Source: Capitulum mitella
Taxonomy: Eukaryota; Arthropoda; Thecostraca; Pollicipedomorpha; Pollicipedidae
NCBI GenBank assembly: GCA_030062745.1
Contig: CP099840.1
Span: 37,079,101-37,143,100, forward strand
DNA: 64,000 bases
Reading direction: 5' to 3'
Below the pieces are notes generated by a model. The model did not search any database and was not told the origin of the DNA. It saw only the letters and a program-made list of their open reading frames with translations. The position numbers and the translations under genes are program-made. Below are positions 1 through 64,000 of the stretch, piece by piece. How positions within the stretch are numbered: position 1 is the stretch's first letter; the number at the start of each line of letters is the position of its first letter.

Positions 1-1060
1 GCAAACGGCACAAATCGCCCCGACAACCTAGACACAAAGCGGCACCATGCTCGCTGCCGCCGCGCGATTTAAAAACCCTTGTTTATGACCGCCAAGGCCT
101 GTCATTTGACCGCGGCAGCGACGGCCGGCACGGCGCCGGCGCTGATAATCTAGCCACAAAGCGGGGGCACTCCCCATTCATCCTCATCTTAGGAAGGCGC
201 GGCGGCAGGCAAAAAGCGGAACGCTGTCACACGCAAGCAGACCTGGCCACCACACAGCCGCAGACACCAAAGACCGCCGGCCAGACGGACCCGGGTAGCG
301 TGACGGAATTTCACTGCGCTTACCGCGCGCTGACGGGACCACACGAACGCTTTAACAGCGGGCAACATGAGCATTCGAATCGCTTATCAAACAGCGCCCA
401 CATGTAACGTGCTGTTCGTATCTCAACCACGTCAACATGAAACAGTCATCTTTTAACACCAGCGGCAATGTCCCGGACGGAAAGCACCAGCAGCAGGTGG
501 ACCACAGCCCCCAGTAATTAACACATGCAAACATTCAGTTATTTCCGGTAGCCAACCAAAACAAAACAATGATGGGAAACGCCACTAACAAATATGGCAC
601 AAAACAAACACTAACGTACTTCCGGAACGTAGTGGCAATTCGTCATTTTTCAACCTTTTGAATTCTGAGGCCAATGTTCTACAGACAATATGGGACCTAG
701 CCAGTTAGGTGGCCAAGCGAGGGACAGCTGGATCCCTACAGTTTTTTTTCGGCGGGTCAAGCGCGCCGAGAAAGGTCACCGCAGGCGTTGGTGTTTTTTT
801 CTAGAATGGTTCTGCTATCGTGGTATGCGACCATCCCCTCAGCAAAATTTTGGCAACAAACAGGAGCCCGCCGGCTAACCCGGCCATCGCCTGGGCCATT
901 TACGACTGCTTCGCAAACCGTCCCAGCATTGCCTATTGCCAGAAAGAGTGCTTAGGTGCAACGCACAGCCATGCCTGTAGAAACAGGTAATGCAACACAT
1001 AAATCGCTTCCATTCCACGGCCGCGAATCCACGCATCGGGCCGTCTCCGTCGTCACTCAC
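1..1060. other. Presumed first intron of the sulfatase gene
   Basis: This stretch lies immediately downstream of the sulfatase exon donor on the minus strand. I see no further exon with homology here; the short open frames are non-conserved and overlap on both strands. Confidence 0.5.
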
Positions 1061-1967
1061 CCAGCTCCACGTCCAGGTCGTCGGTCATGATGAGCACGAT
1101 GTTGGGTCGCTGGCCGGGCCGCAGCGGCGGCACCGTCCAGCCAGCGTCCTTCTCGCGCTCGCGCGCCGCGTCCGTCGGCGCCGGCGCCGGCGCCGCGTCC
1201 GTCGGCTCCGCCGCGCCCGCCGTGTCCTCGTCCGACGCCACCCAGTCCCAGAGCGAGCTGAAGAAGCCGCCGGAATCCAACGGCTCCGGCACGCTTGCGC
1301 CCACCTGCGGCGCCTCCTCCGCGCCGCGCTGCGCTTCGCCGTCGTCCGCAGCGCCGGCGCCGACTGCCAGCGCGTCCTCCATGGACTCCCGGTCACCGTC
1401 CGTGGCGTAGTCCTCGCGCAAGTCCAGCGACCAGCCGTCCTCCTCTGGGTAGAGCTGGTCACCGGCGAGCGGCCGCCCGGAGGCATCCGGTACCCAGTCC
1501 TCTTCCGTCGCTCCTGAGCCCACGACGCCCGCCGCCGGGTAGTCGGCGTCGTCGTCGTCGTCGAAAGGGCTGCCCACGCCGGCCGAGTCTGACGGCATCT
1601 CCGGTACAGTGGCCAAACGGCCAGCGCGTTCCTGTGGCAGCGTGCGCTGTCGCTGCCGGCGCAGCTTGCGCCGCTCGCGCCGCCGCTGCGCGCGCTGCTC
1701 GCGCAGTGCGTCGCGCAGCCGCCGTTTGCGCGACTTCAGCAGGCGGCGGACGTGGCGCGACAGGTCCGGCGCGCGCAGCCGCTCGCGCACGTTAAGCAGG
1801 CGGTCGCGCAGCGAGACGGCGCTAGACGGCTGTGGGGAGGAGCTCGGTTCGAAGGACCAGCCGGGCGACAGGGACGTCGATTCCGGCCGGCGTCGGTGCT
1901 GACCGCCCGACTCCAGTGGGAGAACAGCCCACAGGAGCAGCAACGGCGCCCAATGGCAGACCCTCAT
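1061..1967 (-). CDS. Sulf1: Extracellular sulfatase (SULF-type), first coding exon, partial gene
   Basis: The exon opens with a hydrophobic signal peptide (MRVCHWAPLLLLWAVLPL) and ends with the sulfatase family start motif RPNIVLIMTDDLDVELG. The paired aspartates of TDD are the first calcium ligands of the alkaline-phosphatase-like sulfatase fold, and DVELG is typical of extracellular heparan-sulfate 6-O-endosulfatases, which trim 6-O-sulfates from proteoglycans at the cell surface. The exon is 302 codons plus one base and ends at a strong donor (CTGG then GTGAGTGACG on the minus strand). Between signal peptide and sulfatase start lie about 260 residues: an Arg-rich stretch near residues 66-110, then an acidic, Ala/Gly-rich stretch containing DDDDDADY. 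Family members usually have a short linker here. The usual TDDQD reads TDDLD. The catalytic cysteine and the rest of the enzyme must lie beyond the left edge. Confidence 0.78.
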
Positions 1968-4016
1968 CCCAGCAGACTGCTGTAACTACTGGAAGGAGAA
2001 GAGCCTTGTCAAATGATTCTGAAACGTCACACTGAAAAATACATATCAGCAGAACTGGAGGCAGGCACTTCTTTGAAACAGCATACAGCTTATGACACAA
2101 AGTAGGTCATCTCATCCCAATTCCTAACTGGTGGATGTGACAACTTTGGAAAAGTACATCAACATGTGACAAAGACAGAAAACAAAATGCAATTTAGTGG
2201 CAATGAGACATGACTTGCACTACTTAAAAATCATTTTCAACCATAAACCATGTTCTACACATATAGGATTATAATGATGGAACAGACAATGGATGATTGG
2301 AATGTGAAACATATATTTTGGGCATTCCATTTTTAAGGCTACAGAGGTTTTCAATGACTGAGATACACAAACCATCATATATAACTATTCTGTGAAAACA
2401 AGATGATGAACAATAAGACTGCTTTCACCAGATAGTCCAGACAAATGTGGAGAAATCATGGACTGAAAGTACACCTGCTGGCATGTAACCAACATTGTGT
2501 GTGAAAAGGTTCTCAGCACAGTGTTGAGCATGTGAAAATGAATGTTCTTCCTTTTATGGTATGAACCAGGCATGCACAGATTTTGCCTGGCTAACATGGA
2601 GAACATAATCCCTGGGGCCTTTCTGACAGGGCCTATGCATACATGGTTGCAATAAAGTGTGAACTGAAGGTATCAAAAAGCATGTAACAATGTAAGATAC
2701 ATAAAATTGCTTCAAGACAGCAGAACATTACAGCCAATACAGAACACCTTCAAAATTCCAGTTTTCAGTCCTATCACTGCAAATATTTTCACACTGCAAT
2801 TCTAAAATCACATGCTTTAATTCAAAGGTCTTCAAACAATAAGTGTCTTCAACAGCTTTCAGAAATCACAAACTGTAACAGTCTATGAGAAGGAAAATTT
2901 AATGCATCATTTCAAAGGTGAAAGCACATCAATACTGACCCAAATAGGCCCTATGGATTTAAAATTCACCTGTGTGCTGAGTGCAACCTTCAGTTCCAGA
3001 CAGGTTCACTAGCACTGCTGCTCCAGTGAAGCAAATGAGTAGGTTGCAAGTATTCAATCAGCAACTGAGTCACCCAAATTTTGTATATCGACAATATCCT
3101 GGCAGTTCTGGGCCCTTTTTTACATGGGATGCAGCTAAGGTTACACATCGTTCTCCTATTACTGGTGAATGGGCGCAGTTCTACAAAGGACAAAAGTAAT
3201 GCATATTCACCTGATTACACGCACTTCATGGAAGTCTTTGGATCCTAAATAGAGAGCTGGGAAGTCCCTTTAGATTAAAATTGCGCTGCACACATGGTAC
3301 ACCTCGGGATGCCGACAGAAGACACGAAAAGAGCGGACAACCACGCCCGCACCGATGGCAGAGCAACCCCACCGATGCCAGTCGCGGTCCATCTGAGGTC
3401 CGAGGCCGCTGAGAAAGGTCCTCAAGGTACCACGAAATGTGATTCCCACTTGGCATTGTAGGACGTTTGGTTTTTGACGTTATTAAAATGTGAAAAGACT
3501 ACTGGAGAGCATAAAATCATTAAAGCAAGCAGTCTTTGTGCTGATTTCAATAAAAACAACTTTTTAGAATACTGAGTGGGTTTGGTATCTGTTTTGCCTC
3601 TGTTTTACTTTTGATTGCACACACAATAAGAAACTCGCCACTATCACCAGAACACAAGCGTTTCATGAGGAATCACCTATGATCGCAATAATGTTTGGAA
3701 GTAAATATCTTCATTGGCATTATTTGAACTGATCTGTAATATTCACTGAGATATTCTTTCAAAATCTTGTTCATGAGGACCATACCTAACAGGTGATGTC
3801 ATCTCTATTTGAAGGTAACCTCTAAATTCAAATACGATATTGACGACGCTGATACAAACAAAACATAACGGAAGAGTGCGTGCGGGTGGTTTGAACGTAA
3901 AATAACATTATCTTGCTGACGTCTCGTGCCGCTTTGCATATACTGTTGGGATGTCGCCGTCTGCTTGACCTACAGTCGAGTGCGCGTATGATCGTAAAAT
4001 ACAGCCGTCAACAGTT
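1968..4016. other. AT-rich intergenic / upstream region between divergent genes
   Basis: This stretch separates the minus-strand sulfatase start from the plus-strand start at 4017. It is much more AT-rich than the coding neighbourhood. It contains one short orphan ORF (3035-3199) and an AATAAA hexamer near 3548. No promoter motif can be assigned with confidence. Confidence 0.5.
3035..3199 (+). CDS. Unrecognised 54-residue ORF
   Basis: An ATG-started frame of 54 codons ends in TAA. The frame stays open upstream to about 2981, just after a possible acceptor (CCTTCAG at 2987-2993), so this may instead be a terminal exon. The product is rich in aromatic residues and ends FFTWDAAKVTHRSPITGEW plus eight residues; there is no signal peptide or membrane segment. 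An AATAAA lies about 350 bp downstream. Codon use is AT-leaning, unlike the GC3-rich genes of the window. I do not recognise the family. It could be a terminal exon, a retrocopy fragment or chance. Confidence 0.25.
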   Translation: MSRLQVFNQQLSHPNFVYRQYPGSSGPFFTWDAAKVTHRSPITGEWAQFYKGQK

Positions 4017-4736
4017 ATGTCCGGAAGTGATGGCAAGACTGGCGTACCCATTTTTGACAAAGATCTCTCTGTGCCCAATGATTCCATTGGCGTCTCAGGG
4101 ATAGAGTGGGATCTTGGAACCAGGTGAGTAAGGCAGTAAAGATGATTTTCAAACACGGTTATTAGTATGTGTGTCATATTTGTATTAATCATAGCTGTAT
4201 GCTTTGGTATGGTATGGTGGTTTGCATATAAAAGGTGATTGTTATAGTTCCATCTTGTGTGGTGTACAAGCATCATAAAAACTACTATGCATCTTTTCGA
4301 TGTAATAGCTCACAACAAATTTTTGCACTAGCTTAAAGTAGCCTTGTACTGCTTCCCTCAAAATCAATGGGTGTGTGTACTGGGTGAACTCTGGTTTATC
4401 CCGTTTGGTACATGAAGGTGATATGTGAGGAATAATGGATGGATAATACCCAACCCTGTTTTTGTTTTCCATTTCACTTTGCCCTGTGATAAATGTGTGT
4501 ATTTCAGATTTGGACCTGTGGCAATATCTTTGCCCATCATTATGATAAGACTGAAAGACAGCATCATTCACACTGTGTGCATTGCACCAGTGGATGCCAT
4601 AGAAAGCCTATTGTCTTGTTTTTCTTTGTATGAAATGTTTTTTGTCAGTTTACAAGTAATAAAAGAAACAAATGTTAATTTGTGTGTTCTGGTCTCAGCA
4701 ATTTTTATAACATGTATTCATAACAGTTTTTGTTAA
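4017..4736 (+). CDS. Unrecognised small gene, two exons (4017-4123, 4508-4736)
   Basis: Exon 1 starts MSGSDGKTGVPIF and ends GIEWDLGTR at a strong donor (CAG then GTGAGTA, 4124). The acceptor at 4507 (TGTGTGTATTTCAG) restores the frame in phase 2, giving GPVAISLPIIMIRLKDSI and a frame that runs to TAA at 4734-4736. The joined product is 111 residues: a polar N-terminus, then two hydrophobic stretches that could be membrane segments. The second exon could end earlier and splice to something else, so the C-terminus is uncertain. An AATAAA lies near 4659. The sulfatase gene faces away on the other strand. I do not recognise the family; exon 1 and its junction are the best-supported parts. Confidence 0.42.
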
Positions 4737-7700
4737 ACTGACATTTATGGCCAGTTTTGTGGTATCTTTCAATGTATTTGATTTCAAGGGAATACTGATT
4801 AAAAATCTCATCATTTACATATGTGCAGCTGAAACTGTACTTTTGCATGTGGAATACTCATTAATTTATTGTCATGGTGGCTAACTGTTCAGTCTTACTT
4901 TGACTGGTTATTGGTGTAAATTTTTTTTCTGCTTAAAAGGTTTTGCTTTTCTTTGTCATAAACACAGGCAAGAATGCCATGCTTCCAAGACATGAAATCC
5001 TGTACATGACAGTGTCCCTCATAAATGGTCTGAATGATTCACAAAAGTTCCTGGTTGAACATCAGGAACTGAGGTCTTGCATCAGACCCTGTGACAATAT
5101 GTTTGGTGACTGCATGGTGCTGTGAATGATTCTAAATGTTGCCCCTTTATGGAACTTTGCCATCTGAGCTACCAGACCATACTTCATGTCCTGACATTAT
5201 ATTCAGCCTGTTATGTTTATGACAGTTTGCTGTTTCATGCTTCTTTAACCCACAATGCCACTGTACAGTGTCATATGTTTTGTAAATTACTGTTTCTCTG
5301 ATAAAACAAATGATGAATTTTCTGTGCTACTCCGATTGGATGTCATTAAAAAAAAGGAAGAGGAGACTGAAAGGAGGGCCTTTGGTGCAGGATTCTGCAT
5401 AATTTAGTGGAAAGCCATTATGTAGAGAAGAAAAAACAAACACTTGGATGAGAATTTGTTACCGAGACTAATAGATTAAAACAGCTCTGAAATAGTACCA
5501 CAGGTATAGTTGCCCACATCATAATGTGGTGGTTGGCATTGAAATCAGTTGCCTTGAAATAAGTCTGGTCCAGCCAACTACTTCTTGTATCATTTTTGCC
5601 CAGAGTTGAAAAACATAGTTGCTAGTCTTGCTGAACATCTACAGTTTTGGAACCTTAAGTATAAACTTTGGTAATGCTCATGTTCCAGGAAATGAAATCA
5701 TTTAAAATAATGTGAGAATAATGTGATATGCCTGCTCTACTTATTCTGTGGTTTTACCCATTATGTTGCTGTTGCATTCTATAAACTGAGGCCACTGTGC
5801 TGACTCTAACTAAGAAGCAGTTGCCAGTGTTTCAACCTTTTTCTTGCATGTGGTGTATGCAGCTCGTGAAATATGTTTCTTATATTACGAATTTCTCTTT
5901 ACCTTCTCTTTTCTGCCGCCCCTTTTTTCTTTTACACATGCTGGATGTTGTCTGAGATCCGTCAGTTTGCTCCTTTAGGAAATTCCATCTTCATACATGC
6001 TTTTCTGTCTTAATGGTTTACAAGGATATTATTGGGGACCAGAGTCCGTGCTAAGCAGTGTCTGTTGCAGACACCGACCCTTGCGCCTGATCGCGCCTTT
6101 GGAGGTTATTGCTGACTTTGTAACGAAAGTCTGACGTGCCACCAAGGGTGCGTCACGACCGCGTGACAGTCAGCTCAACCCTATGTTGGCATTTCCCAGC
6201 TTACCTGCGGGCCAAATATCGAGCGACGGACGGTTGGAACCCGCCTTGCCCGGACGATGAGACCAGCGCTGTACCAGCTGAGCTGCCGATCACAGTAGCT
6301 AACCGTGAGCGCATTGTTAAAAAGACAAAGCGCCAGAGCTGAAGTGCTGGTGGCAGAAACAAATATTTTAGAATGTCATGTTACGGAGAAGATCGGGGCG
6401 ACATCAAAAAATATGTTCCTCCTATGATGTGTTCTTACTTGGTGATGCTTTACCCGCCATTGGCTTAGAGGGAGCAGGGCAAATATAGCCCCTGGTGCAT
6501 TTTCGTGATATCCGAAAAACAAACGGAGGGATCCAATTGAAACCTTCATCAGTTTTTCCCACATCATAGTTATATTTTATCTACTTTGGTATAAGAATTG
6601 TTGACGTCATGCATGGTAGATCAAGCGTTATAAACAAGACCAAATTTGTTATTGTTTCTATCGGATTCATGTTACCTTGTTCTTTTCTGGTACATACGAG
6701 CTGCAGATCGATACGAGTCGTGCTGCCATGAAAGATTCATGTAAAAACACCTTGGCACCTTGACTTCATGTTCGGTCATTGCAGGTCGAATACCTTTTTG
6801 TGCTTTTTGGGATGTGACGTCAATTTACGTCGGAACACGAGTTACAACAGGCATCTGAAGGCTGTGCGGCTCTCTTTCTGCGGGTTGTCCGCTGTTGATT
6901 GACGGCCTATCGACTGACATTCGATTTGTTGAAACTGGCCCAGGAGTTTATTAGATAATGCGCTGTCGAATGCTGTCGTCATTTAATGTGGATCTGTGAC
7001 GTGAACCTAAAAGCACATTGGCAGTTTTAATTCGCATGATACGTTTGAATTATCCTGCCGGTTTTTTATAGCATTTGAAAGACATTTGACGGCACGCTAC
7101 CTTACTGTATCATTAAAAGTACAACATTTTTGGACTTGATGTTGACCTTTTACCTCATTATTACCCCGAATACATTTTTGTGTCTTGAGACCGCACGGTA
7201 CATGCGCCATCGGTTGATGTTTAAACCATCGAAATCCGTTCGGTATTTCAAGAGAGATTGGGTGGGGGAGGGGAGCACTGTTTGCTCCCTCCTGTCGGTT
7301 AGTGGCATTATGCCTGATGCCACAGTCAGTGGCAGAATGGTGGGTGTAGGTGTATCATATGCAATGAATACCTTCCTAGTTTTGTATCCCAAGAAAGGCT
7401 CCAAAAATCTGCTGTATGTATGTATGTTGTATGTATGTTGTATGTATGCTGTATGCCGACCTTTCTGGTATTCAAGCGAAGGTTTCTTAGGTTATCAGCC
7501 TTAGGTGTCTTGCAATAGCGCAGATATCTTTGATATATCTTATTTGGGTTTTCCAGAGACAGATATCCATCTCGCAGATCCTATTCTGGCGTATACCCAG
7601 TACGGGGCTGTTATAGCTTTTTGCGTTTACTTTGGTCCGAATGTTTGCAGTGGTGCTTTGGAATCAAAGTCTGCACTAAACAGTGCTTGTTGCACGGACT

Positions 7701-7770
7701 CTGATTCGTTCACGCGATCGCGACAGCCGGCGTAGTACCGTATCCCCCGACTGAATCCCTACAGCGACCC
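4737..7770. other. AT-rich intergenic region
   Basis: No exon is supported here beyond a weak open frame at 4943-5125 that follows an acceptor-like CACAG. The stretch includes the SINE-like piece near 6.2 kb and a short run of TATGTATGTTG repeats near 7410-7450. Base composition changes to CpG-rich at about 7.78 kb. Confidence 0.45.
6225..6300 (-). mobile_element. tRNA-derived SINE-like head (degenerate)
   Basis: Read on the minus strand this gives GCAGCTCAGCTGGTACAGCG, close to a tRNA D-arm/A-box, then CTGGTCTCATCG (resembling a Met-type anticodon arm) and GGGTTCCAACC, a near B-box. The anticodon stem does not pair, so this is not a functional tRNA. A tRNA-derived SINE promoter is the simplest reading. 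A sequence at about 6043-6075 (GTGCTAAGCAGTG...) resembles one at about 7670-7700, so related tails may lie nearby. Confidence 0.45.
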
Positions 7771-8466
7771 TTGCCGTGCTCCGTAGACCGTCCCCTCTCC
7801 ACACTGATGGGCCGTCACACGGCGGTCCTGCGCGCCCCCGCCTCACGCACTGCTATTAATACCAGCACCAGCGGTGGCGCCGGCGATGGTGGCGGCGCCC
7901 GAGGGAACCGGGCCAGCGGCGACTCGGCGCGCGTCGCCACCGCCGTGCCTACGCCGCGCGGAGCGGCACCGGCCGATCCCTGCCGGCCGGCCGCTGTCGG
8001 CGCTGGGCAGTCGGAGCCCAGACGCAGGCGCGGCGGGCGGCTGCCAGCGCCGCGAGGGACGGGCCGGGCAGTGGAGGACGTGGTCGCCGGCGGCGCGGAG
8101 GCGCTCCAGGGCTGCCGCCCGGCGCTATGTGCCCGGAGGCGCGCGACGGTCGGCTGGGCTGCGAGGCGGGCTCCCGGGCGATCGGTGCCGCGGGGACAGA
8201 GCGGACGGCTGTCTGTGATGCGCGGTGAAGAGCGGGTCTAGCGGGAGCAGACTCTGCCGATGAGTCTCGCGGCGGAGAATTGAGTTTGCGCTCTGCTTTG
8301 TGTCTGTGGTGGACTGATAGGTGTTGCTTTTGCCAAAGAGAACTCCGTTGTGCCAAAGTTTGTGCCACTTTACTCGTCGTAGTAGAAAGAAAATGGATAG
8401 ATTTTTGTGTGCTCAAAGGACTCCCATCTTCCGGAGTATTTCCGCCAACGAGAGGCCGCCGTTGAG
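7771..8466 (+). promoter_or_regulatory. CpG-rich block, candidate promoter / leader exon of the centrosomin gene
   Basis: Composition rises abruptly to very CpG-rich DNA from about 7.78 to 8.24 kb, after AT-rich DNA. A donor-like GAG then GTGAGC occurs at 8464-8472 on the plus strand and could end an untranslated first exon. Similar CpG-rich blocks at about 9.29-9.76, 10.34-11.0 and 16.75-17.4 kb could be alternative promoters. No TATA or initiator element is convincing. Confidence 0.3.
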
Positions 8467-11400
8467 GTGAGCTGCTTCAGTGGAGATCCTGGTCGGTGTT
8501 TTACGTTTAGTTGTACTTGATCTTCCCAACGAACACTCATGCTGTTTGGCATCACAGAGCACGCTGCTCTTTACACTCGTAAAGAGACACAGACACTCAC
8601 GAGACATTCGAAGAAAACGAGCATTTTTTATTTGGTTGATTTGAAACGATCTGTGCCATTTTTTCATGCAGTACCGCGAAAACATTACAGCTGTTGTAGA
8701 ATTCTCATGGATTCCTTTTACATGCCTTGTTCCTGCCAGGCTACTGACGCTTGTAGTATGTATTGTGGCTTCTATGGTTGGACTTGGCGGAGTCCCAAAT
8801 TCCAGAATGGCTTGAAATCTGGGGTATTTTACCCGAGCCTTGGTTAGCCTCATCGGAATCAGTGATATTGATTGCGCTTGTCACTACTTTCTCTTTTAAC
8901 TTTTCGGAGTGTCTGCGTGTCGGACTGGGAACAATATCCCGTGGGCTTGACGGCTAGGTTCCACTTTCCGTTCTGCAGCTTTGTAGAGAGTTTTAGCTGC
9001 TCTTTTGTTTTCCTGTTCCCTGCTTGCTTTTGGGGATAGTCAGTTCATCATTTACTTTGTCTACGAAGTTAGGTCGTGTTGCCTCTAGTGGTTACTGTTT
9101 CCAGGGCGTCATTGATTCTGTGCTCAACATTTTTCTGCAACGCTCGTTCACCTTCTTAGGCGGTTAGGTTGTCGTCGACTGACAAAGACGGTCCTTCGCG
9201 ATCTTCCCACTGGAGGGGATCAGTGGTGTGCCCGTTTCGGTTTGATCTCGGACGTTCGCTACCGACATGCTCCTCTGAGTCCGTCGTCATCGCCGCGGAT
9301 GACCCCAGCGAGCCCCAGCACGTCCCCCCGCGCCCGGTCGGCGCGGCGCCGCGCTGCGCAGTGGCCGCCGCTCTGACCTTCCGCGCTCAGGTCGAATCGA
9401 TTCGGCGATCGGCGGCCGGCTGCCGGCCGGAGCGCTCTCCGATCGATCCCTGCGAGATGAGCCGCGCCGCGGCGGAGAGCAGCCTCCCGCGCCGCCGGCG
9501 GCGGCGGCGGGCGCGGTGCGTGCCTGCCGGTCGGCGCCGTGCCGTCACAGCGCCGGCGGCTGTTTGATCAGCTGTGCGTGTCGCCACGCGCCCGCGGACG
9601 GTTGGCAGGCGGTCGCCGTGACGGTCGCTGTGCCGCTGTCGGCCGGGTCGGACGCTGCGCCGCTACCGGCCCGGTCGGACGCGGAGTGGTGGTCGGCGCG
9701 GTCCGTGGCGGCGATCGATGAAAGGGTGCAGGGTTGTTCCCGGATCGGGAGTGGAGGGAGGCGGTGATTTTGTCGGCTCTCTCCGGCCGGGGCACTCTGC
9801 GGACGGCGCAGATCAATGGTGATGTTGCCTTTGTGCTGCGGCGCCGGCCGTGCCAGACCGTCCTTGGTGCCTCAGTTATCTCGTGCGGCGTCCGTACACG
9901 CTACACTCGCGGGCCAGCAAGCAGTCCGCCGGTTAAGAGAGGGACTGAATCACACCATCGGACCGGCTGCTCGCTGGACGCTGGACTGGTTTTTTTTCCT
10001 GCGGTGCCTTCCGTGCTGAGTATGTCGAGCATTGTTTATTGGATTATTTATCGATGCTTTCGACTGCCAGGGTCGTTTTGCGTCGCAGCCTCTCACGCCG
10101 GTTGTCACGACGGACGGGAGCGTGTCGGGCGTTGTCGCAGCCTTTGTTCAGGGTGTGAGATCGTTGATGCGGCGCCCTCCGTGCCAAATGATCCCATCGT
10201 TGTCGCTTTTGCAGCCCATTGTGGTGCAGAGGCGCTGAATGAACGTGAATCACCCTGATATGTCATGGGAAATGAAGGAGCCAGACATCGTAGACAAACT
10301 CATGCAGTCTGGGGAAACTAGAGCGCTTTCTTCGCGTCGTTGTGGGAGCTTGGAAGCCAAGTTCTGATGGAAAGTTTCGGACTGTTCCGTTGCGGCAGAT
10401 CCGCCTTTCTCGGAATCTCACCAGCAGCTCTTCGGTTGTCTTCCTGATGGACCCCCCGTGGTCCTGGAGCAGTCGTCTCCGGCGGCCGACCGGCGGCGGT
10501 CCATCTGGCCGGCGGCCTGGTCCTCCCTCCCGGTGGACCAGGCGTGCCGTCCACCACGTGTGGACCGCTCACCCGCCGCCGCCGGCCGGGCGACGGCCGC
10601 GGCCAACTCGGCGACACGTCGTGACCGACGGGACCCGGCCTCTGTCCCGCGCCCGACGTCGGCTGGCAACGACGAGGCGCCGTCGCTGTTTGTTCGGCAG
10701 GCTCTCCAGCAGGCCCGCTGAACAAACAGCGCGGCGGCCGACGTCTGCCACCTGTCCTCCCCGCTCGCGCCGCCGCGGGCGGCAGCGCGTGAGCCGGCCG
10801 ATCGCGGCGGCCCGGCGGCGCGGCTCGGGTGGCGCCCGCGCCCCGTGCGGTCTGTGGCTCTCCGCCAACAGACACTCCGTGCCGGAAGCGACTCGGCCGG
10901 GGACGCTTCCGGGGGATGTCTCCGCCGCCGCCGGCTAATGGCACGGCTCGTTAGGCGCGGCCGCCGCCGGGACGGATCACGCCGGCCAGCGTCGGATTTC
11001 AGCGCGTAATCTGACCTCTTTCGGCTGTCGTCCTGGCCCGTCGGGACTGTGTCGACTTAGTGTGGGCATGAGTGGTGGGGAGGTATCACAAGCACAGGAG
11101 AGCAATCGTTTACTGGGAACTCAGTTGAGGAAGAATCAGTTTTACGCTCGGTTCCCGTTTGTCACGACGTGTGCAAATTTCACGCGTCTTGCCACACGTG
11201 AAACGATAAATGTGGCGGGATGCTTGCGCCACTGCGTAGGAAACATGCTAAGGGTAGAGTCGGCATGCACACGTGGTACATTTTCCAACTGACAGAGAAT
11301 ACGGCTTGCGTTAGGCTTGGGGGAATTTAACCTGAAATACAGCGATCGCTTCTGCATCTTCCATCTTCCTTTTTTCAGCTGGGGTGGATGATACCAAAAC

Positions 11401-11917
11401 TTCCCGCACTGGAGATGAATAATAAATGTTAGTGCCAAGCTGCCTTGACTGAGGTTTGATTTAAGCCAATGTTTTGAATAATTCTCCTCTGTGCTACATC
11501 TACTTAACTACATCTCGTACATTTCCGTGTGTTGACAACACCGTCAGAGGGCCCTATTTTCGGCTGCGAGAGGATTTATTAGCACTGCCATTCCCTGCAG
11601 CTGGTCCTTCGTTATCCCCCCCCCCTTCTGGGCCCGCCGTTCGTCAGCGAACAGTCACGTTCGCCGCCATCTTCTTGGATCAGCGGGGTCACCGGCCCGC
11701 TCATCAGCGTCTGGGCTGTGACGCTAACCGGACGCATGACGCTCAGTGGCCCGCCTGTGTATGTCAACGTGCATGCATTACCCAGCATTGTCTGCTGTCA
11801 CTGACTTGGTCCGCCATCGACTTGTTCTGAGCCGCAACTGTCTTTGCTTGTTTGAGCTCCAGCCCTACTTTGCCACGTCAGAAGTGGCTCCTCCGGCCGG
11901 CCTAGGACTTGTGTCAC

Positions 11918-12082
11918 GTCACTACCTTAGCACCAACGTAACCGTTGACCCGGCCACGTGTTTGTGTTTTAGCACGACGTCGACCCCGCTTCGACCCCTG
12001 ACCCGGTCACTGGTGTTTGCGTCTTAGCACTACGCCGGCCCCGCCTCAGGGTCTGACCCGGTCACTGGTGTTTGTGTTTCAG
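11918..12082 (+). repeat. Three 55-bp tandem copies of a 3' splice site
   Basis: Three consecutive units end in TGTTTGTGTTTTAG, TGTTTGCGTCTTAG and TGTTTGTGTTTCAG, with AG at 11971-11972, 12026-12027 and 12081-12082, exactly 55 bp apart. Each AG is followed by CAC. The last copy is the acceptor of the exon carrying the predicted start codon of the centrosomin gene. Units share a GACCCGGTCACTGGTG block upstream of the pyrimidine tract. Confidence 0.75.
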
Positions 12083-12150
12083 CACGAACCCGGCGCGCCT
12101 GCCCGAGATCACCAGGATGGAGGTGAACGCCGGCTCCACAGGCAGCCTCC
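12083..12150 (+). CDS. cnn: cnn exon 1, start codon exon
   Basis: The exon lies between acceptor TGTGTTTCAG (to 12082) and donor CTCC then GTGAGTACC. ATG at 12117 in context ACCAGGATGG gives MEVNAGSTGSL, ending in phase 1, which exactly fits the next exon. The frame is also open from the acceptor to this ATG (TNPARLPEITR), so an upstream exon could supply an earlier start in another isoform. Confidence 0.6.
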
Positions 12151-15100
12151 GTGAGTACCGGGCACTGCGCTGCCACCGGTGACGTCATTTCACCCGGCTG
12201 TGGGCCTCTCCCCCGCCGCCAGTGGTGGCCGCCGGCGACGTTTCTCCCGGCGGTGGGTCTGTTCTCCCCGCCGCCACCGGATACGCTGTTTTTCGCGGTT
12301 CTCTCCCCGCCGCCTCCGGTGGCCGCCGGAGACATCATGTCTCGCGGCTGCACGCCTCTTCTCCGCCAGCTGTGGTGGCTGCCGCGCACGTGGTTCACGG
12401 TATTCCTCCGGGCCGGGCCGAGCGTTCGCCGCTCTCGTAGGCCGTTGAGGGTCGTGGCAGCTGTAATGTGATGAAATGAATTATCCGTGAAGCGCAGAAG
12501 CAAGGTCTTTTCAGCTGCGGATGTACGCGGAATTTAGCACGGGCGGCATCAAGTGGTTTACACACTTGCCCGTATTAATTGAGGACAACTTGGCAACGCC
12601 TTCAAACCAATTGTACGGTTTGATACTAGCATCAATGTCAGTTGTAAGTTATTACCGTGGTATGCGTTGGCCAAATACACAAACGTCACGGTTGAATCCA
12701 AGAGGGTTTTTACTGTCTGTTTTAATTAGGTGATACAAGAAGACGCCTGCGTACATTGCATTCCATTTAAAGGCGTCTTAGTGGCAACATGTACAACTTC
12801 TGTTCGAGGCGCATTAAATGCATCCGAAATACGAATGAACATTGTTACCGGCCTTAACGCACTGTTAACAAATGCCTTGTGTCGCTTGTTACGCATACCC
12901 TGCATTACCACCCCAGTGGGATCCGTTCGCAAGAAACAAGCGAAGGAACTCCAGAAAACTCGACCGCGGTTTTAAAGCGACGTTTGCCCTGTTCCACTTA
13001 CTAGTCGTTGTTTAAACAATGACTGCGAACTGGAAAAGTTTGAACCACGTTCTTGTCGACTAGCGGCATGGAGAACGAACAGACTGCAGCTGAAACGGGT
13101 GAAAGTGCGTGGGACTTGGCCACAGGTTGCCCGATAGACGCCTTGTTGTCGAGGCAGACCAAGTCCGACGCTGAAGTCTGGCGTCCTCGATGACCTGTGA
13201 CCGCTGCGGTAACTGAGAACTTCTCGACCTCGGCAGTTTGGGCGAGCGGTGGCCAAGGTTGGAAAATGCGCTTTTTTGGTGTTGAAGAACACCAGAAAAT
13301 ATGCGCTCTAAAACCATTTTGTACTCCAAAAGTTTGATCTGGTGCCTTCATAAAAAAATGTGCTTTATCCATGTTGACAAATTTGTAACTATGCGGACAA
13401 ATGACTGTCTCCATTCATTATGATGTCTCCATTCAGTAAGCTGGTATGATGTCATAGCTGACTTACACTAAGAAAGCCAATTTAAACCAGTATTACTCTG
13501 CAGAATTTTGTTCTCCAAAACAAAAAATTATACTCCGACACCAGGAACAAAAACCGAATTTCCAACCTTGGCGGTAGCCGACTCTGGTGTCCGCGGTGAC
13601 CTGTGACCGCCGCTGCGCCATAGCGTCTCTGGCCAGTTTGGACGGGCGGTGGCCGACTCTGGCGGTCGCCGTGACCTGTGACCATTGCTGCGCCAGAGGG
13701 CCTCTGGGCAGGTTGAGCGGGCGGTGGCCGACTGGCGTTCGCCGTGACCTCTGACCGTCGCTGCGTCTGAGGGTCCTGGGCAGTTTAGGCGGGCGGTGGC
13801 CGGTGTTCTCAGTGGCCGGACCTGTTTATGGAGGCAGCAGGCCAGCCGCGCGTTTGCGTTGGCAGACCACGGCCGGTGCCCGGCCCGGTCGGCGGCTGTT
13901 CAGTTTCTGACGACAGGCTGGATCATCTCGGCATTTGCGGCTGAGAAGACATGGTGGAGGAGCAAATATTGTGGTAAAGCCGAGGCGAATCTACGGTGCA
14001 CTGGGGGGAATCGTCTGGAAATGCATTGCTCTCTCAGCGCGATGCGGTTTATTTCTCGGGCTTTGGTCGGGACGATTGTCAGTTTGCTCTTGTCGCCTGA
14101 GGAAACAAATGGAACACCGCCTCGTTGAAGAGAGTTGGAAAGAAGCGTCGGGTACGACCGTGGCGAGAGCAGATGGCCAGGTCGAAGACACGTTCTTTTC
14201 CGAGTGCCGTCTGCTTCTTACGGAGTCGTGTTGTTTGCTCTGCACGTGCGTCGGCGTCGATCTGTGCGCACCAACGCGGCAGAGCCATCATTTGAAACGC
14301 TTCCGACTGCAACCGAAAACCGCCAAGAGGGAACCCGCGACAAAAGGACCGCGCCGCACACCGCAGCCGCAGTCCCTGTTCGCCTGCTCGTATGTCGCAA
14401 CGCGTTCCCAACTAGCGCTCCGTCCGGTGTCACTCGATCTCATCAGACAACCCGGCGTTTGCCGCAGGATCCCTCCCTGTTCGGGCGACCCCCGGTGTGG
14501 AGCGCGCGGCCCGTCCCCGTCCTTCTCAGACCCCTGTAATGCGGACGGCACGGGCTGCCTCTGACGGCGTTGATTTGGGTTGGCTCCGGCCGCCGCCGCC
14601 GGACGTCAGGTCGGGTCGGTGTCTGTTTATCCCCTCCCCCCCATTGCCGTCTGTGTCTGCCGCTGTTTATCCCGGCACGGCTCGGGGCGGGGCGGCGCCC
14701 AGACGGCAGGGAGACCGAGTGATGCGGACGGGGTTGGAGTTTTTTTTTCGTCGCACACCAAAACATTGTTCTCGGAAGGTATTCTGTGCTCCCAAATTTT
14801 GCTCGTCAAACTAGTTGCTACCTTTAAAAAAAAAATGCTGTTTAGGTCTCCAGGCAAATGACTGCTTCCATCCATCAATAAGCAGTTGTGATGTCTGCAC
14901 TGACTTGACCGAGGAAGCCGATTTAGACGCATATTTTGAGCTGTCTCACAAGATGTGCTCCCTAAAGAAAATTTGTGCTCTGGCGTTAAGAATAAAGACC
15001 AAATTTTCAACGCCCCTAAGCCCCAGTAACCAGCCAACCAACCAAATTTTCAACCCCGGACGCAGGTCTCTGCCATGCAGACTGCTGCCCTCCTCCCGCC

Positions 15101-18100
15101 CCGCTTCCGCGGCCTGCAGAGCGCACTTCGTCTGACTTGTTCTGTTTGCACGGCACACAATCTCAGCAGCCTGGAGAGGGCGTCCGCGCCTTTATAAGCC
15201 GGGTTGATTCGTGGACGTGTTTGATTACGCCGATCGTCACTGCTCTCTGGAAGTTTTTTTTTGTACGCGGCTTGGCACATTGGCAAGTTGGTGGCATCCA
15301 CCAGTTCCTCGACTGGCGACACGATATACCAGTTTCTATACTAGTTTCTGCTTGCCCACGATATACTAGTAACACGATATACTAGTTTCTGCTTGCCCAC
15401 CAGCACCGCATTAGAAGAACGACTCAGTGCGAACATACCGTTTTGCGCATGATCGTGACGGAGCTGAATCCGTAATAGTTGGATGTGGAATTGCGGACTA
15501 AAATTGCGGACTGAAAAGCTACGGACCACCGCATGGCATTGACAAGACTTTTTCAGGCTGTCTTACAATTAGGTTGGTTTAAAAATTAGAGCAAACATGT
15601 CAAGGTGACCGCCTCAACATTTATGCAGTTCAAATTCCTTGGCACGGATTAGCCTCCCTACTGCACGGCCCAGCCCATAGTTTCCTAAACCGCGCCATGT
15701 CGTGAATCAACGCATTGTAAACACCTATGGACGAATGTCTAACACAGGCATAGTGCGACATTCTGGCCGCTGGTTGTTATCAACTTTGACTTTCTGATAA
15801 AGGGTGGCGCCTCCGCCGGCCATACCGGGCTGTATCCAAGCTCACCACCGGCAAGGGGAACACTGTGAAGTGAGGGTCACCTTTTCAGCCGGTTGTCGTC
15901 GCTCGTGACTCTGGTGCCAAATTCGGATGTAGGCGCTTCTGCCGTACAGAATTCTCTGGCGGCAGAAGCGGTCCGTTCACACCGCTGGCTCTTCAGCCTT
16001 TGTCCACTGCCAGCCACACCCGCCTGTAGGTACGGACGGGTCTGTCGGGGGACGACTGGGCCGCAGTGGTGGGCCGTGAGACTGCCAGCCGGAGCTGACT
16101 TCGCCTGGCCAGACGTCCTGGTGTAGTACCCGCTCAGACGCCCTGGTGTCGCACCCGGCCAGACGTGCAGTTGTCGCACCTGGTCGAACGGCCAGGCGTT
16201 GGTCGCCGGACCAGTCCGCCCGTCCGGCCACGTTGCGATATTGCGGAGAACCTCAGAGCTTTGGACGGCCTTTCCGGCCCGCTGGGGTCACCTCTGCTGC
16301 TGCACGCTGCTGCACCCGATGACGGCCGAGTGATGCAGACACTCGCTGTGGCGCCGGCGGAGGCCGAGACCGGAAACCGTTTGATGGCGCGGTCTGGACG
16401 CCGAAAAAAAACGTCGAAAAGTGTAACCGGTGCCTTTTTTCGGCAGCCACGATACCAGGCCTAAGTGTATGAGATGCTCGGCCTTCCTGCTTTGCCTGTT
16501 GATGCAAATCAAGCAGCGGTCGGGAAAATGCCGATTTCGAGAGCTGTTCAAAGATGGATCGATGGAATGACAGCGTGTCTATCTAGCGTTTAAAAATCTG
16601 CTTGGTCCAATGGTGAAAGGCGTTTGGCAGCTGAGTCTTGACGTGACCCCGAACTTCCGCAGGGCTAGTGCCATCGATGTTCGTCGCCGCTGGACTTTTC
16701 CTTTCGGTCTGCCCACCGTTCTTGTGGCCATTTTGTAACCTCGTTCATCTGCTGAGTCGGTCAAGGCCGTCGGCGGCCCGCCGTCCGTCTCTGTCGTCGC
16801 CGCGGGGCGTAATGCGGCCGACGGTCCGGCGGCGGCTCTCGAACCCTCATCGCGATTCTCCGCCGCGGCGCCGTCCGTCAGCCGACGCCTCTGGCTACTG
16901 CGTCGTTCTCGGCGCCGGTAATGACGGCGGAGACGGTCCGCCGGCCGCTGCAGAGCGCCGTTGCGTCATTGTTTCTCCGCGTCCGCCGGCTGGCGCGCCG
17001 CTCGCCGGCGCACGGAATGACGTACGAAGCAGGCCGCCACAGCGGGCGGCACGCAGTTCGCCTGTTGCCGGGCGGCTGACGATGTCTGCCCGCCCCTCTG
17101 CTCGCCGGCCGTCGTCGATTTTCTGAAGATCTCCGGGACGGAGGTGCCCGGCCGGGACGGTGCGGCGCGGCTGAGGTATTCGCCCTCTGGCTCTGTGCCC
17201 GGCCGGCGGCCCCGACCGGCGTTGCCTGCGGCGTTTTTGCGCGCCCGCCGGCGCGCTCCGCGCCCCGTCGCCGCAGGTCGTGTTGATTGTGGGGGCGCGC
17301 GGCATTGAAATGCCACGGTGGCGCCCTTCACTCGGCGATGGCTGTCGTCGCGGCGGCCGGAGAATAACACGCACCTGGGCTGTGTGTTTAGCACTTCAGG
17401 GTCGACCGCAGCGCTATTGAACTCAAACAGAGGAAGGCCGGCGGCGCCGTGATAAACCGTGGAGGATCGATGATGTGTGCGAGAAATGTGGAATTCTTTG
17501 GGGCTTCGTCCTGGGCGTCATTCGTGCGTCATCTCCATGGTGCAAATTTGGCTGCGGCGAGGCCTAGACGGGTTCCTATCAGATGTGCCCGTCGCGCCGG
17601 TCCTCGGCTGTCGTTGACGATCTGGCTTCGTGCTCGAGGCTCTGACCTCACCGTCCGGGGGCGGTGTGACCTCACTGCCCCGTAGGCGTCGGCGTGGGCG
17701 GAGAGAGAGTTCGATGGGTCGGACTGTGTCGTCACATCCTCGCCGTGAGCGGCGGCGGACGCCGCGGAAAGACACCTCGGGGTCCTGTCTGAGATGTGAT
17801 ATTGCGTCACTGTCATGTGGCAGTTTATGGTATATGTTTACCGCGATCGTGCGTTTGATATCGTATGTTAGAGTTCATGTGCAGTGGCAAGTTCGGCAGA
17901 CTGATGTTGTTCACGATGCGGGTACTGCCGGTCGAAACACGGGGATATTTTTCCAACGCCTTTTCGGCTTTCCCGGTGATTGATATTTGAGGACCTGATC
18001 ACAACGCTAGTGGTATATTCTGGTCGCTGCATCAGCGCTCGTCCATTCGCCGGCCCTGGGTTGGCAGTCCCGCGGTCAGGGCTCTCCTGACGCAGCCAGT

Positions 18101-21100
18101 GAACTGAGTGACGCAGCTGAGTGAGCCCTGGCTTGCAGTGAGCGGCGGCGTACAGTCGCCCGGTCGCAAGACCATGAAGGACTACGAGCAGCAGCAGAAG
18201 AGCCTGGAGGAGGAGAACTTCCAGCTGAAGCTGCGCGTCTACATGCTGGAGGAGCGGCTGCAGGGAAAAGACACGCCTGATAATGCCAACGAGATGATCG
18301 TAGAACTAAAGGTGGGTCAGAGAGGTGTAGAATTAGCCTTTGGATCGCTTTCGGAATGGTTTTCGGGTGGGTTGTAAGTTTCCAGAGTAGGGACGCTGCA
18401 TCTTTTCTTCTGCTTCGCCCTTCCGCATCGTTATCCATGCACGGAGACGCGTGTGGTGCCTAATGTGCTCTATGTAGTTCTTCCTTTCTGGAGTTTGCGT
18501 GATGTTTCATAACTGTTAACATCTGTCTTAGGTATCCATGTCTATCCGATCCCGGTGCTCGTTTTACCAGGTTATTTGCTGAGGTTTCGGAATCGTGATA
18601 AAAGCTCATATCTGCGGACAAAACGATGACGGTTGGTTGCGTAAGAGAAAAAATGGCACAAGCAATAATCAGATATTGCTTTGGCGTAGTGCTGGTATTC
18701 GTGCGACAAAGCTTAATTCCAGCGCTGGAATGGAGCTGCTATCTTTGTCCGACACAATCTCCTTTCATCACCATTTGGCCATCTGCGGTCTGGCGGGTGC
18801 CAGCGGGATCTATTCTGGCACGCGTGCGTCAGCCTGCATTGTTCCATCTCGCTGCCCACTCCGTCTCCGGGCCATGATGACGTCAGCGTGCCTGCAGGAC
18901 CCGGCCAGCCGGTACATCTCCCGCCACCGCCTGACGACGGCCATCTGGCCGCCGCCTTCTGCCGGCCGGTCTGCTGCCGCCAGCGGTGACCGGTGCCGCC
19001 TCTGTCCCCAGGTGCAGCTGGCCACGCTGCGCGAGGAGCTCGGCCAGAAGAAGGGCCTGCTCCGGCGCGCCTCCGAGGCGCTGGAGAGTCTGGAGCAGCA
19101 GTACGCGGCCGAGGCCGACCGCCAGCGCGAGGAATTCGAGAGGGAGCGCCAGCAGCGCGAGGAACGCATCTACGAGCTTCAGGAGGCGCTGGTCAGTCGG
19201 TGACGCGCGAGGACATCGTCACAGTCGTGGATAGATGTACAAAAGTCCAGCGTGTTTGCCTAGTGTGCTCATATTGTTGTGTTGGATGGACGCTGTGTCA
19301 TTTTCTTGGATGGATGCAGGAGCATGTAGATGTTGAGGCTCCCTTAGGTCCCGGTGGGCAGACTTGTTTGTGTCGCCCGAACAAGTTGATTATGTCCCAA
19401 AAGAGTGCTGAGCTGTAAAATGAGGGTACCTGTCGCGGGCGTGTCCCGGTCTGACCCAAACCCCGACCCAGGAGCGGGCCAACCAGGAGAAGGCATCGCT
19501 GGCCGACCGCACGACCGAGAAGCCCTACCTGAAGGCTTTCGAGCCGCTGGTGGTGGACCATGCCGCCTGCCGCACGCAGGATGAACTCAGGTCGCTGGAG
19601 GCCAAGCTGGCCGAGCTGCAGCAGGCGCTGGGACATATGAAGGAGGTGGGTCGAACCACATGGTTTGTGGGTTTGTTGGGCTCTCGTTAGCCTGGAACTT
19701 TGTATGCAGATATCAGAGGCGAATAATTTATCAATGGACCGGTAAAAACGTAGCTCGGCTCTTTGGTTCTTCAAATATTTGTACTTCGATTGTATCCGAT
19801 AAAAACGGTTTTGATTATATCCGATAAGAACGGTTTCTCCTCTCACCAAAGGCAAGTAAATACCAAGGACTCTGGAAAGTGACCGGAGCACATGAGCCCT
19901 GCCATGTGGCTGCGGAAAGTGCGAAGTCTTTACCTCGGTCGGTGGCGTGGTCTCGACTGCATATCGATATGACGATGCTGGCGCCTTGAGACACGTGATC
20001 ACGTTGAGCGCCGTCAGAGTGCGTGACATTCGGTGGCTGTCCGCGCTGGCGGCGGACGGCTGCGCTGACCGAGTCCAGGCCTCCTCGCAGACGGTGGAGG
20101 AACGGGACCGGGAGGCGGCGCTGCTGCGCCGACAGCTGGACGAGGCGCGCGCCGCCGCCAGCCGCCAGGCGCAGCGCGCCGAGCAGGCCGAGCGCCACCG
20201 CGCTGAGGAGACGGCCGAGCGGCAGCGCGCTGTCCAGGTGCTCACCGCCAGCTCGCAGCTGCAGAACGAGCGCTGCCGCGGCCTCCAGGAGCGCGTCCAG
20301 CAGCTGACCGAGCAGCTGCAGCAGCGACAGGCCGAGCGCGACCAGCTGGCGGCCGAGGCGGACCGGCTCCGCGAGAAATTGGATCAGGCGAGTCGGAGTC
20401 GCGGGGGTCGCCGTGTGTGGGGAGACGTGGACGTGGGGATGTCAGAGCTGTATGGTTCGGGCCGCGCTGTTTTAGTTTTCGGCTAATGCTAGGAAGAGTC
20501 GCTCAAGTTTGCGTGGGTCACGCCGGAATTGCGTTGCCGGTAGCTTTGAAGTCGGGAGTGAGTGGGTTTCTGTGTCTGGGTTTGACGTGCGCTCTCCCGT
20601 TTTGTACGTGCTGTTGCCGTCAGCCGTGTGCCAGAAACTCTCAGGCCCCGCCTGGCTGTTAGCCAGCGTCTTCGGCTGTTCCCTTTGATGCTTTCTGCCG
20701 TGGCGAAACATCAAAGCACCTGCATGAAGTCGCTTTTTCTTGTTCCTTGCATGTGTAGATGAAGTGTGCCTAGAATCACAGAATGCTTCAGTTCTTCTAG
20801 TCCCTTTGATTAGTCCTTGTTTTTTTGTGGGAGACGGAGGCAATGAAACACTGGGTCTCCATTCACAAAAACGCGTGTTTCAAAGCTCATTCACTGTGTT
20901 GGGAATGTGCAGATGCACGGTCGGCGACCGCTGGGCAGGCGGCCCTTCGTTACGTGCGTGCGCTTTGAAATCGTTCCCCGAATGGCCCCGGAGTGTGCCA
21001 GTGTCCCAATTACGGCCCGCGGCGGCAGCCTCCTCGTGGCGTGGTTGCCAGGTGTTCACCAGCTTCAGCGGAGCTGGCTATTTGCGTAGACAGCGCATGA

Positions 21101-24100
21101 CTCGACTGCCAAGGGCATGGAGCGGCGCTGGTCGGGAGGAATGTCAGAGACTGGCGGGCTGAGAAACAGACGATTAACCCTTTCATTTCACCAGAACTGA
21201 GACACTTTCTCGGAGGTGTTTTGAGGTCTTTGAAGGGGTGGTTACGTTCTCCGAAATGTATGTCATGCGATCTGTGACGTTGGTTGTTCGTGCTGGACGT
21301 TGTGCCGTTGCGACTAGACGCGTTCCCTTTTCGTCGTCCCTTTTCCCTGGCCTTCGTGTTATCACTCTTTACTTTCTGGTCCCTGGCCATGACTAGTGCT
21401 TTTGTGATCTCAGTATCCCATGGCAATTTACACCCTTGACCATATCCCATAGTTCACATCACGGATGGACAGTGCACATGTATGTGTGTAGGTTATGTAC
21501 CAGGGTTTGGGGAGGAGTGGCGACGCAGCAGACGTTCGTGATCGACGAGAACTGAAGCTCCTGCAGTCGACATCCGTCTTCGTTTAACCCCTGTCTGAAC
21601 TTTACGTCCCGATACCTCCTCAGATGGACGATCAGCCTCGGCTGGAGGGATTGCAGCGCACCTGTGAACAGCTACCTCCGGTCGTTCTGGCCCCTGTCTG
21701 ACCGTTGCGCCCCCGTACCTCCTCAGGTGGACGCTCAGCCGCGGTTCGAGGAGCTGCAGCGCACCTGTGAGCAGCTGACCTCAGGCCGGGCCGCGGACGG
21801 CGCCCGAATCGCCGAGCTCGAGCTGGCTGTGGAGTCAGCCAATGACCGTCTTAAGGGTGAGTTCTGGGCCATCCTCTCGGCTGCCCCACTGACCTGTAAC
21901 GCATTTGTCGAACTCGTTCGTGTAGGTTTTGATGTTATGATACAAATTCGTCATATCCTCACCGTTTTGTACATCTTGCGGGCTGGTCATAATACTGGCT
22001 CGCGTTTTAAAAGTTTAGTGACATGCCAGTCTGCTTTCATCCCGTCCAGAACTTTGTCTTCAACACACGTGCATCGTTTGGCGACATGGGTGGTCGCGAA
22101 CTGTTCCGCGTCGTTGCAACAGCGATAAGTCTACGGCGTTCCACGTTCAGCAAACAATTACCGCATCGGACTTTCCACGACTGAGGACGACTTTCAAAGC
22201 TCCCCGTCCGCTGTGGTCTGGGTGACGGCCGGTAAGTCGCCGACACGCCGCCTCTTCCCGTATTCTCGGCGTTGACCCGCCCACTGACTCGCCGCCTCCC
22301 CCGGCAGTGGCGGCGGCCAACGAGGCCACGCTCTCGGCGGCGCTGCAAACGGTCGGCGCCCAGCTGGCCGAGCGCAAGGCCGAGCTGGCGGCGGCGCGCG
22401 GCAGCGAGCGGCGCAGCGCCGCGCGCATCCAGGCGCTCATCGCCGAGCAACGCGACCTCCAGCAGATGGTGGCCAAGTATTTCGGCGGCCAGGAGGCGGC
22501 CGGCGCGCCGACGGCCGCCAGCGAGGTACGTGCGGCGGCGCGGCGCGACCGGCACGCCGCCTGCCTGGCGCCGTCGCAGCGCTGACCGGCCGGCGGCCGG
22601 CGGTGGCGACGCGCCGGCCGTGCGGCGGTGCGGAGCGGATGGCTTGGTGTGAGGAAGTCGTGTCGCATGCGGAGCGTTCGGCATGTGCGGGGGTCTGATG
22701 GTGCATGAACGGGTACGTGGCGGCTTGGTCATGTTTGGAAGTTGCTTTGTCCGTGCATGAATGGCTTCGCAGAGGGGATGTCGTTGGCGGCGTGATTGAC
22801 TGGGGCATAAGTCATCCGTGTGATTAACTTTTCAGTGTTATTAATTGTTCTTGCGTTGTACTGGGCCACAACTGTTGTGTAGTCCGTAAACAGTACCTCG
22901 AACTTGTTTGAGCTTCAAATATCCGCCCTTTCTATGTTGCTCTGTTCTTATGATCTCGTATTTTCATGCATTCTTGCAACATTAATGCAGATTCATCCAA
23001 TCAGCACATTCATGCGGAGGTGCACTGCTCCACGTTTACTTTTCTGTGAAGTTGGGATGTTTCATGTAACCTAAATGAAGGCTCAGTATGTTATGACGTT
23101 GTTTGCGTAGTTTCGAATTCATGGAACGCGGATGCACTGAACATCTGAGACGTATTCTCAGCGACTTTGTAAACTCCTCAGTTTGCTTAACCTATGAGGT
23201 GCATTTTATTATTCAACGTTGGGGATTTGTTGATTAATTTTCACTTTACATGCATGATTTGGAAGCGATCGCTTGAAAACTTTCGTTTCTACCGCGCTTC
23301 CCTCAATGTTGGAACGAACTCTGGCTCGCATTGAATGTCTTTCTACGTCGTGCGCTGGGAAAACAAAACGAAACTCATGCACGTGCTGTATACTTGGCCG
23401 AGGCATGCGCGCAGTGCAACCACGGCCCATCAAACGCTTGGGCTTCTGCTGTCCGTCCGCGAGCTTTGCTATCGCTGCGTCTCGCCTGTTCGGTAAGTCC
23501 AGCGTCGTTGCGCATCCTCCGCCGGTCGGTCCCGTCCCGTGCTATCCCGTGCCGTCCCGGTCCCGGTCCCGTCGTATCCCGGTCCCGGCCCAGGTCCTGC
23601 AGTCCCCCCCCCCGTGTTCCCAGCCGTCGTCGCCGGTGAGCGGCCGGCCTGTGCCGACGCCGCACGAGGTGCAGGTCTATTTGTTGCGCACCGAGACCCA
23701 GCGCAAGGACAAGAAGATCCGGAGCATGGTGGCCGAGATGAAGGAGATGAGCGACACGTTGATGAAGTACCGCTGGGAGGTGAAGGAGGTGGCCGAGGAG
23801 GAGAACGAGGTACCGGCGGCTCGGCTGTCCTCTTGTCCCATCGTTGTCCTCTCGCTTTCCTCGCGCCGTCCTCATCCACCGCTCCGGCTTTTAAAGTGTG
23901 TTGTTCAGCATGGAGCATGCTTATTTGTGTTATTTCGTGGCTGGTGTCGGATGAGTGAGCATGTTTATCGCATTGCATTTATATCCTTTTCTGCTCATTC
24001 GCTAAGAAAACTCTGGATACACCGCTTCTTTATGTCAAAAATATGGACGATTATGTCACCTTGATTGGAGCCAGTCTTCGAACTGATTCTGTTATGATTG

Positions 24101-27100
24101 GAGCCAATCTTCGAACTGATTCTGATACGGCTTATCTCTTATGGCACGGCGAATTGCCCGTCGACCCAGCTCCCTTCTGTTTTAACGCTGAGTTCTGTCT
24201 GTGCCGGGTCCAGCGTCTCTGGACAGAGCTGGAGGAGAACAAGAAGCTTATCAAGGAGCTGCAGGATGAAAAGATGGAGCTGGTGCTGGAGAAAGAGCGG
24301 CAGATACAGGTAAGGGGGCCTTTGAGCGAATTGATGCTGTATGATACCGATGTTAGATCCTATAGGCCTCAGTGACTACTATCAAGCCGGACTTGAATTT
24401 CCTTCTTGGGCTGTACAGAGGTAGCGAGAAGCAACATTTCTCCTGATATTATTCTGGCGGCTGCTCAGTATCCCTGGATGTGGTGTTTCCGACACGTCCT
24501 GCTCACGGAGCGCCATTAACTCGCCGTTGATCCGCCGCTCAGCCGGCTGGCTCTGTGGCCGTGGTCGCGGTCTGACCGTGCGACCGCGCCGCACGGTCGC
24601 CTGACCCTGCTCCCGCGCCGGCAGCGGCTGCTGACCCAGCTGAAGGAGCGGGAGCCGGCGGCCGGCTCCGGCGCGGCGTCGCCGCCGGCTCCCGAGCAGC
24701 GCGACAGCCAGCGGGAGCTGCAGCAGGCGCGCGACGAGCTGGTCCGGCTGCGAGCCGAGGCCGCGCGCGGCGCCGTCTCCCTGCAGGAGGCGCAGACCGA
24801 GGTGAACGACTTCCCCCGGGCGGCCGCCGACGCCGGGGGGAGTCAGCGCCGGGAGACTGACACACTCGTAGTTTTATGGGATAAAGTTTTGACAGGCCGT
24901 TCATGGCATAGCCGCTGATGTTGCGTGACGATCTGTAGTGCTGTGAATACTTATTGCATATGCTTACGTCGGCGCCAGATAATGTGGACGCTGCCCATGT
25001 GACCAGCGCGAAATGGCCGCGGTAGCCGAAGTGCTGTATAAAAGCCAATCATCATCATCAACACTGGCGTGCTCTGAAGCCTCGACTACTGCTTTTGTTG
25101 CTGCTGACTCCTGACTTATGCCATTGAAGGTGTCAAGAGAGAGAAAAGCTGTGCGTGATTGAGCCTGTTACGGCCATGACGCCTGACGCTGTTCGTCTGC
25201 GATCCGGCAGGTGCAGTGCATGCGCTCCCAGCTGGCGCACGCCACGCTGCTGGTCGGCGACCGCGACTCGGAGATCGGCCGACTGCGCGAGCGGCTGCTG
25301 CAGCAGCGCCGGCTGCTGGACGAGCCGCTGCCGGCTCCGCAGCTGCGCCAGCGACTGAGCGAGCAGTTGGGCGCGCTGTGCGCCGAGCTGGCGGCGCCGC
25401 GGCCGGCCGGGCCGCCGCTGGCCGCCGAGCTGGGCGGCGCCGGCGAGATGGCGGCCGAGAGCTCCGAGTCGGCGGCCCGCTCCGAGGCGAGCGAGCTAGG
25501 CGCCGAGAAGGCGGCGCTGCTGCGCGGCCAGGTGGCCGACCTGCGCGACCAGCTGGTGGCGCGCGACCGCCTGCTGGACGAGCTGCGCCGGCGCGCTGAC
25601 GCCGCCGACCGGCTGCGGCCGCGGCTGGAGGCGCGCGAGCGCGAGCTGGCCGAGCTGGCTGACCTCCCGGAGCGGCTGGCCGCCGCCGAGCGCCGGCTGG
25701 CTGAGACGGCGGCCCCGCTGGAGGAGCTGGCCGAGCTGCGCCGCACGCTGGAGGCGCGCGAGCGCGAACTGACGCTCGCCGAGGGTCAGCTCAACGAGAT
25801 CGCCGAGCTGCGCACGCAGCTGGAGGAGCGCGATCGGCAGCTGGAGGCCGCCGCCGGTCGCCGCCTCGAGCTGCAGCAGGTGCGCCAGCTGCTGGCCGAG
25901 CGGGACGACGAGAAGGCGGCACTGCTGCGCCACATGGACGAGCAGCGGCGCGAGCACGAGCGGGAGGCGCGCGCGCTAAGGGACAAGTTCGAGCTGACCA
26001 TCACAGCGCCGACGTGGCAGCAGTACCGCGAGGCCGAGCAGCGCCACGGCCGCGAGCAGGCGCACCTGCGCCGCCGGCTCGCCGAGACGCACTCGGCCTG
26101 CGAGCTGCTGCAGCGCCGGCTCGAGGAGCTGGCCGACTTCATGGAGATGCTGCTCAGCCTGGAGGAGCGCGGCGTGCTCGACCTGAGCTGCCTGACGGCG
26201 CAGCACATGGCCGACCTGCAGCGCTCGCTGCTGCAGAGCCGCGAGCTTTCTCAGTCGCTGACGCAGTCGCTGCTGCTCGGCGCCGACGCCGACTCGGCGC
26301 TCGAGGCCTCCAGCACGTCGCTGGACGCGCTGGCGGCCGCACCTGCCGCCGAGCAGACGTCGCTGCCTGAACCGGCCGCCAGCGGGGCTCAGGATCAGTC
26401 GTCACTGCATATACCGGCTGCTAGGGAAACCCCGCATCACTCGTCACTCCACGTACCTGCAGAGACCAAGGCAAGGAAACAGAGGTCTTCTCGCACTCTG
26501 GAGCCAAGGTCCCGAAAACAGAGCGCCTCGCGTACATCGGACGCTACGAAGGCTCACAAGCGCGTCTCATCTCGCGCTGCCGCGGCGGCAGACGCGGACC
26601 AGTCCTCTTCGCCTCCCCCGACGGCATCGGACAGGGCCGCGGAGCCTTCGTCGCTGTCGGAGGCGCCGGCGGCGGTAGACTCCGACCGCTCCTCGACTGC
26701 CGAGCCGGGGCCGGCCCCGGCGGCGCCGACCGTAGCCGAGTCCGCCGTCCAGGCCGGCAGCCCGCCGCCGGCCACGGCCGACCGCGCGGCGCAGGCGGGC
26801 GAGCCGGCCGCGCCGAGCGCCGAGCAGCCGCCGGCCGAGCCGGACGAGCGCGCCGCCCGCCTGGAGCAGCTGTCCGCCCAGCTAGAGAGCCGCAACGGCC
26901 AGCTGCTGCAGCAGGCCGAGCTGATCGACGCGCTGCGCCGCCAGCTGAGCCGGCTTCCAGGTCGGCCGGCCCGAGACAGAGGACTCGGAGCGGCTGGAGG
27001 AAGTGGAGACAGAACGGCTGGAGGGAGATGAGACGGAGCGGCCGGAGGGAGACGAGACGGACAGGCTTGACGGGGAGGAGACGGAGCGGCCGGCCGGCGC

Positions 27101-30100
27101 GCCGCCGCCGGAGGCGGACGACGACGCCGCCGACGGCTCGCCGCCGCAGTCGGCGCGCCGCGACCCGCTGCCGGGCGACGTGCGCGACCGGTTCCGCCGG
27201 CTGGTGCGCCGGCAGCGCACCTCGGACCGCGCCAGCGGCACCGAGACGGCGTCGGCCGGCCGCACCGTGGAGCGGGCGCTCAGCCCGATCCTGAGCCTGG
27301 CGCGCGCCCAGTCGGCCGAGCTGCTCGAGCTGCGGCCGGCCGGCCGGCCGCCCAAGCCGAGCCGCTCGGCCGGCGAGGCGCGCTCGCGCTCGGCGGACCG
27401 TCGCCGAGCCGTCGGACGAGTCGGAGACGGCCGCCGAGCCGTACCGCAGCCCGCGGCCGGCCCGGCAGCGCCACCGCTCGCAGGGTGAGTCGGGCTTGCA
27501 GCTGCAGCTGGTGGTGTTCGGGGCGTTGTTTTATCAACTCTCTTACGATAATGTACTGTTCTTTTTCGGTACAAATACTACAAATTATGTCGTGCGCAAG
27601 TCCGTACGGGAACCAGGTATGACGCATGGGATGGAGGTCTAGACATCAATCGTCCATTGTTTTAAGATGTGAGCAAAGAATACGACAGCAAGCCCACCAT
27701 CACCCGCCACTATGATTGGTGTCAGAGGGGGCCCCGCCGCCAGGCCATACGCCGTCCCGCCGTACCAGTGTCAGTGTCGATATCTTCTGCGTTTGTCATT
27801 GATTTTGCGACGATCGCCACCAACCACCCATGTTGTCCCTGACGTGCCACCGCCGCCGCCGCTGCTGCAGAAGCCGCCCAGGACGCGCCGCCGCCGCCGC
27901 CGCTGCCCGGCGACTTCAGCGAGTCGGAGGCGTGGTCCGAGCCGGACCGAGACGTCAGCCTGGCGCGCATCGGACTCGACCAGAGCTCGCTCGGCACGCG
28001 CACGGAGTCCTGGCTGGCCGGACAGTCCGACTCGGACGCCAGGCGATGTGAGTGGGGCGCCGTCCGGCGGCGAGCACTGTCTGCTCCTGTCTATCGCCGC
28101 CTGAAGAGATCGAGTGTTTTCAGAGCATACGGTTTGTGGGTTGGCCGTGTACACACTTCGGCACAAAGCGTCACTTGCTAGGTATGTGCGGTCTGCGACA
28201 TTGTTTTATCATTCCATTGTGAACTTTTATATGGATTATATTGACTATTATTTTTCATACATGCTGTCTGACGAGGGAACATCATTTTTCCATTCGGCAA
28301 GTGTCAAACTTTGAAGGGCGTTGGCTTTTGCCCACTTTGTCCGTTAGCGATGTGCCACAACTGCGTGCATAACTTTCCTGACTGGGCCAGCCTTGGCCCG
28401 GTTCCCTCCCACGGTCTGTCCAATTGAAGCCGGGCACTGGTCACGAGCAGACAGCTGCCCCTGTGCCTCTGACCGGACGCGCCGGCCGCCGGCAGCGCGC
28501 CGCCGCCAGAGGGCCGGGCCGCAGGAGGCGCAGGAGCTGGAGGCCCACATCGAGAGCCTGCACCAGGTCAAGGACGCCCTGCGCGCCGAGGTGGACATCT
28601 ACCAGAAGGTGCTGCCGGCCAGCGGAGAGAAGGCCAGACTGCCCGAGGACCGGCCGGCGCAGGTGGGCGGACTGATGTGGCCTTGATGGTCACGCTCTGG
28701 TGGTTCTGTTCTTCTGTTTTTGGTCTGTTAGGACACGGGCGTCTTTTTCGCTACATTAGTTATTTACTTTTTTGTCACGGTCACTCTTACCAACAGTGTG
28801 TTGGTCTACATCATGAAACTGGCAGATCATATGGCTGAGTGGACTACGGTTGATGCGGCATTTTTGCGATTGCCAGTCATAGTGTTACGATAACAAGTGT
28901 GTACGATCACCCGGACTCATCGTTGTCAAATTTCAGTGTGATATTGGGATGGATTATCCAGGCGGGTATTGCGTTCAACGTCAGCATTGTTATAACCTGT
29001 TAAACCATCATCGGACTCGTAACGCGCGGTCGTGCCGCGTCCGTGACGGCGGCTTGCCGCCGGAGGGCGCTGCTGACGCGTGCTGCCCCGTTGCAGACGG
29101 GCATCATGGTGCCGGTTGAGGTGCTGACCGAGATCCACAACCTGCAACAGCAGCTGGAGCGCGCCATCGCCGCCAACGAGCGGATCCGCCGCCAGCTGGA
29201 GCTCACGCCGCGCCGCGCCGCGCCGCCCAACGATGAGCTGGCGCTGGCGCTCAAGGTCAGCTGCGGCGCTGAGGCTGGGGATCGTGAGCCGTGAAGGGGC
29301 AGATGTTAATCCAGAGTTTGGAGCGTAATGTGAGGTGGTTGGTGGTGCGGTGGTGCAGCCGCGAATTTCGGCGCGACTTACAGCAGACGCGACGCGAGCG
29401 GCACTTGTGAAGGCTGGCCGTGCCAGCAGCCGCCAGTTGGAGCGTTATTGTACAATGGAAAGTTATCCACGTAATACCTCGTACGCTGGGGTTGCTGGGT
29501 GGTCGCATTTGGCTTGAAACCTGGCTAAAGGTGCCTGCTTCTCATCGTCTGTCAAAAGCCAGGCTTGTCTCAAACCATTTTTACAGTGCGACCTACCATC
29601 CAGTCCATCGGGCGTCAGCTGCAAGTCACTTGCGGCCGCTCCGACCGGGCCGTCCTGCCGTGGATGTAACAGTACTGCGTCGCCCGTCCTCCCGTGAATG
29701 TAACAGTGCTGCGCCGCCCGTCCTGCCGTGGATGTAACAGTACTGCGTCGCCCGTCCTCCCGTGAATGTATTAACGCTGCGCCGCCCGTCTCAGATCACG
29801 CAGGAGCAGCTGGCCGAGGCCAACGACAAGCTGTCGGCCGCGCAGGAGCGCTGTGACGAGCTGCGCTCCAAGCTGACGCGCGCCAAGGAGAACCTGCGAC
29901 TGGCCCAGCTGAACGCCGAGGAGTTCAAGGACAAGTTCGTCCGCGTCTCCGACGACATGGTCCGGCTGCGGGAGCGCTTCAACCAGGTGGGCGGCAGCGC
30001 CGGGCGCAGAGAGAGAGAGAGAGGCGGCGCGAGTGTGCCAGTGCTGCGGCTTCTTGAGCTGCAGGCCCCTGAAGCTCTGCGAGCGGTCTGGAGCGGGGTC

Positions 30101-32666
30101 ACCGAGAGGACCTCTGCGCGCTTCTGACACGGTCACGCTTGCTGCCTAGCGTCGAGGTGTGGGCTCAGTCTGTAGCTGTCTGCTTTCTCAACTACAGGCA
30201 TTTTTCTGTCACTGTTCGGGTCTTTATGTGAATAGCTCCACTGTTTGCTGCGCTGTCCTGTCCAGTGTTGGCCCAGTGATTGTTTCGCTCTGGCATGTTG
30301 ACGGTAACGCTGGGTGCCCCCGGCGCAGATGGAGGCGGAAAGGGAGCGCGCGTCCGAGGACTCCTGGAGGCGGCGTCAGGAGTACGAGAGCGCCGCCGTG
30401 CGCCGGCTGGAGCGCCAGCTGGAGCAGGCCAACACCGCGCTGCAGGAGCAGGAGCAGTTGGTGCGTCAGCTGCGCGAGCAGCTGCTGCAGGGGCCGCCGT
30501 CGCCGGCCGACGCCGACAAGGAGAACACGCCCGAACTGCGCGCCAGCTGCAGCGAGTCGCAGCTGCTGGCGCTCAATCGCGAGAAGCTGCGCCTGCTGAG
30601 CGAGCGCAAGCAGGTGGCGAGTCGCGGCCGTCTGTTGCGCAGCGAGAGCTGCCTGTTGGACGGCGAGACGCGCCACACGGCGGCCGAGGGCCGCCGGCTG
30701 GAGGCGCAACGCCGCCTCGAGGCGGCCAAGTGGGCCGGCTGGGAGACGGAGCGCGAGCGGCTGCTGCAGCAGCTGGGTCGGCTGCGCGAGGAGCGCGGCC
30801 GGCTGCGCCGCCAGCTGGTGACGTCCGGCGCTGAGGCGGGTCGCGCGGCCCGGCTGCGGCTGCAGGCCGAGGCCGAGCAGGCGCGCGCGGCCGAGGCGCG
30901 GCTGGCGGAGGAGCACCGCCACTGCGAGCGCCGCCTGGCGGAGCTCGGCCGCGCCATGCAGGCCGACAAGCGCCGCCTGGCCGAGGTCAGCGCCCAGCTG
31001 GAGGAGGTCAACGCCGAGATGGAGGCCATGCGGCTCAAGTTCAACGAGCTGGACGGTGAGTGGCGCTGCCGGCGCGGCGGCCGTCATATTTCGTGTCGTC
31101 TTCCGGCGCTTCTTTGTTCTTCAGTGGGATTCCTGAATAATACTTGAGGATGGCAATTGTCATTTCACGAAACACTGAGACAGGTGAATTCTGGAAATGG
31201 CAGAGTTTCCGCTGTCCGTTTTTGACTGATTGTTTTCAAATTAATAGAATCTGACAGAGTGCTTCTTCCATGGTTTGGGATTTGGTGAATGCCGTCCATC
31301 GTACGAGAGCCGCTGAGCCGTCATACGGCCCTCTGACGCGCGTCTCCGTTCTCGGCAGACGCGGGCCAGTCGTGTCCGGAGTCGACACGGAGCTGCGACC
31401 TGCCGGCGGCGACTAACGTCGCGACCGACGGAACCGCCAAGAGGAGCAACTCCGAGTCGGACGGCCACGACGTGCAGCACGAGAGGTGGGCACCGACACG
31501 CAGCTCACCAGTTTGTCAAATGCAACGCAGACTGGGGATGTGATTTTCATCTGCGTGTTAGAGCCCTGTTAACTGTATTAATCTTGTCAGAGTGGAACTG
31601 TTCCCATTTTAACAGCCGTTTTTGCTCTTCTTTGATACTTAGTATGTATTCGAGTGTTTTATGTCCACCGCCATGTCTTTTGCGTCCATTTCTGCGCTTT
31701 CGTCCATAAACTTTCAGTGTTTTGAATCGTTTTCAGATTAGTAAGGCACGGTATTTTCATTGCTAATTCGGGAGCAAGCTTCTTTCCACGTCTTAACGTT
31801 CCAGTAGTAAAGAAGTTTCTGCCCTTCGCCGTTGTGCCTGCTTTTGTTGCCGCGACCAGTCGGCGCTCGGCATCGTGCCACGGGTCCCGTGCCACGGGCC
31901 ATCCGTGCCCCACTGTCGGACATTGATCGCCGGTGTCCGGCGCTCGCCTCTGACGCGGCCGACTCCCGGCAGCGATCGCACGTCGGCCTACTCGTCTCCG
32001 GACCTGGGCATCGAGTCCGACTGTAACCGGTACTCGTCCCGCTCGCCCCACACGGTCCGGCGCGCCGACGAAGGTGGGTCTGCCGACGGCCGGCCGCGGC
32101 GGCGGCGCTCAGCACTCGGCGCCCGGCACCGGTGGGCCGTGGCCGACGTCTGATCCACGGACGCCTGGTGGTTTACTCGACCCGGGCTTTGTCGCAGAGT
32201 TTCGTGGCGGAATCATTGGGTGCGGCCGTTTGTCGTGTGCTCTTCGCTAAGAGCGGACTGTGGCTGATGTCGATTATCGCGATGTTCGCTGTTTGTCGCT
32301 GCGGGTTCGGTTCCGCTGACGGTATGGGAGACGTGTGCGAGCCTGTTACCGCCCGCGACGGCGGCGCCTGTTTGACGCAGAGCAGGAATGAAATGGAACA
32401 CGTGTCTTTCAGAGCCGGAGTCGGCCGCGTCCGAGAACGAACTCCTGCGCCAGGAGCGCGACCAGATGCATTCCAAGCTGGCCACGACGCGCGCCGCCCT
32501 GCAGGAGGCGCTCGACAAGCTGAGCCGCGCCGACCAGCGCAAGGCGCGCGTCGAGCGCGCCATCTACCGCCAGCTGAGCAAGACGCACGACATCCTGCGG
32601 CGCGCCAAGAACAACCTGACGCCGGCGGCGCCGGCCGCGGCCGAGCTGGCGCCGGCCGAGCAGTGA
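12117..32666 (+). CDS. cnn: Centrosomin/CDK5RAP2/myomegalin-family centrosomal scaffold, whole gene
   Basis: Nineteen coding exons join in phase: 12117-12150, 18139-18311, 19012-19191, 19472-19645, 20079-20387, 21727-21856, 22308-22525, 23624-23809, 24214-24309, 24625-24801, 25211-27484, 27871-28047, 28451-28662, 29097-29255, 29795-29986, 30329-31055, 31359-31485, 31973-32073, 32413-32666. The product is about 1,965 residues, similar to vertebrate CDK5RAP2. Exons 1-3 carry the N-terminal CM1 motif (SPGRKTMKDYE, ENFQLKLRVYMLEERLQ), which in this family binds and activates gamma-tubulin ring complexes at centrosomes. Most of the rest is heptad-rich, Glu/Arg/Leu/Gln/Ala-dense coiled coil. Late exons carry WSEPDRDVSLARIGL and SAYSSPDLGIESD, which I take to be conserved family motifs, and the C-terminus (AIYRQLSKTHDILRRAKNNL) looks like the CM2 region. 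The largest exon needs two +1 frame changes. Splice sites are inferred from consensus and phase, not transcripts. Confidence 0.85.
13270..13565. repeat. Dispersed repeat, copy 1
   Basis: This shares a series of blocks with 14740-15050: a CACCA(G/A)AA(A/C)AT start, CAAATGACTG(T/C), TGATGTCT, CTGACTT, AAGCC(A/G)ATTTA(A/G)AC and an end resembling AATTTCCAACC / AATTTTCAAC. The copies are clearly diverged. The family is not recognised. Confidence 0.5.
13560..13805. repeat. About 76-bp tandem repeat, three copies
   Basis: Three successive units share CGGTGGCCGACT, CGCCGTGACC, TGTGACC and GGGCAG/GGCCAG TTT elements. A fourth related unit lies separately at about 13.12-13.26 kb. I see no coding content. 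Confidence 0.55.
14740..15050. repeat. Dispersed repeat, copy 2
   Basis: This is the partner of the repeat at 13270-13565, in the same orientation. The stretch from about 14860 to 14940 aligns best with 13400-13490. Confidence 0.5.
18139..18311 (+). CDS. cnn: cnn exon 2, CM1 motif
   Basis: The acceptor is GGCTTGCAG and the donor is AAAG then GTGGGTCAG; the exon enters in phase 1 and leaves in phase 0. It encodes SGGVQSPGRKTMKDYEQQQK followed by SLEE and ENFQLKLRVYMLEERLQ, the most diagnostic part of the gene. This is the gamma-tubulin-complex-activating CM1 motif of centrosomin, CDK5RAP2 and myomegalin. Confidence 0.88.
19012..19191 (+). CDS. cnn: cnn exon 3
   Basis: The acceptor is CTGTCCCCAG and the donor is GCTG then GTCAGTCGG. 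The exon has 60 codons, phase 0 to 0. It continues the CM1-proximal helix (VQLATLREELGQKK) into heptad-type coiled coil. Confidence 0.82.
19472..19645 (+). CDS. cnn: cnn exon 4
   Basis: The acceptor is CCCCGACCCAG and the donor is GGAG then GTGGGTCG. The exon has 58 codons, phase 0 to 0, and encodes coiled coil that starts ERANQEKASLADRTTEKPYL. Confidence 0.8.
20079..20387 (+). CDS. cnn: cnn exon 5, with a probable GC donor
   Basis: The exon has 103 codons, phase 0 to 0, and encodes Gln/Arg/Glu/Ala-rich coiled coil. The acceptor follows GAGTCCAG; an in-frame alternative AG lies 12 bp further on. No good GT donor follows the coil, and the best match is CAG then GCGAGT at 20388, a GC-AG intron. 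Reading on instead gives a short non-helical tail that ends in TAA at 20485. Confidence 0.72.
21588..21676 (+). repeat. Decayed upstream duplicate of the cnn exon 6 acceptor and exon start
   Basis: CTGTCTGA, a pyrimidine tract, TACCTCCTCAG and about 50 bp of exon-like sequence (TGGACGATCAGCCTCGGCTG then TTGCAGCGCACCTGTGA) closely match the real junction 103 bp downstream (21691-21781). The copy breaks off within the equivalent of CAGCTGACC. Confidence 0.75.
21727..21856 (+). CDS. cnn: cnn exon 6
   Basis: The acceptor is TACCTCCTCAG and the donor is AAGG then GTGAGTTC. It has 43 codons plus one base and leaves in phase 1. The product starts VDAQPRFEELQRTCEQLTSG. The acceptor and the first part of the exon are duplicated just upstream. 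Confidence 0.8.
22308..22525 (+). CDS. cnn: cnn exon 7
   Basis: The acceptor is CTCCCCCGGCAG and the donor is CGAG then GTACGTGC; phase 1 to 0. It encodes AAANEATLSAALQTVGAQLA and further coil, ending with an Ala/Gly/Pro-rich patch (FGGQEAAGAPTAASE). Confidence 0.8.
23624..23809 (+). CDS. cnn: cnn exon 8
   Basis: The acceptor is C-tract GTGTTCCCAG and the donor is CGAG then GTACCGGC; 62 codons, phase 0 to 0. It encodes QVYLLRTETQRKDKKIRSMV then MKEMSDTLMKYRWEVKEVAE, a charged helix. An in-frame alternative acceptor (GAGGTGCAG) lies further in. Confidence 0.75.
24214..24309 (+). CDS. cnn: cnn exon 9
   Basis: The acceptor is GCCGGGTCCAG and the donor is ACAG then GTAAGGGG; 32 codons, phase 0 to 0. 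It encodes RLWTELEENKKLIKELQDEK and further coil. Confidence 0.8.
24625..24801 (+). CDS. cnn: cnn exon 10
   Basis: The acceptor is CGCGCCGGCAG and the donor is CGAG then GTGAACG; 59 codons, phase 0 to 0. It encodes coiled coil interrupted by an Ala/Pro/Ser linker (GSGAASPPAPEQ). Confidence 0.77.
25211..27484 (+). CDS. cnn: cnn exon 11, large coiled-coil exon with two apparent +1 frameshifts
   Basis: The exon runs from acceptor GATCCGGCAG to donor CAGG then GTGAGTCG. From 25211 to about 26960 one frame encodes some 580 residues: long heptad-rich coil, then a Ser/Thr/Ala/Pro-rich linker (about 26300-26830) and a final coil (LEQLSAQLESRNGQLLQQ). Coding character then moves to the next frame (GRPETEDSERLEEVE, acidic 8-residue repeats, RDPLPGDVRDRFRRLVR). 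It moves again near 27395 (EPSDESETAAEPYRSPRP), the only frame that fits the conserved exon 12. There is no usable GT between 26875 and 26960, so a hidden intron is unlikely. Assembly indels or true frameshifts remain possible. Confidence 0.75.
27871..28047 (+). CDS. cnn: cnn exon 12, SEPDRDVSLARIGL motif
   Basis: The acceptor is GCTGCTGCAG and the donor is GCGAT then GTGAGTGG; phase 1 to 1. It encodes a Pro run, then GDFSESEAWSEPDRDVSLAR and IGLDQSSLGTRTESWLAG, a short acidic/Ser-rich motif that I believe recurs in centrosomin-family proteins between coils. Confidence 0.8.
28451..28662 (+). CDS. cnn: cnn exon 13
   Basis: Of the acceptors nearby only CACGAGCAG (to 28450) keeps phase 1. The donor is GCAG then GTGGGCGG. 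It encodes an Arg-rich lead and then the helix ELEAHIESLHQVKDALRAEV. The 5' boundary is less certain than the 3' end. Confidence 0.68.
29097..29255 (+). CDS. cnn: cnn exon 14
   Basis: The acceptor is CCCCGTTGCAG and the donor is CAAG then GTCAGCTG; 53 codons, phase 0 to 0. It encodes VEVLTEIHNLQQQLERAIAA followed by NERIRRQLE, a helix typical of the distal part of the family. Confidence 0.8.
29651..29786 (+). repeat. Four 34-bp units abutting a splice acceptor
   Basis: Units start at 29651, 29685, 29719 and 29753 and alternate in type (CGTCCTGCCGTGGATG..., CGTCCTCCCGTGAATG...), giving an A-B-A-B' order, i.e. a 68-bp higher-order unit. The array is followed directly by CGTCTCAG, the acceptor of cnn exon 15, so it occupies the branch-point and pyrimidine region. 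Confidence 0.85.
29795..29986 (+). CDS. cnn: cnn exon 15
   Basis: The acceptor is CCGTCTCAG and the donor is CCAG then GTGGGCGG; 64 codons, phase 0 to 0. It encodes a regular helix from ITQEQLAEANDKLSAAQ to DDMVRLRERFNQ. Confidence 0.82.
30329..31055 (+). CDS. cnn: cnn exon 16
   Basis: The acceptor is CCCCGGCGCAG and the donor is GACG then GTGAGTGG; 242 codons plus one base. It encodes continuous coiled coil from MEAERERASEDSWRRRQEYE to FNELD, broken by a short PPSPADADKENTPE segment. A long open frame on the opposite strand is its shadow. Confidence 0.83.
31359..31485 (+). CDS. cnn: cnn exon 17
   Basis: The acceptor is GTTCTCGGCAG and the donor is AGAG then GTGGGCAC; phase 1 to 2. It encodes a polar, non-helical linker (SCPESTRSCDLPAATNVATD). 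Confidence 0.75.
31973..32073 (+). CDS. cnn: cnn exon 18, SSPDLGIESD motif
   Basis: The acceptor is GACTCCCGGCAG and the donor is GAAG then GTGGGTCT; phase 2 to 1. It encodes RTSAYSSPDLGIESDCNRYS, a motif I associate with centrosomin/CDK5RAP2 upstream of the C-terminal domain. Confidence 0.8.
32413..32666 (+). CDS. cnn: cnn exon 19, C-terminal CM2-like helix and stop
   Basis: The acceptor is GTGTCTTTCAG. It encodes ESAASENELLRQERDQMHSK and AIYRQLSKTHDILRRAKNNL, then an Ala/Pro tail and TGA, followed at once by a second TGA. In this family the CM2 region targets centrosomes or the Golgi and binds partner proteins. Confidence 0.82.
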
Positions 32667-34119
32667 TGAGGTCAGCCGCGAGACAGCGGCGCGACTGAGA
32701 CGGAGCGGCCGCCAGGCGGCGCTCGAAGCGCGGCGAGGCGGGCACGAGAGCGAACTCGAACGCGGCGGGCGCGGCGCCGCCGCCGCGACCGGGCGCCCAG
32801 CGACCCCGATGGCATTTAGCGAGCTCACGCTGGAACTCGGGTGCCAAACGGAAGCGCGGAGATCGCGCGCAGGGATCAAACGTTGAGGGTAGGTGCGGAC
32901 TAACACAGGCCTGCTAAATTGTAGTCTTTCCCACCAGGCGGGCTGGTGATCTCTGCGGCGTTAGGCCAGGTGTGTAGGCGACTACTTTCACCGCTTCTGT
33001 CCATCAAATTGGCCATGATGATAACTGAGATTATTTTAATACACGTGCGGAATCACGGGCCGAGTGTGTCGGAGCGAAAGAGGATGACCATTGTTCGTTT
33101 ATATTGGGATACAGCCCGGGACCGGTCCAAACAACTGGTCCCTCCCCAAATACGTGTCGATGCCACCGACTAAAGCCTACAATCGACTAGCCATCCCGTC
33201 CGGCATACAGCAGCCAGCCTCCCCGGGAAATACCGTCAACGCGCGCGGCACACACAGCACTTGCCGCGGGGGGCGTCACAGACGACATGGGACTCACACG
33301 ACCTGCCGTCACACACTCGACGTCCTGTCGCTGAAAGACCTGGCCGGCACGCGCGCACGAGCCTGCTGAGACGGTGTGCGTCTGCACGCAGCGATATGGT
33401 CCGGCGGAAGACGCCGAAATCGCTCGAAAACCGCAGCTGTTCCGCCGGCAAACACGCCCAGGTTCGTCACAGGGTGCGACACCGCAGACACGCGAGACGA
33501 CAGCACATTCAGGCCCGCAGCACGCCGGCAAGACGATAACACCGTGCAAGAAGAGTGGTCGACAGCGGATACTGATATACAGCCGGACGGCAGACTGTGT
33601 GCAACTGCACTGCAGACCAGCGGGGTGGCACACCAACAGATAACGTATCACACGACACAACCTGTACACGCGCGACATCCGAAAAACAGGCGGCACTCAC
33701 AGCTGACCGGCCAACGACACGGAGCTTCCGGACACCCCGAGGGCAGATGGCGCCACCCCACCCAGCCGATCTCTACACCGCCTGTGCATAACGCCCGGCT
33801 TAGCCACCAAAAGCCGCCTCGCGGAGTGCTGCCGCCTGAGTAGGCAGTCCCGGGGCGGACGGCAAATGATGCGTCAAGCCAGGTGATGACGGGCCGGCGG
33901 CGCCGATGACGGGCCGCAGCTGTCCCGCTCTGACGTCTCCGGCGGCTGCAGGTGTCGGAGCGTCGCCTCCCCCGCCCACAGCCGGCCCTCTTATCCCCCC
34001 TCCGGCCGTCTTAGCAGGCAGAGACTTTCGGCGCGTCCGCACCGGAATGACGGTGCGCTGCAATGACAGGCCGGGACGCCTCAGGGACCCGCGCCGACCG
34101 GCCGGCCGACGCCGCGCCG
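32667..34119. other. Convergent 3' intergenic region between cnn and CTR1
   Basis: The plus-strand cnn stop and minus-strand CTR1 stop face each other across 1.45 kb, which must hold both 3' UTRs. I find no perfect AATAAA for either gene; weaker signals may be used. Overlapping open frames at 33.2-33.85 kb have no recognisable content. Confidence 0.5.
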
Positions 34120-34266
34120 TCAGTGGCAGTGTTCCGTCACGTCGACGACGACGAACTTCTTGGAGCCGAAGATGAAGTAGCCGGCGGCGGCACCCAGCAC
34201 GATGGCCAGACCCAGCCACACGTTGTACGTCATGAAAGCCAGCATCAGGAAGTAGCCGACCACAAC
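34120..34266 (-). CDS. Ctr1: Ctr1 exon 7, TM2-TM3 and HCH terminus
   Basis: The acceptor is CCGTTCCAG (minus). It encodes [20 protein letters not shown] and then [13 protein letters not shown] to VTEHCH and TGA. All core transporter motifs except TM1 lie in this exon. Confidence 0.92.
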
Positions 34267-36244
34267 CTGGAACGGGCGAGGCCGGGCGTCACGGAGGGAC
34301 GCCACACCGGTCGGCATATAAAACCCTGCTGTTCTTCGAACACCAGGCATCTTGGAATACTAGCGTAATACATACAATCCGTTACATTCTCTTTTGTGGC
34401 CAAGAGAGATTTGCGATTTACCTGGACAGCATGCAGGAATGTCTGCAGAAAGTGGTGTTTACTCAGCATACGTTGTCTGAAAAACGGAAAAAGCATTATC
34501 ACGCGCTGAACGACGGTGTCATATGGCCAAGTAGTCGGAGCGCTCTCAAACCGAGAAAACCAACTAACCCAAACGGGCAAAACTCATGGCCTTAACGGAA
34601 TGGCGGCGGAAACTGCAGCCAACTATGCAAAGCAAAGGTCAACAAAGTCAACTCGTCCGGCATCGATGGGGCTCTGCAAAGGAACCTGCTGCCGACAAGA
34701 CGACTCAGGTCGTCCACCCGTGCCCGGTGAGACGGTGTGCAACACGTGGAACGTGCCCGGTCGTTATCCCGTGCAGTTTGGCCGTCAGCCGATACGGCCG
34801 GCGGCCCGGCCCGGCTCGGATCAGCGAACCACGGCTGGACAGCGGTGCGGTCAGGCGCGGCGGCAGCACCCAATCACAGGTCAGTATCACCGCTCTGATC
34901 CGATCAACGGCGTGACAATTCAACCTTCCCAGGATCGGAAGACCAGGCATCCTCCCACACCGGCAAACTCCCGCTATCATGCACTGCCAGCTCTACAGAG
35001 TTGACCGACGATGGTCAGAAGGTCAGGTCAACTTTAACTGTAACTTTACTTTAACGTTTTGCATCATTTGGTTAGCCCCAACCATTTTTCGGTAGCCAAC
35101 TGTGACTTCTCATAACCAGGATTCTTGCTCCAATATGGCAACCCTGGTTGTGCCACTGGTCACTGGCAGACAGCGCGGCCAAACGGTAGGAAACGGAAGA
35201 ACACAGCCACACTGAGCCACCAAACGCGTCGTTAAGGAAGCAATCACACGTTGTGAGTCGCCGTCTGGCAAGAACTCAAACAATGCGGAAAAGCCAGGTG
35301 CTGATTTCCACGTGCTGTAAAATGAAAACAAAACACGTGCTCGTGCTAATACGCCACAAATGGCCCCCACAGGGCAAAATGAAAGGAAGCGGTGCGCTCC
35401 TGCCCCGCACCGGCAGCCGGCCGGACACTCCGCCCCGTGCGGCTTACCCGGGCGGCAGGAACATGAATGGCGGCCTGTCAAACGAACAGATGAGTCAGCT
35501 TACCGGCCGCGGGCCGGCCCCGAGCCCCCGACGGGCCGTCACACTGGCGGCCATGTGACCCTCGGACCCTCGGAATCCATGCTGAACACGCTCCCGGCGT
35601 GATCCCGGACCGAAATTCACCACCGGATTGGGAACGTCACCAGCAGACAGCGACCGATCGGACCGCCACTCCGTATCCGGTCCAAACGTCCGAAACCATC
35701 CCATAGCAGCGCGCACAACAGCGTACGATGCAACTCATAACACGCATCACAAAATTCCTGTCGTCACGACGTCTCAAGCGTTAAGTTTTAAGAGCACGCC
35801 TAGCAACACCCAATCTGCGACACAACAGCATGCAGTGTAAGGAAAACTAACTACAGAAGCGAGCCATCCACACCAGCGTAGGTATACGCGAGTAAGCTGA
35901 TAAATGGCCCTAGCTTTGGTGTCATGTAGTTATGAGGTGCGGTGGCGTTCTGTATGCACTACTCTGCGCTTCGTGGTCTACATATGTCATGAAAACAAAT
36001 GTGCTTCCCAAACTAAGCCCGCAAAAAACCGACTGTCACAAGAAAGTTCAGAGGGCCCTACTCTGCACTTCATTTGACTAACAAGGCCGCATGACGGTCT
36101 AACATAAGACAGCCCAAACTACGGCGGCTTCTCGTTAACGACATTGGCAGATCCAGACAAATACCTTGAAGAGAACCAAACCACTCAGGCGGGGCCAAAC
36201 GCCGGCAATTGTATGAAAACCTGCATTTAACTATATATATATAT

Positions 36245-36305
<61 letters not shown>

Positions 36306-39300
36306 TAGTGACACATATTTGAATACGAGCCAATGACAAGACGATTTCCGATCATCGAAGCCTCCTTCATACGTGAAAAGCAGCCCGCTCTAAGCACGGA
36401 AGTTCGTTCGTGCATCAATTATCTCAGTCCGTCCGCCACATTTCTGGAGCGAAGTGCATCTCATACAGCCCAGCATTGGCTACCGCCTCGTAGCAGGGAG
36501 CTCTACCTTGTACCAGCAGTCCGGCAAGAGCAACGGCCGAGCTACGTCGACAGCCGGACAGGATCTGTTTGTGTAGGGGGGAAGGGGTGAGGTCACCAAG
36601 AGCACAGGTAAGTGATCTGTGTCAACTTGGGGGTAGGTGGATGAACAGCCCCACGGAACTCTATGGATTAGGATGTTTTTCTTTTATGTCCTTTCCATTT
36701 ATGGTGTTAACAATGTTTTAGATGGCCGTCCTCGTTCGGAGCGTCACTCCTCGCACTCCTGGGTGGCACGTAAGACTCCTGACGAGTCACACTCTTGGCA
36801 AGGGAAACGGCCCACAAAATGCTAACACCACGGGGTGGGAGGAGCTCCACACCGTCAGGGGAGCAGCCGTGGTACAGGTTCTCTGTGTGTGAATGGGGTG
36901 GGGAATGGCAATTACCTGGGGATGGCGGAGGAGACAGGGTGCAGGTTCTCTCTGTGTGCGTGTGCGTGTGTGTGTGTGTGAGAGAGGCGGGGAGTGGGAG
37001 TTACCTGGGGACCGGGGTGCAGATTCTCTGGGTGTGTGTGAGGCGGGAAGTGGGAGTTACCTGCGGACCGGGGTGCAGATTCTCTGGGTGTGTGTGAGGC
37101 GGGAAGTGGGAGTTACCTGGGGATGGCGGCGGGGACCGGGGTGCCGATTCTCTGCGTGTGTGTGAGGCGGGGAGTGGGAGTTACCTGCGGACCGGGGTGC
37201 AGATTCTCTGGGTGTGTGTGAGGCGGGAAGTGGGAGTTACCTGGGGATGGCGGCGGGGACCGGGGTGCCGATTCTCTGCGTGTGTGTGAGGCGGGGAGTG
37301 GGAGTTACCTGGGGACCGGGGTGCCGATTCTCTGCGTGTGTGTGAGGCGGGAAGTGGGAGTTACCTGGGGATGGCGGCGGGGACCGGGGTGCCGATTCTC
37401 TGCGTGTGTGTGAGGCGGGGAGTGGGAGTTACCTGGGGACCGGGGTGCCGATTCTCTGCGTGTGTGTGAGGCGGGGAGTGGGAGTTACCTGGGGACCGGG
37501 GTGCCGATTCTCTCCGTGTGTGTGAGGCGGGAAGTGGGAGTTACCTGGGGATGGCGGCGGGGACCGGGGTGCCGATTCTCTCCGTGTGTGTGAGGCGGGA
37601 AGTGGGAGTTACCTGGGGATGGCGGCGGGGACCGGGGTGCCGATTCTCTGCGTGTGTGTGAGGCGGGGAGTGGGAGTTACCTGGGGACCGGGGTGCAGAT
37701 TCTCTGCGTGTGTGTGAGGCGGAGAGTGGGAGTTACCTGAGGCTGGCGGCCTGACTGCGCCGTCCGGCGGCCGTGATGGGCCGGCTCTCGGCCGTCTCAC
37801 TGCCGTCCGAGCCCGGCTCGCTGGGGTCGCGGCCGGCCGAGCCGTCCTGCCTGGCCAGCGCGGCCGGCCCGGCCGGGTCAGACCTCTGTCGCCTCCACCG
37901 ACCCCGGACACACGCGAACAGCCACACCCGCTCACCGCCGCAAACGGCCCGACACCGCCACATACAGCCAGATATTACCAGATATCACCAGACACAGCCA
38001 GACATGGCCCGACGCCGCCAGATGCAGCCAGACACCGGACGACATTGCCAGACACAGCCAGCTAATGCTGGACACCGCCAAACATAGCGAGATACCGTCA
38101 GACTCACAGCCTGCCACCGCCACACAAAGCCAGACACAGCCCAGGCCACACGACGTCAGACATCACCACAGACAGTCAAACACGGTCATACACAACAAGA
38201 GAGGCTGTCGCTGGTGGGCAGTGCGGCCCGCCTGGGTAGGCCAGGCTTTCGCCGACTGACAACGCGACCACCTCAACCCGGACAGACCCCAGTCACGCAC
38301 AGTTACGAACGCAAGTACACGAGACACATGTGAGCATCCGCAAGGACACCCAGGCGCAGACGCGAACACAGGAACGAAAAGACGGAACGTAAAGCACCAA
38401 AACAACTGTTTACAGTCGGCAACTGGCACAGCTCTGCGCGTGAGCAAGACACACCAGGCATTACTCAGGACATACGCATGCGAAGAGGCACAAAGCTCAC
38501 TGACTGTTCAGACTTCACGACAGAATGCATCCAAATACATGCGGACACAGGCATGTTGGGCAGTGGCAAACACATGTTGAGGAGCGGTTGCAAATGTGAA
38601 GTTCGATTTTATTTATTTTCTTCATTTATGAACACATATTGCCAACGGTTATGCCTAATTATAGGCAGTCAAAACCAGGAAGAAATGCACATGTAAACAG
38701 AAATATGTAAGTAAATCTCGGTTCAGCTGAGACTGTCGCATGACCATGGCAACAGGCAAGGCTTCAACATACGATGGAAAACGTCTCTGCAGGCACAATA
38801 TTTAAAAACGTGTTGAAATGCTGCGGAACACGAATTAACAAGTTATGCAGTATGGCGATGACGCAGGCAAACGGCTTGTAAAATACTGCTGGCTTACGGG
38901 TGGCGCATGCGTGCACGTAAAAGTGAAAAAAAAACGTAACAGAACGGCGAACTGATGCAGTTGTTACCCGCGTCCGACTGGCACTCGGCGCCGACCACGC
39001 CGGACTGGGGGGGCGGGGCTGACCGCCCCCTAACTCACGGTTGGTCGCACAGTAAAATAAGCACACCGTTGGAAAGCTCGTGACAAGTAGAGCTCAAAAC
39101 TGGTCTCATTTTAAGTTTTGGGTAAAATGTAAGCCATTTACGCCCTATATACGTTTTCTCATTGCCGACTACATGATACCGAGAAACGACCTGGATCTCA
39201 AGGGTTGTGACTAATAACGTCTAGGTAGAGGCACCAACGCAAAGGTCAAGGTCCGCAGATGCCGATACATGCCTAATTTCTCTGATTTGCTCAATACATA

Positions 39301-42300
39301 CGTCGTAACGCTGAGTTAAAGACATAACGATTTTCGCGCCAACTGCCGGCAGGCGCCGTAGCCGTACGCAGATTTACGGAAATTGATTGTAGCGTTCCTT
39401 TCCTTTCGCGACATAACACTATCCATGTAATATTTATTGATCGTCATGGTTCTTTTGGAAAAATTCCGTAGTTCTCAATATATTCATCTAATGGAACTTT
39501 ATTCGCGAGAACCTGTTGATTTCCAAAACATGCATTTTTTTAAACTTTTTGAGCTTACTAGTATTACTTGCACCTGTGCGAGTCAGTTCCGCCATTTCCT
39601 ATTCGTTCTGTGTAATTCATCGCTGATTTTGACCGCGGTTTATTTTGGCTCATAACAGTTGTTCGTGACCTGACCTTAGGTCAATGGCTGGAAGTCTTTA
39701 TACTTTGCCCATTGACGGTAACTAGATGTCGGCTTCACCCCAAACTAAAAATGTTATGAAAAATTTCGTCAATTCCCGCAAAAACGACGAATGTCTTGAA
39801 AATGGGTTTGACCCTAGGTCAATGGCAAGCAAAATTCCGAAAAATCTGAGATAGTGGATTTGTTGCATCTATGAAGATCTTTAACCCATAAAAGTATTAT
39901 TGCGGTATCATGTTTTTTTTCGAAAAAGTTACGGGGCATTAACTTTTCTGGGCATAGGTTCTCTTGACCTGCCCTAGGTCAGACACCTGACTCGACCTGA
40001 GGCCAAAAGTTTGGCACAAAGTGCAACGATGATCGAGCAAAAAGTACACGAAGTCTCATGGCGCTGCGTTCGTTCTTTCGTAAGCTTGGAAAAACCTTAG
40101 GGGCGGTCAACCGCCGCCCCCCAGTCGGGGGCGGGTTAAGAATGTTCCTGAGAAACATGATGTAATGTAAACGTCGAGAATTCAGGGATGTGATTTTTGC
40201 CTGGGAAGCCATGTGGAAACGACAGTTACATCAGAAATTTGTGTTACATGCGTTCGAGCTTGGCCAGATGGTTCTTGGCGGCGCTGGCCCAGACCACACA
40301 TCAATATTCCAGATGAAATCTAACATTTGCGTTGTACGCAGTGATTAAAGGGTCACAATTAAAATGTTTGCCAGCCTGCCAGAACATTAGCCCTTAGCAC
40401 CGATCTTATCAAAACACCTACCCTTTTACAGCCCTATTCGCCTTCAAGACAACTGCGTTCACATGGCCATGAAAAGTAAGGTTCCCGTCAACAAAAATAC
40501 CCAAATTATGCATAACAGCACTTCTTCTAGCTTCACTGCATCCGTGAAACAGCCCGTTATCATAGGGGTTTTTCGGGTGTTATGCAGTGCTTTGCACATA
40601 TCTGCATTTAACTTCCAATTCCAAGTATGGGATCATGCAGCATGTGCGTGCAAGTCGATTTACAGCTGACTTGCATCTTCATCCGTTATCACTTTACGGG
40701 GTTTCACGCCGTCAGCATATAAAAGACAATGGGATCAGGTGATGACAGATGACACGCCATTCATTTACATGTGGTAAAAAAGGTATCAGAACAGAATGTG
40801 ACGCCTTAAGTGACCGGAGCCTATTGCGATACTTATCAGAAATCAGGAGAAACACGTTGAAACAAATACCAGAAATTTCAAAATGGTGCATTTCCGGTGT
40901 CAAAAATCGCGGATTTTTATCAACATATCAAACTTTGAAATCTATGGGTATCTATGCCAAATGCAAATGGCAGTCGAAATGCTAACGAACTGTAAGGTTT
41001 TTGCCTCATAAATAAGGCTTTAAAAACTGTAACTTCCAAGCAAACCGTCATCCGCGCTCTACGGAAGCAGAAGGGAGAAGGACCTACGTATTTACAGTAA
41101 ACACAAGATGTAACGGGCCCATGTTTTATGTGATTATCACACTATGTGGAACAGAGTGACACGGACATCTAAGAGTGCATCAGGTACACGCAGCACACAA
41201 ACCAGGCAGCATTCCCAGCATCCTGCGCAACGCCACCATACACAATGCCCAATCACCAAAGCTGTCTTTCACCAAGGCATTCGACGAAACACCGCGAGAA
41301 TAGCCGTATCCCAAAAAGCTGCCTTCCAATCACGCTTGCATGTCTCTTAACCCCGAACACTGCATCCCTTTCCCATGGATTTCGCCCCCATGGCGGCCAC
41401 ACGAGGCAAGCAACGCTCCGTTCCTCATCCGATCGCCCAGACAAGGAGTCCCCCCCCCCCCGACACCCCCAGCGTCCGTCGGCGGCCGGCAGCCCGCACT
41501 GTCCGGCCGCGGCCGCCGGCAGGCTGCAGCTGCACTCACGAGTTGGAGACGGTGGTGACCTCGGCCACGCCGCCGTCGGTCGGCACGCGGATCGTGTCGA
41601 ACTGGTTCCTGGTGGCGTTCTTCCGCAGCAGGTCCTCTCTACGGCACACGGCGGCGCCGGGTCAGACGGGACCCGAGGCCCCCAGACGGCACCGCTCCAG
41701 ACGTCAGAGCCTCCCCCCCCCAGAGACGGCATCGTTCCAAGGCGTCAGAGACCCCCAGACGGAACCGCTCAAGACGTCAGAGGCCCCCCAGACGGAACCG
41801 TTCCGAGGGTCAGAGGCCCCCAGACAGCACCGTTCCGAGGGTCAGAGGCCCCCCAGACAGCACCGTTCCGAGGGTCAGAGGCCCCCCAGACAGCACCGTT
41901 CCGAGGGTCAGAGGCCCCCAGACGGAACCGTTCCGAGGGTCAGAGGCCCTCCAGACGGAACCGTTCCGAGGGTCAGAGGCCCTCCAGACGGAACCGTTCC
42001 GAGGGTCAGAGGCCCCCCAGACGGAACCGTTCCGAGGGTCAGAGGCCCCCCAGACGGCACCGTTCCGAGGGTCAGAGGCCCCCCAGACGGAACCGTTCCG
42101 AGGGTCAGAGGCCCCCCAGACGGAACCGTTCCGAGGGTCAGAGGCCCCCCAGACGGAACCGTTCCGAGGGTCAGAGGCCCCCCAGACGGAACCGTTCCGA
42201 GGGTCAGAGGCCCCCCAGACAGCACCGTTCCGAGGGTCAGAGGCCCCCCAGACGGAACCGTTCCGAGGGTCAGAGGCCCCCCAGACGGAACCGTTCCGAG

Positions 42301-45300
42301 GGTCAGAGGCCCCCCAGACGGAACCGTTCCGAGGGTCAGAGGCCCCCCAGACGGAACCGTTCCGAGGGTCAGAGGCCCCCCAGACGGAACCGTTCCGAGG
42401 GTCAGAGGCCCTCCAGACGGAACCGTTCCGAGGGTCAGAGGCCCCCCAGACGGCACCGTTCCGAGGGTCAGAGGCCCCCCAGACGGCACCGTTCCGAGGT
42501 GTCAGAGGCCCCCAGATGGCACCGTTCCGAGGGTCAGAGTCCCCCCAGACGGCACCGTTCCGAGGGTCAGAGGCCCCCCAGACGGAACCGTTCCGAGGGT
42601 CAGAGGCCCCCCCAGACGGAACCGTTCCGAGGGTCAGAGGCCCCCCCAGACGGAACCGTTCCGAGGGTCAGAGTCCCCCCAGACGGCACCGTTTCGCCGA
42701 GGGTCAGAGGCCCCCCAGACGGAACCGTTCCGAGGGTCAGAGTCCCTCCAGACGGCACCGTTCCGAGGGTCAGAGGCCCCCCAGACGGAACCGTTCCGAG
42801 GGTCAGAGGCCCCCCAGACGGCACCGTTCCGAGGGTCAGAGGCCCCCCAGACGGAACCGTTCCGAGGGTCAGAGGCCCCCCAGACGGCACTGTTCCGAGG
42901 GTCAGAGGCCCCCCAGACGGAACCGTTCCGAGGGTCAGAGGCCCCCCAGACAGAACCGCTCCGAGACGTCAGAGGCCCCCCCCCCAGAGACGGCACCGTT
43001 CCGAGGCGCTGGATGTTACTCGGACGGCGCCGGGGGGATTGAAGACTTGCACAACACGAGCAGAGTGCAATATTGTCAATCCATCCCAAAAGCACAATAC
43101 TAATATCCACACCAAAAGCACAATACCAATACCCACCCCAAAAGCACAATACTAATGCGTGTATCACTGCGTAAAATGTGGACTCAGAGTGCAACAACGG
43201 TGCACTTGAGGCTCCTGTAAGGTTGCCGACAAGCATTCGCGATAGCCTGTTTGTGTGACGACGAAATGGATACTGTCCTATGACTGACATAGATAGCACA
43301 GCTGTCCAAAGCTTTCTTCCCCACGGCCCCAGCAGATGCTGCTGCTGGACGTAATACAAAACATTCATGGTGCCGATTAAAACCTGGCAGATAAAATTCA
43401 GCCAGCCTGACGCCGTTAATGATAGGATCAATATGGTTACATTTCAGAACGTCATCAATCAAAAATGTTCGAAGTTTTGACGAAGCATCCAGATTGTGGA
43501 GACGTCCCGTCCATTCAAACGTCACATTATGATGAACGATCCTGCCCGGTTCGCGCTGTGGGTTACCTAGTGTTCCAGATGGCCTGGCGGCACGTACCGT
43601 TTATACTTCAGACCCTCGTAGAGAAGCGCCACGACGAAGAGACCCAGGCACGAGACCACCATGCCCCAGGCGGTCGTCACGTGCCACGCGTCGAACAGCA
43701 CGTACTCGCTGACGCCGAAGTGAAATGTCATCTGAAACGGCGTGTTCAGTGGCCGCTTCAGGAGGCGGAAGCAGCATGTTCCGACAGTTCCCGGATCATG
43801 TGGACAGCGGACAGAACTGCTTCAATACAACGATAAAAACTCGATCACCGAGGGCCTAATGCTGTCTGACTGTCGATATGATATATATTTTGATCGTGCA
43901 GTTTCTCCATTACACCCCGTATGTTAACAAAAAATATCTTCTTCACTGCACTGCCACGGAAACTTAAACCAAGCGACTGCGACCAGTTTGTGAGGTTCCT
44001 TGCCCACATTATCAAACTGCTGCTTTTGCTTCCGACTTTCCAGGCATCACAGACTGGCCCAGCTGTCCACGCTGCCTCTTCCACCACCCCAGAGACGCTA
44101 ACGAAGCATTTTATCAGGCCTATTTTAAAATCAGAAGATTTCGGCAAAAACCCAACAACAGCAAGCTTTCACACTACGGGGAGCTAATCAATGGTACACG
44201 GTGTCACAAGAATAATGAAGGGCAATGAAAAATTGGTGTGTCAAATGCTACCAAAAGGCATATATCAAAGCGACACAGACAGCAGCAATAGCAAGATTTG
44301 ATAGCGAAGGCGGACAGCATCAAGCAAAATAACCATCCCCACTGTGCCGCAATCAGTAAGGTGAGACAGGCAAATCACAAGGTCAGACATAGTCCCAGGC
44401 GGCTCCCGGCGTGTTTGTACCGACAACTCGGCTTTACTGTGCCGCTGGCCACTCTCACACAGCGCCGCACCACGACGGCCCCACACACCTCCCGCGACAC
44501 GCGCTCACCGCCATGCCCGAATGTCCGACGTGCCCGGAGGCGGCGGCCGCGTGCCCGGACATGGCGTGCTGGCCGTGGTCGTGCCCGGACATGGCGTGCT
44601 GGCCGTGGTCGTGTCCCGCCGCCATGTCCGAGCCGTGCATCACGCCGGCGCCGGCGCCGGCGGCGGCGGCAGGATCTGCGGACGAGCATCGCAGGCGTCT
44701 GAGTGGTGCGCCGCCGCCGGCTCCGCCGACTCGCCGCAGAGAACGCAGCGGAAACGAGGCAGCCGTGAGGGTTTTCGGTCATGGATACGGGGGAAAACGC
44801 TACGGAAAAGAAGCCGAAGCCACCAAGTTGTGAGAAACCACCGACACGAAGACAGGAAAGCTGGAGGCCACGAGCTTTGCTGCTTCTCTCCGAAATAAGT
44901 GGGGACTAATAATGTCTAGACTAAGAAAAATCAGGCAACGAAAAATGGTTCCGCTACGCCACCTCACAAATGCAAACCGAGATATGGTGGGAAAAAATCG
45001 AACCACAAACGGGCGTTCAAAATGCTCCTAGGCAAGGCCGCCTCACTTATTCTCTTCATGTTCAAGTAGACAAACACTACACAAAACGATTACCGAGAGA
45101 ACAAAGTAAACACCACGAAAAACAGGATAACACAGTCAGCGTAACGGTACGAGGCACACACACAAAAAAAAACGGCGAAAACGATGACATTCCTAATAAT
45201 CTCGGAGCTTTCTGTTCATGTTCTTGACGGAGCCATTACGAAGGTTTTTTTATGGAAGGCATATAATGGTAGCCGCAAGACAGTACAATGACTGTACCAT

Positions 45301-46921
45301 TTATGAGGAACACGCAACCAGACGCATAAATGGAAGTAATTTTTCTGAGATCACTACAAAGGCCACGAAACTTTGGAACCAGACATGATAATCATACTGC
45401 GAGGCAGCTTTAGGGTAAAAGAGGATCTTTTACCCTGTCAACGTCTTACTGGAGTCCCACGAGGGTCCCAGGTAAAAAGTGTAATACCAGGCAACCGCCA
45501 AGGTATTACCAAACGTCGTCATTTGCTGTGATAGCTTATCTCATGATCTACTGGGACCTGAAGTGGGGCTGACACTAGCGCGGATGATTCATGGAGTGGC
45601 AAGACAAACAGCTGGGGATAGCACAGTTTGGTCGGGATTAGGCAGCTTAAGCTGTTGGCCTCATCAAACGTCAACACGCCAGCAATAAAGAGCCGGCAGT
45701 AGCCAATAAACACTTGAAAGCGCGAATACCCTGGCCTGCAGAAAACGCTTCATCAGCAGGACGAAACACAACGATCGACGCGAACGGCACGGCACGGGCG
45801 CAGCTGGGAGACGCGGCACACTGCGCAACAAAAGCCGCAACAAACGGCATCTCACACGGGACACCGACACCCGGGAGCCAGTCGACGGTCGGGGGCGCAG
45901 GGACGGCGCCAGTCGGCGGAGGCAGAGTCAGCCACAGACCCCGGCAGCTGCCCACGCGACCAGCTCCGTACCGAGCTCCCTGCGCCGTCAGCCCGGTGCG
46001 GCGCGTGCAGCGTCCTCCCAGAGGACACCGGATCACCCGTCACGTCCCTCCCGTCCGTCCCCAATACCGGACCAGCACGCCACCCTGTCATCGGCCGGAC
46101 ACCCGTCCCTTCCGTCCGCCCCCGCCCTGTTGTCTGTCCCAGGTCGGCCGGTCCAGACCCGATAGCGGCTATCGGCAGCTGCCGAGTCACACACATCTAA
46201 TGCCTGGGGCTATCTGGGCCACGTGCCCAGCCCGCGCGCCGCCGAGACTGCAGAGGCCCTCCGCCGGCTGAGAGGTCGGCAGAGGCCTGACCGCCGCGGC
46301 CGCCGCCTTATCTCGAGATCGACGAAGGCAGGACGCGACGGGGGGAGGGCGAGGGGGGGGGGGCGATACCTGGCACCACAACGGCGCGGTCAATATTGAC
46401 TCCGGGAGGACGCAATGTTTACGGCGCGGGAAATGGGAAGGTCACAGCGACGACGGAAAACCGTCCGTAAAAAAGGGCAGCCATCATGCTTACGCGGTCT
46501 GTCCAAGAAAAAAACATCTAGCTCGTGCTCAATTGTGTTCACACATTTCGTGATTGCAACTGGCTTAAAAGTTCTGACCGTCGTAACCGCAATGATGTGG
46601 TCGAATTTCCTCTAGCGTCGTGGGCTTTAACCTCGGTGGTCGCGCCAATGGAATCCTACCCTCCCCGTGGTCGCGCCGGTGGACAGTTTTACCTTCTCCG
46701 TGGACGTGCCGGTGGACGGCAGTGGCGACCTCCGTTGCAGCGGTGGCGGCGGCCTTGAGCGTGGCGTTCACGAGAGTGGTGGCCGCGTCCATTGCCGTCA
46801 TGTTGTGTCCGGCGTGGTCCATATGTCCGGCGTGGTTCATGTGTCCGGAGTGGTCCATGCCGTGTCCGGAATGGTCCATGCCGTGTCCGGAGTGGTCCAT
46901 ATCGTGCCCGGCGCGGTCCAT
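34120..46921 (-). CDS. Ctr1: High-affinity copper transporter CTR1 (SLC31A1), complete gene
   Basis: Seven coding exons join in phase on the minus strand: 46921-46693, 44675-44509, 43731-43598, 41638-41540, 37883-37737, 34476-34422, 34266-34120, giving 325 residues. The extracellular N-terminus is rich in Met, His and Asp (repeated [17 protein letters not shown]), for capturing copper. Three membrane helices follow: [20 protein letters not shown]; the second with the MxxxM selectivity filter (M285-L-A-F-M289); the third with GxxxG (G302, G306). The C-terminus is VTEHCH, the Cu(I)-handing HCH motif. CTR1 trimers import Cu(I) at the plasma membrane. It is longer than human CTR1 (190 residues) because of the N-terminus and a 49-residue cytosolic-loop exon. 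Confidence 0.9.
34422..34476 (-). CDS. Ctr1: Ctr1 exon 6
   Basis: This 55-nt exon lies between acceptor CCGTTTTTCAG and donor CCAG then GTAAATCG. It encodes [18 protein letters not shown], the loop residues leading into TM2, and converts phase 2 to phase 0. Confidence 0.88.
34477..36889. other. Proximal part of Ctr1 intron 5
   Basis: No coding content is supported. The stretch includes a TA dinucleotide microsatellite at 36232-36303. The open frame at 35.25-35.6 kb lacks any family signature. Confidence 0.45.
36232..36303. repeat. (TA)n microsatellite
   Basis: About 72 bp of nearly pure TA alternation is interrupted once by ACAC near 36245. Confidence 0.95.
36890..37736 (-). repeat. Minisatellite of duplicated Ctr1 exon 5 donor sites
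   Basis: The array is built from 56-bp and 68-bp units that differ by a 12-bp insert. Read on the minus strand each unit carries CCAG then GTAACTCCCACT, identical across the core to the true exon 5 donor (CTCAG then GTAACTCCCACT) at 37737/37736. There are 12 intact copies plus one variant near 36.9 kb. The 68-bp units also keep a degenerate copy of the last exon bases (GCCGCCATCCCCAG versus GCCGCCAGCCTCAG), showing that the array grew from the exon-intron junction. Confidence 0.9.
37737..37883 (-). CDS. Ctr1: Ctr1 exon 5, Ser/Gly/Ala-rich cytosolic loop insert
   Basis: The acceptor is GGCGACAGAG and the donor is TCAG then GTAACTCC; it enters and leaves in phase 2. It encodes [40 protein letters not shown] and RRSQAASL, a disordered loop between TM1 and TM2 that lengthens the usual CTR1 loop. 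It is the least conserved exon and a candidate for alternative inclusion; skipping 147 nt would keep frame. Confidence 0.78.
37920..38190. repeat. Degenerate short repeat (CAGACACCGC-like)
   Basis: Successive near-10-bp motifs such as CCAGATATCA, CCAGACACAG, CCAGACATGG and CCAGATGCAG fill this stretch of Ctr1 intron 4. Confidence 0.6.
39671..39981. promoter_or_regulatory. Cluster of everted TGACC...GGTCA elements
   Basis: TGACCTTAGGTCA (39671-39683), TGACCCTAGGTCA (39809-39821) and TGACCTGCCCTAGGTCA (39965-39981) recur within 310 bp of Ctr1 intron 4. AGGTCA is the classical nuclear-receptor half-site, here in everted arrangement with short spacers. The first two are followed by ATGG, so common descent from a repeat is also possible. 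Confidence 0.35.
40238..40735 (-). mobile_element. Non-LTR retrotransposon (LINE) reverse transcriptase relic
   Basis: Read on the minus strand, [20 protein letters not shown] corresponds to the reverse transcriptase active-site region (YADD, here YADG). It is followed by [20 protein letters not shown] (the usual W-KCK-H region), then after a frameshift [17 protein letters not shown] and [11 protein letters not shown], then [12 protein letters not shown]...VVWASAAK and HLAKLERM. This order is typical of CR1/Jockey-like LINEs. Stops and frameshifts make it inactive. It lies in Ctr1 intron 4. Confidence 0.85.
41540..41638 (-). CDS. Ctr1: Ctr1 exon 4
   Basis: The acceptor is GTGCCGTAG and the donor is CTC then GTGAGTGC; phase 2 to 2. 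It encodes [20 protein letters not shown] and [12 protein letters not shown], the cytosolic loop directly after TM1. A 33-bp minisatellite begins just upstream of its acceptor. Confidence 0.85.
41690..43010. repeat. 33-bp minisatellite, roughly 36-40 units
   Basis: The plus-strand unit is CAGACGGAACCGTTCCGAGG then GTCAGAGGCCCCC. Units come in at least three forms at one site (GGAACC, GGCACC, AGCACC). The period is a multiple of three and the unit lacks stops in several frames, so 200-636-codon open frames cross it on both strands without being genes. Each GGAACCGTTCC core is a near-perfect palindrome. The left edge degenerates toward Ctr1 exon 4. Confidence 0.95.
43598..43731 (-). CDS. Ctr1: Ctr1 exon 3, first membrane helix
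   Basis: The acceptor is CGCCGTTTCAG and the donor is AACG then GTACGTGC; phase 0 to 2. It encodes [20 protein letters not shown] then [20 protein letters not shown]. The Met-Thr-Phe-His-Phe-Gly start and LLYEGLK end are hallmarks of animal CTR1. Confidence 0.9.
44509..44675 (-). CDS. Ctr1: Ctr1 exon 2, second Met/His-rich segment
   Basis: The acceptor is CGTCCGCAG and the donor is GGCG then GTGAGCGC; phase 1 to 0. It encodes an Ala/Gly run and then [20 protein letters not shown] with the unit [10 protein letters not shown] repeated twice (an exact 30-bp duplication), ending GHVGHSGMA. Internal Mets could serve as alternative starts. Confidence 0.82.
46627..46720 (-). repeat. Tandem duplication of the Ctr1 exon 1 donor (33-bp unit)
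   Basis: On the minus strand CCACCGGCACGTCCACGGAG with AAG then GTAAAACT is followed 33 bp later by CCACCGGCGCGACCACGGGG with AGG then GTAGGATT. A third partial copy ends GAG then GTTAAAG. Both full donors are in the same phase, so use of the second would add 11 residues. Confidence 0.75.
46693..46921 (-). CDS. Ctr1: Ctr1 exon 1, start codon and Met/His-rich N-terminus
   Basis: The exon begins at acceptor TTGTTTTTACAG (exon base 46975), with 54 nt of leader containing an in-frame TGA, so ATG at 46919-46921 is the start. The first 45 residues are MDHSGHG-type repeats (about five), rich in Met and His, then [17 protein letters not shown] with two possible N-glycosylation sites. It leaves in phase 1 at donor GAAG then GTAAAACT. 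Confidence 0.85.
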
Positions 46922-46975
46922 GACGTGTCCAACGCGGTCTGTCGCGTTTGGGGTGGAGTCCGCGACTTCTCAGAC
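46922..46975 (-). other. Ctr1: Ctr1 5' UTR part of exon 1
   Basis: Untranslated sequence lies between a clear acceptor and the start codon, which shows that at least one further upstream noncoding exon exists, probably in the CpG-rich DNA at about 48 or 50 kb. Confidence 0.6.
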
Positions 46976-47479
46976 CTGTAAAAACAACAAAGACACGGTC
47001 ATGCAAGCTGCGCCAAACACTGCCATCCGCCTTCTCGTGTTTCCATTCCAGTGCATTGCCCTTGTCCCTTGCAGAGAATTCATCGATATATTTATGAAGC
47101 TCTGCAACCCGACACTAGCCACGACGGTCCCAACCACGCCTCTGTAACCGAACTGTTTGCTGATACAGCCGACAAGCAGGCGCGTCGCCACCACGCGCCA
47201 CTGAGCGCGCAACAACAAATCCGCCCCTCGTCGCCGCCGGTGCCCGACCAAGAGGCCGCCTCTGGACGCAGCACCAATCCGCGACGGATAACACAGGTCC
47301 CGGAACATACTGCACGAGACGACTGTCGGTGGCCTGTTCACAGCCCGTGCACTGTCCAGCGACCTTCCGGGGTGGTAGGTTGGCCCCAGTGTGCTCTTGG
47401 GGAGACGTGCTTACGCTGCGTCTGGCCAGGTTTTCACGGTGGACTTTACCGGAAGCAGGAACGTAGCAACGAGGAGGGG

Positions 47480-47728
47480 TGCATGGGGGCCATGGCCCTC
47501 CTGAGCCAAGAGGTATACACCAGATATATAGAGATTTCGCAGGAATACGTAATAGTAATCGTGTATATATCGCAAAAGCAAACATTATATGTTCCCCTGT
47601 GCGTTAAATATAAGGTAAATCACATAAAATTGTTGTTTTCCTATAAATTCCGTCATATGCCAGTAGCATATGACAAAATTTGACATTTGCCCACCCCCCC
47701 CGTGGAAAATCCTGGCTACGTGCCTGAC
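47480..47728 (-). mobile_element. Non-autonomous dispersed element, copy 1
   Basis: The reverse complement begins CAGGCACGTAGCCAGGATTT, continues with a C/G run and CATATG-containing blocks, and ends near GGAGGGCCATGGCCCCCATG. It matches the element at 49737-50010 over its whole length in opposite orientation. The GTAGCCAGGATTTT end is reminiscent of common non-autonomous elements of invertebrates. Confidence 0.65.
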
Positions 47729-49309
47729 TGGAGGTGAAGGTCTTTAGTTAGGCCCCAAGGTCATAGGGGCTGAAAGCGAGCGATAACAACCGACGGTCAC
47801 ACAGGGTTGAGAAGGAAGAGGCAAGCAAACAACGCCATTATCGGCCATATCTTCCTGTGCAGCGCACACAAGGAGTCTGATGATTTGGTCGGGTGCGGAG
47901 GACGTCGGCGGGTCCATTCACAAAAAATTACGCGGCCAACTGACCGCAAGTGAAGGAAGCGACATTCTAGCCGGGCAATGAAGCCGCTGACACGTACACC
48001 ACTCCGCGCTGCCGCCGCGGGCCGGCGCCCGCAGCGTCAGCGGCCGTCAACAGCGCTATCAAGGCGTCTGCACCTGCGGTACCCGCCGTCAAGTTCCTCT
48101 CTCATCCCGGCGTGACTGTGACAGCTGGCGAACTGTGACAGCTGACGAACTGCGCCAGGTGGGCCAACTCCCATTCACTGACGGAGCTGCAGCAACACCC
48201 CCGAGACACACAGAATGGTTCAGCACGCACCACGAACGCCAAACCACACGCCCCAGGCCTCCGTGCGCCGCTTGGAGTACGTCACGCCGCCGAGCCCGTC
48301 CCCAACACGAGTCGGCGCCGCCCTCGGCTCGAGCAGCGCTGCGGCCACCTCCGACGGCGGCGGCCGCGCGGCGTCACGCAACACGGCTGCCGGCGGCCGG
48401 GCGGGCCCTTCTCCTCGGCGCGGCTCGGTTACGCCATCGGCTGGCTTCTCTCGGAGCGGGGCAGCAGCCGGACGCCGACAGCCGCGCGCCGCCGCGAAAT
48501 TCCGCGTCCCGGCCGGCGCCACTCTCGCCGGGAAACCGGAGTCGGTCCGCGGGGAGTTCCCACGGAGGGTCAGCTGGATAACTCGACTGGCGATTAGAGA
48601 CTGCAGCTGGACGCGCCGCGTCCGTCTGCCGGTGCCGGGGCGCACGCACAGGCGACAGCTTTCCTCATTGTTCGGTGTCACGAGCTCAATCACGGGATCG
48701 AAACTGGGATTTATGGTGACTACTGGCAACAGTTGCGGGCTTTCATTTTCTTTTCATACCGCGAAGGCAGCCACAATGCGTTACGATTGACGAGCGGGCA
48801 ACTTCTACTCCATGCAAACGTCAGACGTGTAGTTCACTGGAGACGACCATTCCGAAATCATGTTCCCTGAGTCGTTAAAAATGCGTTTTCGCCGGCAAAT
48901 GCTGGCTGTACAGCTGTTTCCTAACCGCTACGACACAATTCATATCTGATAATTCCGCGTCAGCTCCAGGATAAGGTGAATATAAAATCCCAAAGACAGG
49001 TACTACTGTTCAGTATGCACGCAGTAGTATTGCACGCCGTTGTCTAGGTTATTGCGTCAGGACTTCACAAAGCCAAATTTCGCAACTCTGCAAACAAACT
49101 TCGGGCCTGTTACGTGTAAGGATCATGCAGACACTTCACGTTCCATTGTGAATGCACACAACAGCATAACTCACGTATGCCTCTTTGACGCCTCAGCACA
49201 GAGGAATCCAAAACAGGTTTCGCAAGTGGTCATCATGGTCCCCACGAATCAGGTAGTGGCAACTCAATTTCCTTTTAAACCTCCCAATTAATGTTCAGCT
49301 CCAGGAGCG

Positions 49310-49510
49310 TTGAAATCGGAGGGGGGAGGGGCAGGGACAGCTGCCCCCAACTTTGGGCAGCATTTAACATTAACCCTATGGCGTTGCATGGAAAGAAACG
49401 AGGCAAAACTCGCGTTTGCCCTCCTCCATCTCTACAGAGGTTCGACCGTTCCTGTTAAGCTCTCGCTCTTCTTGGTTTCCGACAAACCAAAACAAAGACG
49501 GACCTCAATT
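49310..49510. repeat. Second dispersed repeat family, copy 1
   Basis: It shares CAGCTG(C/T)CCCC, AACATTAACCCTATGGCGTT, GGAAAG(A/G)AACG, CTCATCTCT-like and AGAGGTT blocks with 55420-55620, in the same orientation. Confidence 0.6.
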
Positions 49511-49736
49511 TTACCACACATGCATTAAATCTACAAATATCCAATCATGTTTATATCCAACACCCCACCATATGCAGCACCGCCACGCATTTGCGAGTGG
49601 GATACAAACTTAAACGAAAAGAGGACATATTGTATCAATGGCTGCCAATGACAATTAAAAGATTTTGTGCTTAAATTACAACCACCGTTTGAGATGCACC
49701 GAAGGTTAATATATCTACTTAATCCTGACCCGTACT

Positions 49737-50010
49737 CAGGCACGTAGCCAGGATTTTCCTCAGGAGGCCAAATATCGAACTTTGTCACATGCCACTGGCA
49801 TATGGCGAAATTTGTAATAAACAGTAGAAGTAAAAGAAATAGTTATAATAAAAAGCAGCAATTTTATGTAATTTGCCTCATATTTAACGCACAGGAAAAC
49901 ATCTGTTTGCTTTCGCAACACATATGTGACAACTATTCCGCATTCCTGCGAAATCGTTATATATCTGGCGTACACCGTTTCGCTGGGGGAGGCGCACGGC
50001 CCCCATGTCC
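49737..50010 (+). mobile_element. Non-autonomous dispersed element, copy 2 (inverted relative to copy 1)
   Basis: It begins CAGGCACGTAGCCAGGATTT and shares TTTGTCACATGCCACTGGCA, TTTTATGTAATTTGCC and TTCCTGCGAAAT-type blocks with copy 1. Confidence 0.65.
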
Positions 50011-53000
50011 GCCCACCCCCTTAGCCCCGTCCCTGCCCGCACCTTGCGATAAGTTGACAACATCGCATTTATGTCTGCGGCCAACGGAAAATCACGAATC
50101 ACGGTCACACATCGCGAACGGATTCTCTTGTGGCCCAACCAAGGACAAGGCAGCGAGCGTTCGACCACCCTTCCTAGACTGCTTCAGAACGTGGCCGCGC
50201 CGTGAAGACCAAGCAACAAACGACGCCCGAACCGATCGATTCCCCGCGATACTCCGCAGCGCCAGCTAATGACATGGAGCCGGACGCCCGCCACCGCACC
50301 ACGCGCCGACGCTGCCCACGCGGCTGACCGCGCGTCAATTCCGCCCTCTGACGTCACGGCCGCCCCCAGCGGCCTTTCCAACCGCGAGCGGCCGTTCAGG
50401 CCGTCGTCCTGCGGCCCGCCGGTCCGCTCAGGCTCCTGCCAGGCCAGAGCGGCGGCTCTACTCACGGCCGTCCCGTCCCGGTCGCCGTCCAGATGGCTGA
50501 CTCGGCCCGAGATCCGCCGCCGCCTCCTGCGCACGCGGCCGGCCCCACTGAGCGCCGACCGTCTACTGCGAGGCCGTGACGGCAGCTGACGGCCGCCACG
50601 GCCGGCGGCGGCGGCGGCGGCGGCGGGGGGGAGAGGGGGGGGAGAGCGGCACAATGGCAGCGGGCGCGTCGCACGGCCTGACCGACGACGACGACAGCGG
50701 CAGAGGCCTCGACACGAACGGTGCAACAGGCAATCCACGCCACGGAACGCTAAAATTGATCCGACAAAGTGCAGACTGTGGGAGGGCCGCTAACAAGCGG
50801 CGCTCGTGTCCACCGTTCAAGTGGCAGGAAATAACCATGTGATTGGCTTCCATCACCCAACGGTGACTCGGTAAAACGCAGTAGCAGTCTCACAGCAACG
50901 TACCGTATGCGGGGAACAAGTCAAGGCATGAAGTGAGCTATGCAATCGGCAAAAATTACCGAGATTCGGTGCCAACCAGGTGGCGCTTGAAAGGAAGCAT
51001 TTGTCGGGCGCTGACGCAATTCTGCTTGCAGCAGAGCGTTTAACAAGGCGGCTGTTCAGGAGACGTGTGCCTGAATCCCTACAGAATGAACATCAAGTCA
51101 GATTTTTATTCAATCCTTCGCAGACTTCCCGGCATCACTACGTCATCTCGGAAAGATCGTGTTCCACGAGAGCAAAGCGGCGCCGATGTGACGAAACACC
51201 CCGATCGAATGAGAAGCGGACACGAAACGAAGATAACCTGCATTCCGGCGAGATCCAGGCATGCGTATGTCGCCCAGTGTAGTGAAGACGACACATCTCC
51301 ACGTCGCTAAGAATACTGCGCACGTGATAAAACGACAGTGTCCGGCACATCCAATCACATCCAGCCACAGTTCGACGACGGTGATAGCGATACGCCGCAG
51401 CTGGTCTATGACGCGGCGCTGGGGTCGCACAAAGGGTCCGCTCTCTGCCGCATTGTCAGTCAACAGCTGCACGCCAGTCATCGTGCATCCGACGGCATTC
51501 AGTGCCACAGTGACAAGCACGATGGAAACCGATCAGGTGCCGACGGTGAGTGGCGCACGGTATGCGAATTACAATGATCGGCGCAATGCCACGGAATGTG
51601 TTCCATAAAAGGCCATGCATCTCACACCGCGATCAGGTGGGTTTTTGCCAACGCATGAATGCAGTTAGCAAGTGGGGACGCACAACGGACGAGAAGTCTT
51701 TGCCTCACCAGCCCTGTATCTAAAGGACCTTTCGGCAAAGAAAGCTGACGGTCTATTGAGTTCAAAAGGGTCTGATTTCACACATGTGTGCAGAAGAGGA
51801 ACAGACACAAAGCCTGAAAACCCATTTCATCAGCCGCTGGCTCGTGCGACGTACGCCTCTCGGTGCGCTTTATCGAAGTGATTAGGCTCCGTAAGCCCAA
51901 TATTAAATGTTCGAGGGACTTCTCACCGGACCGGGAACTAACGCGGACTAGGCACCCGATGTTCAAACACACGGGACGAAATGAAAACGTCAGTCGGCAA
52001 ATCCAGGGGCGGGCGCAACTCAAAAGCCGGGGAACTCCCCGCAGGAGTGGAAAAAGTCATCCTGCGGCGAAGACCAACCATAACAAACGACCACGTCACT
52101 TCATCTCTCGCGCGGTGCCCCAAGCAGGGTGATTCCCGCCCCCGGACAGGGTACCGGAGTCCGGGAGCCGGGCATTGATCTCTGAGCTGGCCCCCCGCGC
52201 GCGTGACGTACACCCCAAGCCCGCTGATGCAACGCCGGCTATAGAGCTGGACAACAGCGGCTCGCCGGGCCCGCGATACAGGAGGCAGTACTGGAGCGCT
52301 CCGTCCAGGCACGTCTCCGGAAGACCAGCCGGACGCTCTCTCGCTGCTTAGACAGTCCTGGGAGCCTTGCATCCGGTATTGGACGATATCGAACGACGCC
52401 AGACTATCGCTAGAGATTGTAAAACAACGACCCCGAGCGCCAAGGAGCGCATTCCAGGCATGACATAAAGAAAGGCCTGTTACGTCGTATGGTATGTTTG
52501 AGAGTTCATTCTCTTCGTTCGGGTGGACAAGGCTAGAATCCCTACAAACGGTGCGCCTGTGCTCCTTATTCTGCCACTCCCGACTACTTTTCGACCTTTT
52601 AGACGTTCTATACGTTTATTATATCAGACGGTCCAATGCGCTGTTGACTCAACTTCACGCAATGTTTATTGCCCTCATAACAATACTTTTTCCTTTTAGG
52701 GAGGAGGAGGGGAATAAGCTACTGTCATCCTACCTAAGCATTTTGCTCTGTTGTTTTTCATATGCATGTCTGTTTATATTGTTAGCCAATATATGCAAAA
52801 ATAGCATGCTTCATGGATAGCTTCATGGAAAGGATAAGTTTACATATTCCTAAAGCACAAGAAAACTATGAAAATGAAGCTGATGTTTCTGTAACAGCAA
52901 AAATACTCTCCTTGTGATTCTGACATTTGTAACAATGCCGGAACACATCATTCACTGGAAAACCATGGTCGCCACCAAGCCAACCAACAAATACTATCAC

Positions 53001-53340
53001 TACCCAACTTTCATACAGAATGATGTAGTGTGTCTCTATGTGTCTGACACCTGAGTTGTTGGCCTGCAGAGTTACCTATTTTTCACATAAATTTATCCTA
53101 TATGTATCCTGTACAACATTTAACATGAGGTGAAACTCCATGATATCAGGCTGACCCGAGGCTGACCTGCGGTTGGTCCATGACCAGCTGACACTTTGGT
53201 ATTGTGTCAAATACAGGTGTCTGTTCTGGGACTTGAATGCAATGTCTTACATTCACCAAGCCCTGCCATCCTGCTCTTCATCAATCAGGGCATGGGTAAG
53301 GCCACATCATAAAAATCTGCCACAATCTGTCAAATGTACC

Positions 53341-53400
53341 TAGCCTAGCCCAACATATTCCAGCCTAACCCAACCTAACTTAACCTAACATAACCAACCA
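53341..53400. repeat. Short degenerate CCTAA-type repeat
   Basis: Successive CCTAACCC, CCTAACTT and CCTAACAT motifs resemble the arthropod telomeric repeat (TTAGG, complement CCTAA), but the copies are few and imperfect. Confidence 0.35.
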
Positions 53401-55419
53401 GCACACAGCATGAGCCAAGCTAAGCTAAACCAAGCTACACCCAGTCCAACCCAGTGTCACTGCGCAATGTCATAATTTTTAACATATGCATTGTTACAAC
53501 ACAAGACATGTTTATGTAAATTATCATTGGTTGGGCACTGACAAGCACAGCAAGTATTGGCAATCATGTAATTACAGTTTAACTGAGGTAAAAAAGCCCT
53601 GACATTATTAAAACTGGGCTCAATGGATTTGAAATGAAATTTTTTACCAAACTGTGCCAGTTTTTATAACACTAATCAGTCTCCATAAGGGTCATTTTAA
53701 AATGACACCACTGGAAACCAAAGCCTCAGGTCATGCAAATGGTGCTACATGTGCATTTCATGGTGTGTACATTTAAAGCTTGCTCCAAAGCATCTAAAGC
53801 TTGTGTACATTTAATTCATGCTCTCACAATTTACTGGCAGGTGGTGAGTCAGGACATGATACAAGATTGAGGGAGTCTGAGCCCAAAAGGTTGTGCATAC
53901 CAATTCACAGGTTTATATAAGAGTTTATGCCAATGGCTTGGTGATTTTTTTGACCACCAATAAAACATAACATAATGTACTACATAATACAAACTAAAAC
54001 ATTACTGTTATGTTATGTAACATATTCAGGACACAGTACTGTTGCATAGCATACCACACCATATTAAGAATAAAGTTTGACAGCAATGCCACAAAAAATG
54101 AAAAGAAGATTAAGCTGATATTGCTTCCTACTCAGACACTGCTCGTCAGGATAAAAAACTGTATAAAATATAACAAACACTTCTGGGAGTTCTGGCTGCT
54201 AATCACAATTACCATGATGCTCTGACAACGTTCAAGGACCTCACACATCACAGTGAAAAGCATGACAGCTTTTGCTGGCATCCCATCAGTGCATCTGGGA
54301 CACCATGACCATCCCAGGTGCAAAAATACAGGTGCATTACACTGAGCAGAGCACAAACAAGTCTATACCCCAGAATGAAAAACACATGATAAAGAAGCAT
54401 AAAAAATCACTAATTATTTTGTGTGTTATGGGAATGGAACACAGACACTTGAGCTCAAGTGTCCGATGTCCAATCCATTCCATACGTGCCACCGATCTGG
54501 TGGCGTTAAAGTTCAAGCCATTTTCGAAGCAACATCCTCGCGGTTCGAGTTACGTGTCTCTACCCACTGAATGTTAAATCCTGACACATCATGTATAATG
54601 ACACCTTCAATTTCTCCCTCGTAAGAAAAGTGTGGTGCTTATACATTCATTACCTACAAATATTTAATTTGTGTCGACCCCCCGGCGGTCCCTATAGGTC
54701 AGCACCGCCGTGTACACCACGGCGAAACATACCGTGAAGACCAGTGATCTCGGATCAAGAAGTCTTGTTTGGTACAAATATGGAAGCTGAAGGTAAAATG
54801 CTGCAGGATAGAATTACTACTTCTTGGTAAATATCTCAGAAGAAAATAAAGATTTACCCAAAATAAGGACTAATCCCCGTTATTTATGTAATGACTAACG
54901 TTCATATTAGAAAAAAACGTGAAGTCCAAAAACAATGAGTGGTGTTTATTATCTGTGTTTTCGGTTCCGTACATTTTTTGCGCCATTTAGTTAAAGAAAC
55001 TGCTCGAGCATTAAGGTGCTAATTCCATTTAAAGAGCCCAAACGCTTCATAATGGGTATACTTTCCAATCATTAACTGATTAGAAGACGTGAGAATGAAC
55101 AGACGGCGAAGCGTTTATGAATGAACCAAACGAGGATGACTGCGGTTCTTGGTACAACTTTGACAGCTCTTCAGTACTGAGAAATGGGTCTCTCCTCAGG
55201 TCAATGGGCAACTGGGTCAAACCACTGAACACGAAAACCCTTCACTGCTTGGGGTAAATTGTCTACATTTCTTCCCTTTGGCTTCGGTTGTACGTGAAAG
55301 AGGCCCTTCTCGGAAAGTTCAGCAGTTAGTAATGCCACCTACCGTGCGTCTAACAAACTAATAGTTATAGACAGTGCCAGTGATGAAATTTTCGCAGGAC
55401 GAGGCACCATAATTAGGGG

Positions 55420-55620
55420 CAGCGGATTAGGCAGGGGGCAGGGTGCAGCTGTCCCCATCTCCGGACGAAACTTAACATTAACCCTATGGCGTTGGATTGA
55501 AAGGAACGGCCTAAAACAATCGCTTTCCTCATCTCTGGAGAGGTTTCGCCGCCACTGGCTGTAATGTCTATATACTCGCGACTTGCGGACCTGAACAAAA
55601 TATTCCTGTCTAAATGTGAC
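55420..55620. repeat. Second dispersed repeat family, copy 2
   Basis: This is the partner of 49310-49510, sharing the AACATTAACCCTATGGCGTT core. Several non-homologous open frames overlap it. Confidence 0.6.
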
Positions 55621-56839
55621 ATTTCCTTTCCCTCTAGGAATAACACGTACCAGATGACCCTGGAAGTCAAAAGCGTTGGCAGGGACGTAACTTGGTATAC
55701 ATTTGGTACGGAGTTTTCCATGCCAAAGGAAATTTTTGGTATGGAATTCCATAGCAACATTTTGAGCCATTCATGTGCTTTCTTGCTTTGTGAAACAAAT
55801 TTCCGTAAATGCTTTATCATTACCACGTTGTAGGGCGCATTAGATATCGTTGCCACGTTGTAGGGCAATTTATTTTTCCATATCAAAATTTGTCCCAATT
55901 CTACACCCACGAGCGTCGGTAATCCAAGGACCAACGTCGCAGGGTGCAGATGTTAACCCAGCAGCAAACATAGCCAGGTGGGGCCCAGTGGTTTCTGGGG
56001 GGGGGCTTGGTGGACTTGAGTGGGTATGAGCTGTGAGTGGGGTTTTTGATGGGGCCCATGTGGGTCCCATGTGGACCAGTCTAGATAGAATGCCACCCAA
56101 AAATGCGATGCTGAAATGTAAGACTGTTGCTTTGTTTGGAGTTCATTTCCATTTCAAAGGCAGGAACGAATGTAGGGAAATCTCAGTCTTTCAGCATACT
56201 TCGAGACTGAGACCCACATGGGACCCGTTTCAAGTGTTTCGTCCGCCACGGCGAAACACTTTACCACGGTGGGCTTCCTTGTGTATCCTGGGTAAATAAA
56301 ACGTGAATAATCGCACTAGCCGAGAGTACAGTTTGATTTGGTGGTATTTTTTTATTGTTCCTTCGTTTGGACTGTTAATTTCTAGCGTTTCGTTTGGAAC
56401 TTATGATTTTATTCTTTCCCCTTCGTGTACCATTCAATTATTGATTGCGTCGCTGCGTTTTAAGCCTTTCCTATTACTGACTGGAACGTCGCAACGAAAA
56501 ATGTCTAATATACGGTCATGTGTGAGGATGTGTTTCGCCTCATTAGTGCAGAGTGCCGGAACTACTTTGCGGTGAGCGCAACACATCGATGTGTGCCGAG
56601 TCGCACGTAACGACTGTGTGGCAGGCGAGCGAAACGGCGATACCGGTGCTTTTGGCTCCCAGTGACGAGTTCGGCCGACGGCTTACTGCGGAGGGTAGAG
56701 CGGCGCTGGGCGGTGCGTAGCGCTGTTTGGTGGCGTAATACGGTCCGTCTCCGGAAGGACTCCTTTTACACCCGTATGGGCTTTCCCACAAAATATTTCA
56801 TCAGCTGGGCCCTGTATAGGCCCTATGTTGGCTAACGGG

Positions 56840-57160
56840 GATTTTATGAGGGAGTTATGTGGTCTCCTCATGGGTTCTGTTTGAGTTCTGTGTGAACGTA
56901 TGAACTACATATGGGGTTGGTGTGGGCCCTCAATAAGCTTTGGATCCCATTCAAAACCCATGTGGAGCCCTCATGTCGGAGCCCATGCTGGACCCACATA
57001 GAACGCCTATAAGAACCATCAAACGGCTCACGTGGGGCCCATACAGAACTTGTACTACGCCCATCTCCAGCCCATACAGGTCCTATACTGGCCGATATAG
57101 AACCAATACAGGGCGCAGTCATTGGCCCATGGGGGACCCGTATGGCAAACCTATCTGAAC
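56840..57160. repeat. Degenerate near-17-bp repeat of GGACCCATAYAG type
   Basis: Motifs such as GGACCCACATAGAACGC, GGGCCCATACAGAACTTG, AGCCCATACAGGTCC and GGCCGATATAGAACC recur with weak spacing. A related patch lies at about 56.04-56.09 kb. Confidence 0.5.
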
Positions 57161-57669
57161 AAGGCAAACAAAACGAAGCGAAAGGTGGTGGGCCTCACGT
57201 GGGCAGCTTGGACGGGGTCCGCCCACACTGAGCAGCTTAGGTTCACATGGATTCAACGCTGGCTGCCTGTGAGTTTTATGTTGGTCCTCAAAGCTTTAAA
57301 ACCCATTCGGAGCCCATGCAGAGCCCACGTAGCACCCAGTCAGAGCACACACAGACGAACCAGGGACGACGGATTGCATTTTCGGCGGGGGGGGGGACAA
57401 GCCCCATAGGATCAACGGCCGACCTCATTTGGGTTACTTCCCCCCACAAAAAACTGAATTTCTATCGCCCAGTTTTTCGTTAAATAAACGAATTTTTCCC
57501 CTGGTTTTCGCGCTGGTGTACACTTCTGTAATAGCTTGTAATACCTTTTTCCTATTAAAAGTATTACAAGGTATTACTATTCCGAATCCAATTCCGGTCC
57601 AAATCGGAGCGAATCCGAATTCGGCTCTGATTCCGCTGGAATCGAGCACAAGTCTGGTTAAAACGATAA

Positions 57670-57745
57670 AGTCTGGCGCCCTTCCGGCGCGAGTTTGGCG
57701 CCCTTTCGATGCAATTTTGGTGCCCTTTCGGTGCGATTTTGCCTT
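57670..57745. repeat. About 24-bp tandem repeat, three copies
   Basis: TGGCGCCCTTCCGGCGCGAG, TGGCGCCCTTTCGATGCAAT and TGGTGCCCTTTCGGTGCGAT follow one another. Confidence 0.7.
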
Positions 57746-59451
57746 CTCAATAATGTTGTCATGGCGCCCCTAAAAAGATGTCAAAATCCTGCCTCCGCTT
57801 CTGTCTATAGGCCAACCTATAGGTAAACCACGGAAAGTGGAACTATTGAGACGATGGGGGTGTTGCGCTCTTCCTTGAACACCAAAATTTGACTTCAGTT
57901 CTGTGGTGCTGACCGTAAAGAAATGACTCAAAAATGCGTGGTCGTGAAAATTACACACAAAGGTCGCGAAGCCATGCACAAAAACCTGTTTCTGAATAAA
58001 CGGACGTGCCTGCCGTACCGTGCGTAAGCCGCTTAGTGCGTGAGATTCCACACGACTCGTTTTAGACTCATGGGAATATAGCTGGCGATTCTCGGGGCGT
58101 TGGGAAAGCTCGACCCCCACTTTTGGAAGATTCCACATTGCGCCTGTGGCAATGACTGCATCCTAGTCAGATCTCACACGCACCTCCGATCAATTTTGGA
58201 AACACCAGCCGTGCAGGAAAACACCATTGTTTGAAGTCACCGTACTTCATTTTGCGTTCCATTACACACGAACCTGTTTTACTCATTATAAAGGTACAGG
58301 GGCGACTTCCGAGATTGTCGGCTTTACGTGGGATATAATGTCTTCTTGCTTGCCCCGTTGGCGTTCGTGGGTGGTAGATACAACTGTTCTTTTTTTTGTT
58401 TGTTTTTATTTGAGTAAATTACGGTCAGGCGAATCACATCACAATAATCACAATAATTTCTACCACTTGACCGGGTACCACACATACCGGATGATACGAA
58501 GTGTGGTGATAGATGGCAAAGAAAAGGGAAGGCAAAATGACAAAGCAGCAATGTGAGAAGCAATGTGCAATAATGTCTACAAAGCAAACACATGTGATAA
58601 TGAACAGGTCGTATACATTTTTCATAATGATTCCCCCTCATGTTCCGATGAATCTAGAACAGAATCCAAGTCATGATTCTCACCCGGGCCTGAGATCGTC
58701 GGCTTGATTCATCCCTGGCGCAGCCAGAACAATACAGAGATCTTTTCCAATAGTGATCCATGTTCCATTCTGCGAAGTTCGAGGATATCCACAACTTCAC
58801 AAAAGCGCCGCGTCAAACGGCGTTCGAGCCTTGAAATGTGTATTTGAAACGAAAGAAACGGAATTGTCATTCCTGACATGCAAAAGGATAAGTGCAACAC
58901 AAAACCAGCCCGAAATCATCGTAGCATGCGTTGGTAACTACCAAACCGGCGAGGGCCAAGTAAACCAAAATAAACATTCATCGAAACGCATGCAGTCACA
59001 ATGTTTCACAATATACTCGCGTGTTCTAGCCCATATTGCACAACACAATAGACTTGGGAAGGCAGCAGTTTCTTTACAACATTTTTATTTATTACACAAG
59101 CATATTTCAGCCGAGGCTGCTAGGTTTAATGTGTAGTGATAACATACTGAAGATAACAAAAGGAACTCGATTTTTTATTTAGTCTCCGTTTACAGATCCC
59201 TGCGGCACAATCCACGTGTCAGGAGACATCACGACGCCTTAAGTGCCTTATTTTCATCGATCTGCTCTGGGTGCAAATGCCGCTTACTCCCGCCCTGTAC
59301 AGCGGGTCGGCGCCATGTTGACGCTTTCTCGAGCGATCTCCCTGCGGAGGCCACCGCGCAGCCTCGACCGCTCAGATCCCCGGTGGGTCGGCGCCGTGTT
59401 GACACCCTCTGGAGTGGTCTCTCTGATCCCTGCCGTGCGGCCTCGGCCGAT

Positions 59452-59503
59452 TCAGGCGCAGAGCGGGTCGTCGGCGGGGTTGACCAGGTCCTCGATGTTG
59501 GGG
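59452..59503 (-). CDS. Right-hand gene, terminal exon
   Basis: The acceptor is GCGGCGCGCAG. It completes the codon left by the previous exon as Ser, then PNIEDLVNPADDPLCA and TGA. A short exon supported mainly by phase and its protein-like character. Confidence 0.4.
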
Positions 59504-62500
59504 CTGCGCGCCGCCTCTCAGGTACACGGTCGGAGAGGCCCAGAGCGGGCCGGCGGGGGGCGTGCCCAGCCGGGCCGGGGCCTCCGCCCTCCAGTCGGAC
59601 CTGCAGCCCCAGTCAGGGGTCAGCAGAGGCACCGCAGGGGACCACTGCAGGCAGCGCAGACCGGCCGCCCACACCACAGGCTGGGGCTGCAGACAGCGCA
59701 GACTGTCCGCAGACACCACAGACTGCGATTACAGACAGCACAGACTGGCCGCAGACACTACAGGCTGCGACTGCAGGCAGCGCAGACTGCAGCCACGCAC
59801 AGCACAACATAGATAGGAGACTCAGACGGCACACGGCTGCACCAGTACCATGGACTGCAGCTATAACGATCAAACAACAAAGTTAACGCATTTTAGGAGC
59901 TTCATTTCCTAATATCTAGCGAGATATTATTGCGCAGATATTTATTTTACAGACTTCCACATTTCTTCCATCGTTCTCGTCCAAGAGTCCGAACCATTGC
60001 ATGTCTCAGTCATCCATAGCATTGTAAAAAAAGTTCCCCCATTACGACATTTCGCAACTAGATCAAGAGCTGCAAGTTTAGATCTCTCCATATAGCTCTC
60101 TGGGCGTAGATCCACTCAAACTGTTTGTCAGACAAAATCGATCAGCAGTAGGAATAGTTCTGCGCACTGTGTCTGCCGTGGTGAACGAGGGCCCAGCGAA
60201 CTGTCGACAAGTTCGTCTCCGCGCGCCGACCCGTTTTCGACAGTTGAATCCCCACCGGAGCCATGACTCTCGGCAAAAGATTTCGTGTGAACTATGACCG
60301 CAAGTGACACTGAAGGGTTAACTGCGGGCCTGTCGTCCTCTTGTTGCATCACCTCCGATAAACTAAACCGACCTGCTGCCTGTCCGCACAGCCACTGGCG
60401 ACGAAACGTTTTCAGGTGGTGAGGAGACAGCAGCGGCATTCTTCGCGTATTACGCCTCTACGCCACGCCACAAGAGGAACGCCGAACCCTCTCCGGCTAG
60501 CTGTGGAGCCGCTTCCCCTCTTTCCCTCGTATACCGACGCCTACCTGATGTACATATATATGTCTTCTGACGTGGTGTCGGCCGGCGTCGCAGAGCAGAC
60601 CTATATCTGTCCTCTGACTTGGTGCTAATCAGCGCTGGGCAAACCTGACCTGGTACTAATCAGCGACGGGTAGACCTATATCTGTCCTCTGACCTGACGC
60701 TAATCAGCGCCGGGGAGACCTATATCTGTCCTCTGACCTGGTGCTAATCAGCGACGGGCAGACCTATATCTGTCCTCTGACCTGGTGCTAATCAGCGACG
60801 GGCAGACCTATATCTGTCCTCTGACCTGGTGCTAATCAGCAACGGGCAGACCTATATCTGTCCTATGACCTGGTGCTAATCAGCGCCGGGGAGACCTATA
60901 TCTGCCCTCTGACCTGGTGTCGGCCGGCGTCGCAGAGCAGACCTATATCTGTCCTCTGACCTGGTACTAATCAGCGACGGGCAGACCTATATCTATCCTC
61001 TGACCTGGTACTAATCAGCGACGGGCAGACCTATATCTGCCCTCTGACCTGGTGTCGGCCGGCGTCGGACAGCAGACGGGCTGCGGCGGCCGGCCGACGC
61101 CGGCTGACAGCGACATCGGCATCCGTCGGTAGCAGTCTGACACCGGACCGACGCCGTGCATCATCGCCGGCGGGAACAGCGCCGCCTGGTGGCGGGCAGA
61201 GACATCACTCAGATGGAGGTCTGCTCTCACAGAGAGCTCTGACAGCTCTGTCAAACAGAGAGCTGGAGATCGGCCCTTACAGCGCTGTCACGCAGAGGAC
61301 AGGACACTAGCTTTCACAGAACCTCCACACAGAGGACAGGAGACCGGACAACACAGCTGTCACACAAAGGGCAGACCACTTGCCTTCACAGAACTGTCAC
61401 ACAGGCGACAGGACAAGAAGATGCGCTTCCGATGCCAGAACAGGCCTATCCGCAGCGGACCGGAAACCGATTCATAAGAACGGCGCGGCAGACCTGTCTG
61501 GGAGACGTTTACAGCCGCAGTGAGCTTCGCCGCACAGGACGGAGGCAGAACAGCTCCGCGCTGGCCGAAAGACGGCCGCCTGCGCCGGTGAACGGACCTG
61601 GAAGGCCGGGGGGTCGCACCAGGCCGCGGCGCCGTACAGAGGTCTCATTTCGGCGGCGCAGAAGGACCTGCTGGCGAGCCAGGGCGCTGCCGGGGAGCAG
61701 CGGGCTCCGCACCATCTGCATCGCCGGGACCGGAGGCGCCACTGTCCGCAGAACGACGCCCGACTGTCAGCAACGTCACGTTTGTCAGCCGAAGAGCAGA
61801 TTGGCATTCGCATTTACGATGATTTTCGCGGACTCCTTTGATTCACATGGAAAGCCGTTCAAAGATGGATGCTGACCTTATAACCACCATACTCGCGGCA
61901 CGTGAGACATAGGCTCAATTTTGGTACGGGCCAAAGTTTCAGGTTATGCTGGACGAACGCACTTGATTCGCACGGAAATTGGTAGGTAGTCAGTCTTTCA
62001 ATGACGGGAAAAAATGAGCTAGGAGGGACGCTTGATGATCATCGTTAGAGCAGATCAAGGTTCAGTCATGTATGACAGTGACACCGCTGATTTGTATGGA
62101 AATCGACCCATATTATATTTAATCCTTGAACTTGGATTACAGGAAAATTACCGCATGAAGTGTGTATCCGCAACCGAGCACTATCTTAGTAGGCACTATC
62201 CAGGTACGGGTAGATTTGTCGTTGCTGGAGCCAGCGGAGACTGAGCTGTGACGGCCCTCGGCGGCGACTGAGCTGTGAAATGGCTGTGAAATGGCATGTG
62301 ACGGCCTGAAGTGGGCAGTGACTGGCCAATAACGCCCTGAGCGAATGGTGAATGACTTATGGCGGCTTTAATGACCTATGGCGGCCCGGAACGGACGGTG
62401 ACTGGCCTGTGACGTCCTGAGTGGGCGGCGACTGACCTGTGACGCCCTGAGCGGACGGTGACTGACATATGACGGTCTGGGTGACCTGGTGGCGGCCCGG

Positions 62501-64000
62501 AGCGGGCTGTGACTGACCTGCGACGGCCTGGGTGACATGTGACGCCCCGAGCGGGCAGTGACTAGCTTATGACGCCCTGAGCGGGCGGCGATTGACCTGT
62601 GACGCCCTGAGCGGACGGTGACTGACCTGTGACGCCCTGAGCGGGCGGTGACTGACCTGTGACGGTCGCCGTCCTGGTCAGGAGGGTCGTCGTCCCGGAG
62701 CCGGCCGCCTCGGCCGCCGCCTGACAGCCGGCAGGGTGGCGCTGCATAGGCAGTGGACCGGCGCGACCGCCGCCCACTGCCGCAGGCACCGGTCCGCTCA
62801 GAACCTCAGCGCCAACGAATTCATAGCACATCACCGGAAGACACCGAGAACACATCACTGACCGCTCATCGCTTACCCGAACGCCTTCACAGCACATCAC
62901 CTGGAGACACCGAGAACACATCACTGATCGCTCATCGCTTACCCGAAGGTATTCACATCACATCACCGGCGGCACTCAGAACACATCATTGGCCCGCTGA
63001 GTACCTCACATAGTACAGTTACCACCCCAGCAGTGACACTTGACGCCACTCAAGGAACTCTCAGCACCTCACACTCAGCAACTCGACATCAACGGGCAGC
63101 AGTTTGCGTAACGACAGTAAATGGCTTTCCATAACTTACGACGCATTTCTCTCTGATTCTGTACATACCGTTTCTCCTGAAACATTTTCTTAGGCGCAGT
63201 ATTTAGTTACGCCATTTAGCCATTTATTTAGCCATAGCGCCGGTTATGACCTCCTGACCGTTGGCGCAGTTTATGGAAGACAGAAGGCGTCTTCCATAAA
63301 CTGCGCAAGTTTCGAGGGTTTTATTACGTGTCCAGTCAGGTAACCGCACTTTGGAAAACGGCGGTTAACAATACTAGCGGCCCGACTCACCTGGCGTCCA
63401 AAGCTGTGACCCGAGCTGGTCGCCATGGCAGAGCGGGTTGTGGTCCGCGCCAGCCACCACGCCCTGGACCACGTGGTCGCTGTGGCCGCCTGGAGCGTGG
63501 ATCAGGTGACCGGCGAGGCTGGCGGCGCCGCAGACGCGCCGGCCGCCGCGGCCGCCCTGTCCGCAGGTGAGCCGCTCGGTGGACAGCGCCGAGCAGTGAG
63601 CGCCCTGGTCGCCGAGTCCGGGCTGGCCCTGGCCGAGCGGGCCGTGGCCGAAGCCGCCGGCCAGGACGTGTGGCGACGGGTAGTGAGCCGGAAACATCGG
63701 CGGCTCGTGCGCTATCTGCTCGAGGCGGACACCCTGGCTGTGGCCGATCAGGTCGCCGCGAGCCGACGGATCGTGCTGAAGGTGCTGGCTGCGGAAGACC
63801 GGGTCGAACGCGTTGAAGTCACCGTGGACGGCTGGAACGCCCGGGCCGAGGCCGCTCAGGACGTACTGGTCGTGCCCGTTCACCACCTGCTCGCAGCCCT
63901 GGCGGCCGGTCCTGACCACCGCGCCACAGGCCTGGTGCTCCCCGCGGGCCGACTGGTCGCAGAGCTGGCGGCCGCCGCGGCCGGCCGCGCCCGGGACGTC
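59452..64000 (-). CDS. Unrecognised Gly/His/Pro/Cys-rich gene, 3' part (five exons)
   Basis: Five minus-strand segments join in phase: off-edge to 63391, 62804-62657, 61715-61598, 61185-61049, 59503-59452. The first is over 200 codons, rich in Gly, His, Gln and Pro with scattered Cys. Later exons encode GGRLRDDDPPDQDGDRH, FCAAEMRPLYGAAAWCDPPA, MMHGVGPVSDCYRRMPMSLS and the C-terminus SPNIEDLVNPADDPLCA. Third positions are GC-rich in this reading, as in the neighbouring genes, and less so in the alternative frames tested for two of the exons. No known domain is recognised. Acceptors at 62805 and 59504 are weak, and the plus strand is also open over the first exon, so the model is provisional. 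Confidence 0.45.
59640..59810. repeat. Imperfect CAGAC-rich tandem repeat
   Basis: Units of roughly 27-28 bp (GCAGACACCACAGACTG, GCAGACACTACAGGCTG, etc.) lie in the presumed last intron of the right-hand gene. Confidence 0.55.
60569..61048 (-). repeat. 44-bp minisatellite of duplicated donor sites
   Basis: About eleven units follow the 61049 donor on the minus strand, each with CACCAG then GTCAGAGGACAGATATAG. Two units (near 60575 and 60915) retain exon-derived CGACGCCGGCCGACACCAG, matching the true exon end at 61049. The array therefore arose from the exon-intron junction. Confidence 0.85.
61049..61185 (-). CDS. Right-hand gene, penultimate exon
   Basis: The acceptor is a strong CTCTGCCCGCCACCAG and the donor is CCAG then GTCAGAGG. 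It encodes AALFPPAMMHGVGPVSDCYR, then RMPMSLSAGVGRPPQPVCCP. GC3 is far higher in this frame than in the other open one. Junctions are convincing; function is unknown. Confidence 0.55.
61230..61420. repeat. Degenerate CACAGAGGACAGGA repeat
   Basis: About four loose units of CTGTCACACAGAGGACAGGA type, about 45-50 bp apart, lie in an intron of the right-hand gene. Confidence 0.55.
61598..61715 (-). CDS. Right-hand gene, third exon from the 3' end
   Basis: The acceptor is CCGGCGATGCAG and the donor is CCAG then GTCCGTTC; phase 2 to 0. It encodes WCGARCSPAAPWLASRSFCA and AEMRPLYGAAAWCDPPAFQ, with four Cys. An alternative acceptor at 61742 in another frame gives a second phase-compatible chain, so this is provisional. 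Confidence 0.4.
62240..62656 (-). repeat. 30-bp minisatellite of duplicated donor sites
   Basis: About fourteen units of CTGACCTGTGACGCCCTGAG plus CGGGCGGTGA (plus strand) abut the 62657 donor. On the minus strand the best units contain TCACAG then GTCAGTCACC, identical to the true junction. The units furthest from the exon are the most diverged. Confidence 0.85.
62657..62804 (-). CDS. Right-hand gene, fourth exon from the 3' end
   Basis: The donor is TCACAG then GTCAGTCACC. The acceptor GCGCTGAG (to 62805) keeps phase 1; a better-looking acceptor at 62777 would need phase 2. It encodes AYAAPPCRLSGGGRGGRLRD then DDPPDQDGDRHR. Confidence 0.42.
62805..62960. repeat. 64-bp tandem repeat, two and a half copies
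   Basis: Units contain CACAGCACATCACC, GAGACACCGAGAACACATCA and GCTCATCGCTTACCCGAA in order. The first two units are nearly identical. Confidence 0.75.
63264..63306. repeat. Perfect 18-bp inverted repeat (hairpin)
   Basis: GCGCAGTTTATGGAAGAC (63264-63281) and its exact complement (63289-63306) flank a 7-nt loop, AGAAGGC. The hairpin lies in an intron of the right-hand gene. It may be a transposon-derived palindrome. Confidence 0.85.
63391..64000 (-). CDS. Right-hand gene, long Gly/His/Gln-rich exon running off the edge
   Basis: The minus frame is open for at least 190 codons to a near-perfect donor (CGCCAG then GTGAGTCGG). It encodes QSARGEHQACG, VVNGHDQYVLSGLGPGVPAV, FNAFDPVFRSQHLQHDPS and GHGPLGQGQPGLGDQG. 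It looks secreted or low-complexity, with Cys at intervals. The plus strand is also open with an ATG in good context at 63425, so strand assignment rests on the donor and on phase with later exons. Confidence 0.48.

Follow-up and report, generated by a model that had tools for sequence, protein, structure and literature searches.

Genome Region and Gene Models

The window analyzed here is a 64-kb stretch of the Capitulum mitella genome (477 Mb in 16 contigs) that lies on contig C2 at positions 37079101–37143100. It contains cnn on the forward strand, and Ctr1 and a further gene, located to the right of it, on the reverse strand. Their junctions and the tandem arrays associated with them are listed in Table 1. 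Three stretches of the same genome were taken blind at round coordinates (100 kb of contig C1, 100 kb of C3 and 50 kb of C5) and processed with TRF and a home-made gene finder; with the window, 314 kb of sequence was covered in full.

The exon set was obtained using the home-made gene finder and Pfam, and the GC content of the exons was found to be 71%. Nineteen cnn exons were placed by hand, and comparison with them showed that the gene finder gave 18 predictions, with 15 exact acceptors and 15 exact donors. The joined cnn reading is open through exon 10 and most of exon 11, and the frame is then broken inside exon 11; the exons after this break were placed on the basis of splice sites and coding score. 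A Cnn_1N domain (55 bits) was found in cnn and a Ctr domain (116.3 bits, exons joined) in Ctr1. The product of the right-hand gene had no match in Pfam, and this gene model is unsupported. In the blind stretches, the product of THOC3, for which two exons were supplied, scored 160.9 bits, which is under the full-length cut-off, and its WD40 match scored 47.6 bits, over the cut-off. Other gene models contain zinc fingers, SH3/SAM domains and PAN/cuticlin domains. We take these genes to be glass, SASH and nompA, respectively, and the label cnn is an assumption of the same kind.

Table 1. Exons, junctions and tandem arrays in the window (a slash within a motif or between two adjacent positions marks the splice junction).
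Feature	Position	Strand	Basis and remarks
Array, 55 bp × 2.7, spanning the cnn exon 1 acceptor	11946–12094	+	TRF
cnn exon 1	12083–12150	+	Exon model; ATG at 12117
Duplication, 103 bp × 1.9, spanning the cnn exon 6 acceptor	21588–21782	+	TRF
cnn exon 6	21727–21856	+	Exon model
Array, 34 bp × 4, abutting cnn exon 15	29650–29790	+	TRF
cnn exon 15	29795–29986	+	Exon model and coding score
Array, 56/68/124 bp, at the Ctr1 exon 5 donor (37737/37736)	37007–37750	−	TRF
Ctr1 exon 5	37737–37846	−	Gene finder, 17.1 bits; Ctr domain; 5′ edge approximate
Ctr1 exon 1 donor (46693/46692), diverged copies of about 30 bp	46660–46725	−	By eye; bounds approximate
Array, 44/135 bp, donor ACCAG/GTCAGAGG	60645–61077	−	TRF
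Predicted exon of the right-hand gene	61049–61185	−	Gene finder, 17.7 bits; ends at donor 61049/61048
Array, 30 bp, with copies of donor CACAG/GTCAGTC (62657/62656)	62372–62664	−	TRF

Tandem Copies of Splice Junctions in the Window

The initial annotation of the window named seven junctions as carrying tandem copies of themselves or an abutting array. A sequence was accepted as a junction copy if it had at least 18 of 24 matches around the junction. Five of the junctions were found to be copied in this way, one has an array next to it and one is unconfirmed. It is fair to describe such repeats as present all along the window.

The acceptor of cnn exon 1 is copied at −110 (20/24) and −55 (19/24), and both copies read TTAG/CAC and include exon sequence (about 10 and 14 nt, respectively). 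The acceptor of cnn exon 6 has a single copy at −103 (20/24), which carries about 60 nt of the exon; use of this decoy acceptor would lead to a stop codon. At cnn exon 15, the array ends 4 bp before the acceptor and no copy of the junction was found at the threshold of 18/24.

The donor of Ctr1 exon 5, CAG/GTAACT, has 13 further copies, namely 12 in the array (about 37004–37750) and one outside it at +821, with 6–17 nt of exon sequence per copy. Repeats at the donor of Ctr1 exon 1 were not called by TRF and none of them reached 18/24, so this junction is unconfirmed. Note that another array (46805–46930) adjoins the start codon of Ctr1, where there is no splice site.

Repeats were also confirmed at both donors claimed for the right-hand gene. 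There are 10 further copies (at least 18/24) of the first donor and nine of the second (at least 18/24; seven in the array and two outside), and several copies in the second array have no intact splice site. The gene itself fared less well, as its model has no Pfam match and the gene finder predicted no exon at the second donor.

Recurrence in Other Parts of the Genome

The best case of junction copying in the blind stretches is THOC3. Its donor CAG/GTGAGT is followed by four further copies at a spacing of 78 bp, each with 27–40 nt of exon-side sequence. A donor array at an exon of the SH3/SAM gene (position 68163 of the C3 stretch) looks diverged, with no copy reaching 18/24, and was excluded from the junction copies.

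The whole genome was queried for three CAGGTRAGT words spaced 15–45 bp apart. This search gave 121 matches at no fewer than 22 loci, two of which are copies of one duplicated segment. Twenty of these 22 loci were read, and the spacing at most of them was about 27–52 bp. Half of those read (10 of 20) had an exon-like stretch (score of at least 15) that terminated at the first copy, compared with 12.5% of 767 weaker donor-like sites that served as controls. Ten peptides from tandem-donor loci, nine of them from the scoring loci, were compared with Pfam; three were above the cut-off (PDZ, VPS9 and DEAD), two gave weak matches and five gave none.

These data bear on whether the repeats could be an artefact, either of assembly collapse or expansion or of junctions that are not used. 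Such an explanation could draw on the right-hand gene, which lacks homology support, on the broken cnn frame, and on the reliance on one genome assembly. We consider it highly improbable, because Pfam matches back cnn, Ctr1 and THOC3, because the copies in the junction arrays of the window are diverged (68–94% matches in TRF), as real old repeats would be, and because exon-like stretches end at the first donor copy far more often than at the control sites.

Copy Rate at Junctions and Array Density

In order to compare junctions with their surroundings, six Pfam-supported genes with a total of 113 junctions were used, and 30-mers from these were searched for copies, a copy being defined as at least 23 of 30 matches within 600 bp. 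Copies were found for 4 of the 113 junction-spanning 30-mers and for 9–11 of the 113 taken 15–60 bp inside the intron. On the exon side, the counts were 3/113 at 20 bp and 2/113 at 40 bp, and deep in the intron they were 5/88 at 400 bp and 9/83 at 500 bp. Thus, the profile over these 113 junctions has no peak at the junction. The proposal that the junction itself was the amplified unit describes the five self-copied cases and does not hold as a rule.

The coverage of sequence by arrays was calculated relative to 74 credible exons, after 13 of 87 had been excluded by hand as not credible. It was 6.2% in exons, 6.0% at 1–25 bp from them, 7.6% at 26–100 bp and 7.8% at 101–250 bp. Farther away, it was 5.1% at 251–500 bp, 6.3% at 501–1000 bp, 3.3% at 1–2.5 kb and 2.8% beyond 2.5 kb, so the dependence on distance is not smooth, as the value at 501–1000 bp illustrates. 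Coverage also varied with base composition. At distances above 1 kb from exons, the values were 1.7, 1.8, 1.1, 3.6, 6.3 and 7.1% by rising GC class, and over the initial 100 bp of introns they were 0, 0, 4.9, 5.6, 7.5 and 10.7%. At equal GC class, array content was often greater in this initial intron segment than in far DNA (10.7 vs. 7.1% in the top class). Array density therefore tracks both GC content and proximity to exons, and the exons themselves are included in this trend.

Arrays at Exon Edges

The positions of individual arrays were compared with random placements in which simulated arrays were allowed to straddle exons, since forbidding straddling overstates the edge effect. Of the 25 arrays in the six genes, 11 were at most 25 bp from an exon edge, with 3.3 expected from placement within the same gene (p = 0.0003) and 4.25 after matching of intronic GC (p = 0.0005). 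One of these 11 arrays adjoins a start codon and not a splice site. The pile-up persists after GC matching, so GC content alone is insufficient to explain it in these genes. In the four genes of the blind stretches, 6 of 13 arrays were within 25 bp of an edge (expected 1.5, or 2.2 when GC-matched; p = 0.0008 and 0.0055) and 3 of 13 within 10 bp (expected 1.25–1.8; p = 0.12 and 0.25). The PAN/cuticlin gene on C5 added nothing to the 25-bp count, which indicates that genes differ. Arrays that straddle an edge were not in excess in the six genes (4/25, with 2.2–3.0 expected). In these genes, an enrichment of TRF arrays is hence borne out for closeness to exon edges and not for overlap with them.

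Across all 58 non-coding arrays, 10 were no more than 10 bp away from a predicted exon, compared with 3.9 expected under rotation (p = 0.002), although two of the 10 depend on exons judged not credible. A null model matched for flank GC gave 6.6 for the same distance (p = 0.11), 8.9 against 14 observed within 50 bp (p = 0.04) and 16.5 against 22 observed within 250 bp (p = 0.07).

Comparison of Donor Words with Control Words

Two unrelated words with single counts similar to that of the donor word in the 314 kb served as controls (12 and 11 for the controls, 9 for the donor). In triple-tandem form, they gave 69 matches at 9 loci and 70 matches at 19 loci genome-wide. The donor loci, at least 22, exceed both of these locus counts, whereas its 121 matches lie inside the range of 60–134 obtained with the control words and their reverses. 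A projection from the 314 kb gives 8.7 loci as the average for the donor's class, and donors are about 2.5-fold above this value. Expressed per single occurrence, the donor has about 1.6 tandem loci per 1000 (at least 22 loci over 9 occurrences in 314 kb), which is close to the 1.36 of its class.

The reversed donor word, with a single count of 3 in the 314 kb, gave no tandem matches. On its own, this zero would suggest that donors are special, as would their higher number of loci. It was rejected as proof of junction seeding, since both controls (69 and 70 matches) and their reverses (60 and 134) also occur in tandem. In addition, the units of 58 arrays were compared with dinucleotide shuffles and showed no excess of splice motifs (combined p = 0.26 for donors and 0.69 for acceptors), so an enrichment of arrays as a class in such motifs was rejected.

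It could be proposed that splice junctions are hotspots at which R-loops, transcription-coupled repair or the CAGGT word initiates tandem duplication. The accumulation of arrays close to exon edges (25 bp or less), also in the blind genes, the difference between 121 forward and zero reversed donor triples, and the higher number of donor loci are all in line with this idea. However, the copy rate does not peak at the junction, neither straddling arrays nor those within 10 bp of an edge in the blind genes are significantly in excess, arrays are not enriched in splice motifs, and control words reach similar numbers of matches. We therefore regard a hotspot as unlikely. The earlier suggestion that junctions seed the repeats finds no support, given a junction that is duplicated less often than the adjacent intron and donor matches that stay inside the control range. 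Junction copying is real and tandem donors occur genome-wide, but splice sites as special targets are not supported.

Origin of the Repeats

To evaluate a possible mobile origin, array units were compared with each other. Only four cross pairs were found among 68 units in the 314 kb, and none of them involved an array of the window. The units are thus private to their locus, and nothing mobile is indicated in these 314 kb. A mobile element or an introner-like process that inserts at junctions, which the initial annotation had considered as a process targeting them, would account for recurrence at junctions and for nothing beyond it. It is contradicted by the differences between units and by the fact that each unit replicates its own local sequence, exon end included. 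Beyond the four cross pairs, the 68 units show none of the sequence sharing between unrelated loci that a mobile element or introner would leave. Such an origin is contradicted within the 314 kb, and we consider it extremely improbable.

Another proposal was that selection maintains the additional splice sites because they tune splicing as decoys. In favor of it, the full CAG/GTAACT is intact in all 12 of the aligned additional copies at Ctr1 exon 5, and at the first donor of the right-hand gene CAG/GTCAGAGG is intact in 7 of the 10 additional copies. At the same time, when the windows of a unit were ranked by conservation, the splice site took positions 7/48, 6/36, 17/22, 11/70 and 4/40, and does not clearly stand out from the other parts of the unit. 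Several sites have been lost from the second right-hand-gene array. Three decoy donors were examined in each of THOC3, Ctr1 and the right-hand gene, and their use would introduce a stop codon. Neither conservation nor reading frames gave a sign of function for the copied splice sites, and a selected role as decoys, which was rejected for want of any clear trace in unit conservation, appears very unlikely.

Ordinary GC-rich minisatellites and VNTRs have private units and degenerate copies, are mostly GC-rich and also occur in coding exons. The repeats described here differ from them only in some overlap with junctions and in the pile-up at exon edges. The best account is that they are probably ordinary minisatellites of local origin in GC-rich gene DNA, some of which happen to span junctions and correspond to the "mirages" discussed below. 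In this genome, GC-rich minisatellites form at high density in GC-rich DNA, and this is most pronounced in exons and the nearby intron. The mutational step may be local slippage or unequal exchange. A GC-linked cause of this kind had been suggested earlier and it fits. A duplication that reaches a junction could persist as long as its additional copies fall in the intron and the splice site next to the exon stays functional. Expansion into coding sequence would be purged by purifying selection, and this barrier would make arrays accumulate at exon edges. Splicing would then proceed normally at the exon-adjacent copy, and the copied splice sites would be by-products.

Comparison with Known Systems

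Two studies of amphioxus (PMC3087553, PMC3902484) describe "mirages" in Adh3, globins, troponin C and PGBD5, which are minisatellite-like tandem duplications across exon–intron boundaries. Their units are about 10–160 bp long, many copies carry AG/GT signals, both 5′ and 3′ boundaries are affected, and undisturbed splicing and unstable length are reported. The barnacle repeats agree with this description in size and position. The spacings of the junction arrays in the window (30–135 bp) fall within the same size range, units with exon sequence span the boundary at cnn exons 1 and 6, Ctr1 exon 5 and THOC3, and both boundary types are hit, namely acceptors at cnn exons 1 and 6 and donors at Ctr1 exon 5 and THOC3. 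The differences are that the host here is an arthropod, which belongs to another phylum, that the repeats are known from genome sequence alone, and that their density was followed across 314 kb and through genome-wide words. The most fitting class for the repeats is that of mirage-type minisatellites, here from a new lineage. Their kind, which the initial annotation thought might be a new pattern of genome evolution, has already been named in amphioxus. A partial literature search covering arthropods and duplicated splice sites found no report of junction-spanning tandem repeats in arthropods.

Tandem duplication of segments with splice signals and exon sequence has also been linked to intron gain (ATP2A1 and potato RdRp; PMC4974935). 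The duplication at cnn exon 6 resembles these cases in that about 60 nt of the exon are copied. Unlike in the intron gain outlined there, the copies described here lie inside existing modelled introns.

Implications

The overlaps between junctions and repeats call for caution, because they may look special and yet largely reflect exon flanks that are GC-rich and prone to repeats. A broader reading, which we offer tentatively and about which some doubt is in order, is that dense exon-flanking minisatellites in a barnacle-like genome have led to tandem copies of some 3.5–5% of splice junctions, with an origin separate from that in amphioxus and with arrays halted at exon edges as barriers. If this is true, such a genome would hold a standing supply of duplicated splice sites and could serve as a test-bed for splice-site choice and intron birth, and the "mirage" phenomenon would be extended outside cephalochordates. 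If the rate of 4–6 in 113 applied genome-wide, very many junctions would have near-perfect competitors tens of bases away, and their total would scale with the intron count. With RNA reads, these natural sequences could then show on what basis the spliceosome prefers the copy next to the exon, and at what rate copied junctions turn into new exons or introns.

Repeats and reading frames in the window

The top array score in the window was obtained for the 33-bp array in a Ctr1 intron, the nearest exon being located 85 bp away. At the start of Ctr1, one 10-residue stretch was present twice and MDHSGHG-like units were also recognized by eye; read in their frame, the sequence is interrupted by a stop codon where the ATG adopted in this analysis lies. 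At ~26949-27031 of the window, the long reading frame of cnn exon 11 shifts beside a coding 48-bp repeat, which can be read as a small intron, a frameshift or an assembly error. The open frame at the left end of the window is presumably sulfatase-like; no Pfam match was found for this part.

Positions of repeats and of an open frame in the window
Feature	Position	Strand	Location
Long open frame, ends in RPNIVLIMTDDLD	1061-1910	minus	
33-bp unit, 38 copies	41724-42981		Ctr1 intron
Tandem repeats	44550-44618 and 46805-46930	minus	Met/His-rich Ctr1 start

Arrays elsewhere in the genome

A control word unrelated to the donor word picked up a 40-bp unit that is tandemly repeated over 3.7 kb (contig coordinates G000:C16:17419108-17422826). 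One array of tandem donor words was present twice, 26 kb apart (G000:C6:6607092 and G000:C6:6633480), and this pair is a duplication; its first copy (L038) adjoins a weakly PDZ-like exon. In the C3 block, a 100-kb comparison stretch of the same genome, two arrays located 31 kb apart (L013, 12492-12917; L016, 43897-44270) had a common 152-bp unit. These two arrays are satellite-like, in contrast to the private units found elsewhere.
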